64,000 bases of DNA, from contig NZ_CP070615.1 in NCBI RefSeq assembly GCF_017068395.1, forward strand, positions 124,001 to 188,000. Reading direction: 5' to 3'. Shown in pieces: positions 1-64,000 of this stretch. How positions within the stretch are numbered: the stretch's first letter is position 1; every line of letters starts with the position of its first letter. The position numbers and the translations under genes were made by a program. This DNA is from Rhodococcus pseudokoreensis. GTDB lineage: Bacteria > Actinomycetota > Actinomycetes > Mycobacteriales > Mycobacteriaceae. The notes under the pieces are model-generated. The model had not been told where the DNA came from. It did not search any database and worked only from the letters and a program-made list of their open reading frames with translations.

Positions 1-1023
1 CGCGGGGTCGGCATAGGAGACGACCGACGCTTTCACCGAGTTCTGGACCGCCGGATCCAGCGTGGTCTTGATCAGGTAGCCGCCCTTGTCGATCTGGTCC
101 CGGGACAGCCCGGCGTTCTCGAGGTATCGCAGCGCGTAGTCGCAGAAGAATCCGCGATCACCGGCCGCGATGCAGCCGCGGGGCAACGGGTTCGGCTCCG
201 GGAGAACGCCGAGCGGAGCTTCCCTGGTGGTCCGGATCTCGGTGGCCCGGTCCGGGATGTTCGCAATCAACGTGTCCAGCACGACGCTGCGGCGCTCGAG
301 CACTCCCTCCGGATTGGTGTAGGGATTCAGGGCGGAGCTGGACTGCACCATGCCGGCGAGCATCGCCGACTGCGCCAGATTCAAGTCCTTCGCGTCGACG
401 TCGAAGTAGGTTCGTGCTGCGTCCTGAATCCCGAACGCGCCGTTTCCGAACGGCACCAGATTCAGGTAGCGGGTGAGGATTTCGTCCTTCGTCAGCTGCT
501 TATCGAGCGAGAGCGCCATCCGGATCTCGCGGATCTTCCGGGCCGGTGTGGTCTCGATCGCGGCGCGGCGTTCGGCGTCGGTCTTGGCGGTGACGTGCAG
601 CATGTAGTTCTTCACGTATTGCTGGTTGATGGTCGACGCGCCCTGCTCGACCTGACCGGTGGTGGTGTTGGTGAGGAACGCGCGCATCGTGCCCTGCCAG
701 TCCACACCCTGATGCTCCGCGAACCGCTTGTCCTCGATCGAGACGATCGCCAACTTCATCTCGTTCGAAATCTGATCGCTGGGAACCTCGAACCGGCGCT
801 GCTCGTACAACCACGCAATGGGATTGCCCGCCACATCGGTCATCGTCGTGACGCCCGGCACGACGCCCTCGACAAGTTCGGCAGCCGAATTGTCGACGGT
901 GTCGGACGCACGGTTGGACACGTAGCCGAGGCTGCCCGCCAGTGGAAACATCACGCCGGCGAGCAGAACGCCCCCGATGGCGGAGCATCCGGCCAGCTTC
1001 AACACAGTCTTGGAGATCGACAC
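1..1023 (-). CDS. Class A penicillin-binding protein, N-terminal part (cut by window edge)
   Basis: This is a bifunctional peptidoglycan glycosyltransferase/transpeptidase, of which only the first 341 codons are in the window. The GTG start at 1023 follows a GTGAGG ribosome site. An N-terminal membrane anchor (about residues 8-32) is followed by the GT51 glycosyltransferase domain: EDKRFAEHQGVDW near residue 97 carries the catalytic Glu, then GASTINQQYVKN, then RKIREIRMALSLDKQLTK. The family polymerises lipid II outside the membrane and cross-links strands with a C-terminal transpeptidase domain, which lies beyond the left edge. The gene resembles actinobacterial PonA-type proteins, but the exact paralogue cannot be decided from this part. 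No BlaI-type operator is seen upstream. Confidence 0.93.
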   Translation of the reverse strand, partial: MSISKTVLKLAGCSAIGGVLLAGVMFPLAGSLGYVSNRASDTVDNSAAELVEGVVPGVTTMTDVAGNPIAWLYEQRRFEVPSDQISNEMKLAIVSIEDKRFAEHQGVDWQGTMRAFLTNTTTGQVEQGASTINQQYVKNYMLHVTAKTDAERRAAIETTPARKIREIRMALSLDKQLTKDEILTRYLNLVPFGNGAFGIQDAARTYFDVDAKDLNLAQSAMLAGMVQSSSALNPYTNPEGVLERRSVVLDTLIANIPDRATEIRTTREAPLGVLPEPNPLPRGCIAAGDRGFFCDYALRYLENAGLSRDQIDKGGYLIKTTLDPAVQNSVKASVVSYADPA

Positions 1024-1404
1024 GTTACAACCTCACTTGAACTTGGCCCCGGCAGAGGTCCAGGGGCAGATGATCGTGGTGGACCACACCGAAGAGATCG
1101 GTGGGCGCGTAGAAGTGACACGAATGAGTGGATCGGCAGTAGCCCTCTCCATATGTGCGGGGCGGAAGGTGTGTTCGAGTGGCGGGAGAGCTGGCCGCCC
1201 AACCAGTACTGCAGTTCTCCGTTGAGTCGCCGCGGTGCGGTCGGGAAACCCATATTCGAATCTTCACTGCACCGGAGCTCTCCGGTGGCACTCACTGGGC
1301 AGAAGGGGGCGAGGAGGTGCCAAGTTCTCCCGATGTCGACCTCGCACCGGGTGGATCGGAATTCAGACCCGAAGGCGACCGTGGGACAGGTCGGGGTGGA
1401 CCTG
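1024..1404. other. Intergenic region without recognisable gene
   Basis: This stretch lies upstream of the PBP gene and beyond the 3' end of the DUF6153-like gene. Several overlapping reading frames are open on both strands, as expected at this GC content. None has a good ribosome site or a recognisable product. It presumably holds the PBP promoter. Confidence 0.5.
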
Positions 1405-1824
1405 TCACACCCTCAGCACACATGTGAGGCTCAGGACGGGCGCCGGCGCCCTCGCCGACGTGGATGCCCGGATCCCGGTACGAGATGGGGGTCCGGTGTC
1501 GCTGTCACCGGGCCACGGTGCCCTTCCCCGGGGCCCGAACTTCAGCAACAGCCCGAGTGCCCCGGCGAGGGCAGCAAGGCACAGCTGGAGATGGACGCCG
1601 CCCGCCGGCATCTGCCGATCCTCCTCGTCGGGAGGTAACGCCGTATCGGCGACACTAGCTGTATCCGCGGAGGCCACCCCGTCGACAACCGGGATCGCGG
1701 CGTGCGTATACGCGGCTGGCGGGTGGCCCACCTGCTGGGTGAGCAGTATTCCTGCGATTGAGGCCAGGGCCGTGATGATCAGCAGCAGATAGCGCAACCG
1801 CAAGGACGGGCGCAGACCACTCAC
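1405..1824 (-). CDS. DUF6153-like small membrane protein
   Basis: The predicted protein has about 139 residues, starting at a GTG (1824) with a modest GGGAA element in front. One hydrophobic helix (LRYLLLIITALASIAGILL) is followed by a linker with His residues and then a second hydrophobic stretch beginning VHLQLCLAALAGALGLLL. This order (TM, variable linker, H-x-x-C-L-A motif inside a C-terminal TM) is that of the actinobacterial DUF6153 family. The function of that family is unknown, though members often sit near copper genes. The reading frame stays open upstream to 2034, so the start is uncertain. The family call rests on pattern only. Confidence 0.5.
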   Translation of the reverse strand: MSGLRPSLRLRYLLLIITALASIAGILLTQQVGHPPAAYTHAAIPVVDGVASADTASVADTALPPDEEDRQMPAGGVHLQLCLAALAGALGLLLKFGPRGRAPWPGDSDTGPPSRTGIRASTSARAPAPVLSLTCVLRV

Positions 1825-2252
1825 TTCCCAAAGGTAGCACCGCCCACCGATGACTACTGGGTCTTCCGATGCGTTTCGTGACCACCCGATTTCGTCGTGC
1901 TGTGTTCCATCCGGGCGGTACAAGTCCCAGACCTGAGAGGTCACGGTGCAGTGGTGCGGCTCCTGCCAGGTCTCGAATTGAATGCCTTCTCCGACAGACT
2001 TTCCGGCGACTGTGCGAATGTCAGACAATCCCATCGTCCTGTGCGCGCAACCATGAGTCAGACACTGAGTTCAGGAAGTAGGGTCTCGGAGATGGGACTG
2101 GGTTCGATACCGATGGATGTGGTCGGGCGCCGAGCGGGTGCGGGACCCTGATCGGCCCAGGACGAAGTCGTGACTGTAGAGGGTGTCGGCGGCGCGCGGA
2201 TGCGACCAAGCAGCCGGCACCGGTCGGCGCATTCCGATCCAGGCCCGCAAGA
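1825..2252. other. Intergenic region without recognisable gene
   Basis: There are 428 bases between the start of the DUF6153-like gene and the 3' end of the TIGR02206 gene. No reading frame here has a convincing start, and no operator of the regulon was found. Confidence 0.5.
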
Positions 2253-2966
2253 TCAGACAAGTTGCGAATTCTTCAGCGGGTGTCGCCGTGCCCGCTCCCA
2301 GGGCCAGGTCAGCAGGGCCCACACGATCAGTATGAGCGTGGCCCCTGTCAGCAGGTACACCGGCCACGGACCCATCACGTCCAGCAGGGATGCAGTGGCG
2401 GGCTTTTCGTTGAGAAATCCGTAGTTGGTTCCGGCGATACTGTTGAAAATGAAGGTGGCAGTTGCCCACAACCCCGTGACCATGACCGCGATCCGGTAGC
2501 TGCGCCACTGGGGCCGCATCCCCCGGCCCCACGTCAGATAGATCGCGGCCCACACGACGAGCAGATGAATCCCCCAGAAGGCGAGAAACACGTAGTTAGG
2601 GAAATCCGGACTCTTGAGAACCGGTGAGATCAACGCTTGAGAACTCAGCACGAGACCCCAGTAGTACGTGAGCGCGAAAGGCCAATGTCGCTGCGACCAC
2701 AACGCGTAGGCCCCAGCGACGGTCGCGAGGTCGGTCAGGTTCAGTGGTACCGATCCGCCGATGCTGGGTGGGATCAGTGAATAGATCAGCACCGAAACGT
2801 AGATTGCGGCAGTCACCGCCCCGAGGAAGCGGCCGAAACGCCGAGCTTGCGATTCGGTCTGCCTGCGTCCGACCCAGACCAGAAACGCGGAACCCATCAC
2901 GAACAGGACGATGACAGCCCAGTGCGACGGGCCATACGCCGAGAACTCCCGTTGCGCAGAGTACAT
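2253..2966 (-). CDS. TIGR02206 (YwaF) family integral membrane protein
   Basis: This is a polytopic membrane protein of 237 residues with about six or seven helices. The family signature is clear: SAYGPSHW at the N-terminus, then an internal LNLTDLATVAGAYAL segment with the conserved Asn-Leu-x-Asp, and later AGTNYGFLNEKP followed by MGPWPVYLL. The whole family length is present. No biochemical role is established for YwaF/TIGR02206 proteins. The gene stands alone, with 271 bases separating it from the TIGR03118 gene, and carries no BlaI-type operator. Confidence 0.85.
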   Translation of the reverse strand: MYSAQREFSAYGPSHWAVIVLFVMGSAFLVWVGRRQTESQARRFGRFLGAVTAAIYVSVLIYSLIPPSIGGSVPLNLTDLATVAGAYALWSQRHWPFALTYYWGLVLSSQALISPVLKSPDFPNYVFLAFWGIHLLVVWAAIYLTWGRGMRPQWRSYRIAVMVTGLWATATFIFNSIAGTNYGFLNEKPATASLLDVMGPWPVYLLTGATLILIVWALLTWPWERARRHPLKNSQLV

Positions 2967-3237
2967 ACGCCATCAACTCCGCAGTGTCGTCGCACATTGC
3001 TACCCGGGCGCGCCCCACGGCTCCTGGCGGACCCGCGATGGACGCACTCACACTGTTTCACAGACGCCGCCCTCGCCAGCAGTGGATGCTGCCCCTGAGA
3101 ACCGTCCGAGTGACCGGATCGAGCGCCGCTTCTCGGCTCGCCGCACCAGCGTCGGCCGTCACCCATCGTGGTGGAACGCGGTCAACGGAGGTGGACCCCG
3201 CGATCGCTGCCCGAGGTGGAAGACGCCGGTCCAGCGC

Positions 3238-4569
3238 TCAGTTCTGCGCGCGCAGTGAGCCGAACAGGCCGTCCTCCTCGTCCTTGGGTCCGGCCGTGAA
3301 GTACAGGGCGTTGCTGTCCCCGAGGCTTTCGCCGTTGCCGAAGAGCAGGCCCCAGATCCCCTCGATGCCGATGGGATTGCCGTCGGTATCGTGGATGTAG
3401 TCGACGAATTCGCCGGTGGCGTCGTCGAAGGCCAGGATGCGTCCCGCCCCCGCGAAGTTGGCGACGAGCACGGTGCTGCTCAATGGACCGAAGTCGTTCG
3501 GGGCGACGGCGACACCCCATGGTGCGTTGAGCCGGCCACCGTCATCGAAGACCCGCGCGAGGTTTCCCGACGCGTCGAATTCGGCGATTTTGCCCTTCGC
3601 CGGTGTGTCTGCCGTCGCCGCCTCCTGGTCCTTGTCGAGAGATTCTTCCTCTCCGGCGTCGAAGGTGTTCGGGTCGCCGTCCTCGGGTGACTTCGTGACC
3701 GCGTACGTGACGAACACGCGGTCGCCGACCGTGGCGATGTTGAACGGGGCGGGATCGCCGGGGCGGGTCTGCCTGCCCTTCGCCGGATCGGCCGGGTCGA
3801 CGGGGGCACCGGTTGCGAATGGATTTGTGAATCCTTGTGTGGGAACGAGTGTCCAGTCCTTGGTGAACTGTCGGATCTGCGGCGAGTTACCGAAGTCGGC
3901 CGCCCACAGCGTCTCACCCCCGGCGGGTGAGATCGCCAGGCCGAAGAAGGCCATTCCCTGATCGGCGCCGTTGAACACCTCTTTGGCGGGGCCGTCGCGC
4001 CGCACGATCTGCCCGTCCGGAGCTTGCTCGGTCCAGGCCGAGAGGGTGCCGGAGTCGGTGGCGAAGATGAACCGTGACGATCCGGTGAGCATTTGCTCCC
4101 GACCGTCCACGGTGACCGGTTGATCGCCGACGGTGAACACGTTCGACGTGATCGGTGCGGGGTTGAACACCACCCCCGTTATCTTGCCGATGCTCGCGTC
4201 GGTGGTATTCGAGTCCGCGCCCGGGACGGTGACTTCACGCAGGCCGTCCTGGGACAGCTTCTGCACTGCGGGGTCGGGCGAGGCGGACACGTCCCCGACG
4301 AACTGGAACGATGTGCCGCCGGCGCCGACCCAGAAGTGTCCGCCGGCACCCTTCGGGCGGTTTGCGATTCCCCATGCATTGACCATCGCCGGGAAGGTGA
4401 ACGGTGCGCCGTACTCGTCCGAGTTGGCAGCCAGGTTGGTCTGGACGTAGCGGTTGCCCGACATCGCGTCGGCGGGCTCGGTGGAGTCGGTCGTCGAGCA
4501 CGCCACCGCTACCGACAGCGTGAGGGTGAGCACCGCCGCCCGCGCCGCACCCGAACATGTCGTCGTCAT
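3238..4569 (-). CDS. TIGR03118 family lipoprotein, predicted beta-propeller
   Basis: The protein has about 443 residues with a lipoprotein signal (LTLTLSVAVAC lipobox). Its motifs (YVQTNLAANS, WGIANRP near the start, APWGVAVAPNDFG late) fit the TIGR03118 family of secreted repeat proteins predicted to fold as a propeller. Their function is unknown. An in-frame ATG lies 15 bases further upstream (4584). I prefer 4569 because AGAGGA sits just in front of it. The insert around residues 300-325 is rich in Asp/Glu. A partial iron-box-like sequence overlaps the promoter (4601-4619), and operator O1 lies 106 bases upstream on the far side. Confidence 0.85.
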   Translation of the reverse strand: MTTTCSGAARAAVLTLTLSVAVACSTTDSTEPADAMSGNRYVQTNLAANSDEYGAPFTFPAMVNAWGIANRPKGAGGHFWVGAGGTSFQFVGDVSASPDPAVQKLSQDGLREVTVPGADSNTTDASIGKITGVVFNPAPITSNVFTVGDQPVTVDGREQMLTGSSRFIFATDSGTLSAWTEQAPDGQIVRRDGPAKEVFNGADQGMAFFGLAISPAGGETLWAADFGNSPQIRQFTKDWTLVPTQGFTNPFATGAPVDPADPAKGRQTRPGDPAPFNIATVGDRVFVTYAVTKSPEDGDPNTFDAGEEESLDKDQEAATADTPAKGKIAEFDASGNLARVFDDGGRLNAPWGVAVAPNDFGPLSSTVLVANFAGAGRILAFDDATGEFVDYIHDTDGNPIGIEGIWGLLFGNGESLGDSNALYFTAGPKDEEDGLFGSLRAQN

Positions 4570-4600
4570 GGGTTTCCTCTTCATCGGAGAGAAGGCGAGC

Positions 4601-4619
4601 CAATATTAGGGAAACCTAG
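4601..4619 (-). promoter_or_regulatory. Weak IdeR/DtxR-box-like sequence
   Basis: Read on the minus strand, this 19-mer matches the IdeR/DtxR consensus TWAGGTTAGSCTAACCTWA at 13 of 19 positions by eye. It lies about 30 bases upstream of the TIGR03118 lipoprotein start. The match is below what proven boxes usually show, so it is only a hint of iron control. Confidence 0.25.
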
Positions 4620-4674
4620 CCTGAGTCGACGTCATCCACAATGAGGAGTCCGCCGAGGTTCCAGCCGACCCAAA

Positions 4675-4691
4675 AACTACCCTATGTAGTA
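4675..4691. promoter_or_regulatory. BlaI-type operator O1 (ctaA)
   Basis: This is the weakest member of the series: 9 of 14 fixed positions of TACTATG-N3-CATAGTA. It can also be read as ACTAC-N5-GTAGT. TAGTAT at 4687-4692 could be a -10 element. Seven bases then separate it from the ATG at 4700, so the ctaA transcript may be leaderless. Confidence 0.6.
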
Positions 4692-4699
4692 TTTCGGGC

Positions 4700-5707
4700 A
4701 TGTCCGGTATCCCGCCCCGTTCTCGGATGTGTACGCCGTTTCAGGCTTTGGCACTTCGCTTCTCGCTCTCACCCAGGGCGTTGCGGTGGGCGACGTCGAG
4801 CGCGCTGGCGATGAGCACGCTGATCGTTCTCGGGGGAGCGGTCGTTCGGGTGACAGGCTCCGGGTTGGGGTGTCCGGAGTGGCCGGCGTGCACGACCGAG
4901 TCGGTGGCGCCGACGGCGGAGACGGGTCTGCACGGGACGATCGAGTTCGTCAATCGGTTGTTGACGTGGGTACTTTCCGCATCGGTCGGATGGGTCATCC
5001 TCTCGGCGCGTCTGCAGGAGGCTCCTCAACGTGCGGTCCTGCGCTCGGCGTGGTTGCAGTTCTGGATCGTGGTTCTCAATGCCGTGCTCGGTGGCGTCAC
5101 CGTGTGGATGAATCTCAATCCCTACATCGTGGCGGCGCACTTCCTCGCGGCGCTGCTTCTGCTGACCGCGGCGACAGTGACCTGGGAGTGGGTGCGCGCC
5201 GGCGAGGATGGAGAACCGGTGCCGCCGAGAGCGTGCACGTTGGGCCGGTGGTTGATGCTCGTCAGTGCGGTCGTGGTCGTGCTTGGGACGCTGGTAACCG
5301 GATCGGGGCCGCATGCCGGCGATTCGAGCGAAGTTCCCCGGATGCCGCTGAACTGGACGGGTGTCACCGTGGTCCACGGTCTCGCTGCAGCGCTCCTCCT
5401 GGTCTTGAGCCTGCTGCTCTTCCGAACGCTGCAGGGCGGTGGTGCCAGAACCGCGCGGAGGCGAGTGGGGTTCTTCGTGGCCGCTCTGCTGACGCAGGTC
5501 GCGTTCGGCATCGTTCAGAGTGTGACCGGTCTTCCGGCAGGCCTGGTCATCGTGCATGTATTCGGGGCGGCGTTGATGTGGGTCGGGGCGGTGCGCGTCG
5601 TGCTCGCCGTCGCGGTACCGCCTCGCGGCGCCGCCGGTGCTGTAGGGGGCCGCCCAATCCTCGATGCCGGCCTGGGTAGCGCGGCGGGAAGCATCGCAGA
5701 GAAGTAA
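4700..5707 (+). CDS. ctaA: Heme A synthase, COX15/CtaA family
   Basis: This membrane enzyme oxidises the C8 methyl of heme O to the formyl group of heme A, the cofactor of aa3-type oxidases. The protein has 335 residues and eight predicted helices. Family marks are GGAVVRVTGSGLGCPEWPAC, with the paired Cys at residues 58 and 64, then HGTIEFVNR with His78. In the second half come TGSGPHAGD, VVHGLAA and VIVHVFGAA, which supply the other heme His ligands. There is no Shine-Dalgarno sequence at this ATG, and operator O1 ends 8 bases before it, which points to a leaderless message. The gene is monocistronic here. It belongs functionally with the two ctaD genes further along. Confidence 0.92.
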   Translation: MSGIPPRSRMCTPFQALALRFSLSPRALRWATSSALAMSTLIVLGGAVVRVTGSGLGCPEWPACTTESVAPTAETGLHGTIEFVNRLLTWVLSASVGWVILSARLQEAPQRAVLRSAWLQFWIVVLNAVLGGVTVWMNLNPYIVAAHFLAALLLLTAATVTWEWVRAGEDGEPVPPRACTLGRWLMLVSAVVVVLGTLVTGSGPHAGDSSEVPRMPLNWTGVTVVHGLAAALLLVLSLLLFRTLQGGGARTARRRVGFFVAALLTQVAFGIVQSVTGLPAGLVIVHVFGAALMWVGAVRVVLAVAVPPRGAAGAVGGRPILDAGLGSAAGSIAEK

Positions 5708-5804
5708 CTACTCGGGACCGTCGAGCCGCGGCACCGGTCCCGGCAGCACCATGTACCAGGAGATGGCGGCCGCGCCTGACCGGGCTCGCGGCGATACGGA
5801 CGCT

Positions 5805-7028
5805 TCAGCGCAGGGCACTGCCGGCCTGCCAGGCATCCCATGGCACGCTCCAGTCGCCGTTCTGCCACAGCTGAAGTGGTTCACCTCCGGTATTGCGGAC
5901 CTCGACCACGTCTCCGGGCAGGGAGAAGTCGTAGAACCATTGCGCATTGACGCGGCTGAGATTCAGGCATCCATGCGAGACGTTGGTGTTCCCCTGGGCC
6001 CAGACGGTGTCCTCGAGTTCGTGCAGATAGATCCCGTCGGTACTGATGCGAGTGGCGTAGTTGATGGATTCTTTGTAGCCGAGCCGGGAATTGACCGGCA
6101 ATCCGTAAGTCGAGGAATCCATCACCACCGGGTTGGCCTTGTCGAGGACCGTGTAGATGCCCGGCTGAGTCCAAAACGACAGAGTCTGACCGTTGATCAC
6201 TTCGGTACCACCCATTCCCATCGACGTCGGCATGGTGCGGACGACCTCGCCGTTGTTGGTGACGGTGACCTGTTTGGTGGTGTCGTCGGCGACGGAGATG
6301 TGGGCGTCCCCGATGGTGAACGAGGTGCTCGCGTCTTCCTGCCCGAACAATCCCTCCCCGAGGGGCACGCCATAGACATTCGCGCGGGCGGTGACCCGGG
6401 TCCCGGGCGCGTAGTAGTTCTGCGGGCGCCAGTGCACATTCTGATCGTCGGCCCAGTACCACGAACCGTCGACCTTCGGTGAGGTCTCCACGCTCAACGC
6501 CCTCTCCGCGGCGGCACGATCGGTGATCGGTTCATCGAAGTGGGTGACGGCGACGATGCCGACCCCGAATGTGCCACCGTCGGTGAGGAGATTGCCGCCC
6601 GAGGTGACGAACGATGGTTGGGTCAGATTGTCGGGCTGCACAGTCGAAAAGGTGCTGGTCCGTTCGCTGCGTTTACCGTCGGTGTTCGTCGCACTGATCA
6701 CGAGCGTGTAGGTCTTGCCATAACCCAGCGGCCCAACCGGTTTCCACACGAGGCGGTCGGGAGTGAAGATTCCGTCGACGACCTTGCCCTCGTTGTTGGT
6801 CATCGTGACCGATTCGAGTGCCCCGTCGCTCGTTTGTACCGACACTGGAGCCACCGGGTTGACCCCGCTCGCGCCGTCAACAGTCGTCACGGTGATAGCG
6901 GGCCCGGCCGTCGGCCCCGCGCTTCCGTCGGCGGTGGACGGCTCTGATCCGGCGCATCCCGCTAAGACCGTGATGAACAGCGCGAGGGCAAGGAGTGGGG
7001 CGAGTTTGCGGAAGCGGTGACACTGCAT
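5805..7028 (-). CDS. L,D-transpeptidase lipoprotein (LdtMt2-like)
   Basis: This enzyme makes 3-3 cross-links in peptidoglycan outside the membrane. The ATG at 7028 follows GGAGGA at ideal spacing. The frame is open further upstream to 7223, but that extension lacks a ribosome site. The order is: lipoprotein signal with VLAGC lipobox (about residue 25), two immunoglobulin-like domains (residues 55-250), and a YkuD catalytic domain with the SHGCLNLS motif holding the catalytic Cys, followed by a C-terminal Trp-rich tail. Length (407 residues) and order match mycobacterial LdtMt2. Operator O2 is 162 bases upstream and could serve this gene and the divergent antitoxin/M23 unit. Confidence 0.93.
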   Translation of the reverse strand: MQCHRFRKLAPLLALALFITVLAGCAGSEPSTADGSAGPTAGPAITVTTVDGASGVNPVAPVSVQTSDGALESVTMTNNEGKVVDGIFTPDRLVWKPVGPLGYGKTYTLVISATNTDGKRSERTSTFSTVQPDNLTQPSFVTSGGNLLTDGGTFGVGIVAVTHFDEPITDRAAAERALSVETSPKVDGSWYWADDQNVHWRPQNYYAPGTRVTARANVYGVPLGEGLFGQEDASTSFTIGDAHISVADDTTKQVTVTNNGEVVRTMPTSMGMGGTEVINGQTLSFWTQPGIYTVLDKANPVVMDSSTYGLPVNSRLGYKESINYATRISTDGIYLHELEDTVWAQGNTNVSHGCLNLSRVNAQWFYDFSLPGDVVEVRNTGGEPLQLWQNGDWSVPWDAWQAGSALR

Positions 7029-7189
7029 GGGTCCTCCATACCAATTGATGTGGGGCGGCAGCTCGAACGCGCGGCGCGACCACCACTCATCCAACCAGGC
7101 CGATGAACTCGCCGGATCCCGCGAGTCGCCCGTGCGCGACCTCTCACGCAGGGCTGAGCGCGCGGAGCGGGTACCGGTCGCCTTAGAAA

Positions 7190-7206
7190 AACTATGTAGA
7201 ATAGTA
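7190..7206. promoter_or_regulatory. BlaI-type operator O2 (ldt / antitoxin-M23)
   Basis: The site matches 12 of 14 fixed positions (AACTATG-TAG-AATAGTA). It lies between the divergent ldt gene and the 7403-9083 unit, so it may act on both. Confidence 0.75.
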
Positions 7207-7402
7207 GTTAAGGTGCGGTTCACTCTGGTGCCGCACCAGTACTCCTTCGACCGGAAAGGCGTTGCTGCTCAACGGATATCGACCCCAGTGCTCGCCCTGC
7301 ACCCACCATTGACCGACGGTGACGCGGGGCGATGGTGTCGTGTCTTCGAAGGAGGGCCGCCGGACGGGCGCGCAAAACCATCTACACGAGAAGGAGTACG
7401 CG

Positions 7403-7591
7403 ATGAGCGTCGGTTCATGGAAGAACTTATTCGGCAAGGGCAAGGACGCGGTGTCGCAGAACGCGGACAAGATCCAGTCCGCCATCGACAAGGCAGCGAT
7501 CGCGGCCGACAGCAAGACCAATCGCAAGTACAGCGGACAGATTCGCAAGGTGGCGGACGCGGCCAAAAAGGCTATTCCCCCAAAGAAATAA
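7403..7591 (+). CDS. Rv0909/MT0933-like antitoxin family protein
   Basis: This is a 62-residue Lys/Ala-rich helical protein. The segment LFGKGKDAVSQNADKIQSAI, then DSKTNRKYSGQIRKVADAAKKA, has the layout of the MT0933 antitoxin family (Rv0909 of M. tuberculosis, partner of the Rv0910 toxin). AAGGAG stands 7 bases before the ATG. No Rv0910-like toxin gene follows, and the next gene is an M23 peptidase. So this may be an orphan that works differently, for example as a stress-induced small protein like CsbD types. The likely promoter is O2. Confidence 0.7.
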   Translation: MSVGSWKNLFGKGKDAVSQNADKIQSAIDKAAIAADSKTNRKYSGQIRKVADAAKKAIPPKK

Positions 7592-7796
7592 CCCCCGACC
7601 TGCGCTCCGCGCGGAGGGGGCGTCGCTCGCTGCCTGGTGCCAATGGGAATCCTGAGAATATCGGGATTCCTGTTACCGGAGAGGAGAAAGTCCACTACCG
7701 TTACGGCGTGTCGACTTGACTAACCCCTAATTCTCGCCTTCGTTGCCGGTCGCGTCAGCGGCCCGACGGCGGACGCGGGGCCCGCAGGAAGGCGAG

Positions 7797-9083
7797 ATGA
7801 TGCGCAGTACGAACGATCATGGCGTGATCCGCCGGTTTGCGCCGATGCTCGTCGGCGCAACCTCCGTATTCGCGGCGGTCCAGTTCGGGGCACCACCACC
7901 GTCTGCCGCGGACCCACAGGAGACGTCCCCGACGCCCTCGGCGTTGGCCACAGCGGTCGCGGACGCACTGACCGAGGTAGCCGATCAAGCCGATCCCGCA
8001 GTCACCGTGGTGGATCCCAGCTTGTGGCAGACGGTCGCGAACATCACGATGACAAGCCTCACGGACGTCTCGCAGAGCGGCGGCGCCGACGCGACCACGC
8101 AGTCTCGGCTCGCCGAGTGCCTGACGGCATGGTCCGCTCAGGGACGACCCGACGGGAACGACGCCCTCGGCGCATGCGCCGGTGAACTGATCAGCGTGAA
8201 CATCAATCTCGCGCAACGCCTTCTCACCGCACTCGCGGCCGAACAGGACGCTCCGTCGCCGGAGGCTGAACAGGACGCTCTGTCGCCGGAGGCTGAACAG
8301 GACGCTCTGTCGCCGGAGGCCGAACAGGACGCTCTGTCGCCGGAGGCCGACCCCGCATTGGAGGCAAGCACACCCGAGGCAAGCACACCCGAGGCGGCCG
8401 ACCCGACCGGTGAGGCCGGGGATTCCGCCGCAGCCACCGGGGAAAGCTCTGGAGAAACCACCGAAACCACAACACCCTCAGAGTCAGGTACGGGGCCGGA
8501 GTCCGACGCATCGGAACCGGAGATCATGCCGGAGGGCGCGAGCCGATCCGCCCAGGAGTCCGATCCACCCGTGCCGGGAACACCACCGGACGGCGCGACC
8601 CAGGACGACCCGGAGTCCGGCGCCAGCGGGACAACCACGACGGACGTACCAACTACACCTGCCCCCCGTACGTGGAACCGTCCGAGCGCACGGGGGTTCG
8701 TGGCCCCCACATCGGGCGATGTCACCTCGACGCTGGGGGATGGGCGTCAGCACGGGGGGATTGACATCGCGAACACGCTCGGCGCCCCGATCGTCGCCGT
8801 CGCCGATGGGGAGGTCATCAGCGCCGGGCCGGCACAGGGGTTCGGGTTGTGGGTGCGCATCAAGCACGACGACGGTACGGTGACCACCTACGGGCACAAC
8901 AACGACAATTTGGTATCCGTCGGGCAACGGGTCAAAGCGGGTCAGCGGATCGCGACGATCGGAAACCGAGGGAACTCGACCGGTCCGCACCTGCACTTCG
9001 AGGTCGAGTCACCCACCGGCGATGAGATCGATCCCCTGCAGTGGCTGACAGCGCGGGGAGCTGCGATTGTCGGTCTCGACTGA
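7797..9083 (+). CDS. Secreted M23 (LytM) peptidase with Glu-rich repeat linker
   Basis: This zinc endopeptidase cuts peptidoglycan stem or bridge peptides. AGGAAGG precedes two tandem ATG codons (7797, 7800). An N-terminal signal/anchor (about residues 10-40) is followed by a helical region, then a low-complexity acidic linker with four copies of EQDALSPEA and further Thr/Pro/Glu-rich sequence to about residue 300. The C-terminal LytM domain has HGGIDIANTLG (first His and Asp zinc ligands) and GPHLHFEVES (His-x-His). All catalytic residues are present. It is the longest of three M23 peptidases here and differs from the near-identical pair at 16883 and 23798 in its long linker. The linker probably spans the wall. 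Confidence 0.9.
   Translation: MMRSTNDHGVIRRFAPMLVGATSVFAAVQFGAPPPSAADPQETSPTPSALATAVADALTEVADQADPAVTVVDPSLWQTVANITMTSLTDVSQSGGADATTQSRLAECLTAWSAQGRPDGNDALGACAGELISVNINLAQRLLTALAAEQDAPSPEAEQDALSPEAEQDALSPEAEQDALSPEADPALEASTPEASTPEAADPTGEAGDSAAATGESSGETTETTTPSESGTGPESDASEPEIMPEGASRSAQESDPPVPGTPPDGATQDDPESGASGTTTTDVPTTPAPRTWNRPSARGFVAPTSGDVTSTLGDGRQHGGIDIANTLGAPIVAVADGEVISAGPAQGFGLWVRIKHDDGTVTTYGHNNDNLVSVGQRVKAGQRIATIGNRGNSTGPHLHFEVESPTGDEIDPLQWLTARGAAIVGLD
8241..8348 (+). repeat. Four tandem 27-bp repeats inside the M23 gene
   Basis: Four consecutive 27-bp units (starts 8241, 8268, 8295, 8322) encode EQDA(P/L)SPEA. The units differ by one or two bases. A shorter imperfect repeat (ASTPE twice) follows at once. 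Copy number is likely to vary between strains by slippage. Confidence 0.95.
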
Positions 9084-9208
9084 CCCCACCCTATCTGGTG
9101 GTGCCGATCGTCACCGGGCTCGTCGCGGTGGATGCCGATCAGCCGCAGGAGGAGAGTCAGTCGTGTCGGCGCAACTCGCCCACCGGCCGACGTCGCCGAC
9201 CGCCCTAA

Positions 9209-9225
9209 AACTATGCGGAGTAGTA
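9209..9225. promoter_or_regulatory. BlaI-type operator O3
   Basis: The site matches 11 of 14 fixed positions (AACTATG-CGG-AGTAGTA). It ends 19 bases before the GTG start of the membrane protein at 9245. Confidence 0.65.
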
Positions 9226-9244
9226 GCCGCGGTACCCTCTCGGG

Positions 9245-9775
9245 GTGAACTCACGGTCGGATGTCGTCGCGCGGATGCGCGGCGCCCTCGTGGGTTCAGT
9301 CTCCGGTGCGGTCAGCATCGCCGCGCACGGCATCGGCGGCGGAGGAATGCCACCGAGCGAGAGCGCGGTCGTACTGCTCATCGCGGTCTGCGCCGCGGTC
9401 GGAGCGATGGTGTCCGCGATCCGGGTGAGCAGTCACCGCACGGCCTTCGTCGTGGCGGTGCTCGCGGCGGGACAGGTTGCCGGGCATGCATCGTTGGCGG
9501 TGGCTACCCATCACTCCCATGGCCTCCAACTGTCCGCATCGATGATCGCCGCTCACGTCGTCGCCACCATCGTTGCGGCAGGGTTGATCCGTTCGGCCGA
9601 ACGAGCGTGCCTGATCGCCCTGGCCGCGTTGTCGCGGATCGTCTTGATCGTGTTGGCGCCGCGTCCGGTCGATACCGGCACGTGGACGGCGACCCCGGTC
9701 TACCGCGCAAAACTCGCCCTGTGGCTGCTCGTCAACGCCACCGCTGGAACCCGCGCCCCACCCGCCCTAATCTAA
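9245..9775 (+). CDS. Small actinobacterial integral membrane protein, unknown function
   Basis: The 176-residue protein has four to five hydrophobic helices. I cannot name a family with confidence. It looks like the small His-bearing membrane proteins found next to copper-chaperone and Dyp-peroxidase genes in actinobacteria: AAHGIGGGGMPPSES near the start, and THHSHGLQLSASMIAAHV in the middle with four His residues close to the membrane. The GTG at 9245 is the only start close behind operator O3, but the ribosome site is weak. Downstream on the same strand come the PepSY protein, PCu(A)C chaperone and Dyp peroxidase. A strong hairpin and a perfect palindrome lie between, so co-transcription with them is uncertain. 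Confidence 0.7.
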   Translation: MNSRSDVVARMRGALVGSVSGAVSIAAHGIGGGGMPPSESAVVLLIAVCAAVGAMVSAIRVSSHRTAFVVAVLAAGQVAGHASLAVATHHSHGLQLSASMIAAHVVATIVAAGLIRSAERACLIALAALSRIVLIVLAPRPVDTGTWTATPVYRAKLALWLLVNATAGTRAPPALI

Positions 9776-9861
9776 GCGGTCGACGTGCCCGGCTCGGATG
9801 ATCCGCCCGTGCACGATAGCGGCGGCCGACTCGTCGGCGCGCTGGCCGCATCTCCCTTAAC

Positions 9862-9903
9862 CGCCTGCCCACCACATACGCCGTGCGTATGCGTAGTCAG
9901 GCG
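9862..9903 (+). terminator. Nested inverted repeat, possible terminator
   Basis: Outer arms CGCCTG/CAGGCG enclose inner arms CATACG/CGTATG. It lies 86 bases after the stop of the 9245 gene. There is no T run, as is usual for high-GC actinobacterial hairpins. Confidence 0.35.
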
Positions 9904-9992
9904 TGTCCAGATCACGGCCCCCGGGCTTCGCCGTACGAGCGAGCCCGTGGTCGGTCACGCCTTTCGGGCTGCATCCGCACCTCGGGGAACTC

Positions 9993-10020
9993 CCTGTGGT
10001 GACGCGCGCGTCACCACAGG
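9993..10020. promoter_or_regulatory. Perfect 28-bp palindrome
   Basis: The arms CCTGTGGTGACGCG and CGCGTCACCACAGG are exact reverse complements with no spacer. The palindrome ends 46 bases before the PepSY gene start. It could be an operator for a dimeric (for example TetR-type) regulator or a terminator stem with a CGCG loop. It is unlike the BlaI-type operators. Confidence 0.6.
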
Positions 10021-10066
10021 CGGACCTTGCAATGGTGTGCGTGCGGCCCTGACCTCACGAATCGAG

Positions 10067-11557
10067 ATGGTCATGTCCGTTCCCGAACTCGACCGCGACG
10101 CCGATGTCGCGCGTGACGAGCCGTCAGCGGCACGGGATCCTTCCCCACCGCGCGGTTTGCGCCCGATGATCCTGCGGCTGCACTTCTATGCCGGCGTTTT
10201 CGTGGCACCGTTCCTGGTCGTGGCCGCTGTCAGCGGCGGGCTCTACGCTCTTGCACCGTCCCTCGAACAGCTCGTGTACCGCGACTACCTCGCCGTCGAA
10301 CCGACAGGACCGGCGCTGCCGATCACCGACCAGGTGCGCGCTGCACAACAAGTCCGCCCCGACCTCGAGCTCGCGGCGGTGCGCCCCGCCGCGCAGCCCG
10401 GCGACACCACCCGCGTGCTGTTCACCGATCCGGGCCTGGGCGAGTCGGAGCGACGCGCAGTCTTCATCGACCCGGCCACAGCGCAGTCGCGGGGGGAGCT
10501 GGTGGTCTACGGCAGTAGTGGCGCACTGCCCGTGCGCACCTGGCTCTCGCAGTTGCACCGGCACCTGCATCTGGGTGAGCCGGGCCGCATCTACAGCGAG
10601 CTTGCGGCCTCGTGGCTGTGGGTCATCGCCCTCGGCGGGGTGTACCTATGGGTACGGCGTTACCGCACTCACCGACAGCGCGATGCGGCCGCCCGATTGT
10701 GGGCACTCGACCGCGCAAGTCGAGGACGGCGCCGTACCTTGAACTGGCACGGCGTGGTCGGCATCTGGATCGCTGTCGGTCTGGTGTTCTTGTCGGCGAC
10801 CGGGCTGACCTGGTCACGGTATGCCGGGCAGAACATCACCGACTTGCGCAGCGCACTGAGCTGGACCACCCCCGAACTTGATACCGCACTCGGATCCAGT
10901 GATCCCAGCGCCATGGCGTCCGGCGGTCATAACGGTCACGGCGGAGCATCCATGCCGCCGTCACCCGAGCAGATGGCACCGGTCGACATGATCGTCGGCG
11001 AAGTCGACACCGTACTCGAGGTCGCGCAGGCAAGCGGCATCAACGGTGCCGTCGAGGTGTCGATCCCCGCGGATGCTTCCACCGCGTTCACCGTCACCCA
11101 GACCCGCCAGCCCTGGCGGTTCTCGACCGACTCGATCGCCGTCGACGGGGTCAGCGGCCAGGTCACCGACCTGTCGCGGTTCGCGCAGTGGCCGCTGGTG
11201 GCGAAGCTGTCCTCCTGGGGCATCGCCCTGCATATGGGTGTGTTGTTCGGGCTACTCAACCAGCTGGTGTTGGCGGCGCTCGCGGTGGCGTTGCTGACCG
11301 TCATCGTGCGCGGCTACATCCTGTGGTGGCGTCGCCGCCCGACCCACGAACACCGGTGGGGCCCGCCGCCGAAGCGAGGCGTCCTGCGCGGCGTCCATCC
11401 CGCGGCCGCGGTAGCTGTGGTTGCCGGTGCGATCGCGATCGGATGGTTCATCCCATTACTGGGGCTGAGCCTGATCGCGTTTGTGCTTGTCGATGCCACC
11501 ATCGGCGCCCGCGCTCGCCTACGCAGCCGCCGCGAAGCCAGCGGACAACGGCTCTGA
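10067..11557 (+). CDS. PepSY-associated transmembrane protein
   Basis: This membrane protein has about 496 residues. Family marks are RLHFYAGVFVAPFLVVAAVSGGLYAL (first helix), LHRHLHLGEPGRIYSELAASWLWV, LNWHGVVGIWIAVGLVFLSATGLTWS, and a C-terminal helix pair around WGIALHMGVLFGLLNQ. Conserved His residues at helix ends are thought to bind heme. Some members of this family are linked to siderophore-iron reduction or transmembrane electron transfer. A periplasmic His/Met-rich loop (GGHNGHGGASMPPSPEQM) suggests metal contact. Two ATG codons (10067 and 10073) compete for the start. The PCu(A)C and Dyp peroxidase genes follow in the same direction. Confidence 0.85.
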   Translation: MVMSVPELDRDADVARDEPSAARDPSPPRGLRPMILRLHFYAGVFVAPFLVVAAVSGGLYALAPSLEQLVYRDYLAVEPTGPALPITDQVRAAQQVRPDLELAAVRPAAQPGDTTRVLFTDPGLGESERRAVFIDPATAQSRGELVVYGSSGALPVRTWLSQLHRHLHLGEPGRIYSELAASWLWVIALGGVYLWVRRYRTHRQRDAAARLWALDRASRGRRRTLNWHGVVGIWIAVGLVFLSATGLTWSRYAGQNITDLRSALSWTTPELDTALGSSDPSAMASGGHNGHGGASMPPSPEQMAPVDMIVGEVDTVLEVAQASGINGAVEVSIPADASTAFTVTQTRQPWRFSTDSIAVDGVSGQVTDLSRFAQWPLVAKLSSWGIALHMGVLFGLLNQLVLAALAVALLTVIVRGYILWWRRRPTHEHRWGPPPKRGVLRGVHPAAAVAVVAGAIAIGWFIPLLGLSLIAFVLVDATIGARARLRSRREASGQRL

Positions 11558-11696
11558 TCGAAGTCCGCGTCACCGGCAGAACTGCCGAACCCGGTGCAGG
11601 GCAACACTCTTTCCCCCGTGTGGCGCCGGGCGAGCGGCGCTGTGAGACCACGCGACGCGATTCAGCGCGTCCAGCATTGATGGAGAAGACACAAAG

Positions 11697-12248
11697 ATGA
11701 CCAGATCGTCCCTTGGTTACACCCTGACTGCCGGCGCAGTATGCGTCGGCCTACTGGTGGCCGGATGCAGCTCGTCCCCACAAACGCCGTCGGCGACGCA
11801 AGCCGACTCGGTCACGGTGACCGATCAGTGGGTCAAGGCCGCCGATAGCGGCATGACCTCGGCCTTCGCGGAACTGGCCAACACCGGCCGCGGCGACGTG
11901 CGCATCGTGTCGGCGAGCAGCCCGGCCTCGGCCCGGATGGAATTGCACGAGATGGCCCCGGGTGAAGGGGGGTCGATGGCCATGCGGCAGAAGCCGGACG
12001 GGGTCGTCGTTCCGGCGAACGGCACGCACAGCATTTCACCCGGCGGCGACCATCTGATGCTGATGGATATCACCGCGCCGTTGACCCCCGGCACCATCGC
12101 CACTTTCACCCTCACCTTCGAAGATGGGTCGACCACGAGTTTCGATGCCGCTGTCCGGGACTTCTCCGGCAACAAGGAGGAGTACCTGCCGACTGAGGAC
12201 GAACCCGCCGAGGGCGCGTCCGCGACCACCTCCAATCACGGTGGCTGA
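11697..12248 (+). CDS. PCu(A)C-type copper chaperone lipoprotein
   Basis: This extracytoplasmic Cu(I) carrier delivers copper towards the CuA/CuB sites of cytochrome oxidase. It has 183 residues and a lipobox at LLVAGC. The copper site follows the H(M)X10MX21HXM scheme: MELHEMAPGEGGSMAMR supplies the first His and Met ligands, and GGDHLMLMDI the last His and Met. GGAGAAG lies upstream of the ATG. The stop codon overlaps the GTG start of the Dyp peroxidase by 8 bases, so the two are translationally coupled. The C-terminal tail is acidic and ends in NHGG. Confidence 0.92.
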   Translation: MTRSSLGYTLTAGAVCVGLLVAGCSSSPQTPSATQADSVTVTDQWVKAADSGMTSAFAELANTGRGDVRIVSASSPASARMELHEMAPGEGGSMAMRQKPDGVVVPANGTHSISPGGDHLMLMDITAPLTPGTIATFTLTFEDGSTTSFDAAVRDFSGNKEEYLPTEDEPAEGASATTSNHGG

Positions 12249-13470
12249 GTGCGAGAACCCCTCGAGTCGCGGTGTGAGCCGGCGGCGTCTCCTCGGCGGA
12301 GGCGCCGCCGCGCTCGGGGCGACCGGACTCGGATGGGGAATACACGCGGTCGCGGAGCGGGTCGATCCCACGGCGGCCATCGACGGCGGGCTGACCGAGC
12401 CGTTCTTCGGGACACATCAGGCTGGGATCGCCACCCCCGTGCAGGCGCACGCCCAGTTCGTCGGGCTGGATCTGCGTCCGGGCGCCAGAGCGGCGACCCT
12501 GATCGGCATCCTGAAGGTGTGGACCGACGACGCCGCCAGACTGGCGAACGGTGCACCGGCGCTCGCCGACACCGAGCCCGAACTGGCTGCCGCCCCGGCC
12601 CGGCTGACTGTCACGATTGGGCTCGGGTCCGGCGCATTCGCCGCCGCGGACGTGGTCGGCGATCAGCCGCCCTGGTTGCGGCCACTGCCGGCGTTTCCCA
12701 TCGACAAACTTGACGACGGTTGGGGGCAAACGGATTTGCTGCTGCAAGTCTGTGCTGACGATCAGATGGCAGTCGCCCATGCGGTGCGTGTTCTGTTGAA
12801 GAATGTGCGCTCACTGGTCACGGTGCGGTGGTCCCAGCACGGGTTCCGGCACGCCCGCCGCAGCCACCCCGAAGGCACCACGATGCGGAACCTGATGGGG
12901 CAGGTCGATGGCACTGTCAATCCCGACCCTGCGACGGACTTCGACGAACTGGTCTGGGACGACGGCGCGGGTGTGCCGTGGCTTGCAGGTGGCACCTCGC
13001 TGGTGCTGCGCCGGATCCGGATGGAACTCGACACCTGGGAAGAAATCGACCGTTCCGGAAGGGAACTGATCGTCGGTCGCACGCTCGATACCGGGGCGCC
13101 GTTGACCGGCAGCAGCGAGAACGACGCTCCGGACTTCGCGGCGACCGATCGATACGGAATTCCGGTCATCCCGCCGTCCTCGCATATTGCGCGAGCCCAA
13201 CCCTTCGGCGACCGCGAGCGTTTCCATCGGCGCGCCTACAACTACGACGATGCACCCGGGCCCGGGCAGACCTCGAACTCGGGGCTGATCTTCGCCGCCT
13301 ACCAGCGTGACGTCGACGCCCAGTTCCGGCCCGTCCAGCAGCGGCTGGCCGAGTTCGACGCGCTCAACCAGTGGACCACGCCGATCGGGTCCGCGGTCTA
13401 CGCGATTCCGCCGGGAGTGACCTCGGTAGAGGACTATCTCGGGAGCAGCTTGCTCGACGGCCGTACCTGA
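12241..13470 (+). CDS. Dyp-type heme peroxidase, Tat-exported (EfeB-like)
   Basis: This is a dye-decolourising peroxidase family enzyme. EfeB members are secreted by the Tat system and act with iron uptake, or remove iron from heme. The GTG at 12241 overlaps the chaperone stop, while the upstream ATG at 12124 lies inside the chaperone gene. A Tat signal is visible (SRRRLLGGGAAALGATGLGWG). The GxxDG family motif appears as MGQVDGTVNP, followed by conserved His/Arg regions (HIARAQP, FHRRAYNYDD) and the C-terminal GLIFAAYQRDVDAQFRPVQQ. The protein is full length at 409 residues. Its coupling with a copper chaperone rather than EfeO/EfeU is notable. Confidence 0.93.
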   Translation: MAECENPSSRGVSRRRLLGGGAAALGATGLGWGIHAVAERVDPTAAIDGGLTEPFFGTHQAGIATPVQAHAQFVGLDLRPGARAATLIGILKVWTDDAARLANGAPALADTEPELAAAPARLTVTIGLGSGAFAAADVVGDQPPWLRPLPAFPIDKLDDGWGQTDLLLQVCADDQMAVAHAVRVLLKNVRSLVTVRWSQHGFRHARRSHPEGTTMRNLMGQVDGTVNPDPATDFDELVWDDGAGVPWLAGGTSLVLRRIRMELDTWEEIDRSGRELIVGRTLDTGAPLTGSSENDAPDFAATDRYGIPVIPPSSHIARAQPFGDRERFHRRAYNYDDAPGPGQTSNSGLIFAAYQRDVDAQFRPVQQRLAEFDALNQWTTPIGSAVYAIPPGVTSVEDYLGSSLLDGRT

Positions 13471-13578
13471 GCGTCGGCGCACGGCGCTCGGCCCTGCAGC
13501 GCCCGGTCATCACGAACAGGAGGTGGACCGCGCGGACCGGCGGTTTCCTCTGGTGCAGGAGATTTGGGCGTGTCATGT

Positions 13579-13623
13579 GGAAGCTCCGGCCGGTACCTGA
13601 CATGCGGGCCGACCGGAGCTTCC
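13579..13623. terminator. Hairpin between convergent genes
   Basis: Arms GGAAGCTCCGG (13579) and CCGGAGCTTCC (ending 13623) pair perfectly. They lie between the convergent Dyp peroxidase and CDF genes, so the stem is placed to end transcription from both sides. Confidence 0.6.
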
Positions 13624-13639
13624 GGGACAGGGGGAACGG

Positions 13640-14569
13640 CTACCAGGGCAGCTCCTCGCAGCGTCCCGGTCCCTGTGCGGGTTCGACCTGCAAGGTGGCG
13701 TGTGGGAGGTCGAACTTCTCCGCCAGCAATGTCTGTGCCGAGGCAAGGACCGACGCGGGGTCGGCGTCGGATTCGGTGGTCAAATGTGCCGAGGCCACCT
13801 CCATGCCGCTGGTGAGTGTCCACACGTGCAGATCGTGAGCGTCCTGGACCCCGGGCAGTGCGTTGAGCTCGCGGGTGATCTCGGGGATGTCGAGCCCCGA
13901 CGGGGCATGCTGGAGCAGGATCCGCAGCGCGTGTCGCCCGAGGTTGTATGCGCGGGGGAGTACGAACAGTCCGATGGCGACACCGATGACCGGGTCGGCG
14001 TAGCGCCACCCGAACAGCAAGGTCACTAGGCCACTGATCAGCACGCCGACCGAACCGAGCATGTCTGCCATGACCTCGAGGTAGGCGCCGCGCACGTTCA
14101 GGCTTTCCTTCGCCCCCGACCGCAGGAGCAGGAAGGCGGCCACGTTCATCACCAAGCCCACAATGGCCACGATGGTGACCGGCAGGCCCGGCACCTCCGG
14201 TGGATCGGACAGCCGACCGGCTGCCTCGTACAGCACCCACCCGGCCACGCCGAACAGCAGGATCGCGTTGAACAGGGCCGCAAAGACTTCCGCCCGGTAC
14301 AGGCCGAACGTGCGATCCGGCCGGGCCGCTGCGCGTTGTGCGAGCAGGATCGCGGTCAGTGCCATCAGAATGCCGAAGACGTCGGTGAATACGTGTGCGG
14401 AGTCGGACAGCAGCGCCAGTGACGACGTCGACAGGCCGACTACGACTTGTGTGACGAAGGTGACCAGTCCGAGCCCTACCGCGACCCACAGTCGCCACAC
14501 ATGTTTGGCCGATGCGCTCGTTGCGTCGGCGGGCGAGATGCCGTGCCCGTGCCCGTGGCCATGCCCCAT
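13640..14569 (-). CDS. CDF-family divalent cation exporter
   Basis: This proton-coupled exporter of Zn(II)/Co(II)-type ions in the inner membrane has 309 residues and six helices. The N-terminus is His-rich (MGHGHGHGHG). Helix II has SDSAHVFTDV with the usual H-x3-D metal pair. Helix V reads AYLEVMADMLGS, where the usual HxxxD pair is ExxxD. This changes one of the four transport-site ligands and may change metal choice. The C-terminal cytoplasmic domain contains HDLHVWTLTSGM. A near-palindrome shared with the MmpL promoter lies 44 bases upstream, and operator O4 lies 115 bases upstream between this gene and copD-ctaG. Confidence 0.92.
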   Translation of the reverse strand: MGHGHGHGHGISPADATSASAKHVWRLWVAVGLGLVTFVTQVVVGLSTSSLALLSDSAHVFTDVFGILMALTAILLAQRAAARPDRTFGLYRAEVFAALFNAILLFGVAGWVLYEAAGRLSDPPEVPGLPVTIVAIVGLVMNVAAFLLLRSGAKESLNVRGAYLEVMADMLGSVGVLISGLVTLLFGWRYADPVIGVAIGLFVLPRAYNLGRHALRILLQHAPSGLDIPEITRELNALPGVQDAHDLHVWTLTSGMEVASAHLTTESDADPASVLASAQTLLAEKFDLPHATLQVEPAQGPGRCEELPW

Positions 14570-14612
14570 GAGCGTTCGTCCTTCCGTTCGGATGTCGATT
14601 CAACCTTATATT

Positions 14613-14629
14613 GTCATATGCGCATGTAT
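14613..14629. promoter_or_regulatory. Near-palindrome GTCAYATGCGCATRTAT (site A, CDF promoter)
   Basis: The same 17-base pattern occurs, in the opposite orientation, in front of the MmpL gene (27308-27324). Both lie about 40 bases from the start codon they precede. Size and AT-rich flanks fit an ArsR/SmtB-type metal sensor, but no such regulator is in the window. Confidence 0.45.
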
Positions 14630-14683
14630 ATACGCGAGTGGTTCGCGTGCGTTCAGGGTGAAATTCGCATCCGGACAGCCCAC

Positions 14684-14700
14684 TACTATCCTCCATAGTA
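14684..14700. promoter_or_regulatory. BlaI-type operator O4 (CDF / copD-ctaG)
   Basis: The site matches 13 of 14 fixed positions (TACTATC-CTC-CATAGTA). It lies between the divergent CDF and CopD-CtaG genes, 77 bases before the latter. Confidence 0.8.
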
Positions 14701-14776
14701 TTTCGGCGACCGTGCGCATGTGTGGTGAGCCGGGCCGACAGGAATTCGATGAAGTAACCAGGAAGGCCTTCTCCGC

Positions 14777-16744
14777 GTGAGTGCAGTGGACGACGTCGAC
14801 GCCCGACCCGGCGACCGTGGACGCAGGCGCGCCCTGCCGCAGCTGCTCGGATGGGCGGCGCTGGCGGGCATCGTCGCCGCGGGGCTGGCGCAACTGTCGG
14901 CCTCGGAGGTGCTGCGGTTGCTGGGCCTGCCCGACCCGGGGGCGATCACCACCTACGGCGTGCCGGCGGTCATGGCGTTCGGTGAGACGGCGGCCGTCGT
15001 CATGGTCGGCTCGCTGCTGCTCGCGGCGGTCCTGGTGCCGCCGCAATCCTCCGGGGTCCTCGATGTGGACGGCTATCTGGCGGTGCGCACCGCCAGTGTG
15101 GCTGCCGCCATTTGGGCGGTCTGCGCGGCACTGTTGGTACCGCTGACGCTCTCGGACAGTTCCGGTCAGAGTCTCGGCACGGTCTTCGCCGACCCCGGAC
15201 CGTTCTTTGAAGCTGTCGCCGACCTCGAGGTCCCAAAAGCGTGGGCGTGGACCTGCCTGATCGCTGTGGTCGTCGCGGCCGTGTGCCGGCTGGTGCTGCG
15301 CCACAAGTGGGCACCGACCCTGCTCCTATTGGCCGTCGCGAGTCTGATGCCGCGTGCCCTGTCGGGTCACTCGGCGTCGGGCGGCTCCCACGACATCGCC
15401 ACCAACAGCCTGGTCTTCCATATCGTCGCCGCCGCCCTGTGGATGGGCGGGCTGGTCGCGCTGGTGCTGCACGTGCGCCGACGCGGGCAGCACCTCGATG
15501 TCGCGGCCCGCCGGTTCTCGGCCATTGCGGTCGGCGCCTACGTGATCATGGCGGTCTCCGGGGTGGTCAACGCCGCGGTACGGGTGCCGGTGACCGCGCT
15601 GGTGACCAGCACCTACGGTGTGTTGATCCTGGCGAAAGTCGCCGCCCTGGTTCTGGTGGGGCTCGCGGGTTGGCGTCAGCGCACCGTCGCGGTGACAGCC
15701 CTGGAGAAGGATCCGCAGGACCGCACGGAGTTCACCCGGCTCGCGGTCGTCGAGTCGGTGGTGCTTTCGATGACCATCGGCATCGCGGTCGCGCTCGGCC
15801 GCACCCCGCCACCGGCGGGCGAGCGCCGCGAGCCGACCCCGCTCGGGGAAACCCTGGGCTACGACCTGGGCGGTGCGCCGTCACCGCTGCGTCTGATGAT
15901 CGACTGGCGTTTCGATCTGATCTTCGGGGCCGCGGCGATACTTCTCGCCGCCACGTATCTTCTCGGTGTTCGGCGACTGCGCCGCGACCAGCAGGACTGG
16001 CCGGTGCTGCGCACCGTGAGCTGGGTGCTCGGCTGCGCCGCGCTGCTGCTCGCCACATCCTCAGGCGTGGGGCGCTTCGCCCCGGCCGTGTTCAGCGTCC
16101 ACATGGGCGCCGTCGCGGCGCTCGCGATCATCGCTCCGCTTCTTCTCGTGCTGGGGGCGCCGTTCACCCTCTTCTCCCGCACCGTGTGCCGCGGCCGGGT
16201 CGGCGTGCCGGGAATGTGGGAGTGGTCGCAACAGATCTACCGCAGCGCCCCCGTGCGCTTCCTCACCCACCCGGCCGTCGCGTTCACGCTGTTCATCGGC
16301 GGTTTCTACGTGTTCTACCTGGGCGGGCTCTACGACTCCGTCGGCGGTTCGCATTTCTGGCACGTGGCGGCGAATGCCTACTTCGTGATGACCGGGTTCG
16401 TGTTCTTCTGGGTTGGTGTCGGGAGCGATCCGGCCCCACACCGGACGGCGCCGCGAACTCGGCTGCTCGTGGTGGTCGGCGCACTCGCGGCCTACGCCTG
16501 CTTCCTGATCGTGGTGGCCGACTCCGGCACGGTGATCGCCGCCGAGTACTACACCACCCTGCGGCGCGGCTGGTTCGACGACCTCGCCGCCGATCAACGG
16601 CTCGGCGCCGCGGTGGGCCTGATGGCCGGGGCGTTGCCCTTGGTGGCCGCGGCCGCGGTCGCGGCCCTCCGGATCCGGGACGCGCGCCGACGCCGCCCCT
16701 CCGCCTCGATGCAGGCGCACGTCGATCGGAACGCCACACCATAG
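14777..16744 (+). CDS. CopD-CtaG fusion: copper importer and oxidase assembly factor
   Basis: This two-domain membrane protein has 655 residues. Residues 20-350 form a CopD-like copper permease with about eight helices; conserved His lie in ALSGHSASGGSHD and the following FHIVAAALWMGGL. Residues 370-640 match the caa3 oxidase assembly factor CtaG/DUF2756 type: VFSVHMGAVAALAIIAPLLLVLGAPFTL, then HPAVAFTLFIGGFYVFYLGGLYD and HFWHVAANAYFVMTGFVFFW. CopD takes copper across the membrane and CtaG is needed to place CuB in oxidase subunit I. The fusion is a known actinobacterial arrangement. The GTG start at 14777 has AGGAAGG upstream. A free-standing CtaG is encoded at 40927. Confidence 0.92.
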   Translation: MSAVDDVDARPGDRGRRRALPQLLGWAALAGIVAAGLAQLSASEVLRLLGLPDPGAITTYGVPAVMAFGETAAVVMVGSLLLAAVLVPPQSSGVLDVDGYLAVRTASVAAAIWAVCAALLVPLTLSDSSGQSLGTVFADPGPFFEAVADLEVPKAWAWTCLIAVVVAAVCRLVLRHKWAPTLLLLAVASLMPRALSGHSASGGSHDIATNSLVFHIVAAALWMGGLVALVLHVRRRGQHLDVAARRFSAIAVGAYVIMAVSGVVNAAVRVPVTALVTSTYGVLILAKVAALVLVGLAGWRQRTVAVTALEKDPQDRTEFTRLAVVESVVLSMTIGIAVALGRTPPPAGERREPTPLGETLGYDLGGAPSPLRLMIDWRFDLIFGAAAILLAATYLLGVRRLRRDQQDWPVLRTVSWVLGCAALLLATSSGVGRFAPAVFSVHMGAVAALAIIAPLLLVLGAPFTLFSRTVCRGRVGVPGMWEWSQQIYRSAPVRFLTHPAVAFTLFIGGFYVFYLGGLYDSVGGSHFWHVAANAYFVMTGFVFFWVGVGSDPAPHRTAPRTRLLVVVGALAAYACFLIVVADSGTVIAAEYYTTLRRGWFDDLAADQRLGAAVGLMAGALPLVAAAAVAALRIRDARRRRPSASMQAHVDRNATP

Positions 16745-16806
16745 CCCCGCGCTGCGGGCTCGCTTCGGCACTTCGCCGCCCCCAGGGTGTCAACCCCCGG
16801 ATGAAA

Positions 16807-16823
16807 AACTATGCGAAATAGTA
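16807..16823. promoter_or_regulatory. BlaI-type operator O5 (M23-blaI-M56 operon)
   Basis: The site matches 12 of 14 fixed positions (AACTATG-CGA-AATAGTA). It controls the operon that encodes the repressor itself, so the system is probably autoregulated. Confidence 0.8.
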
Positions 16824-16841
16824 GTACTGTGGCCCGTGTCC

Positions 16842-16858
16842 GTCACCATTTCGTTATC
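16842..16858 (+). promoter_or_regulatory. Conserved leader element, MtrA-box-like direct repeat
   Basis: GTCAC-N6-GTTAT lies in a roughly 60-base leader that is almost identical before both M23 genes (here and at 23757). MtrA of corynebacteria and mycobacteria binds loose GTCAC/GTAAC-type direct repeats near peptidoglycan hydrolase genes, so this is a candidate MtrA site. The identification is tentative. Confidence 0.35.
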
Positions 16859-16882
16859 TTCACCCACGCAAGGAACCCGATC

Positions 16883-17875
16883 TTGGCACGTCACCGCAGG
16901 CCCGAACCCGACGATCTCGACGCGTGGAGCAGCGACGGCGACATCCCCCAGGCGCCGGCACCGGTGGTGGTGACGGCAACCCACCCCGCAAGCACGCTTC
17001 CGGCGGAGGGCGAATTCGGGGACGGCGCACCCGGTGGGAATGATCTCGTCGAGCCGCAGGCCGGCGAATCGCTTCAGGAGCAGGCTGCCCGACGCCACCG
17101 GCGCGGCGGAGCCCACCGTCGCCCCGCCCCGGGTCGGCCCGGCGGGCGGGTCGCGGTCCTGTCGGTGGCCACCGGCGCCCTGCTGGCCGCCGGAACGTCG
17201 TCCGCACACGCCGCCCAGACCGAGACCGCCCCGCAGGTGGAGATCGCCCCGCAACCGCCCGCCGACCCGGTAACCCAGGCCCTGGCGTCCGTGCCCCAGG
17301 TGTTGCAGATCCCGGAGATTCCGGACCTGACGAAGTTCACCGATCAGCTGGCGAAGGCGCGGGAGCGGGAGGCCGAACGCACCGAGCGGGCGGCGGCCGA
17401 ACGCGCCGCGCAGGAATCCGCGGCCCGCACCCAAGAGCTCGCCGCACCGGGAAAGGTCGGGTCTCTCCGTCCGCCGGGAACCTCAATCGCACCGGTCAGC
17501 GGAACACTCACCTCGAACTACGGGGCACGGTGGGGCACGACCCACTACGGCCTCGATATCGCCAACGACATCGGAACACCGATCGTCGCGGTGACCGACG
17601 GCACGGTCCTCGAGGCCGGACCGGCGCAGGGTTTCGGCCTGTGGGTGCGGATCCAGCAGGACGACGGCACCATCGGCGTCTTCGGGCACATCAACGAAGC
17701 CCTGGTGACGGCCGGACAGAAAGTCCGGGCCGGCGAACAGATCGCCACGGTCGGAAACCGCGGCCAATCGACAGGTCCGCACCTGCATTACGAGGTGTGG
17801 CAGCCGGACGGCGTGAAGGCGGATCCGGCGGCGTGGTTGCGTAACCGTGGGATCGACATGACATCATCCGATTGA
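16883..17875 (+). CDS. M23 (LytM) peptidase, copy A
   Basis: This secreted peptidoglycan endopeptidase has about 330 residues. The TTG at 16883 follows AAGGAA with 7-base spacing and gives MARHRRPEPDDLD; the same start exists in copy B. A Pro/Glu/Arg-rich cytoplasmic lead is followed by a hydrophobic anchor (VAVLSVATGALLAAG) and a short coiled coil (about residues 150-180). The LytM domain holds HYGLDIANDIG and GPHLHYEVWQPDG with all zinc ligands. It is the first gene of an operon with blaI (37 bases on) and the M56 protease. Linking a wall hydrolase to a BlaI/BlaR pair suggests a response to envelope damage. Confidence 0.92.
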   Translation: MARHRRPEPDDLDAWSSDGDIPQAPAPVVVTATHPASTLPAEGEFGDGAPGGNDLVEPQAGESLQEQAARRHRRGGAHRRPAPGRPGGRVAVLSVATGALLAAGTSSAHAAQTETAPQVEIAPQPPADPVTQALASVPQVLQIPEIPDLTKFTDQLAKAREREAERTERAAAERAAQESAARTQELAAPGKVGSLRPPGTSIAPVSGTLTSNYGARWGTTHYGLDIANDIGTPIVAVTDGTVLEAGPAQGFGLWVRIQQDDGTIGVFGHINEALVTAGQKVRAGEQIATVGNRGQSTGPHLHYEVWQPDGVKADPAAWLRNRGIDMTSSD

Positions 17876-17912
17876 GGGTTTGACGGAGTTTCGGGACGTG
17901 AGGAGAAGAGCC

Positions 17913-18275
17913 ATGAAGCGACTCGGTGGCCTCGAAGCCGAAGTGATGGACATCCTGTGGTCCTCGGACGAGCCGATGTCGGTCCACGATCTGCTCGACA
18001 CACTCAACGAGCGCAAGCAGCACGCCTACACCACCATCCTGACGGTCGTGACGCACCTGCACGAGAAGGAGTGGGTCCAGCGGGAGAAGCGCAGCCGTGC
18101 CTTCTACTACTTCCCGGTCCGCACCCGCGAGGAAGCGACGTCGCAGGCACTGCGGGCGCTGCTCGACAGCAGTAGTGATTCGGCGGCCGTGCTGCTGCAT
18201 TTCGCGCGCACGGTTTCTGACAGCGAACTCGAGGCACTGCGCCGTGGCCTGTCGAAGAAGGGTCGCGGCAAGTGA
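17913..18275 (+). CDS. blaI: BlaI/MecI-family transcriptional repressor
   Basis: This winged-helix repressor has 120 residues. GAGGAGAAG precedes the ATG at 17913; an upstream in-frame TTG at 17880 lacks a ribosome site. The family core is plain: LGGLEAEVMDILWSSDEPMSV, then AYTTILTVVTHLHEKEWVQREKRSRAFYYFPV (recognition helix and wing), then a C-terminal dimer helix region. It closely resembles M. tuberculosis BlaI (Rv1846c). It has no Cys, so it lacks the CxCx4CxC copper site of CopY. It therefore should be released by proteolysis from its M56 partner, not by direct copper binding. It is the likely binder of O1-O19. Its own expression would come from O5. Confidence 0.93.
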   Translation: MKRLGGLEAEVMDILWSSDEPMSVHDLLDTLNERKQHAYTTILTVVTHLHEKEWVQREKRSRAFYYFPVRTREEATSQALRALLDSSSDSAAVLLHFARTVSDSELEALRRGLSKKGRGK

Positions 18276-19219
18276 CCCTCGCACTCATCCTGCTGGTCGG
18301 GGCGGCACTGGTGGCGGTGCTCGCCCCGTCGGTCCTCGAGCGGATGACATTGTCGGCCATGCGCCCGAGCGTGGTGCTGGCCTCGTGGCTGGCGAGTATG
18401 GCCAGTGTGTTGTTCTTCGGGTGCTCTGCGGTCGTGATTCTTTTCTGGCCGGAACACGCACCGGCCGAGGGCATGATCGACACGATCGTGCGGTGCTTCT
18501 CTGCGGTGCAGCACACCGCCCGGCCGTGGATAGGGGAGTCGCTCGCCGTCGCCGGCATCGTCACGGTCATGGCGCTGGCCGCGCGCGTGGTCTTCTTCGC
18601 CCGCCGCCAATCCACTGCGCGGGCGCAGATGCAGGACTTTCACCGCGACGTGGTCGCCATCGTTGCCCGACGAGAACCGGACCGTGGCGATGTGATGTGG
18701 CTCGATCACCCACTCCCGATGGCCTATTCCGTCTCCGGCCGGCCGGGCTTCGTCGTCGCCACCGAAGGTCTGTCGTCCAGCCTGAGCAGCGTCGAACGCG
18801 ACGCCGTGCTCGCCCACGAACGCGCTCACCTCAGCGGCCACCACCACCGAATCGTCAGCATCTGCGACGTCCTCGCCAAGGTCTTCCCCCGCGTGCCGCT
18901 CTTCGCCCGCGCGCCGGGTGCGGTCAAGACGGTCATCGAACTGGCCGCCGACCAACAGGCCGCCAAGGCCACCAGTCCCGCAGTGGTCAGCTCCGCGCTC
19001 GCTGCGGTCGCCGACGCCGCTCTGCCCCAGCCGGCATGGACGCTTGGCCTCGGTAACGACACCACGTTGCGTCTGTGGCGTCTGCGAGTGGCCCCACAGA
19101 CCAGGTATTCGAGGTTGGCGTGCTGCGCCGCCGCCGCCGTGACCATCACGCTGCCCGCCTTCGCGGCGCTGGTGGTGGTCCTGGTGTTCTCGACCGCAGC
19201 GTGCATCATGGTGGCCTAG
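18272..19219 (+). CDS. blaR: M56 family membrane zinc protease (BlaR1-type, no sensor domain)
   Basis: This membrane protease is predicted to cleave BlaI on signal. It has 315 residues, against about 600 for staphylococcal BlaR1. About four helices surround a cytoplasmic zinc domain with HERAH at residues 182-186 and the following ELAADQQAAK, which supplies the third ligand. Five C-terminal residues after the last helix are all that remain where BlaR1 has its extracellular penicillin-binding sensor, so beta-lactam sensing by the classical route is excluded. The GTG start overlaps the blaI stop (GTGA). M. tuberculosis Rv1845c has the same short form. The signal is unknown. Confidence 0.92.
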   Translation: MTLALILLVGAALVAVLAPSVLERMTLSAMRPSVVLASWLASMASVLFFGCSAVVILFWPEHAPAEGMIDTIVRCFSAVQHTARPWIGESLAVAGIVTVMALAARVVFFARRQSTARAQMQDFHRDVVAIVARREPDRGDVMWLDHPLPMAYSVSGRPGFVVATEGLSSSLSSVERDAVLAHERAHLSGHHHRIVSICDVLAKVFPRVPLFARAPGAVKTVIELAADQQAAKATSPAVVSSALAAVADAALPQPAWTLGLGNDTTLRLWRLRVAPQTRYSRLACCAAAAVTITLPAFAALVVVLVFSTAACIMVA

Positions 19220-19259
19220 AAGGGTTTTCGTTGGTGGGGCGTGAACTCCACCACCTAAA

Positions 19260-19276
19260 TACTATGCCGCATAGTA
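19260..19276. promoter_or_regulatory. BlaI-type operator O6 (ctaD1 operon)
   Basis: This is a perfect match at all 14 positions. It lies 58 bases before the ctaD1 ATG and 40 bases after the M56 stop codon. Confidence 0.88.
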
Positions 19277-19334
19277 GTTGAGTTAGGCTGTCGAACGTCT
19301 TATTGATTGCGTCTCGACAGGAAGCGGGCATCTC

Positions 19335-21104
<1,770 letters not shown>

Positions 21105-21142
21105 CACCTACCGGACACGAAACATCGATCGGAAATGCAACC

Positions 21143-21694
21143 ATGACAACGAGCGCGATGCCGGTACTGACCGTACCGGGAACCGATGAGGCCACCGCCG
21201 CCCTGGCCGACTGGCTGATTCGTAGCCTGGTCCCCACCGTCCTCGACGGTGCGGGCATGGCTTCGGCCGCCGACGACCTGTGTGGACTTGCTCCCATCAC
21301 CTGTCGCCACATCGCCCGCCCCCGCGGACTCCGTGGGCACGAGCGGCAGGTACTTCGCGTCATCGATTCGATCGAGTCTGCGCTGCGGCGACCACCCGTC
21401 ATGGCGGACACGGGGGAGGCACCGCTCGACCTCGCCGAGGAACTCCGACCGATTCCCGAGGCGATCCTCGATGCCGCAGCGCATATCGGTGGAACCATCG
21501 CCGACATCGGCAGCCCGGTAGCCGCGCTGGCGAACCGGCTGCTGCTGCTCGCCGCGATTCCCATCGGCTCCGGGTGGGGCACCATGACCCCGGAACAGGT
21601 TCGGGCCCAGGCAACGGCCTCGTACTGTTCCCTGCTGACCTATCTGTGGCGTCACGACCCGGGCGCGCAGATCTCGCTGAAGGGAGCGCGGTGA
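21143..21694 (+). CDS. Hypothetical protein in ctaD1 operon
   Basis: This is a 183-residue protein with no family I recognise. It is Ala/Leu-rich and mostly helical. It has a Cys pair region (DDLCGLAPITCRHIARPRGL) near residue 50 and a weakly hydrophobic stretch around NRLLLLAAIPIGSGWGTM, followed by a region ending YLWRHDPGAQISLKGAR. The ATG at 21143 has only a weak GGAAA in front. It lies 38 bases after ctaD1 and in the same direction as the DUF4229 gene. Codon use matches its neighbours. It may be an oxidase-associated factor, but nothing in the sequence shows that. Confidence 0.6.
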   Translation: MTTSAMPVLTVPGTDEATAALADWLIRSLVPTVLDGAGMASAADDLCGLAPITCRHIARPRGLRGHERQVLRVIDSIESALRRPPVMADTGEAPLDLAEELRPIPEAILDAAAHIGGTIADIGSPVAALANRLLLLAAIPIGSGWGTMTPEQVRAQATASYCSLLTYLWRHDPGAQISLKGAR

Positions 21695-21753
21695 CCACGC
21701 CCGCTATAGCAGCGCGGCGACGACTTCGCTGCGCGGAAGGACATCGATAGACC

Positions 21754-22110
21754 ATGGGAATCTCGGCGATGCGCCACACACATGCCCCTGACGCCGGCAG
21801 TTCCCCGCAGCCGGGATCGGTCACCACCCGACACCTGGTGCAGGCCATCGGCGTCTACGCGATCGCCCGGCTGCTGCTGGTGGCGGTGGTCGCGGCGGCG
21901 ATCATGGCGGTGGGCCCGCTGATCGGGCGCGACGTCGACTTCCTCATCGCCGCGGTGTTCGCGGTGCTGATCTCGATGCCCCTCTCCCTGGCCGTGTTCG
22001 CCGCACAGCGCAAGAAGGTCAACGCCACAATCGCGGCGTTCGATGCTCAACGAACCGCGAGCGCGGCCCGCACCAGCCCACAGTTCCGGAAGGCAGGTCG
22101 CCGATCATGA
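21754..22110 (+). CDS. DUF4229-like small membrane protein
   Basis: This 118-residue protein has two helices (LVQAIGVYAIARLLLVAVVAAAIMAV and FLIAAVFAVLISMPLSLAVFAAQ) followed by a basic cytoplasmic tail (KKVNATIAAFDAQR). The pattern fits actinobacterial DUF4229 proteins, whose role is unknown. The stop overlaps the next ATG by 4 bases, showing an operon. A second ATG five codons on is an alternative start. Confidence 0.65.
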   Translation: MGISAMRHTHAPDAGSSPQPGSVTTRHLVQAIGVYAIARLLLVAVVAAAIMAVGPLIGRDVDFLIAAVFAVLISMPLSLAVFAAQRKKVNATIAAFDAQRTASAARTSPQFRKAGRRS

Positions 22111-22781
22111 ACGACCCGGGCGACGCCGAAACCCCACCATCACCAGACCACCCGAACCGAGACGATGCGGCCGCAGCACCGGGGCGGTCCGGTTTCCTGA
22201 GCAGCACCGACCCTTCTGCGGCGCAGGTGACCGCTGCGGAGGCCGAACGAAAGATGGCCTCCGAGATCAACCCCGGGGCCCGGGCGATGGTCGTCGCGGC
22301 GGCGGTACTGGTGCTGTTGCTCTCGTTCTCCCTGCCACACTCCGGGGTGGCCAACGGCTGGGACGTGCTCGTCAGCAGCGACAATGCCGGTGCCGAAGCA
22401 ATCGCACTGCCCTCGCGGATCTTCGTCACCCTCGCCGTTGCGTTCGGTGCGGTGATGTCGATGCTCGCTCTCGTCACCCGGATGTGGGTGGTGGCGTGGG
22501 CTGCGTTGGCCGGCTGCGCTCTGGGCAGCGTGTTCGGCATGCTCGCGGTGTGGTCGCGTCAGACGGTCTCGCCCAACCTCGATGTCGCCGGAGTCGGCCC
22601 CGGGCTGCTTCTCGGGTGGGTAACAGTGATCTTCTTGACCTTCCACTGGCTCAAAGTGGTGTGGGGTCGCACCGTGGCCCAGATGGACGCCGAGCAGGAG
22701 CGGCGACGGCTGACCGCCGAAGCCGAGCAGCGCGGCGACCTTCCGCCCGGCTCCGGCGCGTTCCGACCGAAGCTCAAGTGA
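22107..22781 (+). CDS. Rv2732c family membrane protein
   Basis: This 224-residue protein has four helices after a long Pro/Asp-rich cytoplasmic lead. The segments INPGARAMVVAAAVLVLLLSFSLPHSG and WVVAWAALAGCALGSVFGMLAVWSRQT, then a final helix and a Glu/Arg-rich tail, match the mycobacterial Rv2732c family. The function is unknown. The start overlaps the DUF4229 stop (ATGA). Its place between ctaD and copC suggests a link with oxidase assembly, but this is inference. Confidence 0.75.
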   Translation: MNDPGDAETPPSPDHPNRDDAAAAPGRSGFLSSTDPSAAQVTAAEAERKMASEINPGARAMVVAAAVLVLLLSFSLPHSGVANGWDVLVSSDNAGAEAIALPSRIFVTLAVAFGAVMSMLALVTRMWVVAWAALAGCALGSVFGMLAVWSRQTVSPNLDVAGVGPGLLLGWVTVIFLTFHWLKVVWGRTVAQMDAEQERRRLTAEAEQRGDLPPGSGAFRPKLK

Positions 22782-22875
22782 GAACGCCGCGTCGGGGTCC
22801 CGCACCATGGCCTGCGCCCGATCCGAGCATCCGCCTCGTGGTGATGCGGGCAGAAAGATGATGAGGAGGACAGTA

Positions 22876-23436
22876 GTGAAACGAATCATCACCGTACTGG
22901 CCGTGGCCGCGGTGTGGTTGCTGCTCGGGATCGTTCCGGCCCAGGCCCACAGTGAACTGGTGAGTTCGACGCCGACGGCGGATTCGGTTCTCGACACCCC
23001 GCCTCAGAGTGTCGAATTGGTCTTCAACCAGAAGGTTCAGAACACCTTCGTCACCGTCACAGTCGTCGGAACCGACGGGCAACAATGGGGCAACTCCACC
23101 CCGGTCGTCGCCGGTGAGCGCCTCACCGCGGGCATCGAGGCGGGCATCCCTCCCGGGGTGTATACGGTGGGCTACCGCGTGGTTTCCGAGGATGGTCACC
23201 CGATTACCGGTTCATACCCGTTTACCGTGTCGGCGGCGCCCGGCCCCGCCGGCGCGACACCCGGCCCCACAGAGGCGGCTGCGGCGACCCCGGCCTCGTC
23301 GGCCATCGGGATGACGACCACGGAGACATCGAAGGGCGCACCGATGGTGCTGCCGATCCTCGGCGGAATCGTTGTGTTGCTCTTTGTCGGCGGCATTGTC
23401 TTGGTGCTGCGCGGTGAGCGCCGCAAGAAGGGCTGA
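22876..23436 (+). CDS. copC: CopC-domain copper-binding protein, membrane-anchored, copy 1
   Basis: This extracytoplasmic copper carrier has 186 residues. GAGGAGG sits 5 bases before the GTG at 22876, which I prefer to upstream ATG codons. The signal peptide ends AQA, so the mature protein would begin HSELVSS: an N-terminal His, as in the Cu(II) brace of CopC. Later EDGHPITGSYPF provides the second His. The beta-sandwich (to about residue 125) is followed by an Ala/Pro/Thr linker, one TM helix (VLPILGGIVVLLFVGGIVLVL) and a basic tail RGERRKKG. Its partner permease would be the CopD part of the protein at 14777. A second copy is at 40330. Confidence 0.92.
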   Translation: MKRIITVLAVAAVWLLLGIVPAQAHSELVSSTPTADSVLDTPPQSVELVFNQKVQNTFVTVTVVGTDGQQWGNSTPVVAGERLTAGIEAGIPPGVYTVGYRVVSEDGHPITGSYPFTVSAAPGPAGATPGPTEAAAATPASSAIGMTTTETSKGAPMVLPILGGIVVLLFVGGIVLVLRGERRKKG

Positions 23437-23722
23437 GGGCGCACCGCGTGAGACCGATACGGCCATGAGGTTCTCGATCCTTCTCGCCGCCGGACTGATC
23501 GACCTGCCCAGGACTCGCCGTCACCGGGAACGATGCTGGCGTGGCAGCCACAGCCACAGCCGCCTGCGGCAGTGGCCGGGAGCCGGGAGCCGGGGGATAA
23601 GGGAACAGAAGAACGGCACCCTGCCTCGGACGGGCGAACGTGCCGATCGGGCTGCCGCGACATAGAGCTCGGTACGGAAGGGCCGCCCTGTACCCGAAGT
23701 GAATGTCAAGGTCAAGATGAAA

Positions 23723-23739
23723 AACTATGCAAGATAGTA
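23723..23739. promoter_or_regulatory. BlaI-type operator O7 (M23 copy B)
   Basis: The site matches 12 of 14 fixed positions (AACTATG-CAA-GATAGTA). Its flanks are almost the same as those of O5, showing a duplicated promoter. Confidence 0.78.
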
Positions 23740-23756
23740 GTACTGTGACCGTGTCC

Positions 23757-23773
23757 GTCATCATTTCGTTATC
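23757..23773 (+). promoter_or_regulatory. Conserved leader element before M23 copy B, MtrA-box-like
   Basis: GTCAT-N6-GTTAT is at the same place as the element at 16842, inside the shared leader between operator and TTG start. Confidence 0.3.
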
Positions 23774-23797
23774 TTGAACCACGCAAGGAAACCGATC

Positions 23798-24727
23798 TTG
23801 GCACGCCACAGAAGGCCCGAACCTGACGATCTCGACTTCCTGCGCTGGGACCTCGACTCCGACGCAGCCCAGGAGGCTGCCCCGCAAGCGGGTGACGCTG
23901 CCGACGCAGATGGCGATGCGACCGCCACGATCGGCGCGGAAATGAACCTCGGCCACGACGGCTACGTGACGGACTCTGCTACGAAGATCTCCGACACCAC
24001 CGCCCGTCCGCGGCGAACCGGATCCCACAGGCGTTCGGTGCCGTCGCGGCACAGCGGACGGATCATGGTGCTTTCGATCGCCACGGGCGCACTCCTGGCC
24101 GCCGGGACGTCGACCGCACACGGCAGCCCCGCCGCCGACGCCCCCGGGGTCGATGTGGCGCCGCAACCGACCCCCGACCCGGTGGCCCAGGCTCTCTCCT
24201 CCGTACCTCAGGTGTTGCAGATTCCCCAGATCCCGGAACTCTCCGACTTCGCGGACCAGCTGGCCCGGGCGCGTGAGCGAGAAGCCGCACGTGCCGAGCG
24301 TGAGGCCGCCGCCCGCCGGCCGATGTCCATTGCGCCAGTGAGTGGAACCTTGACCTCGAACTATGGGGCCCGGTGGGGGACGACTCACTACGGGCTCGAC
24401 ATCGCCAACTCCATCGGCACACCGATTGTGTCGGTGACCGATGGCACCGTCCTCGAGGCCGGCCCGGCCTCCGGGTTCGGATTGTGGGTTCGTATCCTGC
24501 AGGACGACGGCACCATCGGGGTCTTCGGGCACATCAACGAAGCCTTGGTAACCGCAGGACAGAAGGTCCGCGCAGGGGAGCAGATCGCCACGGTTGGCAA
24601 TCGCGGCCAATCGACAGGTCCGCATTTGCATTACGAGGTATGGCAGCCTGACGGTCGGAAGGCCGATCCCCTGGCCTGGTTGAACGCACGGGGGGTTCAG
24701 CTTCAATCTCCGGATGTGCGCGGATGA
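23798..24727 (+). CDS. M23 (LytM) peptidase, copy B
   Basis: This secreted peptidoglycan endopeptidase has about 309 residues and is a close paralogue of copy A. It uses the same TTG start after AAGGAA and begins MARHRRPEPDDLD. An acidic lead, a Ser/Arg stretch, an anchor (MVLSIATGALLAAGTSTAHG) and a short coiled coil precede the LytM domain with HYGLDIANSIG and GPHLHYEVWQPDG. The catalytic half is nearly identical to copy A, while the linkers have diverged. It is followed not by a working blaI but by a decayed copy of that gene (24745), so the M23-blaI pair was duplicated as a unit. Confidence 0.92.
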   Translation: MARHRRPEPDDLDFLRWDLDSDAAQEAAPQAGDAADADGDATATIGAEMNLGHDGYVTDSATKISDTTARPRRTGSHRRSVPSRHSGRIMVLSIATGALLAAGTSTAHGSPAADAPGVDVAPQPTPDPVAQALSSVPQVLQIPQIPELSDFADQLARAREREAARAEREAAARRPMSIAPVSGTLTSNYGARWGTTHYGLDIANSIGTPIVSVTDGTVLEAGPASGFGLWVRILQDDGTIGVFGHINEALVTAGQKVRAGEQIATVGNRGQSTGPHLHYEVWQPDGRKADPLAWLNARGVQLQSPDVRG

Positions 24728-24744
24728 CGCGGTGAGAAAAGGGC

Positions 24745-24992
24745 ATGAAGGGACTTCGGGTCTCGCTGCCGACGCGATGAATTTGTTGGGACTCGACGGA
24801 ACCGTAGTCGGTACGGGGTCGACTCGACCGGCTCGGTGGCCGTGAGCAGCACGCCTACAACACGGTTATCACCGTCGCTACCCACCTGCATGCGATGGGG
24901 TCACTGAATCGCGAGAAGCGCAGTCGGTGTCCATCTATTCCTCCTCACGCAGCCACGAGGAGGTCACCTCGTTCGGCGCGCCGTCCAGGTGA
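24745..24992 (+). pseudogene. Decayed copy of blaI
   Basis: The position after the M23 gene, a GTGAGAAAAGGGC lead and ATGAAG start match the working blaI. The frame stops after 11 codons. Further on, one frame still reads AYNTVITVATHLHAMGSLNREKRSR, to be compared with AYTTILTVVTHLHEKEWVQREKRSR of blaI, and a shifted frame gives IYSSSRSHEEVTS against FYYFPVRTREEATS. No M56 gene follows. The 3' end of the opposing MmpL gene runs into this remnant, so about 19 C-terminal residues of MmpL are encoded by its antisense strand. Confidence 0.85.
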
Positions 24993-27271
24993 GCACGGTG
25001 GCGACCGAGCCCTTCACCTGCCGGACCGGTGCCGTCGCCGCTGGTCGCCGATACCTGGGTTCGGCGCGGTGTCGTCGCGGACGACGAGACCTGTGTTCGC
25101 CGATGCGGGAACCACCAGTTCCACTTGCCGAATAGTCGCATCAGCGCCGGAACCAGGACCAGCCGCACGATGACCGCGTCGATGGCCACCGCCACCGCCA
25201 GTGCGAGGCCGAGTTGTTTGAGTTCCAATACATCCGCGGTGACGAAACTGCCGAAGACCACGACCATGATCGCGGCGGCCGCGGTGATCGGCCGTGCCGT
25301 ATGTGTGATGCCGGCGGCGACTGAGTACTGGTTGTCGTGACTCGATTCCCAGTACTCGCGCATACGACCGATCAGGAAGACCTCGTAGTCCATCGATAGC
25401 CCGAACAGGATCACGAAAACGACGGTGGGCAGGTAGACCTGAAGGAATCCGGGGCTGACGAAGTCGAGCAACGATTCGCCGATGCCCCACTGGAAGACGG
25501 CCACGGTGATGCCCAGGGCGGCACCGGTCGCCAGGAGGTTCATCGCAATCGCCTTCACCGGGAGCACCAGGCTGCGGAAAGCGGCAATGAGGAACACGAG
25601 AGACGACCCGAGGACCAGGGCAATGACCAGCGGAAGCTTCGTCGTCATTTCGTCGGAGATGTCCACGAACTCGGCGGTACTGCCACCGATCAGAATCACC
25701 GGTCCGCCGTCGCGGGCCGAGTTGTCCGCCGCTGCACGAAGATCGCGTACCAGTTCACCGGCGACCATGGAATCGAACGGCACCCTCGGCACGACCGAGA
25801 TGAGCAGTCGCCCAGCACCTTCCTGCGCCGGGAGGACCGCATCGACGCGGTCATCGCGTGCGACACCGCCGACGAGTTGATCGATGCGTGCGACGCCCTC
25901 GGCGGTCAGGGGGGTCTCACCGGGGCCGGTGGCGACAATTTCGATGGGGGACAGCGATCCTGGTGGAAAGTTCGCGGTCAAAGCCGTCGACGCTCTCCCC
26001 GCGGGTGTGTCTTCGAGAGCGGAGGTACCCATATCCAGGCCGTATCGAATCCCGAAAATGGGCATCGCTGCGAGGACCAGGACAGCGACTGCCAGCCCAC
26101 CGAACATCACCGGGCGCGCCATCATCGCGTACGCCCACCGCGCCCACCTGCCGGACTTCCCCGGGTCGGCGGGAGTGGACTCGGCCGCCCGCATCCGCTG
26201 CGGTAGGGCGCCGCGGTTGACCGCCGGGCCGAGTGTAGCCAGGAGTGCAGGTAGCAGGGTCAGGCTGACGATCAGGGTGCTTACCACGGCCGTCGCCACC
26301 GCGAGGGCAATCCCTCGAAAGATCGGAGCCTGCATGACGACCAGTGAACACAGCGAAATCATCACGATGAGCCCCGACGCGATGATCGTTTTTCCCGTGG
26401 TCATCAATGATCGTCCGACAGCGTCCGCGATCTCTGGCCGACTGTCCCGTCGGGTGACCCCGGCCCGCGCGAGCTCCTCGCGAAAGCGGCTGACGATGAA
26501 CATGGCGTAGTCGATGCCGACGCCAATGCCGATCATCGTGGCCATCGAGACGACCAGCGAATCGAATGTCGTGAGCGTTGACATTGCGAGCATCACTCCG
26601 ACCGCGACAAGCAGGCCGGCGACAGCCACCCCGATCGGCACGATCGCGGCAACGAGCGCGCCCAGCGCCAGCACGAGAAGCACCAGCGCCACCGGAATTC
26701 CGATCGTCTCGGCGCCCTGCACGTCGGCGTTCTGGATCTCGGTCACGTCGTTCTGGACGGGGGAGTAGCCAGTGACGGCGGCGTCGACGTCCCCGGTGTT
26801 GCCGCCCTGAACGACGCTTTGCAACTGCTCGGCCACGGTTGCCCGCTGAGGCGTGTCGCCGTCCAACCCGACAACAGCGATCGCTACGCGGCGATCGTCA
26901 GAGATCTGCGCACCGGGGTCTCCGGTGTAGGGGCCGATGACACGGCGCACCCCCGGTACCTGCTGCGCAGCCTCGAGAGTCCGGTCGACCACCGTCTTGA
27001 ACTCGGGGCTGTCGGCTGTTCGTGTCGGCGACTGGAACACGATGACATCTTGCTCCACGCCGAATTGTGGGAAATAGGTAGTGAGCAATCGGTCCACCTC
27101 GGTCGATTCGGATCCCTTGACTCTGAAATCCGGTGCACCAAGCCGGTTCTCCAACATCGGGTAGGCCGCCGCGCAGCCGACGAGCAGCGCCGCCCAGACG
27201 GCCAGCACGACCCTCCGGTGCCGTGCCATCGCGACTCCCCAGACGAAAAGGAGGGGCAGGCGGTCTCGCAT
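24935..27271 (-). CDS. MmpL/RND-family membrane transporter
   Basis: This RND permease of the MMPL type exports lipids or other hydrophobic compounds in mycolate-containing actinobacteria. It has about 778 residues. Two repeats each have a TM helix, a large extracytoplasmic loop and a five-helix bundle. Typical motifs are MIGIGVGIDYAMFIVSRFREE in the first half and LFGLSMDYEVFLIGRMREYW in the second, each with the Asp-Tyr pair of the proton relay. The start is uncertain: 27271 fits family length, while the ATG at 27229 has the better GGGGAG ribosome site. The site-B near-palindrome lies just upstream, and O8 lies 240 bases upstream. The substrate is unknown. Confidence 0.92.
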   Translation of the reverse strand: MRDRLPLLFVWGVAMARHRRVVLAVWAALLVGCAAAYPMLENRLGAPDFRVKGSESTEVDRLLTTYFPQFGVEQDVIVFQSPTRTADSPEFKTVVDRTLEAAQQVPGVRRVIGPYTGDPGAQISDDRRVAIAVVGLDGDTPQRATVAEQLQSVVQGGNTGDVDAAVTGYSPVQNDVTEIQNADVQGAETIGIPVALVLLVLALGALVAAIVPIGVAVAGLLVAVGVMLAMSTLTTFDSLVVSMATMIGIGVGIDYAMFIVSRFREELARAGVTRRDSRPEIADAVGRSLMTTGKTIIASGLIVMISLCSLVVMQAPIFRGIALAVATAVVSTLIVSLTLLPALLATLGPAVNRGALPQRMRAAESTPADPGKSGRWARWAYAMMARPVMFGGLAVAVLVLAAMPIFGIRYGLDMGTSALEDTPAGRASTALTANFPPGSLSPIEIVATGPGETPLTAEGVARIDQLVGGVARDDRVDAVLPAQEGAGRLLISVVPRVPFDSMVAGELVRDLRAAADNSARDGGPVILIGGSTAEFVDISDEMTTKLPLVIALVLGSSLVFLIAAFRSLVLPVKAIAMNLLATGAALGITVAVFQWGIGESLLDFVSPGFLQVYLPTVVFVILFGLSMDYEVFLIGRMREYWESSHDNQYSVAAGITHTARPITAAAAIMVVVFGSFVTADVLELKQLGLALAVAVAIDAVIVRLVLVPALMRLFGKWNWWFPHRRTQVSSSATTPRRTQVSATSGDGTGPAGEGLGRHRAHLDGAPNEVTSSWLREEE

Positions 27272-27307
27272 CCCGGAATCGACGCCGACCGACCGAGCAT
27301 ACAATTC

Positions 27308-27324
27308 ATATATGCGCATGTGAC
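27308..27324. promoter_or_regulatory. Near-palindrome (site B, MmpL promoter)
   Basis: Read on the minus strand it is GTCACATGCGCATATAT, which matches site A (14613-14629) at all but two positions. It lies about 37 bases upstream of the MmpL start. The two differences are mirror images, so the pair defines the palindromic pattern GTCAYATGCGCATRTAT. Confidence 0.45.
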
Positions 27325-27509
27325 TATGTTTGCGCTTCGGCTCCGCAAAAAGCAACCCCTGAACGGGAAATTGGGCCGTCGCGATGACGCTCGAACACAG
27401 CTGTTGCACCACTCGCAACAAAGGCAGTAGCCGTCCATCCCCGCACGCCCGCGGCCGCATCGCATTCGGCGCTGCCGTCGCCCGGGCGGCGATGATGGCA
27501 CGAAGCAAC

Positions 27510-27526
27510 TACTATGTGACATAGTT
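27510..27526. promoter_or_regulatory. BlaI-type operator O8 (lspA / MmpL)
   Basis: The site matches 13 of 14 fixed positions (TACTATG-TGA-CATAGTT). It lies between the divergent mmpL and lspA genes. Confidence 0.8.
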
Positions 27527-27662
27527 TTTAGGAACATCAAGTGCGCCTGTTGACAACGATGCCTCTGGTCGTTCACCGCCCGGGCAGCGCGTAAGAGGAA
27601 GAAGTGAACTACTGAGTCTCGACAGCCAACCGAAACGGACCGTCCACGTCCGTCGAGTCTTC

Positions 27663-28103
27663 GTGGCCCTCGCCGGCGTCCTGGCGCTCACCGCGCTGGT
27701 CGGCGATCCCCTCGCGCGCCGCGAACTGGACGGCCGCACAATCGACCTGGGCGTTCTTCAGCTGAAGTTGGCATTCAACAGCGGAGTCGCGTTCAGCGTG
27801 GGGGGCGGCCTTCCTGCGGAATTCGTGCTGGCCGTGACCGCAGCGATAACCGCCGCCGTCGGGTACTACGCGTGGCGCACACTTCCGGAGAGCTCCCCGA
27901 TCGCGGTCGTCGGACTGGCCGGGATCTTCGCCGGGGCTCTGGCCAATGTCATCGACCGCAGCATCGACGGCAGGGTCACCGACTACTTCCACACCGGATG
28001 GTGGCCCACCTTCAATCTGGCCGACACCTACATCGTGGGCGGAGTCGTTCTGTTCATCGCATCGCTGCTCCTCGCTCCGCCGGACACTCCGGCCAAGGAA
28101 TAA
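27663..28103 (+). CDS. lspA: Lipoprotein signal peptidase (signal peptidase II)
   Basis: This aspartic membrane protease removes signal peptides from prolipoproteins after diacylglyceryl transfer. The catalytic motifs are intact: [16 protein letters not shown] with the first Asp, and [11 protein letters not shown] with the second. [10 protein letters not shown] is also conserved. From the GTG at 27663 the protein has 146 residues, but its first helix is short. The frame is open upstream, and a CTG at 27612 stands 7 bases after GAGGAAGAAG, which would give a normal first helix, so a CTG start is possible. The gene is under O8 and its partner lnt is under O19, matching the lipoproteins encoded in the window. 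Confidence 0.88.
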
Positions 28104-28762
28104 CGGCAGGGCCCGCTGCCGATCCCGTGCCCGACCGGCTGTCGTAGGAGATTGGGAGTTCACCCTCGAAGGTGGCGTACGAGGCGATGCCGATCGGAGG
28201 CGATGCCGGCGCTGCGGGTTCGTCGAACCCGTGCGATTCCAGAGACTGTTCCGAACCTGAAGTATGTTTCGGCGCTTGATTATTCGCTCGGATACCACCG
28301 GTGTTCAGACAGTTCATCACGTGTCTTGGATGTGCGCATGCATCGGCCTCGACAGAGCCGATATCTGAAGTACTATGACACATAGTACTTAGTCGACTTC
28401 GACGCTTTTGCCGACGACGGCATGTGCTTTCGCGTCCGGCCGGGGCATGGGGGATCCGGGTACGGTACGCAACCGCACTTCCGCCGCGCGGTCGGCGCGC
28501 GCCTGGAGGATCTAATTACCTTGGCTAACAAGACTTTTCAAAATGTGACCCTCGCCGCATGAGGCGCCGGATCTCAGCGTGCTCTAAGGGTTCGTCAGTA
28601 GCGTACAGCGAGCACAGTTCCCTCCGGCCCGGACGGGCCAGCGGGCGAGATGACGAGCACCGCAACGCTTATGCATCGTGGCAAGTGTCTTCGTCTCCGC
28701 GCAGGGAAGCCATCCAACACGAGAGCGCCGGCAGCACAAGACCGGGGTGAAGGAGCAGCACT
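28104..28762. other. Long intergenic region with operator O9
   Basis: No convincing gene is seen in 659 bases. The plus frame 28420-28560 is open for 46 codons and holds an internal TTG after GGAGG (a possible 13-residue peptide ANKTFQNVTLAA), but it resembles nothing known. The 375 bases between O9 and the SulP gene are long for a leader. Confidence 0.4.
28371..28387. promoter_or_regulatory. BlaI-type operator O9 (SulP-carbonic anhydrase)
   Basis: This is a perfect 14 of 14 match, extended to 10-base arms (AAGTACTATG and CATAGTACTT) around ACA at 28368-28390. Confidence 0.85.
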
Positions 28763-31081
28763 ATGCCACCGACCAGGACCACGGAGCCCGACGATCCGCC
28801 AACCATTGCCGGTGACGGTCCGAAGCCAGATTCGTCGCTATCTCGCATTCTCCGGCACGACCTGCCCGCGTCGTTGGTGGTGTTCCTGGTGGCGTTGCCC
28901 TTGTCGTTGGGCATCGCGATCGCCTCGGGCGCCCCGATCATGGCCGGCCTGATCGCCGCGGTGGTCGGCGGGGTCGTCGCGGGTTTGCTGGGTGGGTCAC
29001 CCCTGCAGGTCAGTGGTCCGGCGGCGGGTTTGACCGTGGTGGTCGCCGAGTTGGTCAACACCTTCGGGTGGAAGGTCACCTGTGCGATCACCGTGGCCGC
29101 AGGTGTTCTGCAGATCCTGTTCGGGCTGAGCCGGGTGGCGCGCGCCGCTCTGGCGATCTCCCCGATGGTGGTCCATGCCATGCTGGCGGGAATCGGCATC
29201 ACCATCGCCCTGCAGCAGGTCCACGTCCTCCTCGGCGGCAGCTCTCAGAGCTCGGCATTCGAGAATCTCACCGCACTGCCCACCCAGATCGGCACCGCCC
29301 ACCTCGACGACGTCCTCGTCGGCGCCATCGTGATCGCCATCCTGTTGTCCTGGAAGTACCTACCCGCCACCGTGCGGCGGGTACCCGGACCCCTGGTGGC
29401 CGTCGTCGCCGCGACCGCGCTGTCGCTGGTCTTCCCGCTCGACGTCGAACGCATCGTCCTCGACGGGTCGCTGTTCGACGCGATCGCCCTTCCCGCCCTG
29501 CCCGACGGGCAATGGCTCGGGGTCGCCACCGCAGTGCTCACCGTGGCATTGATCGCCAGCGTCGAGAGCCTGCTCTCGGCGGTGTCGGTGGACAAGATGC
29601 ACACCGGCCCGCGTGCGGACCTCAACCGGGAACTGCTCGGCCAAGGGGCCGCGAACATCACCTCCGGCATCCTCGGCGGCCTGCCGGTCACCGGGGTCAT
29701 CGTCCGCAGTTCCACCAACGTCGCCGCCGGCGCCCGCACCCGCGCCTCCGCGGTCCTGCACGGGGTCTGGGTGCTGGTGTTCTCGGCGCTGCTCGCCGGT
29801 CTGGTCCAGCAGATCCCGAAGTCCGTTCTCGCCGGGCTGCTGATCGTGATCGGTATCCAGCTCATCAAGCTTGCGCATCTGCGGATCGCGCACCGCACCG
29901 GGGACCTGTGGGTGTACGGGGTCACCGTTGCCGCGGTGGTGTTCCTCAATTTGCTCGAGGGTGTGCTGATCGGGCTGGCCCTGGCGATCGCGCTGGTGGT
30001 GTGGCGGGTGGTTCGTGCGTCGATCCATGCCGAGCCCATGGGCACCCCGCAATCGCGGCAGTGGCGGGTGGTGGTGGAAGGTTCGTGCAGCTTCCTGGCT
30101 CTGCCGCGGCTCACCGGGGTCCTCGCCTCGGTGCCGCCGGGAAGTCATGTCACCGTCGAGCTCACGGTCGACTTCCTCGACCACGCCGCCTTCGAGGTCA
30201 TCGAGGAGTGGTCCCGTCAGCACGAGAGCACCGGCGGAACGGTGTTGATCGACGAGCGCGGAACGGCCGAGATGGCCGATGCCGCGGCCGGGCCGCCGTC
30301 GCGCACCACCGACGGCACGGCGCAGCTCAGCCGACGTGGCGGCTTCGCTCCGTGGCGGGTGTGGCAGAAGTTCTTACCCCACCACCACCACGAGGACGAA
30401 GCGCAGCATCCGAACCCGCGAGCCCTGCGATCGGTGCTGGCCGGGATCTCCGACTACCACCGCACGCACGCGCCGCACCTGCGGCCACACATGGACGACC
30501 TGCACGACGGTCAGAAACCCGACTCCCTGTTTCTGACCTGCTCGGATTCGCGGATCGTCCCGAACATCATCACCAGCAGCGGCCCCGGGGACCTGTTCAC
30601 CGTCCGCAACATCGGCAACCTGGTTCCCGCCGGCCAGCGGGACGACTCCGTCGAGGCGGCACTGGCCTTCGCACTCGATGAACTCGGGGTCAGCTCCGTG
30701 CTCGTGTGCGGCCACTCCGGGTGCGGCGCCATGAACGCTCTGCTGGCCGACCCCGATCGTCCACATCCCCAGTCCAGCGGCAGCATCGCCTTACAGCAGT
30801 GGCTCGAGCATGCCCAACCCAGCAAGCGTGCATACCTAGCCGGGCACCCGGTGGCGCGCGCCGCGGCCGAGTCGGGCTTCGGCGCGGCCGATCAACTCGC
30901 CATGGTCAACGTCGCCCTGCAACTGCAGACCCTGCAGCGGCATCCGCTGATCGGCGCGGCGATGGCGGAGGGACGGATCCACATCGCGGGCCTGTTCTTC
31001 GACATCCCCACCGCACGAGTACTCGCGGTATCGACCACCACGATCTCCGAGCTCGACCCGGCCGCCGTGCCGGCCGAATAG
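28763..31081 (+). CDS. SulP-family anion transporter fused to beta-carbonic anhydrase
   Basis: This 772-residue two-part protein has AAGGAG before the ATG. Residues 25-430 form a SulP permease (LPLSLGIAIASGAPIMAGLIAAVVGG, GVLIGLALAIALVVWRVV), and a reduced STAS-like stretch follows to about 520. After a His-rich linker (PHHHHED) comes a beta-carbonic anhydrase: TCSDSRIVPNIIT near residue 593 (Cys zinc ligand and the Asp-Arg dyad) and CGHSGCGAMNALL near 650 (His and Cys ligands). Such fusions are thought to take up bicarbonate and interconvert it with CO2 at the membrane. All zinc ligands are present. It stands alone behind O9. Confidence 0.93.
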   Translation: MPPTRTTEPDDPPTIAGDGPKPDSSLSRILRHDLPASLVVFLVALPLSLGIAIASGAPIMAGLIAAVVGGVVAGLLGGSPLQVSGPAAGLTVVVAELVNTFGWKVTCAITVAAGVLQILFGLSRVARAALAISPMVVHAMLAGIGITIALQQVHVLLGGSSQSSAFENLTALPTQIGTAHLDDVLVGAIVIAILLSWKYLPATVRRVPGPLVAVVAATALSLVFPLDVERIVLDGSLFDAIALPALPDGQWLGVATAVLTVALIASVESLLSAVSVDKMHTGPRADLNRELLGQGAANITSGILGGLPVTGVIVRSSTNVAAGARTRASAVLHGVWVLVFSALLAGLVQQIPKSVLAGLLIVIGIQLIKLAHLRIAHRTGDLWVYGVTVAAVVFLNLLEGVLIGLALAIALVVWRVVRASIHAEPMGTPQSRQWRVVVEGSCSFLALPRLTGVLASVPPGSHVTVELTVDFLDHAAFEVIEEWSRQHESTGGTVLIDERGTAEMADAAAGPPSRTTDGTAQLSRRGGFAPWRVWQKFLPHHHHEDEAQHPNPRALRSVLAGISDYHRTHAPHLRPHMDDLHDGQKPDSLFLTCSDSRIVPNIITSSGPGDLFTVRNIGNLVPAGQRDDSVEAALAFALDELGVSSVLVCGHSGCGAMNALLADPDRPHPQSSGSIALQQWLEHAQPSKRAYLAGHPVARAAAESGFGAADQLAMVNVALQLQTLQRHPLIGAAMAEGRIHIAGLFFDIPTARVLAVSTTTISELDPAAVPAE

Positions 31082-31255
31082 GCCCCGTCCCGGGATGGAC
31101 GGGCACGGTGTGACGCTCCGACACACAGTTCATGCCGTGCCCGTCCGACCGGAAGGGAAACCTGATGCGCTTCGGGAAACCTGAACGCGCTCAATGCCGA
31201 CGTGGTCGGGCCGCGCTCCTTGGCCGCTCGGCGAGGAGCACACACCCGGTGCCGG

Positions 31256-31666
31256 TCAGCCGACGATGAGCGTGTCTCCGCTGCGAGTGACATTGCGCGG
31301 CGCGAGGGGCTGTTGGGCCGGGTTGCGAACCACGGAACCGTCGACGGTGGAGAAGCGGCTGCCGTGGCAGGGGCAGCCGACCGTGCCATTGCTCACGTCT
31401 GTCACGATGCATCCCTGGTGGGTGCAGACTGCCGAGAACGCCCGAAATACGCCGGGTTCCGGCTGGGTAACGACGACTTGCGCCTCACTGAGGATGATTG
31501 CCTCCCCCACTGGAATCTCGGCGACGGGCACTTCGGTCGGCCCGTCGTCGTCGCGGCGGGGGGTCGTAGCACCTTGGGCGCTGCACCCGGCGGCGGCAAG
31601 GCAGCCGGTCGCGCAGGCGGTCGCGAGGAAGGCTCGGCGCGGCACCTGCGCGGAGGTGATGCTCAT
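31256..31666 (-). CDS. Rieske 2Fe-2S lipoprotein
   Basis: This secreted one-electron carrier has 136 residues. The start RRAFLATACATGCLAAAGC combines a twin-Arg motif with a lipobox. The Rieske cluster site is complete: CTHQGC (first Cys and His) and CPCHGS (second Cys and His). It is a small free Rieske domain, not QcrA, as it lacks the N-terminal helices. The ATG overlaps the stop of a ten-codon leader peptide with a strong ribosome site, so translation is probably coupled. Operator O10 is 173 bases upstream. A decayed copy of this gene lies at 46151-46242 below a near-identical operator. Confidence 0.92.
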   Translation of the reverse strand: MSITSAQVPRRAFLATACATGCLAAAGCSAQGATTPRRDDDGPTEVPVAEIPVGEAIILSEAQVVVTQPEPGVFRAFSAVCTHQGCIVTDVSNGTVGCPCHGSRFSTVDGSVVRNPAQQPLAPRNVTRSGDTLIVG

Positions 31667-31695
31667 GCGGGGAGGACCCTGCGGCTGGCGTACAT
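31663..31695 (-). CDS. Ten-codon leader peptide coupled to Rieske gene
   Basis: MYASRRVLPA is preceded by AAGGAG and ends in a TGA that overlaps the Rieske ATG (ATGA). The Rieske start itself has no good ribosome site, so this small frame may supply ribosomes to it. It is a prediction from spacing only. Confidence 0.4.
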   Translation of the reverse strand: MYASRRVLPA

Positions 31696-32091
31696 ACGTG
31701 GTCCAGTCTCCTTTGTGGATTTCGTGCCGGCGCCGTCGACTGGTCCGCCGGAGCTCAGTTGCACCCCGGACGGTACAGCGATTATGCAGGGTGGGTGAGC
31801 TCCCGGATCTGCGTCCGCTCTCCCGTCCGGAAACAAAATACTATGATGCATAGTACCTGCGTCTCCCGCGGGGTCACTCGAGAATCTGTGTAGGGCCGCT
31901 CACTGGAACGGCTCATGATGTGGCGTTTCCGCGACCGGACGCGGACAATGACTGGTCGCGCGGCACGGAATGCGGTCGGAGCGATCTCGGTGCCGGGTCT
32001 CTGCGTTTTGATCAGCTCGACGTCTTTGTTGTTGGCGGCGCGGCGGTTCGCCCACAACAGGTGTCGAGGTGACGGTCTCGCGCGGGTCGGA
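31696..32091. other. Intergenic region with operator O10
   Basis: This holds the Rieske promoter region and, beyond O10, about 235 bases up to the 3' end of the split kinase gene. Nothing else is recognisable. Confidence 0.4.
31839..31855. promoter_or_regulatory. BlaI-type operator O10 (Rieske)
   Basis: This is a perfect 14 of 14 match (TACTATG-ATG-CATAGTA). It has the same spacer and right flank (TACNTGCGT) as O16. Confidence 0.87.
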
Positions 32092-32823
32092 TCAGTGGGA
32101 CACGGCGAGCTCCAGCGCCCGCAGGTCCTGCTCCAACTGCCGGAACAGCCAGTACACGCCGACGAACGCGAAGATGCCGCCGACGCACAGGATGCGGACC
32201 GCGATGATCACCAGCGTGATCTCGTCGGGTGACAGGAACGTCACCCCGGCCACACCGGCCAGCGGAACCGACGCCGCCACGGCCAGGTACAGCGTGCTCC
32301 GGCGGTCGAGACCCCGCAGCTTGTGCGCGTCGGCGCTGCTGGCGATGTCCTGCGGCAGCAGGGTGGGGTAGATGCAGCGCACCGCGAAGAACGCGACCAC
32401 GAAGAACGGGTACGCCACCGACACGGCACCGCACACGATGAGTGACGCGATGAAGTGCACGTACGCCCCCGGCGGCACGTTCCCCGCCGCGAGCTGCAGG
32501 GAAATCGGATAGGCGATGCCCGCGATGACCCACAACCCGAACACCACGAGCACGACCCGGTCGCCGAGCAGCAACGTGTCGGTGCGGGCCCGGGCCAGAG
32601 TCTGGCGGTCGTACGACTTCCCCTTCCGCAGACCCCGCGGCACGAGCAGCGGGTATCGGCACCAGTAGAGCAGCATGATCGCGCCCAACGGGAACGCGAT
32701 CGAATTGATCACCAACTGGATTCCCTCGAACGAGTGCTGGGCCTCCGGCGTCAGGTTGCTGATGATCAGCATCTTGTTGTGGTGGTAGTTGTAGGCACCG
32801 GCGAGAGCATTCGGCACCGCGAT
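32092..32823 (-). pseudogene. C-terminal membrane domain of split Ser/Thr kinase
   Basis: In frame 2 relative to the kinase, the sequence continues IAVPNALAGAYNYHHNKMLIISNLTPEAQHSF and then about five helices (VINSIAFPLGAIMLLYWCRYP, RVVLVVFGLWVIAGIAYPISL and others), ending with a short coiled coil LFRQLEQDLRALELAVSH. There is no start codon or ribosome site of its own at this point. It directly continues the kinase juxtamembrane segment if one G is restored in the run at 32824-32829. I therefore read it as the C-terminal half of the same protein. The domain probably anchors or regulates the kinase. Confidence 0.8.
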
Positions 32824-34142
32824 GCCACCAGAATCGGGAGCGCGAAGCGCCGCAGCCGCATGCGCCAACTGTTCGGCGGCGGATCGACGAGGTCGCGGGC
32901 CCGGGGATTGAGGCACAGGTCGAACTGCTGGGCCAGTTCGGCACCCGACGACCACCGGTCCTCAGGCTTCGGAGCCAAGCATGTCAGGAGCACCCGGCGC
33001 AGCGACGGGGGACAGTCGTGGGGCAACTGGTCGAGAAATTCCGGGTCGATGTCGCGGCTGCGACGGTCCATCATCGCTTCGAGTGCCACGAGCGACTCGC
33101 TCGAGACTTCCTCGTCCTCGAACGGGCGCCGCCCGCACATCAGCTCCCACAGCATCACGCCCAGCGCGAAGATGTCGCTCCGGGTGTCGAGGTCCGCTGC
33201 CGTCCCCGGCATTTCGCGGTGGCACGCCTCGAGTTGTTCGGGGGACATGTAGGCCAGAGACCCGCCGAAGTAGGCGAGCGGGGATGCCCCGGTGACGCTG
33301 TCGCTGAAACTGATGTTGAAATCCGCCAGCTTCGGCACACCCTCCGCCGTCAGCAGGATGTTGGCAGGCTTGATGTCGCGGTGCAGGACGCCGCGCTTGC
33401 CGGCGTAGTCGAGGGCGTCGGCCAGTCGACGCCCCAACCATGCGATCGTCTCCGGCCAGGTGAGCGATGCGATCTCGTCCCGCACGCTGGAGTCGGTGGG
33501 CCTGATCTCGCCCTTCTCCCGCATCTCCTCGTCGACCACGTCCAGCAGGAGGCTGCCCGTGCGGTCCCGTTCCGGCGTGACGCGGACGCGGCGCAGCACC
33601 CGCAGCAGGGTGCCGCCCGGCAGGTACTGCATGTAGAGCAGGCGCAGCTGGCGGTCCTCGAGCAACCGCTGGTCGAACACCCGCACGATGTAGTTGTGGT
33701 CGAGCTGCGCGAGGGTCTGCGGCTCGTTGCCCTTGTCGTGCGAGATTTTCACCGCGACGAGCCGCTGCATCGACCGCTGGCGCGCCAGGAACACGCGGCC
33801 GAACGCGCCGCTGCCCAGACCCATCAGCAGATCGAAATCGTCGACCTGCTGCCCGACCTCCACGTCGTCGAGAGCCGCGTTGCTCGGCGGCCTGGTGATG
33901 AGCGTGTCCGGTTGCCGGGCCGTCACCGTGGCACTGTCCGTGCTCGTATTCTCCGGCCGCATCGTCGGAGCAGACGCGGCCTGCTCGGCCGTCGCCGTTT
34001 GCTCAGTCGTCACTGTCGACGGTCCGGCCGCGACCGCCGTCTCGCTGCTCTCGTGGTCAGAGTTCGGGGCTCCGACGGTCCGTTCGGCAGAGTCCGATCC
34101 AGCGGCCGATCCGTCTCTGCCCGACCCGTTTCCTCTTGTCAT
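32766..34142 (-). CDS. Ser/Thr protein kinase, frameshifted before its membrane domain
   Basis: This is a Hanks-type kinase. A Ser/Thr-rich N-terminal tail (about 95 residues) precedes the catalytic domain: LGSGAFGRV (P-loop), VAVKIS (Lys), HRDIKPANIL (catalytic Asp), LADFNISFS (DFG written DFN), SLAYMSPEQL and DIFALGVMLWELMCGRRPF. All catalytic residues are kept apart from the DFG Gly. The frame reads through RMRLRRFALPILV and then runs 18 codons of unrelated sequence to a stop at 32766. The original frame continues as the membrane part at 32092-32823. The cause is either a real one-base loss or a sequencing error. The start may be 34142 or upstream at 34232. Operator O11 is 213 bases upstream. 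Confidence 0.85.
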   Translation of the reverse strand: MTRGNGSGRDGSAAGSDSAERTVGAPNSDHESSETAVAAGPSTVTTEQTATAEQAASAPTMRPENTSTDSATVTARQPDTLITRPPSNAALDDVEVGQQVDDFDLLMGLGSGAFGRVFLARQRSMQRLVAVKISHDKGNEPQTLAQLDHNYIVRVFDQRLLEDRQLRLLYMQYLPGGTLLRVLRRVRVTPERDRTGSLLLDVVDEEMREKGEIRPTDSSVRDEIASLTWPETIAWLGRRLADALDYAGKRGVLHRDIKPANILLTAEGVPKLADFNISFSDSVTGASPLAYFGGSLAYMSPEQLEACHREMPGTAADLDTRSDIFALGVMLWELMCGRRPFEDEEVSSESLVALEAMMDRRSRDIDPEFLDQLPHDCPPSLRRVLLTCLAPKPEDRWSSGAELAQQFDLCLNPRARDLVDPPPNSWRMRLRRFALPILVASRCRMLSPVPTTTTTTRC

Positions 34143-34677
34143 TGCACATCGAGTTCGCTGGGCGCGTCGAATGTCTGCTGCGCGCGTGGACAATCCCTTC
34201 CCGGGAACACGCGAATGGTAACCCTTGGGCACGGGATCGGTGGACCCTCTTCAGTTTTCGAGTATCGAGTGATACCCGCGAGTCGGTTTGCGGGCGACGC
34301 TTCCGGCGCGCCTGATTCCAGGCAGGCGGGACTGAACCGGGTGTCTGCTCGAGCTACTAACAAACATAGTAATTCGTGGTGAGGTGCGTGGTCCGGGAAC
34401 GAACCAAGATCTCCGTTACCGCCGGTATCACCGAGGAAGACTTCCGGCTCGTTACGCCTCTTCGCCCAGTCGACCCGCATCGAGCGAATCATCGGTCGGA
34501 ACACCCGGTCACCGCTTGTGACATCGACACTCGCCACCCTCATCGTCGGCTGCATCCTGACCGATGCCGCTCGGGCCGCACAGATCCGCGAACTCACGTC
34601 AGATGCTGAGGAAGTCAGGCCCCAAACCAGCGATGACTTTGCCGGGAAAGACCGTCGTTCACGCGCCGGGCCGGTCG
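34143..34677. other. Intergenic region with operator O11
   Basis: This lies between the kinase gene and the 3' end of the ZIP gene. The plus frame 34518-34715 (TLATLIVGCILTDAARAAQIRELT) looks protein-like but has no start signal, and may be a gene remnant. Confidence 0.4.
34355..34371. promoter_or_regulatory. BlaI-type operator O11 (Ser/Thr kinase)
   Basis: The site matches 12 of 14 fixed positions (TACTAAC-AAA-CATAGTA): one perfect half and one with two changes. Confidence 0.65.
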
Positions 34678-35859
34678 TCAGGCCGTCACCAGTAAACCGG
34701 TCACGTACATCGTGAGCAGGCCGGCCGCGATCCCGCCGATGGTGGCGGGGCTGAGGAATCTCTCGGCACCGTCGCGCAGGGAGGGTGCGATCTGAATGAT
34801 GACCTGCGCGATCGCACCGACTCCGATGCCGAGGAGGAAGGCGGAGAGTTCGGCGTTGTTCACGCTGGCGCCGATGAGGGCGCCGAGGATGGCGGGTGCC
34901 CCCGCGAGTAGGCCCAGTCCCAACAGTTGGAGTAGCGGCGGACGGCGTTCGGTCAGTGGCGCCACGACTGCCAGCCCCTCCGTGGTGTTCTGGATTGTGA
35001 ACCCCACGACGAGCGCCGTCCCGAGGGCGAGTTCGCCGACGGCGTAGGCGGCACCGATCGCCAGCCCCTCGCCGAGGTTGTGCAGTCCGATCCCGATGGC
35101 GATCATCACCGCGAGACGGATGCCACTCGACCCCTGAGCGTCGTTGACTGTGCGGCGGGATCCGAGATAGCGATCGAGTGCTGTCAAGGCGAGGAAGGCC
35201 AGAACCGCGCCGAGGACGACGAGGGCTGGGCCGCCGAAGGCGCCGCCGCCGCTTTCGGATACTTCGACGCCCTCGATGCTCGCGTCGATTGCGAGGAATG
35301 CCAGCAACCCGACCGTGAGCCCCAGCAGCACCCGGATCCCGCGGGAACCGATCCGGCGCAGTACCGGTAGGAACATCATTCCCAGCACGACGGGGATGAT
35401 TCCGACGTAGGTGCCGATCAGTGCCATCAGTGAGAAGAAGCCGGCATCTGCCTGTGGTGTGGTGGCGGCGACCGGGATCTCGTGTTCGATCACCAGGCCG
35501 GTCGAGGTGAGCAGCGAGAGCAGGTAAGGTTGCCCCTCCTGCCACGGGTAGTCGAGTCGCAGCATCGCCGTGCCCAGGCGCGGGATCGGCTGCTCCCCGC
35601 CGGTCAGATCGACGTAGGCGTCGTTGACGAATACCTGCGCGACCTGAACCGGATCGGGGCCGGTGTTGCGAACGGTGACGTCGATATATCCCGGGACCAG
35701 TTCGGTGCGTTCGACGGCGAGCTGCTCGATCGGGGGCCCCGCTCGTTCGGGCAGGGTCTTTCCGCCGACCAGGGCGAGCAGGAGCAGGGCGGCGCCGAGC
35801 AGCAGGGTCGCGCCCACCGCAGACATCCACGCGCGGTTTCTGGTTGTTCGGCCGTCCAT
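34678..35859 (-). CDS. ZIP-family metal transporter with extracytoplasmic N-terminal domain
   Basis: This divalent metal permease has 393 residues. An N-terminal helix is followed by a roughly 100-residue extracytoplasmic beta-rich domain (GYIDVTVRNTGPDPVQVAQVFVNDAYVDL). Eight helices then form the ZIP core: IGIGLHNLGEGLAIGAAYA with the HNxxEG metal motif, and FTIQNTTEGLAVV, where the usual His of the second motif is Gln-Asn. The start ATG directly follows the multicopper oxidase stop (TAGATG). It is the last gene of the dtxR-mco-zip operon. Metal identity is not shown by sequence; manganese or iron would fit the regulator type. Confidence 0.85.
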   Translation of the reverse strand: MDGRTTRNRAWMSAVGATLLLGAALLLLALVGGKTLPERAGPPIEQLAVERTELVPGYIDVTVRNTGPDPVQVAQVFVNDAYVDLTGGEQPIPRLGTAMLRLDYPWQEGQPYLLSLLTSTGLVIEHEIPVAATTPQADAGFFSLMALIGTYVGIIPVVLGMMFLPVLRRIGSRGIRVLLGLTVGLLAFLAIDASIEGVEVSESGGGAFGGPALVVLGAVLAFLALTALDRYLGSRRTVNDAQGSSGIRLAVMIAIGIGLHNLGEGLAIGAAYAVGELALGTALVVGFTIQNTTEGLAVVAPLTERRPPLLQLLGLGLLAGAPAILGALIGASVNNAELSAFLLGIGVGAIAQVIIQIAPSLRDGAERFLSPATIGGIAAGLLTMYVTGLLVTA

Positions 35860-36906
35860 CTAGTCGGTCACCTCGAAGAATCCCATCCAGCCGAGTTCGG
35901 CGAATTCGGTCTTGTGGGCGTGGAACATGTACCGGCCGGGGTAGGGGAAGCGGACTTCGCAGATCCCGCGCTGGCCCTGGGCCTGCATGATGGTGTCGGT
36001 GTACTCGGAGGGCTCGAGCCGGGTGCCGGTGGGGTAGTAGTCGAAGAAGTTCCCGTGCAGGTGGAAGGTGTTGATCGGGTCGTATTCGAGGGCGTTGACC
36101 AGGTAGATCCGCACCAGTTCGCCGCGTTTCACCCGAACGGGTTCATGCATGTAGTGGAACGGGATGCCGTTGACGGCGTAGAGCTGGTTGCCCTCCCCGT
36201 CGAAGGTGGTGTTATAGCCGTGCATCACCATGACCATCTCGTCGGCGGGCGGACGCGGTGCGGGTGGGTCGACGATGAAGGTCCCGTACAGGCCGCGGGC
36301 GATGTGCTCGGCGAGCGGGCCGACGTGGCAGTGATACAGGTGCACCCCGAACGGTTGCGCGTCGAACTCGTAGACGAAGCTGCCGCCGGAGGGGATCACC
36401 CCGGGCCCCGTGTCGGGGATTCCGTCCATCTCGGCGGGGTGGATGCCGTGGAAGTGCATCGTGTGGGGGTGCGCGGAGGTGTTGACGAACTGGACCCGGA
36501 GCAGGTCACCTTCCTGGCAGCGCAGCGTCGGTCCGGGGATCCGGCCGTTGAACGTCCAGGCCGGGTACCGGACCCCGGGGGCGATCTCGAGGTCGAGGTC
36601 CGCGGCGGCGACGACCCACTCCCGCAGCACCCGCCCGTCCGGCAGCCGGGAGACCCGGCCGTAGTCGAAATCGCGCAGCAGGGCGGTGGGGTCGAAGCCG
36701 TTCGCGGCGTGGTCGACGACGGCGCCCTTGCGGAACGTCGGCCCGGCGACCCCGCCGCCGTGCCCGCCGGAATGCACGCCCCCGGTTTCCGTGGCTGGGG
36801 GCGCCGCGGAGGGAGCGGCGCTCGCCGCTCGGGCGCCGAGGGCGGCGGCGCCGGCGGTGCCGAGCAGCGCGGAGCCGAGGAGGAACTGCCGCCGTGATTC
36901 GGCCAT
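35860..36906 (-). CDS. Two-domain multicopper oxidase, Tat-exported
   Basis: This secreted copper oxidase has 348 residues. The Tat-like signal SRRQFLLGSALLGTAG is followed by a His/Gly-rich linker. Cupredoxin domain 1 holds HPHTMHFHGIH and LYHCHVGPLAEHIARGLYG, which give the type 1 Cys/His and trinuclear His ligands. Domain 2 has TFHLHGNFFDYYP and MFHAHKTEFAELGWMGFF, with His but no Cys, so only domain 1 has a type 1 site (2dMCO of the NirK-like/type C layout). It may oxidise Mn(II), Fe(II) or Cu(I). Its ATG overlaps the regulator stop (TGATG), which ties it to metal-dependent control. Confidence 0.92.
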   Translation of the reverse strand: MAESRRQFLLGSALLGTAGAAALGARAASAAPSAAPPATETGGVHSGGHGGGVAGPTFRKGAVVDHAANGFDPTALLRDFDYGRVSRLPDGRVLREWVVAAADLDLEIAPGVRYPAWTFNGRIPGPTLRCQEGDLLRVQFVNTSAHPHTMHFHGIHPAEMDGIPDTGPGVIPSGGSFVYEFDAQPFGVHLYHCHVGPLAEHIARGLYGTFIVDPPAPRPPADEMVMVMHGYNTTFDGEGNQLYAVNGIPFHYMHEPVRVKRGELVRIYLVNALEYDPINTFHLHGNFFDYYPTGTRLEPSEYTDTIMQAQGQRGICEVRFPYPGRYMFHAHKTEFAELGWMGFFEVTD

Positions 36907-37604
36907 CAGGCTGCCCTGCCATAGATTTGGTCAGCCAACGCGAGCGGCATCTCGTGTCGGCGGCCCGTGATTTCGACCCGCAACGGCCCCCCGTCGGGGA
37001 TTGCGTCGACCCGTGCGATGACCCGGCCGGGGTAGATCTCGAGGTCCGCGAGCAGGCGCAATGCGTGGCTGTCGTGGTCCGTCACCCGTTCGACCGTGAA
37101 ATTCCGGCACGGGGCCGCCGCGCACAGGGTGCCCGGCCACGCCTCGACATACTCGCCGGCTACCGGCGGAATCGGATTGCCGTACGGGTCGTGTGTCGGG
37201 TAGCCGAGTGCGGCGCTCAGCCGGGACTGGAGCCGCGGGCTGATCGCGTGCTCGAGCACATCCGCCTCGACGGCGCTCTCGTCCCAGGACATGCTCAGGA
37301 ACTCGGTCAGGAACACCTTCGCCAACCGGTTTCGGCGGATGACGTCCAGAGCATGGAGTTCACCGTGTGCCGTCAACGTCACCTGATGGATTCCGGATCG
37401 TCTGGCCAGGCCGGACCCGGTCAGGCGCTTGTGCAACCCGGAGACGGTAGGGGCAGCCACGTCGAGGTAGCGGGCGAGCGCCGACGTCGAGGTGGCTTCG
37501 CCGCGCGCCGTGAGGCAGAAGACCGCTTTGAGATAGTCCTCGACGGCGTCGGTGAGTGTGCACCCGCAACAAGCGGAGGGTGTACGTATCAAATAGTTTG
37601 GCAT
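36906..37604 (-). CDS. DtxR/MntR-family metal-dependent regulator
   Basis: This regulator has 232 residues and an unusual Cys-rich N-terminus (SACCGC). The wHTH reads VEDYLKAVFCLTARGEATSTSALARYLDVAAPTVSGLHKRL. The dimer/metal domain follows (LTAHGELHALDVIRRNRLAKVFLTEFL, EADVLEHAISPRLQ) with a C-terminal FeoA/SH3-like domain. Compared with DtxR/MntR, HRLAE is NRLAK, so one His and one Glu ligand are replaced, while Asp of VEDY and the final Glu-His remain. Metal response may differ. The start at 37604 is the nearest ATG to the box at 37614-37632. It is the first gene of the operon with the multicopper oxidase and ZIP. Confidence 0.88.
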   Translation of the reverse strand: MPNYLIRTPSACCGCTLTDAVEDYLKAVFCLTARGEATSTSALARYLDVAAPTVSGLHKRLTGSGLARRSGIHQVTLTAHGELHALDVIRRNRLAKVFLTEFLSMSWDESAVEADVLEHAISPRLQSRLSAALGYPTHDPYGNPIPPVAGEYVEAWPGTLCAAAPCRNFTVERVTDHDSHALRLLADLEIYPGRVIARVDAIPDGGPLRVEITGRRHEMPLALADQIYGRAA

Positions 37605-37613
37605 GGCCACACT

Positions 37614-37632
37614 TAAAGTTAGCCCAGCCGAA
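37614..37632 (+). promoter_or_regulatory. DtxR/IdeR-like box before dtxR-mco-zip
   Basis: TAAAGTTAGCCCAGCCGAA matches TWAGGTTAGSCTAACCTWA at 15 of 19 positions by eye. It lies 9 bases upstream of the regulator ATG, where it would block translation or transcription start, so autoregulation is likely. Confidence 0.6.
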
Positions 37633-37766
37633 TATTGAAGGCAAGAGTGTGAAGCCACACGCAGAAGCGAGTGGCCGCGGCACGCAGAATGCCGAGCCCT
37701 CCCGGGCACAACCCGTGTTCCGCCCGCGGAAAGGCCCCGCCGACCGACCGAGGAGACGGCGGATGC

Positions 37767-38540
37767 TCAGACGAGCGTCTGCCAGTACACCCAGAACGCC
37801 TCGAAGATCAGCGCGGCGACGGTGAGCAACCAAACAGTCAATACCAGGGTGTGATTGCGTCCCGCCACCGCCCACCTGCGCCGGCGCTGACGGGCCGGAA
37901 GGTCACGGCTCGCCAGATGAAGAAGCGCGTACCACAGCGAGACGACCGTGACGACCCACACCAACATGCAGTACGGGCACAGCGCCTGAATGCGATAGAG
38001 GCTCTGAAAGATCAGCCAATGCACGAACACTGTCGCCGCGCCCAGCCCGGCGCAGAGCCCCATCCAGTACCACCGCGGAAGAACGACACCGGCCACCGAC
38101 ACGATCCCGGTCGTCAGGGCAACGCTGAATCCGATAACTCCCAGCAGGGGGTTGGGGAATCCGAAGGCCTCGGCCTGCGGTGAGCTCATGATGGAACCGC
38201 AACTGATGACCGGGTTGATGCTGCAGGAGGGTTGATACGAGGGGTCGGCGAGCAGACTGAACTTCTCGATCGTCAAGACCAGCGACGCGGACAAACCCAG
38301 GGCACCCGCGACGGTGAGGATCCACCCCACCACGCTCGGTTCACCGATCCGGGGCCTCGACTGTTGAGCGTCGCTTCGAATGACGACCACTGGGCCCGTG
38401 ATCGTCACTCCCGATGCGGATGAGTGGCCGGGTCGAGGGCCGTTCGTCTGCATCACCAACGTGCCGACGATGGCGGGTGCCCGAGATGACGACGATGACG
38501 CGGGATCGTTGGTCGGCAGAGTGACGGTGCGGTCGTTCAT
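37767..38540 (-). CDS. Vitamin K epoxide reductase (VKOR) family protein
   Basis: This quinone-linked membrane thiol oxidase reoxidises DsbA-like proteins. The core has five helices: GWILTVAGALGLSASLVLTIEKFSLL, then the loop Cys pair in SCSINPVISCGSIMSS, then ALCPYCMLVW with the CPYC active site facing the quinone, and a last helix VLTVWLLTVAALIFEAFW. An Arg/Ser-rich cytoplasmic lead of about 70 residues precedes it. The start is uncertain: I use the ATG at 38540, but the frame is open to 38837. It forms a logical pair with the DsbA-like protein at 39472, although no BlaI-type operator was found here. Confidence 0.9.
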   Translation of the reverse strand: MNDRTVTLPTNDPASSSSSRAPAIVGTLVMQTNGPRPGHSSASGVTITGPVVVIRSDAQQSRPRIGEPSVVGWILTVAGALGLSASLVLTIEKFSLLADPSYQPSCSINPVISCGSIMSSPQAEAFGFPNPLLGVIGFSVALTTGIVSVAGVVLPRWYWMGLCAGLGAATVFVHWLIFQSLYRIQALCPYCMLVWVVTVVSLWYALLHLASRDLPARQRRRRWAVAGRNHTLVLTVWLLTVAALIFEAFWVYWQTLV

Positions 38541-38640
38541 TGGCATCGATGGGTGACGGCGGCGGTGAAAGCCCCTCCGTTCAACACCAGGTGGCCCCTG
38601 GCGCGGCGGGCGTGTGCTAGTCAAGACTGAACAGCTATGA

Positions 38641-39234
38641 GTGGAGCCGCCGCCTGTGATCGTGATCCTGTCCGCCGAGGGCGCCGCCGAGCACCTGGCC
38701 TCGGGTGCGATGGCGTGCCCGGCATGCGGCGGCGGACTGCGCAAATGGGGATTCGGCCGTACCCGTACGGTGCGCGGGCTCGGCGCCGACAGGGTGACCG
38801 TGCGACCCGCCCGTGTTCGTTGCGCCGGCTGCAGCAAGACTCAGGTGCTGTTGCCGACCGCCCTGCAGGTGCGCCGTGCCGACACCACCGAAGTGATCGG
38901 AACGGCATTGGTGCACAAGGCCAATGGGCTCGGGTACCGGCGCATCGCGGAACGTCTGGACCGGCCTGTATCGACAGTGCGCCGGTGGTTGCGTCGAGTC
39001 CCGCCCGAGCACCTGCACTGGATGTACACCCAAGGCTGTGAGCGCCTCGCCACGTACGCGGCCGACGCGTTCAGTCGCATCCGCAACACCCGCAATCCGC
39101 TGCATCACACACTGACAATGCTGGCCGCCGCGGCGTTCCACGCCCGTGAACGGTTCGGGTTCGAGGACCCGCCATGGACTCTGATGGGGATGTACACCCG
39201 TGGACGGCTCCTCGCACCACCCCGCGGCGGCTGA
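38641..39234 (+). CDS. DUF6431-like zinc-ribbon/HTH protein, transposon-associated remnant
   Basis: This 197-residue protein starts at a GTG (38641 or 38656). A zinc ribbon (CPACGGGLRKWGFG, then RCAGCSKTQVLLP) is followed by a helix-turn-helix (GLGYRRIAERLDRPVSTVRRWLRR) and a helical tail. This is the layout of DUF6431 proteins found upstream of integrase-type transposases in actinobacteria. No transposase follows; the next 240 bases hold nothing recognisable. It is probably the remaining part of a mobile element inserted between vkor and dsbA, which separated a former thiol-oxidation pair. Confidence 0.75.
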   Translation: MEPPPVIVILSAEGAAEHLASGAMACPACGGGLRKWGFGRTRTVRGLGADRVTVRPARVRCAGCSKTQVLLPTALQVRRADTTEVIGTALVHKANGLGYRRIAERLDRPVSTVRRWLRRVPPEHLHWMYTQGCERLATYAADAFSRIRNTRNPLHHTLTMLAAAAFHARERFGFEDPPWTLMGMYTRGRLLAPPRGG

Positions 39235-39471
39235 AAACCGGTCCCGCGGGGTATCCGCATGCCCGCATCCAGCCGTCAATATGCAGACCGCGCCTTCAAC
39301 GTGACGACGACGCCGTCACCATGCCGACGAAAACCTCGAAAACAGTCCGAAGCCGTCTGCATTTACAGCGACGCGATCATCTGCATCTTCAGTGACGGGC
39401 AACACTCGACTGCCCGTCGGAAGGCGCCCGGAGAAGGCTGGAAGAGGAACCCAATTCCGGATGCCCGGTCC

Positions 39472-40137
39472 TCATTGAGCCAGGGCCCACTCTATCCGCG
39501 AGGTGAGCTCCTCGTACGTCGGCATTGCCGGCAGTTGCGTGCCGTTGAGGAACAACGTCGGCGTGCCCTGCACCCCCAGTTCGATCCCTTCATTGAAATC
39601 CTGATCCACCCGTTCCGCGAGGGCGGGATTGCCCAGGTCACTATCGAACCGGCCCATGTCCAAGCCGAGGTCTTGGGCGAACGACCTGAACAGTGGTTCC
39701 TGCGACTGGCCCGACTCACCCCACTGCTGCTGTGTCTCGTACATCCGTTGATACATCTCGACGAATTTGTCCTGCCGGGCAGCTGATTCGACCACCCGGG
39801 CCGCGAGTTTGCTGTTGGTGTGGCTGGGAATGGGGAAGTACCGCACCCCGAACGTGATGCGGTCGGCGTACTCGGCGCGGATGCGTTCCATGATGGGATA
39901 CATCGCCAGGCACGATTCGCATTCGAAGTCGAGGAACTCCACGAGCTCGACCTTGTTGTCCGTCGCCGTGGACAGCAGGTGGGTGTTGGTCCTGAGCACG
40001 CTCGCGTCCGCCGTCGCAGGACCGGTCACCGGTGCCGACGACGACTCGCCTCGATTGGACAGCACCACCGTCGCGATCACCACAGCGAACATCACCACCA
40101 GGCCGATCGAAAGCTTGAGGTTGGTCGTCAACTTCAT
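39472..40137 (-). CDS. DsbA-like thiol:disulfide oxidoreductase, membrane-anchored
   Basis: This extracytoplasmic thioredoxin-fold oxidase has about 221 residues. An N-terminal anchor (LSIGLVVMFAVVIATVVL) is followed by the active site FECESCLAMYP (CESC). A helical insert carries Gln/Glu-rich sequence (YQRMYETQQQWGESGQ). The cis-Pro loop is GVQGTPTLFLNG. It would introduce disulfides into exported proteins and be recycled by the VKOR at 37767. The start is taken at 40137 behind GGACGGG; the ATG four codons earlier is also possible. Operator O12 lies 64 bases upstream, between this gene and the divergent copC2. Confidence 0.93.
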   Translation of the reverse strand: MKLTTNLKLSIGLVVMFAVVIATVVLSNRGESSSAPVTGPATADASVLRTNTHLLSTATDNKVELVEFLDFECESCLAMYPIMERIRAEYADRITFGVRYFPIPSHTNSKLAARVVESAARQDKFVEMYQRMYETQQQWGESGQSQEPLFRSFAQDLGLDMGRFDSDLGNPALAERVDQDFNEGIELGVQGTPTLFLNGTQLPAMPTYEELTSRIEWALAQ

Positions 40138-40200
40138 AAACCCGTCCATCCAGTTCGTTGCGGGCTCGCGATGCCCACGTCCGGGCGCCGACCGCCCTAC

Positions 40201-40217
40201 TACTATGCAACATAGTA
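40201..40217. promoter_or_regulatory. BlaI-type operator O12 (dsbA / copC2-ctaG)
   Basis: This is a perfect 14 of 14 match, extended to 13-base perfect arms (CCCTACTACTATG and its complement) around CAA at 40195-40223. It serves two divergent units. Confidence 0.9.
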
Positions 40218-40329
40218 GTAGGGGTATCGTGCCGTGCAGATAAGCCAGTCCCTGCCCGATGCGGCCCGGGCCGCGCACACACGTCGAAGTCTGTTGCGGG
40301 TCGGCAGCAGGGCAGAAGGAGGAAGCGCC

Positions 40330-40878
40330 ATGAGGCGAGTCGTCACCATTGTGGTAGCCATGGGAGCCTTGTTGTTGCTGGGCATGAGCCCGGCGCAGGC
40401 GCACAGCGAGCTGGAGAGCTCCAATCCGGCCGCGGATTCGGTCATGGACTACGCACCCGCCGGCGTCGAGTTGGTGTTCAACCAGAAAATCTCAGACCAG
40501 TTCGCAAACGTGACGGTGACAGCGCCTGACGGGACACAGGTCGGCGATCCCAAGCCGACCGTCGAGGGCGAACGCGCACTACTACCCATCCAGGACGGAA
40601 TCCCCTCCGGGCAGTACACCGTCGGCTATCGCGTCATCTCCGAAGACGGGCACCCCATCACCGGGTCCTTTTCCTTTACCCTGGCGCTGACCGAAACCCC
40701 TGCGCCGGTCGCTGGCGCAGCATCGACGACACCGATCGTCCCCGTCGCCGCCGATGCTTCCGACGATGCCGGCACGGGTTCATCGATGGTCTTGCCCATC
40801 CTCGGCGGTATCGTCGCGCTGCTGTTCGTCCTCGGAATCGTGATCGTCCTGCGCGGTGAGCGCCGCAAGAAAGATTGA
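40330..40878 (+). CDS. copC: CopC-domain copper-binding protein, membrane-anchored, copy 2
   Basis: This 182-residue protein is closely related to the one at 22876. AAGGAGGA stands before the ATG. The signal peptide ends AQA and the mature form would start HSELESS, with the N-terminal His copper brace. EDGHPITGSFSF gives the second His. A Pro/Ala/Thr linker, one TM helix (VLPILGGIVALLFVLGIVIVL) and RGERRKKD follow. The next gene is ctaG, 48 bases on, so copper binding and oxidase metallation are encoded together. Confidence 0.93.
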   Translation: MRRVVTIVVAMGALLLLGMSPAQAHSELESSNPAADSVMDYAPAGVELVFNQKISDQFANVTVTAPDGTQVGDPKPTVEGERALLPIQDGIPSGQYTVGYRVISEDGHPITGSFSFTLALTETPAPVAGAASTTPIVPVAADASDDAGTGSSMVLPILGGIVALLFVLGIVIVLRGERRKKD

Positions 40879-40926
40879 CCCGTACCACGATCGATGTGGG
40901 GTGAAAGTCGAGGATCGAGGAGCGAA

Positions 40927-41874
40927 ATGGTGATCGCGATGGAGTGGGTCGATCTTCCCGAAGCCCCTCCCTCATTCGGTGCCATGCTGTCGTGGAACCC
41001 GCAGCCGCTGCCGATCCTGCCGATGCTCGGGCTCGCCCTCGCCGCCTGGTATTGCTGGGGGGTACGGCGGGTACGGGCGGGCGGCCGAGTGTGGCCGTGG
41101 TCGCGCACGGCCAGTTTCCTCGGTGGTTGCCTGCTGCTGATTCTCGTCACCGGCTTGGGCATCGAGGGCTACGGGTTCGAACTGTTCAGTGTGTGGATGT
41201 TCCAGCACCTGACGTTGTCGATGGCCGTGCCGCCGCTGCTCGTGCTGGGCTGCCCGGGGATCCTGCTGTTGCGCTCGACCCCTCACTCGGGGTGGGGGAA
41301 GCCGGTTCTCCGTGCAGCGCTGGGTTCGCTACGGAGTCGGTCGGCGCGCATTCTGCTGAACCCGGGTGTCACCATCCCACTATTTTTGTTCAGTTACTAC
41401 GGCATCTATCTGTCACCGGTGTTCGACCTGGTGGCATCGTCCTGGGCCGGCCACACCGCACTCGAGCTTGTCTTCCTCGCCACCGGGGTGTTGTTCATCG
41501 TCCCCGTGCTGTCCTCGGGGCCACTGCCGGTCAAGCAGAGCTACCTGGGACGGTGCTTCGACCTGTTTGTCGAGATGCCGCTGCACGTCTTCATCGGCGT
41601 GATCTTGATGATGGCGACCTCGCCTCTGCTGTCGACGTTCACCGACCCCCCTGCCGCCTGGGGCGTCGATCTGATGGGCGATCAGCAGCTCGCGGGCGGG
41701 CTGGCCTGGTCCTACGGCGAACCTGTAGCTCTCATCGTGGTGGTGATCTTCGCGATGCGCTGGAATCGCGACGAGGGGCGCGCCAACGCTGTTGCCGACA
41801 AACGGACGACACGGGAAGGCGACGGCGAACTCGACTCCTACAACGAATTCCTCAAATCCCTTCCCCGCCATTGA
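40927..41874 (+). CDS. ctaG: Cytochrome c oxidase assembly factor CtaG (caa3_CtaG)
   Basis: This seven-helix protein of 315 residues is needed for CuB insertion in subunit I. GAGGAGCG precedes the ATG at 40927. Family motifs are FSVWMFQHLTLSMAVPPLLVLGCPGILLL, with the His in helix III, SWAGHTALELVFLATGVLFIVPVLSSGPLP, MPLHVFIGVILMMATSPLLS, and DLMGDQQLAGGLAWSYGEPVALIVV. These match the second domain of the fusion at 14777 and DUF1404/caa3_CtaG proteins. The cytoplasmic tail is acidic. It forms an operon with copC2 under O12. Confidence 0.92.
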   Translation: MVIAMEWVDLPEAPPSFGAMLSWNPQPLPILPMLGLALAAWYCWGVRRVRAGGRVWPWSRTASFLGGCLLLILVTGLGIEGYGFELFSVWMFQHLTLSMAVPPLLVLGCPGILLLRSTPHSGWGKPVLRAALGSLRSRSARILLNPGVTIPLFLFSYYGIYLSPVFDLVASSWAGHTALELVFLATGVLFIVPVLSSGPLPVKQSYLGRCFDLFVEMPLHVFIGVILMMATSPLLSTFTDPPAAWGVDLMGDQQLAGGLAWSYGEPVALIVVVIFAMRWNRDEGRANAVADKRTTREGDGELDSYNEFLKSLPRH

Positions 41875-41990
41875 GGCGCGGCGACAGCTCACCCGGTCAC
41901 CGTCTCCCATCCATTCCCGGCGCGCACCCTGTCGGCACACGATCCGGACATCGCGGAACAGGTCACGGTCGTATGACCTTGACCGCTAAC

Positions 41991-42007
41991 TACTATCCGA
42001 CATAGTT
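41991..42007. promoter_or_regulatory. BlaI-type operator O13 (MprF/LysX-like)
   Basis: The site matches 12 of 14 fixed positions (TACTATC-CGA-CATAGTT). It ends 85 bases before the start of the 42093 gene. Confidence 0.75.
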
Positions 42008-42092
42008 GTTGGTGGTGGGGATGTAGCTCCACCGAACCAGGGAGATGCTTTTCGGATGATGTCGGCGCCGGTCGAGTGAAACTCATGAGGTC

Positions 42093-44546
42093 GTGAGGAT
42101 GTGGGTTCGGATGAGAGGGCTGGGAACGCGGACGCGTATCCGAGTCGTCAGGGTGACGAACCAGCTCGCCCCGTCGGTGTCTGCCGCGCCGGTGTGCGTA
42201 TTACTCCTGGCCGCCATCTGGCTGAGCGGTGTCCTCACCGATGGCGCCGCCTACAACCTCCCCAATTATCTCGTCACGACCGTGCTGGTGTTTCTGGTGG
42301 GCGCACCGGTGGAGCGGCGAGTCGGTTCGCTCCGGTTCGCTGTAGGGGCGATCGCCGCTCAGGTCAGCGCTGTAGCCCTCGGGATGTCCTTCGCGGCTTT
42401 GGTTGGTGCGTTCGGACTGGGGTGGGACGGCGGCCTCGGAACCGGTGGCGTGATCGGGGGATACGCGTGGATTCTGGGTGTTCTGATGATGGGCAGCGCG
42501 TCGATGCGCACCCTGTGGAGACGCCGAATCCGTGTCGGTGTGCTGGTTCTGTTGGTGACGATGGCGCTGTTCCGGGGGCTGTCTCAGGACGTAGTCCTGC
42601 TCGGTGCGGCACTGACAGGTTTGGTGTTGGGCCCGTGGATGGTCGGAAGATCCGCCGGCGGAGCCCGTTTGACCGGCACGCGACGAGAAGGGCGCGTTCT
42701 GATTGCGCTGATTGTCGCCGCGAGCGCCTTGGGTCAGATGTTTGTCGCGCTGGACCTTCACGCCGTCGGCCCGCTGGCGGTGTTACGTGATCTGTTCGCC
42801 GGTACCGAGTGGACCGCCGCCCAGGTTCGAGATATCTGCGCGAGTGGGATCGATCCCCGTGAGTGCCGGCAGGGATTGTTGCGTCTGCGGTTGTCCGGAA
42901 TCGGACCCACGCTCCTGAGCGTCATGCCCACACTGCTGCTACTTGTCATCGCGGAGGGTTTGCGTCGAGGGCGTAGGGCCGCGTGGTGCGCCGCGATCGT
43001 GGCCTATCTGGTGCTGATCGTGGTGTCGGTGTTGAACATCGTCCTGCGCTACGTGCATGCCGCAGACGTCGGCTCGGTCTTCTATGGGTCGGCTGAGATG
43101 CCTGGTCTGCACGAAGCTGTAGTTCCGCTTCTGCTCCCCGTCGCCATCGTCGCCGTCCTCCTCTCGATGCGCCGGCACTTCACCGTGTCGATATGTGTCG
43201 ACACCTGTCGTCGCGTCACCACCACGGTGCTCGCCACCGCTACAGGACTGGCCATCGCATATGTCGCTCTCGGGGTCGCGGCGCGCCAGGGTTTCGACCG
43301 CACTCCCACCGTGCCGGCTCTGTTGGCGGACGTTCCCGAGCGGCTGGTACCCCCGGTGTACCTCCAATGGCTCGATCCCGGCTTCCTCCCCACTGACACG
43401 ATCACCACACTGTTGTTCGAATGGACCGGGGTCGTGTTCTGGGCTGCGGCGGGGGTCGGGCTACTGAAGGTGTTCGTCACATCGGCCGTCGGAAGCCGTC
43501 CCGGGGCCGCCGAGCGAGCCAGAGAGCTCGTACGCGGCACCGGTGGAAGTTCCTTGTCATGGATGACCACCTGGCGCGGCAACCACTATTGGTTCGGTGA
43601 GGACGGCGAGAGTTTCGTCGCCTACCGGGTCATCTCGGGCGTCGCGTTGACCACCGGCGATCCAGTTGGACCCGCCGGAAGTCTCCGCCACACGGTGATC
43701 GCCTTCGCCGAGTACTGCACCGACAACGGCTGGATACCGTGCTTCTATTCGGTGACCGCAGAGGTGCGAGCGGTGACCGACACTCTCGGGTGGGGCAGTG
43801 TTCAGGTCGCAGAGGAATCCGTGCTTCCGTTGGGTGAACTGGCCTTCACCGGCAAGTCCTTCCAGGATGTCCGCACCGCATTGAACCGTGCCCGAAAGTG
43901 TGGCATCACGGCCGAATGGATGAGCTACCCGAGCGCGCCATGGGTCATCACCGACCAGATTGCCGCCATCTCCCAGGAATGGGTGTCCGACAAGGATGCG
44001 CCCGAGATGGGATTCACCCTCGGAGGTCTCGGCGAGCTCGACGACTCGGAAGTTCGGTGCCTGATCGCGGTAGACGAGCACCGCACCGTACACGGAGTGA
44101 CGTCCTGGCTACCGGTCCATCGTGACGGCGAGATAGTGGGATGGACATTGGATTTCATGCGTCGGCGATCATCTGAGGGGTTTCGGCCGACGATGGAGTT
44201 CCTCATCGCCTCTGCAGCCCTGCTGCTGCAGGAAGAGGGGGCGCAGTTCCTCAGCCTTTCCGGAGCGCCACTGGCGAAGATCAACCCTGTCGAGGACGTC
44301 GGCGCCATGACGGCTGCACTCGGCAAACTCCTCGACGTCCTTGCGCAGGTGTTGGAACCGGTCTATGGCTTTCGCTCATTGCTCGCGTTCAAAGGGAAGT
44401 TCCAACCTCGGTACGAACCGATGTTCATGACCTATGCCGACCCTGCGGCACTACCGAGCATCGGCCGCGCCATCGCGCGAGCGTACCTTCCCAAGCTGTC
44501 TGGCAGGGAGGGGTTTCAGCTGGTGCGGACACTGGTATATCGCTGA
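42093..44546 (+). CDS. Phosphatidylglycerol lysyltransferase-like protein (MprF/DUF2156)
   Basis: This 817-residue membrane protein has about 13 helices. The N-terminal part has a rhomboid-like six-helix bundle (VERRVGSLRFAVGAIAAQVSAVALG). The C-terminal DUF2156 domain from about residue 480 carries MTTWRGNHYWFGEDGESFVAYRVISGVALTTGDPVG and GKSFQDVRTALNRARKCGI. In MprF/LysX this domain transfers an amino acid from tRNA to phosphatidylglycerol, which makes the membrane less negative and resists cationic peptides. No lysyl-tRNA synthetase domain is fused, unlike mycobacterial LysX. It begins at GTG 42093 with a GAGG site; ATG 42099 is an alternative. O13 places it in the regulon. Confidence 0.88.
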   Translation: MRMWVRMRGLGTRTRIRVVRVTNQLAPSVSAAPVCVLLLAAIWLSGVLTDGAAYNLPNYLVTTVLVFLVGAPVERRVGSLRFAVGAIAAQVSAVALGMSFAALVGAFGLGWDGGLGTGGVIGGYAWILGVLMMGSASMRTLWRRRIRVGVLVLLVTMALFRGLSQDVVLLGAALTGLVLGPWMVGRSAGGARLTGTRREGRVLIALIVAASALGQMFVALDLHAVGPLAVLRDLFAGTEWTAAQVRDICASGIDPRECRQGLLRLRLSGIGPTLLSVMPTLLLLVIAEGLRRGRRAAWCAAIVAYLVLIVVSVLNIVLRYVHAADVGSVFYGSAEMPGLHEAVVPLLLPVAIVAVLLSMRRHFTVSICVDTCRRVTTTVLATATGLAIAYVALGVAARQGFDRTPTVPALLADVPERLVPPVYLQWLDPGFLPTDTITTLLFEWTGVVFWAAAGVGLLKVFVTSAVGSRPGAAERARELVRGTGGSSLSWMTTWRGNHYWFGEDGESFVAYRVISGVALTTGDPVGPAGSLRHTVIAFAEYCTDNGWIPCFYSVTAEVRAVTDTLGWGSVQVAEESVLPLGELAFTGKSFQDVRTALNRARKCGITAEWMSYPSAPWVITDQIAAISQEWVSDKDAPEMGFTLGGLGELDDSEVRCLIAVDEHRTVHGVTSWLPVHRDGEIVGWTLDFMRRRSSEGFRPTMEFLIASAALLLQEEGAQFLSLSGAPLAKINPVEDVGAMTAALGKLLDVLAQVLEPVYGFRSLLAFKGKFQPRYEPMFMTYADPAALPSIGRAIARAYLPKLSGREGFQLVRTLVYR

Positions 44547-44739
44547 ACGGTGTTCTGCGATGCCGAGCGTCGGGTTCTTTCATTTCGCGTCCTCACGTCC
44601 TCGCGTCCTCGCGTGCAGAACGGGCCGCAACGGGGCGATGCGTCGGAACACCGTCGGTTGGCGCCGCGGTTACCTACCCGGCTGGAGACATCGCCCGAAT
44701 CCGTAAACCATATGGGCACGGACGGCGTAGCAGTCCGAA

Positions 44740-44756
44740 ATACTATGCATTTTAGT
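44740..44756. promoter_or_regulatory. BlaI-type operator O14
   Basis: The site matches 12 of 14 fixed positions (TACTATG-CAT-TTTAGTA). It shares its left flank with O17. Confidence 0.7.
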
Positions 44757-44852
44757 AGTTCGTATTGTGGCGGGCGGTTCAACGAAACCCTCACGGCCTG
44801 CATGGATGCCCTTTCCACGCGACCTGATCGTCCGGGCCCCGCCAACACTAAC

Positions 44853-44869
44853 TACTATCGGACATAGTA
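44853..44869. promoter_or_regulatory. BlaI-type operator O15 (ccsA)
   Basis: The site matches 13 of 14 fixed positions. It is the centre of a 33-bp inverted repeat with 14-base perfect arms (ACACTAACTACTAT and its complement) at 44845-44877. Confidence 0.85.
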
Positions 44870-45043
44870 GTTAGTGTGTGCCGCGCTCACTTACCTACGG
44901 AGCACACTGATCTGACCGAACGACGGATCGGTTGCGCGGGCCGCCGAGGTGGGCAACAACGCCCACTGCGGGTCCGCCGCATACCAGAAAGATTTGTAAG
45001 TTGTGCAATTTCGCCGAAGCCTGCGGCACGTATTGAAGGGACC

Positions 45044-45073
45044 ACGAAACGACGTACGACGAAACGACGTACG
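45044..45073 (+). repeat. 15-bp tandem repeat, two copies
   Basis: ACGAAACGACGTACG occurs twice without gap in the ccsA leader, 72 bases before the preferred start. Confidence 0.9.
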
Positions 45074-45145
45074 AGTAGTAGAACTCGCTGGACGGGTGCG
45101 GCCGCATCTGATCCGAGAATCCGGATGGCTCAGGAGAGAACCGTC

Positions 45146-46132
45146 GTGCCGATCAACCAAACCATTGCCCGGCTGAGTGACCTGTCGTTCCAGTCGGCAT
45201 TCGCCGTGTATCTGTTGGCCCTCGTGCTGCTGATCTGGCACTACGCCGCGACACGCACCGAGCACGTCCACCGACGCGAGTTGGGGGACCGGGAACTGGC
45301 CGCGGCAGGGGGAGTCTCTGCGCCGTCGCCGGGAGCGCCGGGGCGGATCGTTTCGGCTCCGCCGAAACCAGTGTCCGAGCGACTCGGCAACATGGGTGCC
45401 GCGGTTCTCGTCGTCGGCCTGGGACTGCACCTTGGGTCGATCGTGTTGCGGGGCCTCGCAACCGGACGTTTCCCGTTGGGCAACATGTACGAGTTCGTCA
45501 CCATGGCCACCGCGGCCGCAGCGGCGGCTGGCATCGTGTTCCTGCGCGGACAGACATACCGTCCGATGTGGGTGTTTCTTCTGGCGCCGATCCTGATCCT
45601 CATGTTCGTTGCGGCAACCCTGCTCTACGCCGACGCCGCACCCGTGGTTCCGGCCCTGCAGTCCTACTGGCTTCCGATCCACGTCACGATCGTCAGCATC
45701 GGCAGCGGCATCTTCCTGGTTTCCGGCGTGGCCAGCCTCGCGTTCCTACTGCGGATCCGCCAGCCCGCCGGAGCCGAGCGCCCCGGGCCGGTAGGCGCGC
45801 TGGCTCGCCGGTTGCCCGACGCCCACACACTCGACCGGTTGGCTTACAAAACAGTCATCATCGGCTTCCCACTCTTTGGCACCGGGGTCATCCTCGGCGC
45901 GATCTGGGCGGAGGCAGCCTGGGGCCGGTTCTGGGGCTGGGATCCCAAGGAGACGATGTCGTTCATCGCCTGGGTGATCTACGCCGCCTACCTCCACGCC
46001 CGAGCCACCACAGGGTGGCGCGACACCAAGGCCGCTTGGATCAATATTGCCGGATTTGTCGCGATGCTGTTCAATCTATTCATCGTCAACATGGTTGTGT
46101 CCGGGCTGCACTCCTACGCCGGTCTGAACTGA
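45146..46132 (+). CDS. ccsA: Cytochrome c biogenesis protein CcsA/CcsB (System II heme handler)
   Basis: This membrane protein presents heme to apocytochrome c outside the cell. It has about 328 residues and eight helices. The Trp-rich heme motif is AAWGRFWGWDPKETMSFIAW. Conserved His lie in WLPIHVTIVSIGSG and LVVGLGLHLGS, and near the C-terminus in VSGLHSYAGLN. AGGAGAG stands 7 bases before the GTG at 45146, which I prefer to the ATG at 45125. Its partner ResB (52854) and the ResA/CcdA thiol pathway are 7-10 kb away in another unit of the regulon, whereas in M. tuberculosis all four genes are adjacent (Rv0526-Rv0529). Confidence 0.93.
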   Translation: MPINQTIARLSDLSFQSAFAVYLLALVLLIWHYAATRTEHVHRRELGDRELAAAGGVSAPSPGAPGRIVSAPPKPVSERLGNMGAAVLVVGLGLHLGSIVLRGLATGRFPLGNMYEFVTMATAAAAAAGIVFLRGQTYRPMWVFLLAPILILMFVAATLLYADAAPVVPALQSYWLPIHVTIVSIGSGIFLVSGVASLAFLLRIRQPAGAERPGPVGALARRLPDAHTLDRLAYKTVIIGFPLFGTGVILGAIWAEAAWGRFWGWDPKETMSFIAWVIYAAYLHARATTGWRDTKAAWINIAGFVAMLFNLFIVNMVVSGLHSYAGLN

Positions 46133-46150
46133 CCGTTCGCTATCTCTGCC

Positions 46151-46242
46151 GGAGCCGTCCGCGGCGGAGAAGCGGCTGCCGTGGCATGGGCAGCCGATTG
46201 TGCCGTTGCGCACTCGCTCACGATGCAGCCCTGGTGCGTGCA
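46151..46242 (-). pseudogene. Decayed fragment of the Rieske gene
   Basis: On the minus strand the fragment reads CTHQGCIVS and, in a shifted frame, GCPCHGSRFS. Compared with 31336-31428 it differs at about 13 of 92 positions and has lost one base between the two cluster motifs. Upstream lies operator O16, nearly the same as the Rieske operator O10, so a whole operator-gene unit was copied. Confidence 0.8.
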
Positions 46243-46369
46243 CCGGTCCCTACGCAGTCCGGTCTTCTTGCATTTCTCGTTGCGGTGTTTCAGCTGGTCG
46301 GGCTGCGGGGTCAGTGCACCTGAAGGTGTTGCGGGCGATCGGGAAGCCGCTGTTCCGGGGGAGGTTCGG

Positions 46370-46468
46370 TCAGGCGATCAACGCCTGAAAGAGTTCGCTC
46401 AGCGACATGGCAACCTCGTCAAGATGGTGGGCGAGGTCCTGGGTGATCTGCATCAGTTCTTCTGACAT
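46370..46468 (-). CDS. Small 32-residue peptide behind operator O16
   Basis: MSEELMQITQDLAHHLDEVA, then MSLSELFQALIA, forms an amphipathic helix with a His pair. GGGAG stands 9 bases before the ATG. O16 ends 28 bases upstream, a typical promoter distance. I know no family. It occupies the space where the leader of the Rieske unit lies in the intact copy, but has no similarity to it. Confidence 0.5.
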   Translation of the reverse strand: MSEELMQITQDLAHHLDEVAMSLSELFQALIA

Positions 46469-46495
46469 GCGCCAACTCCCGTGCTGAAACTTTAA

Positions 46496-46512
46496 TACTA
46501 TGATGCATAGTA
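46496..46512. promoter_or_regulatory. BlaI-type operator O16 (small peptide)
   Basis: This is a perfect 14 of 14 match (TACTATG-ATG-CATAGTA). It has the same spacer as O10. Confidence 0.87.
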
Positions 46513-46906
46513 CATGCGTGGGCTTCGAGTAGCTCAAGGAGTTGAGGTCTCGCGCCTGGGAGACTGTCGAGAATCCGTGGCTGAGGGATCCATTGTGTTC
46601 GCCCACATCCCGAGCAGCACGGGGCATTTCGCTGTTCTGCAATCCCCGTTCGAGAGGTGCGTGCCGGTCGCTCCGGTATCCGAAGTTGGCCGCGCCGATG
46701 TCAGTCAGCCGAGCGCGCACGCGCGGTCGTTTGGAGACTGATCGGCGGCGAGCACAGGAATGGGACAGTGGTGGGGCGACCGGCAGAATCTGTCGTGTTG
46801 GCCTGGGGCTTGGGGCTTTTCACCTGCATGGATACCGAGAGTTCCTTCCTCGACGCGCGGATGGCACTTTCGATCGTCGGGGACTTGGACTGCGGTTCGT
46901 TGGCGC
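46513..46906. other. Intergenic region without recognisable gene
   Basis: This lies between O16 and the 3' end of the PH-like gene. Open frames on the plus strand have no ribosome sites or known motifs. Confidence 0.45.
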
Positions 46907-47461
46907 TCAGGCGTTCTTTGTAACTCGCTCGACCTCACCAGAGCTCGCCGCATTCAGTGAATCTCCACCGTTCGTTGCGTCAGCCAGCCCTTGCACCCAG
47001 ACGGGGTAGACGGACTTGTCATCGCCGCGGAATCCGGTGTCGATCTCGGTGCCCGACGGCAGCCGCCACCGGATCACCAGGACACCATCCTTGCTCATGA
47101 CCTTCCCTGCGAGCCCGCGTTCGGTCCGGACCGCCCGTACGGATTCTTGAGGAATCCACAGCGTCGAGGCCCCGTCCCGCTCGAGGAGAATGCCCGCATC
47201 GTATTGGGACAGCTCGCCGGTGGCTCGGAATCCTAGATCGCCGACCGCGATACGGTCCTGCCAGCTGGGCGCGATCGTGCTGCCCACGTAAAGTCCGGTG
47301 GTCGGCGCAACGATCTGCTCACCGAGGTCCACGGGAGTCGCGGGCAGTTGTCCGATCTGGTGGGCCTGGCGGCGTGCTCGGCCTCGCCACCCTATGTACA
47401 TGAGCATGAGCGCGAGCGTCCAGAACGCCACAAAGCCGACGACGAACAGAAATCTTTCCAC
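46907..47461 (-). CDS. PH-like domain membrane protein (Rv1382-like)
   Basis: This 184-residue protein has one N-terminal helix (FLFVVGFVAFWTLALMLMYIGW), a basic stretch, and then a beta-rich cytoplasmic domain (GLYVGSTIAPSWQDRIAVGDLGFRATGELS, then TLWIPQESVRAVRTERGLAGKVM, VLVIRWRLPSGTEIDTGFRGDD). This is the pattern of the PH-like domain proteins next to carA in mycobacteria (Rv1382). The chromosomal homologue sits in a pyrimidine operon, so this one is displaced or a paralogue. It is divergent from ctaD2 across O17, 98 bases from the operator. The role is unknown. Confidence 0.75.
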   Translation of the reverse strand: MERFLFVVGFVAFWTLALMLMYIGWRGRARRQAHQIGQLPATPVDLGEQIVAPTTGLYVGSTIAPSWQDRIAVGDLGFRATGELSQYDAGILLERDGASTLWIPQESVRAVRTERGLAGKVMSKDGVLVIRWRLPSGTEIDTGFRGDDKSVYPVWVQGLADATNGGDSLNAASSGEVERVTKNA

Positions 47462-47558
47462 CGCTACCTCTCATCGCTGCATCCCGGATGTGCCGCTCCG
47501 CCCGGTGATGCACCAGCCAGTTGTAGCAATACCCGAGGCAAGAGCGTAGCGTCCGAAA

Positions 47559-47575
47559 TACTATGCAGCTTAGTA
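47559..47575. promoter_or_regulatory. BlaI-type operator O17 (ctaD2 / PH-like)
   Basis: The site matches 13 of 14 fixed positions (TACTATG-CAG-CTTAGTA). It lies 93 bases before the ctaD2 start. Confidence 0.8.
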
Positions 47576-47668
47576 GTAAGGGTGAACTCCACTTGCACGG
47601 GGCGGTAGGGGAGTAACGGCATTCGACATGTGCCTGTGACGGCGTTGCAGGAGCGTGGAGGAGGAGCA

Positions 47669-49474
47669 GTGGCGACACTAGTACCGGGTGAGCAGACCAC
47701 CGAGATCGTTGCCGCCCGCCCGTACCCGCCGCGTCGGGGACTCAAAGGCTCGTTCATCTACAAAATGGTCACGACCACCGACCCCAAGATGCTCGGGATC
47801 ATGTACCTGACGACCTCGTTCGTGTTCTTCCTCGTCGGCGGCCTGATGGCCATGCTGATCCGCAGCGAACTCGCGGTGCCCGGTATGCAGTTCCTGTCGA
47901 ACGAGCAGTACAACCAGCTGTTCACCATGCACGGCACGATCATGCTGCTGCTGTACGCGACGCCGATCGTGTTCGGGTTCGCCAACTACATCCTGCCGCT
48001 GCAGATCGGTGCCCCCGACGTGGCGTTCCCCCGCCTCAACGCGTTCAGCTACTGGCTGTATCTGTTCGGGGCGATCATCGCGACCGCGGGGTTCATCACC
48101 CCGGGCGGTGCCGCGGACTTCGGCTGGACCGCGTACACCCCACTCTCCAGCGCCCTGCATTCGCCGGGCATGGGTGCGGACCTGTGGATCACGGGCCTGG
48201 CACTGTCCGGCCTCGGCACCATCCTCGGCGGGGTCAACATGATCACCACCGTGATCTGCCTGCGCGCCCCGGGCATGACGATGTTTCGGATGCCGATCTT
48301 CACGTGGAACATCTTCATCACCAGCATCCTGATTCTGCTGGCGTTCCCGCTGCTGACCGCGGCGCTGATGGGGCTGCTCGCCGACCGGCAGCTCGGCGCC
48401 CACATCTTCGACCCGGCCACCGGCGGTGTCCTTTTGTGGCAGCACCTGTTCTGGTTCTTCGGTCACCCCGAGGTGTACATCATCGCGCTGCCGTTCTTCG
48501 GCATCGTCTCGGAGATCTTCCCGGTCTTCTCCCGTAAGCCGGTGTTCGGTTACAGCGGCCTGATCTATGCGACGCTGGCGATCGCGGCCCTGTCGATCGC
48601 GGTGTGGGCGCACCACATGTACGCCACCGGCGCGGTGCTGCTGCCGTACTTCTCGTTCATGACGTTCCTGATCGCCGTCCCGACGGGGGTGAAGATCTTC
48701 AACTGGATCGGCACCATGTGGAAGGGGCATCTGACGTTCGAGTCGCCGATGCTGTTCTCGATCGGCTTCCTGATCACGTTCCTCTTCGGCGGTCTGTCCG
48801 GTGTCATCCTCGCGAGCCCGCCGCTGGACTGGCAGGTCACCGATTCCTACTTCGTGGTCGCGCACTTCCACTACGTGGTCTTCGGCACCGTCGTGTTCGC
48901 CACCTACGCCGGCATCTATTTCTGGTTCCCGAAGATGACCGGCCGGATGATGGACGAGCGCCTGGGCAAGTGGCACTTCTGGACCACGTTCATCGGCTTC
49001 CACGGCACGTTCCTGGTCCAGCACTGGCTCGGCGCCGAGGGTATGCCGCGCCGCTACGCGGACTATCTGCCGTCGGACGGCTTCACGGTCCTGAACTCGG
49101 TGTCCACGATCTTCGCGTTCGTCCTGGGCGCGTCGACGCTGCCGTTCGTCTGGAACGTCTTCAAGAGCTACCGGTACGGCGAGGTGGTCACCGTCGATGA
49201 CCCGTGGGGTTTCGGCAACTCGCTCGAGTGGGCGACGAGCTGCCCGCCGCCGCGGCACAACTTCACCGAGCTGCCGCGCATCCGCTCCGAGCGTCCCGCG
49301 TTCGAGCTGCACTACCCGCACATGGTCGAGCGGATGAAGGCCGAGGCGCACGTCGGACCGGGCCACGGGGGCAGGCAGGCCAGCGCCGTGCTCGAGGAGG
49401 AGAGGCACGGGCCGCTGACCGTCGGCGACGAAGGCGACCCCGGAACAGACCGTGCCGCCGACGAGGACACCTAG
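47669..49474 (+). CDS. ctaD: Cytochrome c oxidase subunit I, copy 2
   Basis: This second aa3 oxidase subunit I has 601 residues, nearly identical to copy 1 across the 12 helices. GGAGGAGGAG precedes the GTG at 47669. All redox ligands are present ([27 protein letters not shown]). Differences cluster in the first 25 residues, the loop after GWTAY ([13 protein letters not shown] against [13 protein letters not shown]) and the acidic C-terminal tail. It is transcribed alone. Having two regulated copies of only this subunit suggests exchange of subunit I in one oxidase under different conditions. Confidence 0.96.
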
Positions 49475-49546
49475 AAGGGCTGCAATCCGCGGCCGATGAG
49501 GAGCGCTCACCCCCTTCCCGACGTGGAAAAATCCTCGATTCTGGAA

Positions 49547-50290
49547 TCAGTTCATGGGAAGTGGTTGCGCACCTTTGGTTTCGAGTAGCTGACGAATCGC
49601 GGTGGACTCGGCCTCCTGAGTGTTGACGATCTGCCGTGCCAGTGCGGCAACGGCGGGGACGGAGGCGTTGTCGGCGGCGTACTGCGCCATCGGGATTCCG
49701 CCTTGGTGGTGCCGCAAGAGCAGTTGCAGGTAGCGCACGTCGAACGCCGGACCGGTCATCTTGCGTAGCTCGTCGAGTTCGGTCGTCGTTGCCATTCCCG
49801 GCATCGGTTGTCGTGGACCGCTGCCTGTGGTGGACATGTCACCTTCCATGCCGGGCATCGAGTGTTGCATCGATCCGGTTGCGCTGTCGGTGGGCATCCA
49901 CTGCATGTACGGACCGGACCCCAGTGGGGGGCGGTCCCACAAGTTCAACCAGCCCTGCATGGTGCCGACCTGACTTTGCTGGGTGGTGACGACGTCGTAC
50001 GCGAGGGTGCGGACGGCGGGATCGGCGGCGTTGGCCAGTGCCATCGCCGACATTTCCACCGCTTGACTGTGATGGACCGACATATCCTGCGCGAACCCGA
50101 CGTCGACGGAATCGGCGGACGGTGGCGGCGGGTTGTCGCCGTCGAGCCACCCCTTGATCCAGAACCCGGCGAGGATTCCGGCCAGCAGTGCGATGACGAC
50201 GATCAATCCGGTCGTCACTGCTCGGTACCGTCGTCGGGGGTCGTCGTGCCCGGGTTCGGTGGAAGCCTGAACGGGATTCGGCTCAGCCAT
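49547..50290 (-). CDS. DUF305 Met/His-rich copper-responsive protein
   Basis: This 247-residue protein has one N-terminal helix (GLIVVIALLAGILAGFWI) and a helical ferritin-like DUF305 domain. Motifs are GFAQDMSVHHSQAVEMSAMAL and LLLRHHQGGIPMAQYAADNA, with a Met-rich loop between (MQHSMPGMEGDMS, MPGMATT). DUF305 proteins are widely associated with copper genes, and the Met/His clusters would bind Cu(I). The start ATG at 50290 lies inside the last codons of the DUF3105 gene, so the two are coupled. Confidence 0.92.
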   Translation of the reverse strand: MAEPNPVQASTEPGHDDPRRRYRAVTTGLIVVIALLAGILAGFWIKGWLDGDNPPPPSADSVDVGFAQDMSVHHSQAVEMSAMALANAADPAVRTLAYDVVTTQQSQVGTMQGWLNLWDRPPLGSGPYMQWMPTDSATGSMQHSMPGMEGDMSTTGSGPRQPMPGMATTTELDELRKMTGPAFDVRYLQLLLRHHQGGIPMAQYAADNASVPAVAALARQIVNTQEAESTAIRQLLETKGAQPLPMN

Positions 50291-51098
50291 TGCCGCCCCC
50301 GGTGGGCATGCCCGGCGCCGCCGGTACCGGGGCGCCGCCGCCACCCGGCTGGGCCGGGTCGGTCTGCTCGTCGGTCATCGGGGCCGCATCCGGACCCGGC
50401 GGTGAGGAGTCGAACGGCGGCGGGTCCGCCGGGTCGAAACCTCCGGGCACCGTCGAACAACTCGCCCCCGCCTCCGGATACGTATTCGGGTTCTGGCTCA
50501 ACGCAGAAACGAACTGGGGGATCCGCTCGTCCGTGGCGCCGTCGAGTTTGAGCTGACGACCCCACGACTGCAGCGACACAGCGGAGTCGAGGCCCGGGTA
50601 GGGCGACATCAGGGTGTACGGTTCGCCGTCGACCTTCGATGCCAGCGTAGCGATGTCGTCCGAGCTCAGCCTGTCCGGGTTGTAGGCAACCCAGACGGCG
50701 CCGTGTTCGAGGGAATGTACGGCGTTTTCGGTGCGGATCGGTTCGGGATAGACCACCCCGGTGCAGGTCGCCCAGTACTGATCGTGCGCGCCGCCGAACG
50801 GCGGATTCTGGTCGTAGGCAACCCGCTGAGGTGCTTGGATATGGTTGCCGGCCGGGTACTCGACCTTGACTACCCCGTCGATACCCGTCGAAGGGTCCGG
50901 GTTGTCCGCGCTCGGCGCGTACCGCTGCGCCTCCGCCCTCTCGAGAGCCCGGGGCACCATGTTGTAGGCGATGACACCGATCAACCCCACAATGACCACT
51001 ACCGCGCCGATCAACAGCCAGGGGATGCGGAGACCGCCCCCCGGAACACCGCCGGCGGTGGAGCGGGACTTGGCGCCGTTGCCCCGGTTTTTCGTCAT
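50283..51098 (-). CDS. DUF3105 membrane-anchored protein
   Basis: This 271-residue protein has one N-terminal helix (IPWLLIGAVVVIVGLIGVIAYNM), then the DUF3105 domain: PPFGGAHDQYWATCTGVVYPEPIRTENAVHSLEHGAVWVAYNP, with conserved His and Cys. A Pro/Gly-rich tail ends MPTGGGNG. DUF3105 is regularly found with DUF305 in actinobacteria; its role is unknown, though a copper or redox function is often assumed. O18 lies 45 bases upstream. Confidence 0.9.
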   Translation of the reverse strand: MTKNRGNGAKSRSTAGGVPGGGLRIPWLLIGAVVVIVGLIGVIAYNMVPRALERAEAQRYAPSADNPDPSTGIDGVVKVEYPAGNHIQAPQRVAYDQNPPFGGAHDQYWATCTGVVYPEPIRTENAVHSLEHGAVWVAYNPDRLSSDDIATLASKVDGEPYTLMSPYPGLDSAVSLQSWGRQLKLDGATDERIPQFVSALSQNPNTYPEAGASCSTVPGGFDPADPPPFDSSPPGPDAAPMTDEQTDPAQPGGGGAPVPAAPGMPTGGGNG

Positions 51099-51142
51099 CT
51101 GTCAGATACCGTCCTTCTTGCCTGCCCCGAACACCCCTCAAT

Positions 51143-51159
51143 TACTATGCATCATAGTA
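51143..51159. promoter_or_regulatory. BlaI-type operator O18 (DUF3105-DUF305)
   Basis: This is a perfect 14 of 14 match (TACTATG-CAT-CATAGTA). It contains the stop codon of lnt (51152-51154): the last two Leu codons and the TGA of lnt form one half-site. Confidence 0.88.
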
Positions 51160-52804
51160 GTTGCTGTCGAGCGGTGACCGAGGTGACCGGCCCACCGCCG
51201 GGCCTTCCTCTCCCGGACCTACGCAGCCCCGTGACGAAGACGGGGACGAGCAGAAAGGACAGGGCAACTTCGGGTACGGAGCCGAGACGGGTAGCCCATG
51301 TGAGATCCGTACCGAGCGCGATCTCGCCCACGAGTGCATCGGCGGTGAAGAGTGCGGTTTGCTGCTGCACCGTCCCGTCGGGGGCAATGATGGCACTGAC
51401 ACCGCTGGTGGCGGCGATGAGCACACTCCGCCCATGTTCGACGGCACGAATACGTGACATCGCCAGCTGCTGGTAGGTCATATCGGTGCGCCCAAAGGTG
51501 GCGTTATTGGTCGGCACCGTAATGACCTGGGCGCCTGCCCGTACCGACTCGGTCACCAGGTCGTCGAAGGCGACCTCGTAGCAGGTGGCGACGGCCAGAC
51601 GAACGCCGTTGAGATCGACGACGCCATCGCCGGTCCCGGCCACGAAGTTCCCCGCTTGCTTCGCGTACGGGGACAGTGCGGTCATCACCGGGCGCAGCGG
51701 AAGGTATTCGCCGAACGGAACGAGCTGACGCTTGATGTGCTGCTCACCCGGGCCGCGGGCCGGATCCCACACCATCACGCTGTTGACGGTGGTGCCGCCC
51801 TCTCCCACGAGCACGGCGCCAACGAGGATGGGAGTCCCCATCGATCGGGCGGCGGCGTCGAGGCGGGCGGCGGCGTCGCGATTGCGGAGGGGATCGATGT
51901 CCGAGGCGTTCTCCGGCCAGATGACCAGACTGGGTCTTGGTGCACGCCCGGCGGCGACATCCGCGGCGAGCTGTTCGGTGCGGGCGAGATGATTGTCGAG
52001 CACCGCCCGGCGCTGTGCATTGAAGTCGAGGCCCAGGCGCGGCACATTTCCTTGCACAACCGCAGCAGTGGCGGTGGTTCCGGCATCGGTGCTGCTGCTC
52101 CCGGCCGAGAGGACAAGGGCGACGAGAAGTGGGACGCCGACCGGAATGGTGCCGGCGACAACGGCGGAGCGCCAACGGTGCGAACGAAGCCCGACCACGC
52201 ACCCGGCGAGTCCCGCACCCACCAAGGCGGCGGCGAACGACAGGCCAGGAGCCCCAACGATCCCCGCCAGCGGTAGCAGGGGACCGTCGGCTTGCCCGAA
52301 CGCGATTCGGCCCCAAGGGAAACCGCCGAACGGAACTCGGGACCGGATAGCTTCCGTGACGACCCACGCACCGGACACCCACATCGCCGCCCCCGGCAAC
52401 CGGCCGACCGCAGCGGTGATCAGTCCGAACAGCGCGACCGCGACCGCTTCGATCGCGGCGAGAATCAGCCAGGGGACCGCGCCCACGTACACCCCCACCC
52501 AGGGCAGCAGCGGCACGAAGAAGGCAAGCCCGGCGAGGTAGCCGTACCCGAATCCGGCGCGAAGCGACCGACCTCGAAGAACCAGAGTCAGCACCGCAAT
52601 ACCTACCGGCGCCAGGAACCACATCGTGAGTGGGGGAAAGCTGAGGAAGAGCAATGCGCCGGACCCGGTGGCGGCAGCACATCGGAACAGGGCGCCGGCC
52701 ATCCGGTGCCCTGTGGTGAGGCGCCGGAGGCGGATGACCTCGCGCCCGGGTGGGCGGCGCAGGTCACCTCCCGGTATCCCGGCAACATCCTGGTCAGTGG
52801 TCAC
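51152..52804 (-). CDS. lnt: Apolipoprotein N-acyltransferase
   Basis: This enzyme adds the third acyl chain to lipoproteins. It has 550 residues. Helices span the first 240 residues, and the nitrilase domain follows with the catalytic triad in WPENASDIDP (Glu), EQHIKRQLVPFGEYLPLR (Lys) and VATCYEVAFDDL (Cys). GRTDMTYQQLAMSRIRAVEHGR is also typical. It is the last gene of the resA2-resA1-ccdA-resB-lnt operon, 49 bases after resB, while lspA is under another operator of the same regulon. Its end overlaps operator O18. Placing Lnt with cytochrome c maturation is unusual. Confidence 0.93.
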   Translation of the reverse strand: MTTDQDVAGIPGGDLRRPPGREVIRLRRLTTGHRMAGALFRCAAATGSGALLFLSFPPLTMWFLAPVGIAVLTLVLRGRSLRAGFGYGYLAGLAFFVPLLPWVGVYVGAVPWLILAAIEAVAVALFGLITAAVGRLPGAAMWVSGAWVVTEAIRSRVPFGGFPWGRIAFGQADGPLLPLAGIVGAPGLSFAAALVGAGLAGCVVGLRSHRWRSAVVAGTIPVGVPLLVALVLSAGSSSTDAGTTATAAVVQGNVPRLGLDFNAQRRAVLDNHLARTEQLAADVAAGRAPRPSLVIWPENASDIDPLRNRDAAARLDAAARSMGTPILVGAVLVGEGGTTVNSVMVWDPARGPGEQHIKRQLVPFGEYLPLRPVMTALSPYAKQAGNFVAGTGDGVVDLNGVRLAVATCYEVAFDDLVTESVRAGAQVITVPTNNATFGRTDMTYQQLAMSRIRAVEHGRSVLIAATSGVSAIIAPDGTVQQQTALFTADALVGEIALGTDLTWATRLGSVPEVALSFLLVPVFVTGLRRSGRGRPGGGPVTSVTARQQLL

Positions 52805-52853
52805 CGGATCACATCCTTGCGCGCAGGAGGCCGGTCACACGTCCGCCGGGGCA

Positions 52854-54476
52854 TCACGGGGTCGGTCGATCGCGCGAGCCGGTCACCAGACGCGCACTGA
52901 TGGTGGTGAACTCCGCACCCCAGCCGGCGTGATCGGTGCGGGCGAGGCCACCGAGTTCGATGCGGGTCTCGTGTTCCGTTGCGCCGGGGCGCAGCCGCAC
53001 CCAGATTCGGCGGCGCTTGATCAGTAGCGAGATCAGCAATCCGATCATCATCGTGATCGCGAAGACCAGCACCCATTGCTGTGCGGGATCGTGAGAGACC
53101 TGGAGGTTGGCGAACTCCTCGGCGCCGTCGAACCGCACCTGGGTGCCGTCCGGCAAGGCGGTGGATTCCCCGGGCCGGAGGTTGACTCGGTCCTCTTTGA
53201 CGAGTCGACCTTGGTTGATCAACTCGGAGTTGAGGGAAAAGATCGACTGGGGGATCCCCGTGTCGAGCCCGCTGTCGCCTCGGTAGATGTCCACCGCCAC
53301 AGCCGGATCCAGAAGATCGGGAAACACCGAGGTCAAAAGGGTGCCATTGAAATAGGCAGTGGGAGCAAAGAGGCCCTCGATCGCGATCTGATTCTTGCGC
53401 CGCTCCTCCGGGTCGGCATACGTGCCACCGGGAGGGTCGAATCGCAATGCACCGCTGCTGAGGAAGGTGGTGGCGTCATCGGGGCGGAACTGCATCGTCT
53501 CGGTGCGGGTCTGGCCGTCCGGAAAGGTCACCGTGAAGGTCGGGGCGTACCCGTGACCGGTGAGGTAGACCCGGGCGCTACCGACCCGGAGCGGTTCGTT
53601 GACCCGCAACCGGTAGTCCTGCCAGGCGCTCGCACCGATCTGCTCGCCCGTTTGGTACGAGATGTTGGAGGTGAACATCTCCGCTTGACCGTTGTCGAGG
53701 TAGTCCGCGGTGAAGTCGTTGACCTTGACGCAAAACGGTTCGAGTCCTGTTCCATCCGTGGAGTTTCCGGCGCGAAACGAGTCGTATACCGCGGGGGAGG
53801 TGTTGCAGAAGCCGGGCCCACCGTCCGCAATCACGATGACCGAGCCCTCGTATCCGAACAGTCGTCCGAGTGCAACGGCTGCCAGCAAGCCGATGAGCGA
53901 GAAGTGGAAGATCAGGTTTCCGGCTTCCCGAAGATAGCCTTTCTCCGCGGAAATCGACACCGTTGCAGCATTTTCGGGTCGAACGACGACACGCCACCCG
54001 CGCAGAGCGGCGCGCACCTGCCCGGTCGCCTGATCGATCGAGGTGTGCAGTGTTCCGAGGTCGTGGTGCGGTAGCCGGGACAAGTTGCGCGGTGCCCGCA
54101 CGGGTTCGCTGCGCAGCGCCCGGAGGTGGTCCGCGAGCCGCGGCAACAGGCAGCCGATGAGGGAGACGAACAACAGCACGTAGATAGCGGTGAACCAGAA
54201 GCTGGCGAAGACGTCGAAGAGTTCGATCTTGTCCATCACGGGGCCAAGGGTGGGTCGGTCGGCGATGTATTGGTCGACCTTCTGCGCGTTGAGGCTTCGT
54301 TGAGGCAGCATCGCACCCGGCAGAGCGGCCAGTGCCAGGAGGAACAGCAGCACGAGGGCGGTGCTCATCGAGGTCAGCCGGCGCCAGAGGTTGCGCCCGG
54401 TCTCCAGGCTGCGCCGGATCGGCGACGGTCGGCCTTCTCGGTCCGGCGTATCGACCGTCGTGTGAAGGCCGGTCAT
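52854..54476 (-). CDS. resB: Cytochrome c biogenesis protein ResB (Ccs1)
   Basis: This is the System II partner of CcsA and holds apocytochrome c for heme attachment. It has 540 residues. Three helices near the N-terminus ([24 protein letters not shown] is family-typical; then [21 protein letters not shown]) and one around residue 195 precede a large extracytoplasmic domain. The last helix is [27 protein letters not shown]. The ATG overlaps the ccdA stop (ATATGA). A frame extends far upstream through ccdA, but this is a shadow. All expected regions are present. Confidence 0.93.
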
Positions 54477-55279
54477 ATCGGCAACACGACGGCGGTGACG
54501 AATTCGTTGCGCAGCCAGCCGACGAACAGCTCCCACGCCCCGCTGAGCAACGCCAGCCCTACCGCGACGAGCAGGACGCCGCCGACGATCTGGATCGTGC
54601 GGGCATGGCGGCGTAGCCAACCGATTCCCCGCAGCGCCTTCGCGGACCCGAATGCGAGCACCACGAACGGCAATCCGAGGCCGAGGCAGTACGCGATGAT
54701 CAATCCCACCCCGCGTGCGGCGGTGGCACCCTCGGTTCCGGCGGCGACCGAGAGCACCCCGGCCAGGGTAGGACCGAGGCACGGTGTCCAGCCCAACGCG
54801 AACACCCCGCCCAGCAACGGTGCGCCGGCCAACGAGGAGATGCGGCGCGGACTGAATCGGGTGTCCTTCTGGAGGGTGGGAATGAGCCCGAGGAACGCCA
54901 GTCCCATGACGATGGTGATCACTCCGCCGCCGCGTTGGAGCAGTTCCTGGTTGATCCGAAGGGCCCCGATCACACCGAACACCGACGCGGTCGCCAGGAC
55001 GAACACCACGGTGAATCCGGCCACGAACAGTGCTGCGGCCCCGGCTATGCGCCACCGGTCCGCACTTGGGGTGCGGGCGTCGCCTGCGGTGACCGCGGGG
55101 GTCTCGGCGCCGGAAATCCCGGCGAGGTAGGACAGATATCCCGGTACCAGCGGTACGACACACGGAGAGGCGAAGGACACCAGACCTGCCAACACGCAGG
55201 CGGCGAACGCGAGCAGTAGCGGTCCGGTCGCGGCCGCGGTCTGGAAGCTCGCCCCGATTCCCTCCGCCAGGATTGTCAT
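54473..55279 (-). CDS. ccdA: CcdA-type thiol electron carrier across the membrane
   Basis: This six-helix protein moves electrons from cytoplasmic thioredoxin to ResA. It has 268 residues. The active Cys lie in [22 protein letters not shown] (helix 1) and [15 protein letters not shown] (helix 4), the standard SPC and TPC motifs. The ATG overlaps the resA1 stop and its own stop overlaps resB, so the three are coupled. Confidence 0.94.
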
Positions 55280-55911
55280 TGCTCGGCCGCCACTCGTTCG
55301 ATCACCGGCTGCAGGTCTTCGGCCAACAATGCCCGCAAGAACACCGCGGCCACACGATGGTTCCGGTCGAGTACCAAGGTGGAGGGAATGACGCTGGTGG
55401 GATAACTCCCGCCCAAGGCTATGAGGGTGCGCATGGGTGGGTCGTAGATCGAGGGGTATGTCACTTGATTGTCGATGACGAAGTCCTGGGCCTTGTCCCG
55501 CTGAGGGTCGCGAACATTGATTCCGAGGAACTGAACCCCGAGGTCTTTGGTTGCGGCGTAAGCGCGTTCGAGATCGTCGGCCTCGGACCGGCACGGCGCG
55601 CACCACTGACCCCAGAGGTTGATCACCACTACCTGTCCGGCGTAATCCGCCAGCGACACCGACTTGTCATCGGTCATCAGATCGGGGCCGGAGAGGGGAC
55701 CGATCTTCCCCCGGCCCTCCGGTGGGTCGTAGAGGATGTCGGTTTGCCCGCCCGGGGAAACGAAATCGAAGGTTCCGCCCTGGGCCACCGCGTCGGAGCC
55801 GGACGCGCAGCCGGTCAACGCGATCACCACCGCCGCGCACAGTGCGAGCACTGCGACCGTTCGCGACCGCCGATTGGACGACTCGCCCACTCGCGCGCGC
55901 TGCCGCATCAT
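55276..55911 (-). CDS. resA: TlpA/ResA-like thioredoxin lipoprotein 1
   Basis: This extracytoplasmic reductase of apocytochrome c thiols has 211 residues, with a lipobox at VIALTGC. The active site is [17 protein letters not shown] (CAPC). The central ResA-type insert is present, and the cis-Pro is in [11 protein letters not shown]. It overlaps both neighbours by 4 bases. Confidence 0.92.
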
Positions 55912-56540
55912 CGGATCACCTCACTTACCGTGGAACGAATCTCGGCCGGGTCACCGAAGACCGCTGGTGTGGTGATCCGTTCGACCGAACCATCTTGCTT
56001 GACAACGAAATTCAACGGCAGCACGGGAGGCGCGGACAATGCCTTCTGCGCTGCACCGGAATCTTGGAATGACGGGTAATGGGCACCCACCTCGGCCAGA
56101 AACCCCAGAGCAGCGGCGGGGTCATCTTGCACATTGATCCCCACGACAGGAATGGATCCGGGCTCGTTTGCATACGCGTCGAGCACGGGAATCTCCTCCC
56201 TGCACGGCCCGCACCAGGACGCCCATAAATTGACCAGGGTTGGTTCACCACTCACCGCTGCCCCGAGGTCGACCGTGTCCGTGGAACCCAGACACCGCAC
56301 CATCACGCCAAGTAATTGCGCATCGGTCGGTGGTGAGGTTGCAGGTTCCGGACACGGCCGCAGGCGCGCCCCCTCGGCAGCCTCAACCAACTCGGGCCCG
56401 TCGATCGCAGAGTCGGAGGCCCGCGCCCCCTCTCTCCTCGCGGACGGCGTGTCAGCCGACTCCGAACGCGGCCAGATCGCCACGATCAACACCACGATCA
56501 CGGCCAGGAAAAAAATCAGCCATCGACTCCCAGACCGCAC
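55908..56540 (-). CDS. TlpA/ResA-like thioredoxin protein 2
   Basis: This 210-residue protein has an uncleaved N-terminal anchor (WLIFFLAVIVVLIVAIW), an acidic linker with a Cys pair (LRPCPEPATSPPTDAQLLGVMVRC) and a thioredoxin domain with LWASWCGPCREEIPVLD (CGPC). The GTG at 56540 follows AAAGGGAA; the longer frame upstream runs through the operator and is not used. Two consecutive ResA-like genes may split reduction of apocytochrome c from reduction of another target, such as a copper site. Confidence 0.92.
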   Translation of the reverse strand: MRSGSRWLIFFLAVIVVLIVAIWPRSESADTPSARREGARASDSAIDGPELVEAAEGARLRPCPEPATSPPTDAQLLGVMVRCLGSTDTVDLGAAVSGEPTLVNLWASWCGPCREEIPVLDAYANEPGSIPVVGINVQDDPAAALGFLAEVGAHYPSFQDSGAAQKALSAPPVLPLNFVVKQDGSVERITTPAVFGDPAEIRSTVSEVIR

Positions 56541-56570
56541 GTGTTGTTTCCCTTTCTTCAATGGTCGGTC

Positions 56571-56621
56571 GCACCACGACCACCAACTACTATTGCGCAT
56601 AGTAGTTGGCGGTCGTGGTGC
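56571..56621. repeat. 51-bp inverted repeat containing operator O19
   Basis: Arms of 23 bases (56571-56593 and 56599-56621) pair with one mismatch around TGCGC. The inner half of each arm is the operator. The outer halves (GCACCACGACC) are GC-rich and not part of any other operator. Confidence 0.92.
56588..56604. promoter_or_regulatory. BlaI-type operator O19 (resA2-resA1-ccdA-resB-lnt)
   Basis: The site matches 13 of 14 fixed positions (TACTATT-GCG-CATAGTA). It lies 48 bases upstream of the resA2 start. Confidence 0.87.
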
Positions 56622-56931
56622 GGGGTCTGGAGGCGGCACTCGCTCATCCCGACGCGACGAACGATTCGAGGCCCCTCGTCCCCCGGACAACGCCCCCGGC
56701 CCGCTTACCGATCGCGTCGCCCGCCTACAGCAAGGGCGCTACCGTGGTTGTGGTCGAACGGGACACGACCGTCACTCGCCGAAGTTCTCGTCATCGGCAA
56801 CGCCGGTCGGCGCCGCCCGCAACCATCACTGCTGGGTCTGACCGCCGCACCCACCACCACGGGGCGCCGTGCACGTGACCCGGGGATCTGCGCATTCCCG
56901 CTGTTTCGAAGCACGACCGGTAGTCAGGTGG
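56622..56931. other. Intergenic region without recognisable gene
   Basis: This lies between the inverted repeat and the 3' end of the sensor-kinase fragment. I searched the minus frames for the missing ATPase domain of that kinase and saw none. Confidence 0.45.
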
Positions 56932-57867
56932 TCAGGTGGCCGCCGCGGCGTCGCTCTCCCTCGCGCGGTCTACCAGTGCGCCGACTCGGCGGGAGATCTC
57001 TTCGATCTGCTCGACGACATCAGTAGACAGCGCATTGCGTTCAGCATCGCTCAGACTCGGCCCGAGTCCATTGCTGACCATGATCAGAAACTCCAGATTG
57101 GTGCGCAACGCCGTTAGGGGAGTCAGGAGTTCGCGGCCGGCATCGACGATCAAAGCCCGTTGATGATCGCGAGAGCGGCGCAGGCTCTCGAGCATCACGT
57201 TGAAACGACGTGCGAACTGGGCGAGTTCGTCCTCCCCTCGGACCGGGATCGGTTGCAGGTCCTGTGTCTGTGCAATGCTCTCGGTCGAGAGCATGAGACG
57301 GCGCACCGGTCTGAGCCCGGTACGGATCGCGACGGATCCTGCCAGGACCGACAGCACGATGACGAGAGCGCCGAGAGATGTCAACGCCAGCAGTAGCTTG
57401 TTCAGCATAGTTCTGGTCGGCTGCAGGGACTCGGCGACGACGATGGTCTCGCCGGTGGGTGCCCGTTTCGCAAGGACCTGATATCCGCCGAGTTCGCGGA
57501 CGGACACAGGCGCTCGGCCCTGGGCCACGTCCATCTCCGGCCCGTCCCGTAGTGCGTCCTCTTCGGCAAAGGGCGAGTTGCTGTGATCGGCCGCGATCAC
57601 GTCACCAGACCGGGTAATCAACGCGACTTTGAGGGTCTGTCCGCCGCCGACCCCGAAGAATGACAGGGGTGCACCGGATGCTGAGCTGGCAACGAATACG
57701 TCGACCTTGCGGCTGAGACGATCGTTGACTTGAGTACGCAGGGAATGCTCGGTGACCAGATAGATCGCCACCACGGACACGAAAACGGCGATCGCAGCCA
57801 GAGCGGCCGTCAGCATATTCACCCGCACACGCAGCGACGTGCGTGATTCCTTATGCACTACCATCAT
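56932..57867 (-). CDS. Degenerate sensor histidine kinase without ATPase domain
   Basis: This 311-residue protein resembles the N-terminal two thirds of MprB-type kinases. It has helix 1 (MLTAALAAIAVFVSVVAIYLV), an extracytoplasmic domain to about residue 150, helix 2 (LTSLGALVIVLSVLAGSVAI), a HAMP domain (GLRPVRRLMLSTESIAQTQD) and a dimerisation helix. The phosphoacceptor motif, normally AGHELRTPLT, reads AGRELLTPLT, so the His is Arg. The protein ends soon after with no ATP-binding domain, and no response regulator is next to it. It cannot signal as a normal kinase. It may be a relic, or a membrane sensor that acts by pairing with another kinase. Confidence 0.8.
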   Translation of the reverse strand: MMVVHKESRTSLRVRVNMLTAALAAIAVFVSVVAIYLVTEHSLRTQVNDRLSRKVDVFVASSASGAPLSFFGVGGGQTLKVALITRSGDVIAADHSNSPFAEEDALRDGPEMDVAQGRAPVSVRELGGYQVLAKRAPTGETIVVAESLQPTRTMLNKLLLALTSLGALVIVLSVLAGSVAIRTGLRPVRRLMLSTESIAQTQDLQPIPVRGEDELAQFARRFNVMLESLRRSRDHQRALIVDAGRELLTPLTALRTNLEFLIMVSNGLGPSLSDAERNALSTDVVEQIEEISRRVGALVDRARESDAAAAT

Positions 57868-57967
57868 CGGCGGACAGCCCGATCGCGCGCAGATCCGATT
57901 GAGCGGGAAGGACAGGCCGGCATCAGGCCAGTTTGACGTACCTGGCTGAGACCTCGCTGAGAGTGCT

Positions 57968-58216
57968 CTACCAGGCCGAAGGGCCGGTCTCCGGCAAGTG
58001 CGTGAACGAGACCGCAGCGCCCGAATTCATGTGGTCGCCGCTGTCTTCAGATTTGATTAGAACGCCCAGCAGCGTGAGAGTTGCGAGAAAAACAAACAAT
58101 CCCAGCAGGGTTACCAACCATGGCGGACACCTCTTCTGCTCCTTCGTCGCGGGGGAACTGTCCGGCGTGACTGTCATGTCCGGTTTCTTACCAGACGAAC
58201 GCAGCCCGCCCGACAT
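57968..58216 (-). CDS. Small single-helix membrane protein
   Basis: The predicted 82-residue protein starts at the ATG 58216 after GGAG with 5-base spacing. A hydrophilic lead (MTVTPDSSPATKEQKRC) is followed by one helix (PPWLVTLLGLFVFLATLTLLGVLI) and a Ser/Asp/His-containing tail. I do not recognise a family. It lies upstream of the degenerate kinase, in the same direction. Confidence 0.45.
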   Translation of the reverse strand: MSGGLRSSGKKPDMTVTPDSSPATKEQKRCPPWLVTLLGLFVFLATLTLLGVLIKSEDSGDHMNSGAAVSFTHLPETGPSAW

Positions 58217-58287
58217 GCAGCTCCGACGAAGGCTTGGCGGTACATTGGGCGGGCCGAACCCGTCCGCACACGATCAACAGATTCCGC

Positions 58288-58331
58288 ACGCAGATCGGCG
58301 GGACGGGGTCTTCGGGCGGACCGATCTGCGT
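58288..58331. terminator. Inverted repeat downstream of the Cys/Met-rich peptide gene
   Basis: Perfect 11-base arms ACGCAGATCGG and CCGATCTGCGT are separated by 22 bases. They lie just after the stop of the 58341-58439 gene (minus strand), where a terminator would be expected. Confidence 0.5.
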
Positions 58332-58340
58332 CTAGCTAAG

Positions 58341-58439
58341 CTAGCAGCACATCATTCCTGCGCACATGTCGCACATTCCGCTTGCCATCATCATCTGGCA
58401 ATTCCACCATGTCTGCAGGTTCATCAGTAGGTCTTGCAT
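58341..58439 (-). CDS. 32-residue Cys/Met-rich peptide, candidate copper binder
   Basis: MQDLLMNLQTWWNCQMMMAS, then GMCDMCAGMMCC, holds five Cys and nine Met in 32 residues, including a CDMC pair and a final CC. AAGGAG stands 7 bases before the ATG, and a hairpin follows the stop. The composition suggests a Cu(I) metallothionein-like peptide, comparable in idea but not in sequence to mycobacterial MymT. It is far too short for ordinary gene finders. No BlaI-type operator is nearby. It could also be a chance frame, although both ribosome site and terminator argue against this. Confidence 0.5.
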   Translation of the reverse strand: MQDLLMNLQTWWNCQMMMASGMCDMCAGMMCC

Positions 58440-58473
58440 GCGCTTCTCCTTCTGCCTCCGGTTGCCGTCGCGG

Positions 58474-58602
58474 TCACGCGGCACCCTCCGCGCTGATCAG
58501 CTGGTCCGAGGCGCCGGCCGGTGGGTGCATCCCGATCCAGATGATCCTGGCGCGCCCATCAGCCGAAACCACTGTCGGCACTCGACGAGAACTCGCGATC
58601 AT
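58474..58602 (-). CDS. Possible small gene upstream of the Cys/Met-rich peptide
   Basis: A frame of 42 codons beginning MIASSRRVPTVVSADGRARI and ending GASDQLISAEGAA looks protein-like and ends 34 bases before the Cys/Met-rich peptide gene, in the same direction. The ribosome site is poor and the frame is open further upstream. It may be the tail of a decayed gene. Confidence 0.25.
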   Translation of the reverse strand: MIASSRRVPTVVSADGRARIIWIGMHPPAGASDQLISAEGAA

Positions 58603-59495
58603 GTTGCGCTGTAGCGTGAGGCGCTGCACTACACGGTGGGCGACAGACGTTGTGCATAGAATTTCTGACCGCAGGGATATCAGAAGACCTCGGCACTCCC
58701 CGCAAAGCACTCCCCGCAAACTCCCAGGAAACCGTGCAGTCGACTTCTGAAATTGACATTCGGCGTGGAGCGCCGTTCTCGGGTGTGCCGGTATGGGGCC
58801 GGTATAGGGATGGCCGAAACGGGACCCTGGTGACCGCATAACGGCGCTCAGCTCGCCGCCCCGACCGGATCCAGAATGAGCAAACGACGCCACTCGCAAC
58901 TGTCGACGGATACCCGTCCGAATCGATCCCGGCACCGCCAGTTCAATGGGAATGCATACCCGGGGAAACGACCGACTCAAGCATGGCTTCCCGTTCTCGG
59001 CGGGCCGTGGTTGCCCTGATGTGGCGGGAACTGTCAGGCGGATTCGAGTGAGTCGGCCTCGTCGAGCGAGTCCCAGACGATCTCGTAGCGCCTGGTCATG
59101 TCGTCGGAGTCGGCGAGGAGCGCGTCGAACAGCGACCGGGGAGGCGCGCCACGACCGCGGCCGTGCCGCGATCTCACGCGGGGAGAAGAGGGGGTTGGTT
59201 GGGTGGCGTTGGTACAGGGTAAAGCTGCTCTGAGATAAGAGCTGTGTCCTCCATCATATTACTGGGCGGTAGTGGTCGAACCCGCAGGATGACCCCAGTC
59301 GGATGCGCCGGCGGTCGTACCGTTCGAGTGGTGGCCCGTATGGTAGGCGGCCCTGTGTAGCTGGACGATTGACCGGATAGCGCGTGCGCTCAATGTATTC
59401 CACACTGTCTCCGGAGCTGCCTCGGATCCGGGATGCTCGGCGTTGTGATGTCGGCACGAATGTTCGGGCCGCGGAGGTAGGCAGGGAGCGGCAGC
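58603..59495. other. Long region with no clear gene
   Basis: About 890 bases. A minus-strand tail near 59037-59150 can be read as SLFDALLADSDDMTRRYEIVWDS, ending in LDEADSLESA and a stop. It looks like the C-terminus of a lost protein, but has no visible beginning. Confidence 0.4.
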
Positions 59496-60515
59496 ATGCG
59501 GGTACATCGACAGATGAGGTGGGTGGCCGCGGCAGCGGGGGTGGGGTTGGCCGCGAGCATTGTTTTGGCACCGGTCGCGGCGGCGGAGGAGGTTCCGGAT
59601 GTGCCCGGGGTGAGCTCGGTGTGGCAGGTCCCGGACCGTGGCGGTCCCGCCCAGGCCGCGCATCCCGATGCCGCCCGGTACGCGCGGCAACACCCGGGAT
59701 CGGTGCCGCCGGGTATCAACGATTTCACCTGCACCCCGACCGGCGGGCACCCGCGGCCGGTGGTGCTGGTGCACGGCACGGACTCGAACGCGTACTCGGA
59801 CTGGGCGGCGCTCGGTCCGCGACTGGCCGGGGCGGGGTACTGCGTGTTCGCGCTGAACTACGGCGGCAAACCCGGAGGCGACAACTACGGAACCGAGGAC
59901 ATGGCGGTCAGCGCCGGCCAGCTGGCGCAGTTCGTGGCCGAGGTCCGCGGCGCGACCGGGGCGGATGAAGTCGACATCGTCGGCTACTCGCAAGGATCGA
60001 CGGTGGCCCGCTATTACGTCAACCGGCTCGGTGGTGCGGCGGCGGTCGATCAGTGGGTCGGCCTCGCCTCACCCACCTATGGGGGCACCATGTTCGGCCT
60101 CGTTCCGGTCCTCGAGCAGACTCCCGGCGGCATGGAGTTGGCGACCGCGGCGCTTCCCCCGGAACTGGTCTCGCCGGCGTTGGAGCAGCAGGCCCAGGGC
60201 TCACCGTTCCTCGACGACCTCAACGGTGGGGCAGACACCGTCCCGGGAACCCGGTACACGACGATCGGCTCGCGGCTCGACGAGGTCATTCAACCGGCGA
60301 CCAACATCGCGTTGCACGATCGGTCGGCGACGAACCTGATGATCCAGGACCTCTGTCCGATCAACCAGTCGGGCCATTTCCGAATGCCCTACGACGAGTA
60401 CACCCTCCAACTCGTGATGGGTGTCCTCGATCCCACAATGCCGCCGGCGCCGCCCTGCACCGCGGTGCCCGCGGGTACCGGGATACTCGAGATGATCCTC
60501 ACCGAGAACTTCTGA
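59496..60515 (+). CDS. Secreted alpha/beta-hydrolase lipase
   Basis: This extracellular triacylglycerol lipase/esterase has 339 residues. The signal peptide (VAAAAGVGLAASIVLAPVAAAEE) is cleaved after AAA. The fold marks are PVVLVHGTDSNAYSDW (oxyanion HG), IVGYSQGSTVARYYV (nucleophile Ser in GYSQG), an Asp in the region before NIALHDRSATNLM, and His in NQSGHFRMPYDEY. This is the LipA/EstA type of actinobacterial secreted lipases with a Pro-rich N-terminal region. No regulon operator was found. Confidence 0.9.
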   Translation: MRVHRQMRWVAAAAGVGLAASIVLAPVAAAEEVPDVPGVSSVWQVPDRGGPAQAAHPDAARYARQHPGSVPPGINDFTCTPTGGHPRPVVLVHGTDSNAYSDWAALGPRLAGAGYCVFALNYGGKPGGDNYGTEDMAVSAGQLAQFVAEVRGATGADEVDIVGYSQGSTVARYYVNRLGGAAAVDQWVGLASPTYGGTMFGLVPVLEQTPGGMELATAALPPELVSPALEQQAQGSPFLDDLNGGADTVPGTRYTTIGSRLDEVIQPATNIALHDRSATNLMIQDLCPINQSGHFRMPYDEYTLQLVMGVLDPTMPPAPPCTAVPAGTGILEMILTENF

Positions 60516-61393
60516 CGGCGGCGGTAACGGAATCACCAGGCTGACGGGTCGCGGCGAAACGGTGGCGCAGCGGGTGAGCGCCACCCCGAACCTCGGCACC
60601 CCAGCGCTTCTTCCGCGCCATCCTGGAATGAGTGGGTGCAGCGGGGCGGATGGCGCCACCATCTGCACTCGACTTTTCCTGCATGGAGGTGTGTTTGCAG
60701 GTCAGATAACACGTGGTCCGACGATACGGCGAGCGACTGCCGCACACCGGCGCTGAAGCGTGCCATCGCCGAGGCAGGCGATGAAATGTCGCCGACCATC
60801 GGCCTCCCGGACGAAATCGAGCCAGGGAAGTTCACGTTTACGTTTACGCTTTGTCCTCGGTGATGGGCGACCAGATGCTTGTACTCGGTGATGGGGCGAC
60901 CAGTCGCGAACGAGATCACCTTCAACTGGGACGGGGATTGGACAACAACCGTGTATGCAGGACATTTCCCTACGCAGACATCTCTCCCGGTTCGAGTGCC
61001 CCCCCGCATACGGTTGGGCATCGTGGCCTGGTCGCACGGACCTCTTGCGTGCCGACACATGGTCAGACCTCGAGGTCGGCGGCTGGGCCCATAGCCCCGG
61101 TGGTGCACCCGGAAGCGGTCTCCCGGACGAGGAACCGGAGAATGTGCTGTACGAGCCACGGACATGGGTCGGGCCGGCCCGTCTGATCGCCGGCGCAGTC
61201 CGGGGCCAGGAACTCCCCGGCCACACTGGGCAGACTTTCCAGTGATTCGCTCACCCGCGCGCCGGTGCCGCCCTGGGGGTTCGCCCGCGGGGACTGTTGG
61301 ATGATCTCGCCGGGATCGAACCCGTAACGGAGCGTCTGTCCGCTCGGATAAAGTCACAGCGTCCTGACGAGACGGCGCAGAGGGGGCGGGCTC
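60516..61393. other. Long region with remnants only
   Basis: Several short frames look protein-like without a start: EITFNWDGDWTTTVYAGHFP (from 60879) and, one frame off, DTWSDLEVGGWAHSPGGAP, then VLYEPRTWVGPARLIAGAV (ending 61245). Together they may be a frameshifted, decayed gene of unknown type. A short repeat ACGTTTACGTTTACG lies near 60833. Confidence 0.4.
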
Positions 61394-62584
61394 ATGCGGC
61401 GACGCTTCAGGGGGTTGCTGGCGGCGGTGCTCGGCGTCATCTTCCTCGCAATCACGGTTCCGGTGCCGGCGAGCGCCGAACCGCTCTATCCGTGGCCCGA
61501 TCCGGATCCGTTCTACCTTGCCCCCGCCGATCTCGGCGCCAAGCAGCCGGGCGATGTGGTCCGTACCCGGCGAATCGACACCTGGATGTACGCCAACTCC
61601 GACGGTTGGCAGATCGCGTTCCGGTCGACGAATTCGGCCGGCAATCCCATTCTGGCGGTCACGACCGTGCTCCTTCCCCGGGGCGTCGCGAATCCACCGT
61701 TGGTGTCGTATCAGGCGATCGTCAACTCGTTGGGAACCAAATGCGCGCCCTCACGAGCGTTGTTCAACCTGGAGATGCAGGAATCGCCCGGAATGTATCT
61801 GGGATTGCAGCGGGGGTGGGCCGTCTCGGTGCCCGATCACCTCGGCCCGACCGGTGCGTACGGAGCGGCCAGGCTCGGCGGCATGATCACGCTGGACAGT
61901 GTTCGCGCGGTGCAGCGGGCATCCGAACTGGGCCTGGCGAATAGTCCCGTTGCCCTGGCGGGTTACTCCGGTGGGGGGATGGCCAGCGCCTGGGCGGCGG
62001 CGCTCGCGCCGACCTATGCCCCCGAGCTGAAGCTCGCCGCGGTGGTGCAGGGCGGGGTTCCGGCGGATCTCGAGCAGATGGCCGAGGGGTTGGGTTTCAA
62101 CCCGCACCCGGGATTCGGGCTCGCCTTCGCGGCGGCCATCGGGCTCGAGCGTGAGTACCCGACCCGGTTGCCGGTGTCCTCGCAGCTCAACGAGACCGGT
62201 CTGTGGTTGCGGGACTGGATGAGCAACGAGTGCCGGCGGTTCCTGCTGTTCCACGGTGCTTTCCGCAACGCCGGGCAGCTGGCGGCGTCGACCAGTCTGA
62301 TGGCGAGTTCGGCGGCGCGGCAGGTGTTGCGGGAGAACAGTCTCCGGTATTTCGAGGGGGTGCCGACGGCGCCGGTGTACATGTGGCACGGCACGCTCGA
62401 TGGGCTCACGCCATTCGATTCGGTGGCGGAGGTGGCGCGTCGATACTGCGCAGCGGGGGCGAAGCTGACGTTCGTGCCGTACGACATCTCCGAGCACATG
62501 ACCACTGCGGTGGTGGGTTTCCCGGATGCGTACGAGTTCATCGCGGCGCGATTCCGGGGGGAGCCCGCGCCGACGCGGTGCTGA
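61394..62584 (+). CDS. Secretory lipase (LIP family)
   Basis: This secreted alpha/beta hydrolase of 396 residues is of the type known as secretory lipase in fungi and actinobacteria. The signal peptide ends VPASAEP. PLYPWPDPDPFYLAP is the family start. The nucleophile motif is ALAGYSGGGMASAWAAALAP (GYSGG), the Asp is in YMWHGTLDGLTPF, and the His is in DISEHMTTAVVGFPDA. The family hydrolyses triacylglycerols or esters. It is monocistronic. Confidence 0.9.
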   Translation: MRRRFRGLLAAVLGVIFLAITVPVPASAEPLYPWPDPDPFYLAPADLGAKQPGDVVRTRRIDTWMYANSDGWQIAFRSTNSAGNPILAVTTVLLPRGVANPPLVSYQAIVNSLGTKCAPSRALFNLEMQESPGMYLGLQRGWAVSVPDHLGPTGAYGAARLGGMITLDSVRAVQRASELGLANSPVALAGYSGGGMASAWAAALAPTYAPELKLAAVVQGGVPADLEQMAEGLGFNPHPGFGLAFAAAIGLEREYPTRLPVSSQLNETGLWLRDWMSNECRRFLLFHGAFRNAGQLAASTSLMASSAARQVLRENSLRYFEGVPTAPVYMWHGTLDGLTPFDSVAEVARRYCAAGAKLTFVPYDISEHMTTAVVGFPDAYEFIAARFRGEPAPTRC

Positions 62585-63129
62585 GGCGGGGCTTCGTCCA
62601 GACAAGATGGGACCGAAGATGAGGGGGAGGTGTCTGATCGCGAGCCACTGGGAGCCTCTGTCCGCGAAGGACGGCGGACTCGGTCGCGAATTCGGTGAAG
62701 TGGTTCCTCATCCGTCTGGTATCGGGCGTGGAGGATCGCAGGGCTGCAACGGTTCTACGTGGCACCGCTGCGGCGCCAGTCTCGGTGCCGCGACCGTGGA
62801 CGCCATCGACCTCGATTCGGCCATGCCCCCGCGTAGGCAGGCGGCTGGCCGCCTACGGCAACCGGGTTCGTCTCGCAGCCGGCTCCGAGACCGACGTGCG
62901 GGCAGCCAATAAAGTTCTCGGCTCCATTGCCACGGTCAGCCTGCCGGCTTCACCGCCACACGCTGCATGCCTCTCGATGAGCGGCACTGACACAATCGGT
63001 TACGCGTCGGCGAACAGGCGGCTCTTACCTCAGCATCGCGGAATTGTGGTCGATGCGGGAATGATCGCGCGCAGTGTATTCCTTGCAGGCGCACTCTGGA
63101 CGATGCGGCTCGGCGGCCGGCGCCACCGC
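62585..63129. other. Intergenic region without recognisable gene
   Basis: This is 545 bases between the lipase and the 3' end of phoD. A short inverted repeat (CGTAGGC and GCCTACG, near 62830-62858) is present. No gene could be supported. Confidence 0.4.
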
Positions 63130-64000
63130 TCAGCGGGGACCGGCGCGTGGGCCCGGGATGGTGTCGGAGCTTGCCGCGGTGTCCGTGGCGGTGGCGGGTC
63201 GCCACGCCTCGGTGACCCCGGGTACCTGATCTTGGACAACGAAGCCGGCGCGGGTGTGGATCGGCGCGCCGGGGCGCCGGATATAGGGTACGACGCGGAA
63301 GTCGTTGCGCCACAACTGATGGTCCAGGTCGACGCGCACGTACCCGCGCTGCGCGTTGAAGAACTTCATGTCGGGATTGGCGGCCAGCAGGCGGCGCCCG
63401 GTGTCGTTCATGTCGGTGCCGTCGCCAGCCGAGGTGATCGACGTTCCCGCGAATTCCGACGCGACGACCGGCGATTCGGGGTCGGCGTAGTCCCGGCGCA
63501 GGTCGGCGGCGGTGTTCTGGTGACGATCGCCGGTGATCACCACCAGATTGGGGACACCGCGGTCCGCGGCGGCGCCGAGGACGGTGTTGCGGTCGGCGAC
63601 GTATCCGTCCCACGAGTCGGAGGACACGACGAGGTCTGGGCCGGGGTCGTTGTCGGTCTGGCTCATCGCCACCTGGTTGCCGAGGATCTGCCAGCGGGCG
63701 GGGGAGTCGGTGAATCCGTCGAGCAGCCAGTCCCGTTGCTGTGCACCCAGGATCGTGCGGTCGGTGTCGAGCCGCTCGGCGCAGTGCGCGGTGACGTCAC
63801 CCCCGCAGGCCTGCGGGTCCCGGTATTGCCGTGTGTCGAGCATGGTGATCTCCGCGAGATCGCCGAAGCGATAGCGGCGGTGCAGGCGCATATCGGGCCC
63901 GGAGGGCAGCTGCCCGATCCGCAGCGGCTGGTGCTCGTACATCGCCTGGAACGCCGAAGCTCGGCGGCGGCGGAACAGCATGGGAATTCGGTAGATGTCG
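63130..64000 (-). CDS. phoD: PhoD-type alkaline phosphatase, C-terminal part (cut by window edge)
   Basis: This is the C-terminal 290 residues of a secreted Fe/Ca-dependent phosphodiesterase/phosphatase. Motifs are YRFGDLAEITMLDTRQYRD, ILGAQQRDWLLDGFTDSPARWQILGNQVAMSQ, and NLVVITGDRHQNTAADLRR with the GDRH metal site, followed by EFAGTSITS. The frame is open to the right edge, so the N-terminal half and Tat signal are outside. It releases phosphate from organic esters. Confidence 0.9.
   Translation of the reverse strand, partial: DIYRIPMLFRRRRASAFQAMYEHQPLRIGQLPSGPDMRLHRRYRFGDLAEITMLDTRQYRDPQACGGDVTAHCAERLDTDRTILGAQQRDWLLDGFTDSPARWQILGNQVAMSQTDNDPGPDLVVSSDSWDGYVADRNTVLGAAADRGVPNLVVITGDRHQNTAADLRRDYADPESPVVASEFAGTSITSAGDGTDMNDTGRRLLAANPDMKFFNAQRGYVRVDLDHQLWRNDFRVVPYIRRPGAPIHTRAGFVVQDQVPGVTEAWRPATATDTAASSDTIPGPRAGPR

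Follow-up and report, generated by a model that had tools for sequence, protein, structure and literature searches.

A plasmid-borne BlaI/M56 pair and 19 candidate operators among copper, oxidase and envelope-maturation genes in Rhodococcus pseudokoreensis

A short palindrome recurs throughout a gene island of the soil bacterium Rhodococcus pseudokoreensis, on a large plasmid (contig C2, which matches Rhodococcus plasmid backbones); which protein reads it, and what would the genes behind it do together? We analysed these questions in a window of 64,000 nt (positions 124,001 to 188,000 of NZ_CP070615.1) and compared it with the rest of the genome, with related genomes and with other plasmids.

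Number, sequence and placement of the palindromes

Scanning the window for TACTATGN3CATAGTA at up to three mismatches returned 18 matches, 6 of them exact, against a mean of 0.22 and a maximum of 2 in 100 dinucleotide-shuffled versions. A symmetric 21-bp matrix derived from these 18 palindromes added a nineteenth at 4675, which has more than three mismatches to TACTATGN3CATAGTA, and scored all 19 at 19.0–37.0 bits, clearly above the next-best place in the window (4.3 bits); the first-pass count of 19 copies of a 17-bp palindrome, six of them perfect, was thus borne out. The motif it had given, TACTATG-N3-CATAGTA, is present as described, but the consensus from the matrix is longer, ACTACTATGN3CATAGTAGT. 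Exact ACTAT/ATAGT half-sites occurred 14 times in the window at a spacing of 5 and never at spacings of 0–4 or 6–11, and a wrong-spacing control scan (N7 for N5) yielded 4 sites against 4 in its control, with none on C2.

Nearly all palindromes in the window precede genes, with no −10 or −35 element standing out at a fixed distance from them. How many lie between genes varies with the choice of gene starts. When coding scores were used to trim the starts, 18 of 19 palindromes were wholly outside genes, compared with 20% of the 17-mers of the span; with the longest open reading frames the figures were 14 of 19 and 11.5%, the exceptions being 7190, 16807, 40201 and 56588 (possible N-terminal extensions) together with 51143. 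The initial statement that all sites are intergenic therefore holds for 18 sites under trimmed starts and for only 14 under longest frames, while the remark that one site overlaps a stop codon was correct, as 51143 covers the last 8 bases of lnt.

A genome-wide scan, proposed beforehand, showed the sites to be local to C2: at two mismatches or fewer the 9.87-Mb genome held 18, comprising 17 in the window and one on the same contig about 54 kb beyond the window end (C2:241673), so that the set described at first as one 52-kb block has a single outlier. The outlier is identical in all 17 bases to the site at 56588 and adjoins a different BlaI (37% identity); it was dropped as proof of binding by this second C2 BlaI, since the other loci with paralogs of 35–44% identity lack the site.

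Genes behind the candidate operators

The weakest candidate, AACTACCCTATGTAGTA (operator 1, 4675–4691, found by the 21-bp matrix), lies upstream of ctaA (COX15-CtaA family; 4700–5707, + strand). Operator 2 (7190–7206) lies between the genes for an L,D-transpeptidase (YkuD, with an SHGC motif; 5805–7223, −) and an M23 peptidase (7743–9083, +), and operator 3 (9209–9225) upstream of 9245–9775 and a PepSY_TM gene; a PCu(A)C copper chaperone is encoded at 11697–12248 (+). Between a CDF cation efflux gene (13640–14569, −) and a CopD-CtaG fusion gene (14777–16744, +) stands operator 4 (14684–14700), followed by operator 5 (16807–16823), the putative self-control site, a dyad-symmetric sequence ahead of BlaI's own unit of M23 peptidase (16811–17875, +), blaI and M56 genes. 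The perfect operator 6 (19260–19276) precedes ctaD1, for cytochrome oxidase subunit I (19335–21104, +); beyond copC (22807–23436, +), operator 7 (23723–23739) is upstream of a third M23 gene (23774–24727, +), behind which lies a blaI remnant. Operator 8 (27510–27526) separates an MMPL gene (−) from lspA, encoding signal peptidase II (27663–28103, +), and operator 9, again perfect (28371–28387), is upstream of a SulP transporter-carbonic anhydrase gene (28763–31081, +).

Perfect operator 10 (31839–31855) is upstream of a Rieske gene (31256–31666, −), which occupies the strand opposite to ORF 31194–31853 and makes the latter unlikely to be a real gene; operator 11 (34355–34371) is upstream of a protein kinase gene (32766–34232, −). 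The highest-scoring site, the perfect operator 12 (40201–40217), stands between a minus-strand run for DsbA, VKOR, a DtxR-like protein, a multicopper oxidase and a ZIP-like protein (below the Pfam cut-off; 34678–40149) and copC2-ctaG2 (40234–41874, +). Operator 13 (41991–42007) is upstream of an mprF-like gene (LPG_synthase_C; 42093–44546, +), and operators 14 (44741–44757) and 15 (44853–44869) are both upstream of a ccsA-like gene (Cytochrom_C_asm; 44876–46132, +). The perfect operator 16 (46496–46512) is without a convincing intact target gene, its nearest features being a 32-codon ORF and then a Rieske-like remnant on the minus strand. Operator 17 (47559–47575) is upstream of ctaD2 (47630–49474, +). 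The perfect operator 18 (51143–51159), which overlaps the end of the apolipoprotein N-acyltransferase gene lnt (51152–52804, −), is upstream of 50215–51141 and a DUF305 gene (together 49547–51141, −); the DUF305 neighbour has no Pfam match, and DUF3105 genes hold its position in other plasmids. Operator 19 (56588–56604) heads a minus-strand run of two TlpA-like thioredoxins, a CcdA-like protein (DsbD_TM below cut-off) and ResB (52854–56690), ending in Lnt. The kinase, SulP-carbonic anhydrase and MMPL genes of the set have no clear copper link.

The BlaI/M56 pair and its chromosomal sister

The proposed repressor, encoded at 17880–18275 (+), matches the Penicillinase_R profile (PF03965) with a score of 92.5 bits (cut-off 22.6), and aligns with chains of 2g9w, MecI and BlaI; its nearest solved structure is 2g9w, which we take to be M. 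tuberculosis BlaI. Its LLHF stretch aligns with an LNF stretch of the staphylococcal protein, presumably the proteolytic cut site. The gene for the proposed BlaI-cleaving partner, a membrane peptidase of M48/M56 type with an HERAH motif (18272–19219, +), starts at 18272 and so overlaps the end of blaI at 18275; the peptidase scores 29.1 bits for M48, above cut-off, and 20.0 bits for M56, under the cut-off of 31. Pfam (E 0.001) found M48/M56 stretches and no penicillin-binding sensor domain in its 315 aa, making beta-lactam sensing by this partner unlikely.

In a survey of 28 genomes of the genus, the motif at one mismatch or fewer and island-type BlaI (67% identity or more) were found in the same 8 genomes, and the remaining 20 had neither; the reversed-motif control gave no match in any of the 28. 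All eight island-type BlaI loci carried an ACTAT-type site, compared with one of seven loci with other BlaI paralogs (35–44%); a BlaI of 50% identity (L186) sat in a site-free 3.4-kb locus, and three plasmids with BlaI of 43–48% had 2, 1 and 0 sites, every one weak. Among 25 named genomes, a set biased by being chosen for the exact motif, 1–25 places per genome were found at up to two mismatches versus 0–6 for the reversed control, which equalled or exceeded the motif count in four (G011, G013, G016, G025). The palindromes also keep their places on other plasmids: operators 4, 5 and 6 have equivalents in L156, L157, L216 and L219, operator 12 in L156, L157 and L216, and operator 19 in L156 and L157. 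Across actinobacterial plasmids 96 records held a BlaI match, 54 of them from Rhodococcus; rather than the single 52-kb oddity initially supposed, the island appears as a plasmid module with many relatives.

A related operator is found on the chromosome, whose BlaI is 42% identical to the island protein. The chromosomal type, ACTAC-N5-GTAGT, differs from the island's ACTAT-N5-ATAGT by one base per half-site and occurs upstream of blaI itself, cydA and ATP synthase genes; an ACTAC-type site lies just before the chromosomal-type blaI in 14 of 14 loci. The 28 genomes of the genus contained 76 such sites against 5 for the reversed control, and 27 of 28 fetched loci were at blaI (11), cydA (13) or atpB (3). 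Pfam confirmed cydA, atpB and blaI beside ACTAC-type sites in the species' own genome, where the site immediately before atpB makes the atp operon a candidate target of the chromosomal paralog only. In other genera 21 of 30 fetched loci were at cydA (19) or blaI (2) and 9 at neither; as the ACTAC pattern of the family-wide draw, with 162 places against 77 for the reversed control (summed), is only about twofold over control, the evidence there lies in where the sites stand, at cydA, and not in their number. We infer that the island BlaI/M56 pair either descends from the chromosomal pair or is its sister. BlaI had first been proposed as the binder from proximity; co-occurrence in 8 of 28 genomes, conserved placement and the related chromosomal operator now support it, and the BlaI reading of the palindromes is, by sequence comparison, well supported.

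A proposed island-wide switch and its alternatives

Very probably, to judge from sequence comparisons, the plasmid-borne BlaI/M56 repressor-protease pair governs a mobile collection of spare genes for copper handling, oxidases and envelope maturation. The binding, repression, cleavage and trigger that we infer would run as follows. The 19 palindromes would be operators of the BlaI encoded at 17880–18275, which, made from the self-controlled unit operator-M23-blaI-M56, would repress some 18 promoters of the island until the activated membrane peptidase cleaves it and the whole island is induced at once. Induction would supply two extra CtaD subunits, a heme A and copper insertion set (CtaA, CtaG, CopC/D, PCu(A)C), cytochrome c maturation (CcsA, ResB, CcdA, TlpA), disulfide formation (DsbA, VKOR) and lipoprotein maturation (LspA, Lnt), along with the L,D-transpeptidase, MprF-like and M23 proteins. 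Because many units provide envelope functions reported as copper targets, the trigger may be copper, or a similar thiol-reactive metal, damaging extracytoplasmic respiration and thiol chemistry. More tentatively, the island could be a mobile spare-parts kit that goes beyond efflux pumps: extra copies of envelope enzymes poisoned by copper or another thiol-seeking metal, silent until a single BlaI/M56 pair switches them all on, a pair that the island would have taken over from the cell's respiratory regulator and that one base pair per half-site would make orthogonal to it.

The same regulon might instead answer to oxygen shortage, inhibited oxidases or a loss of electron flow; the copper genes would then be there only because oxidases need copper. 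This minority reading, which we hold possible, gains from the location of the sister operator at cydA, atpB and blaI and from the island's two ctaD genes, ctaA, CtaG and cytochrome c maturation; however, the multicopper oxidase, CDF, DUF305 and PCu(A)C genes of the window and the metal-resistance genes close to islands of other plasmids favour metal stress, and the L,D-transpeptidase, LspA and Lnt are non-respiratory. That BlaI merely co-travels while another regulator binds the palindrome, such as the DtxR-like protein (36906–37709), the sensor kinase with its gene at 56932 or an ArsR protein, is quite improbable: the window does hold DtxR-like and kinase genes and related plasmids hold ArsR genes, but on pRpMTN (L216) all 4 sites fall in the span bounded by the CDF gene and the second cytochrome oxidase assembly gene, where no regulator other than BlaI is annotated, of the window proteins compared with the 3.4-kb loci L160–L163 those that match are CDF, M23, BlaI, M56 and DsbA only, and the adjacency of the sister operator to chromosomal blaI also speaks against such binders. 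A dispersed REP- or MITE-like repeat multiplied on the plasmid would account for many near-identical copies on a single replicon and for the longer flanks that some pairs share by eye (16807/23723 most clearly, also 44741/47559 and 9209/40201). Such a repeat is nonetheless most improbable, given that the palindrome centre varies, most flanks beyond 21 bp seem unrelated by eye, the copies sit at gene starts and the motif follows one BlaI clade; a repeat or chance origin was rejected on score gap, half-site spacing and conserved placement.

BlaI is known chiefly as a beta-lactamase switch. The staphylococcal members of the family, BlaI and MecI, bind palindromic sites and have peptidase partners encoded alongside; unlike these partners, BlaR1 and MecR1, the island peptidase has no Pfam match to their sensor, and no beta-lactamase was found among the named island units. 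CopY copper repressors belong to the same Pfam family as BlaI, copper genes lie behind the island sites and plasmid annotations read BlaI/MecI/CopY family. CopY, however, carries a metal-binding tail with a cysteine motif, whereas island BlaI has no cysteine in its 131 aa and hence no such C-terminal tail, so that copper sensing by BlaI in the CopY manner is impossible and was rejected. M. tuberculosis BlaI (Rv1846c), besides supplying the nearest solved structure, is a repressor beside an M56-type peptidase, Rv1845c. It is reported to regulate the atp operon (PMC5874750, PMC12565901). The chromosomal BlaI of R. pseudokoreensis is its apparent counterpart, and the island BlaI a separate plasmid paralog with ACTAT-type sites at some 18 copper, oxidase and envelope promoters. 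E. coli Cpx/NlpE is described, in PMC6538781 and PMC6593411, as responding to copper damage of lipoprotein maturation; its proteins are unrelated to the plasmid repressor-peptidase pair and duplicated target enzymes seen here. Among the literature matches listed, none described a comparable BlaI regulon for respiration or copper.

Taken together, the BlaI family appears here as a broad controller of respiration. On the chromosome its candidate sites form a small group (blaI, cydA, atp) that recurs in the genus and, at cydA, in further genera; the plasmid paralog would govern some 18 promoters in front of backup respiratory and envelope genes. If the proposal is true, metal resistance by target replacement under a single switch would be a strategy carried by plasmids, and operators one base apart per half-site would offer a simple system in which to study the separation of paralogous repressors. 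The cydA and atp sites are, furthermore, a candidate for how such actinobacteria raise their backup oxidase.

Putative operator sites of the window and the plasmid contig

The palindrome TACTATG-N3-CATAGTA had been reported 19 times in the first-pass annotation, six times without mismatch, and both counts were borne out. A scan allowing up to three mismatches returned 18 matches in the window, 6 of them exact (shuffled sequences averaged 0.22), and the 19th site, at 4675, was recovered by a symmetric 21-bp matrix made from the 18. The 19 sites scored 19.0-37.0 and the next-best place in the window 4.3; because the matrix was derived from the sites themselves, this gap, rather than the scores, is the finding. 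Exact half-site pairs occurred in the window at a spacing of 5 only (14 pairs), with none at spacings of 0-4 and 6-11. The placement of the sites between genes held for 18 of 19 when gene starts were trimmed by coding score (20% of 17-mers wholly outside genes) and for 14 of 19 when the longest ORFs were taken as genes (11.5% of 17-mers); the overlap with a gene end was also recovered, site 51143 covering the end of lnt. Site 31839 lies upstream of the Rieske gene on the other strand. No clear target was found for site 46496, downstream of which a Rieske-like remnant was read by eye on the minus strand (46120-46270), and no fixed -10 or -35 elements were made out beside the operators.

The putative island repressor, encoded at 17880-18275 and matching the Penicillinase_R profile of Pfam, has as its nearest solved relative 2g9w (E-value 8e-18), which we take to be M. 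tuberculosis BlaI, followed by MecI and the penicillinase repressor. Its gene overlaps that of a 315-aa peptidase (M56) with a HERAH motif and hydrophobic stretches, in which Pfam revealed no sensor domain. In the general model of the BlaI family, a dimer on a palindrome is cleaved by a peptidase, leading to derepression. By analogy, a dimer of the island BlaI would sit on the palindrome and be cleaved by M56, the units would then be derepressed jointly, and the blaI unit would control itself. Downstream of the third M23 gene, a blaI remnant interrupted by stops (24739-24945) looks as if an operator-M23-blaI unit had been duplicated; another blaI fragment lies at C2:209517.

Within the assembly (9.87 Mb, 6 contigs), where the window spans C2:124001-188000, a genome-wide pattern scan placed 17 of 18 sites with up to two mismatches in the window and one outside, at C2:241673. 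Nine additional places appeared at three mismatches, one inside the window; since the reversed pattern gave 45 places at up to three mismatches versus 27 for the motif, the three-mismatch class outside the window is mostly background, although it also includes the two chromosomal sites at cydA and atp. Contig C2 (320 kb) is taken to be a plasmid, because a 20-kb segment well away from the window matches Rhodococcus plasmids, including one of R. jostii RHA1, at ~97% identity over two thirds of its length, and a conjugal transfer gene is annotated. A second C2 locus (C2:228001-248000) matches LspA, DUF305, TlpA, M56 and, at 37%, BlaI, and contains one island-type operator.

Co-occurrence of the motif with BlaI

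The motif at up to one mismatch was present in 8 of 28 genomes of the genus (reversed control, 0), and the same 8 encoded a BlaI sharing at least 50% identity with that of the island, the remaining 20 having neither. The exact coincidence of one set of 8 in 28 amounts arithmetically to 1 in 3.1 million, a figure to be read with the relatedness of the genomes, which are no independent events, and with the 50% line having been set after inspection of the table. In all 8 genomes, moreover, each contig with a motif place also carries such a BlaI. Among BlaI loci of ~3.4 kb, ACTAT-type sites (ACTAT-N5-ATAGT) accompanied all 8 whose protein shares at least 67% identity with the island BlaI, 2 of 3 at 50-53% and 1 of 7 for other paralogs at 35-44%. 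Both co-occurrence and placement thus favour the earlier proposal that BlaI binds these sites.

Exact-motif scanning of species genomes returned at least 119 loci; among the matches listed, with up to 8 kb of sequence per locus, a BlaI gene lay nearby in 19 of 43 high-GC (>58%) loci versus 1 of 76 others. Twenty-five of these genomes, picked for holding the motif, had 1-25 places each at up to two mismatches (reversed control, 0-6), the control equalling or exceeding the motif in 4. A family-wide draw yielded the motif at up to one mismatch in 58 of 301 genomes and the reversed control in 3; twenty of these loci (up to 3 kb each) included BlaI in 5, some matched query gene in 14, three of them through a weak atpB match alone, and nothing in 6.

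The plasmid survey covered regions of 10 among 96 records with a BlaI match, at a matrix threshold of at least 15 bits. Five Rhodococcus regions held 6, 7, 4, 8 and 6 sites, Gordonia pKB1 5 and Nocardia pNF1 3, while plasmids with a more distant BlaI held 2 (Mycolicibacterium), 1 (Streptomyces) and 0 (Pseudonocardia). By eye against gene tables, sites recurred before CDF/CopD-CtaG, M23-blaI-M56 and ctaD in four regions each (L156, L157, L216 and L219), before dsbA/copC in L156, L157 and L216, and before TlpA in L156 and L157. In R. oxybenzonivorans pRB29, a prolipoprotein diacylglyceryl transferase gene has one site ~0.7 kb in front of it. Mycolicibacterium pMYCCH.01 carries three annotated BlaI-M56 pairs in 22 kb amid copper and envelope genes, with weak site variants only; these pairs perhaps use another operator class.

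A putative sister operator on the chromosome

The core ACTAY-N5-RTAGT occurs exactly at 21 places genome-wide: 16 in the window, C2:241674, C3:26610 and 3 on the chromosome (C6); as the reversed control gave 25, location rather than count is informative. The C3 site, on another contig, reads ACTACCTCAGGTAGT. The chromosomal sites, of ACTAC type (ACTAC-N5-GTAGT), lie at C6:204276, where the site stops 34 bases short of the start of the chromosomal blaI; at C6:7324118, between atpB and the gene in the atpI position, immediately following the latter; and at C6:2758033, before cydA. Pfam confirmed their neighbours as blaI with an M56 gene, ATP synthase A and C chains, and cytochrome bd subunit I; the atpI-position gene had no Pfam match. 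Mycobacterial BlaI has been linked to atp in print (PMC5874750, PMC12565901), and no BlaI-cydA link was found in the part of the literature looked through. An LPG_synthase_C (MprF-like) gene is divergent from the chromosomal blaI (L154:5562-8258, the locus of that gene), and the MprF-like gene of the window also lies behind an operator.

TACTAC-N5-GTAGTA was found at 76 places in all 28 genomes of the genus (reversed pattern, 5); one locus per genome (28 of the 76) gave 11 at blaI, 13 at cydA, 3 at atpB and 1 at none. Family-wide, the ACTAC pattern occurred in 91 of 121 genomes (162 places versus 77 for the control), and 30 such loci, all from other genera, lay at cydA (19), blaI (2) or neither (9). 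The genome encodes three Penicillinase_R proteins (C6:204335, the window gene and C2:242764). Chromosomal-type BlaI loci had an ACTAC-type site in 14 of 14 cases, and what is presumably the DNA-reading helix differs by BlaI class (AYTTVMTVLQRL versus AYTTILTVVTHL). From these class-specific sites and the helix difference, it appears that a pair of paralogous repressors in the same cell use operators one base per half-site apart. Site 4675, which reads ACTAC/GTAGT, may, as a guess, answer to the chromosomal BlaI.

A possible role of the island

Cytochrome c assembly is a target of copper. By Pfam, the island encodes an L,D-transpeptidase, LspA, Lnt, DsbA/VKOR, cytochrome c maturation proteins and oxidase subunits alongside copper handling genes. 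Some units duplicate functions present elsewhere in the genome: copy counts, covering COX1 and signal peptidase II, gave five COX1 matches (two in the window, one on C1, two on C6) and three for signal peptidase II (window, C2:235516 and C6). Published work, mostly on Gram-negative bacteria, describes copper as an inhibitor of L,D-transpeptidases and of lipoprotein maturation and as a cause of wrong disulfides (PMC9302775, PMC6593411), and states that it impairs lipoprotein acylation, cutE harbouring lnt (PMC6538781); rhodococcal plasmids are already known for heavy-metal resistance (PMC3983516). Since enzymes that copper targets stand beside copper handling genes, we read the island, from its gene content, as a putative target-replacement kit for copper-sensitive functions.
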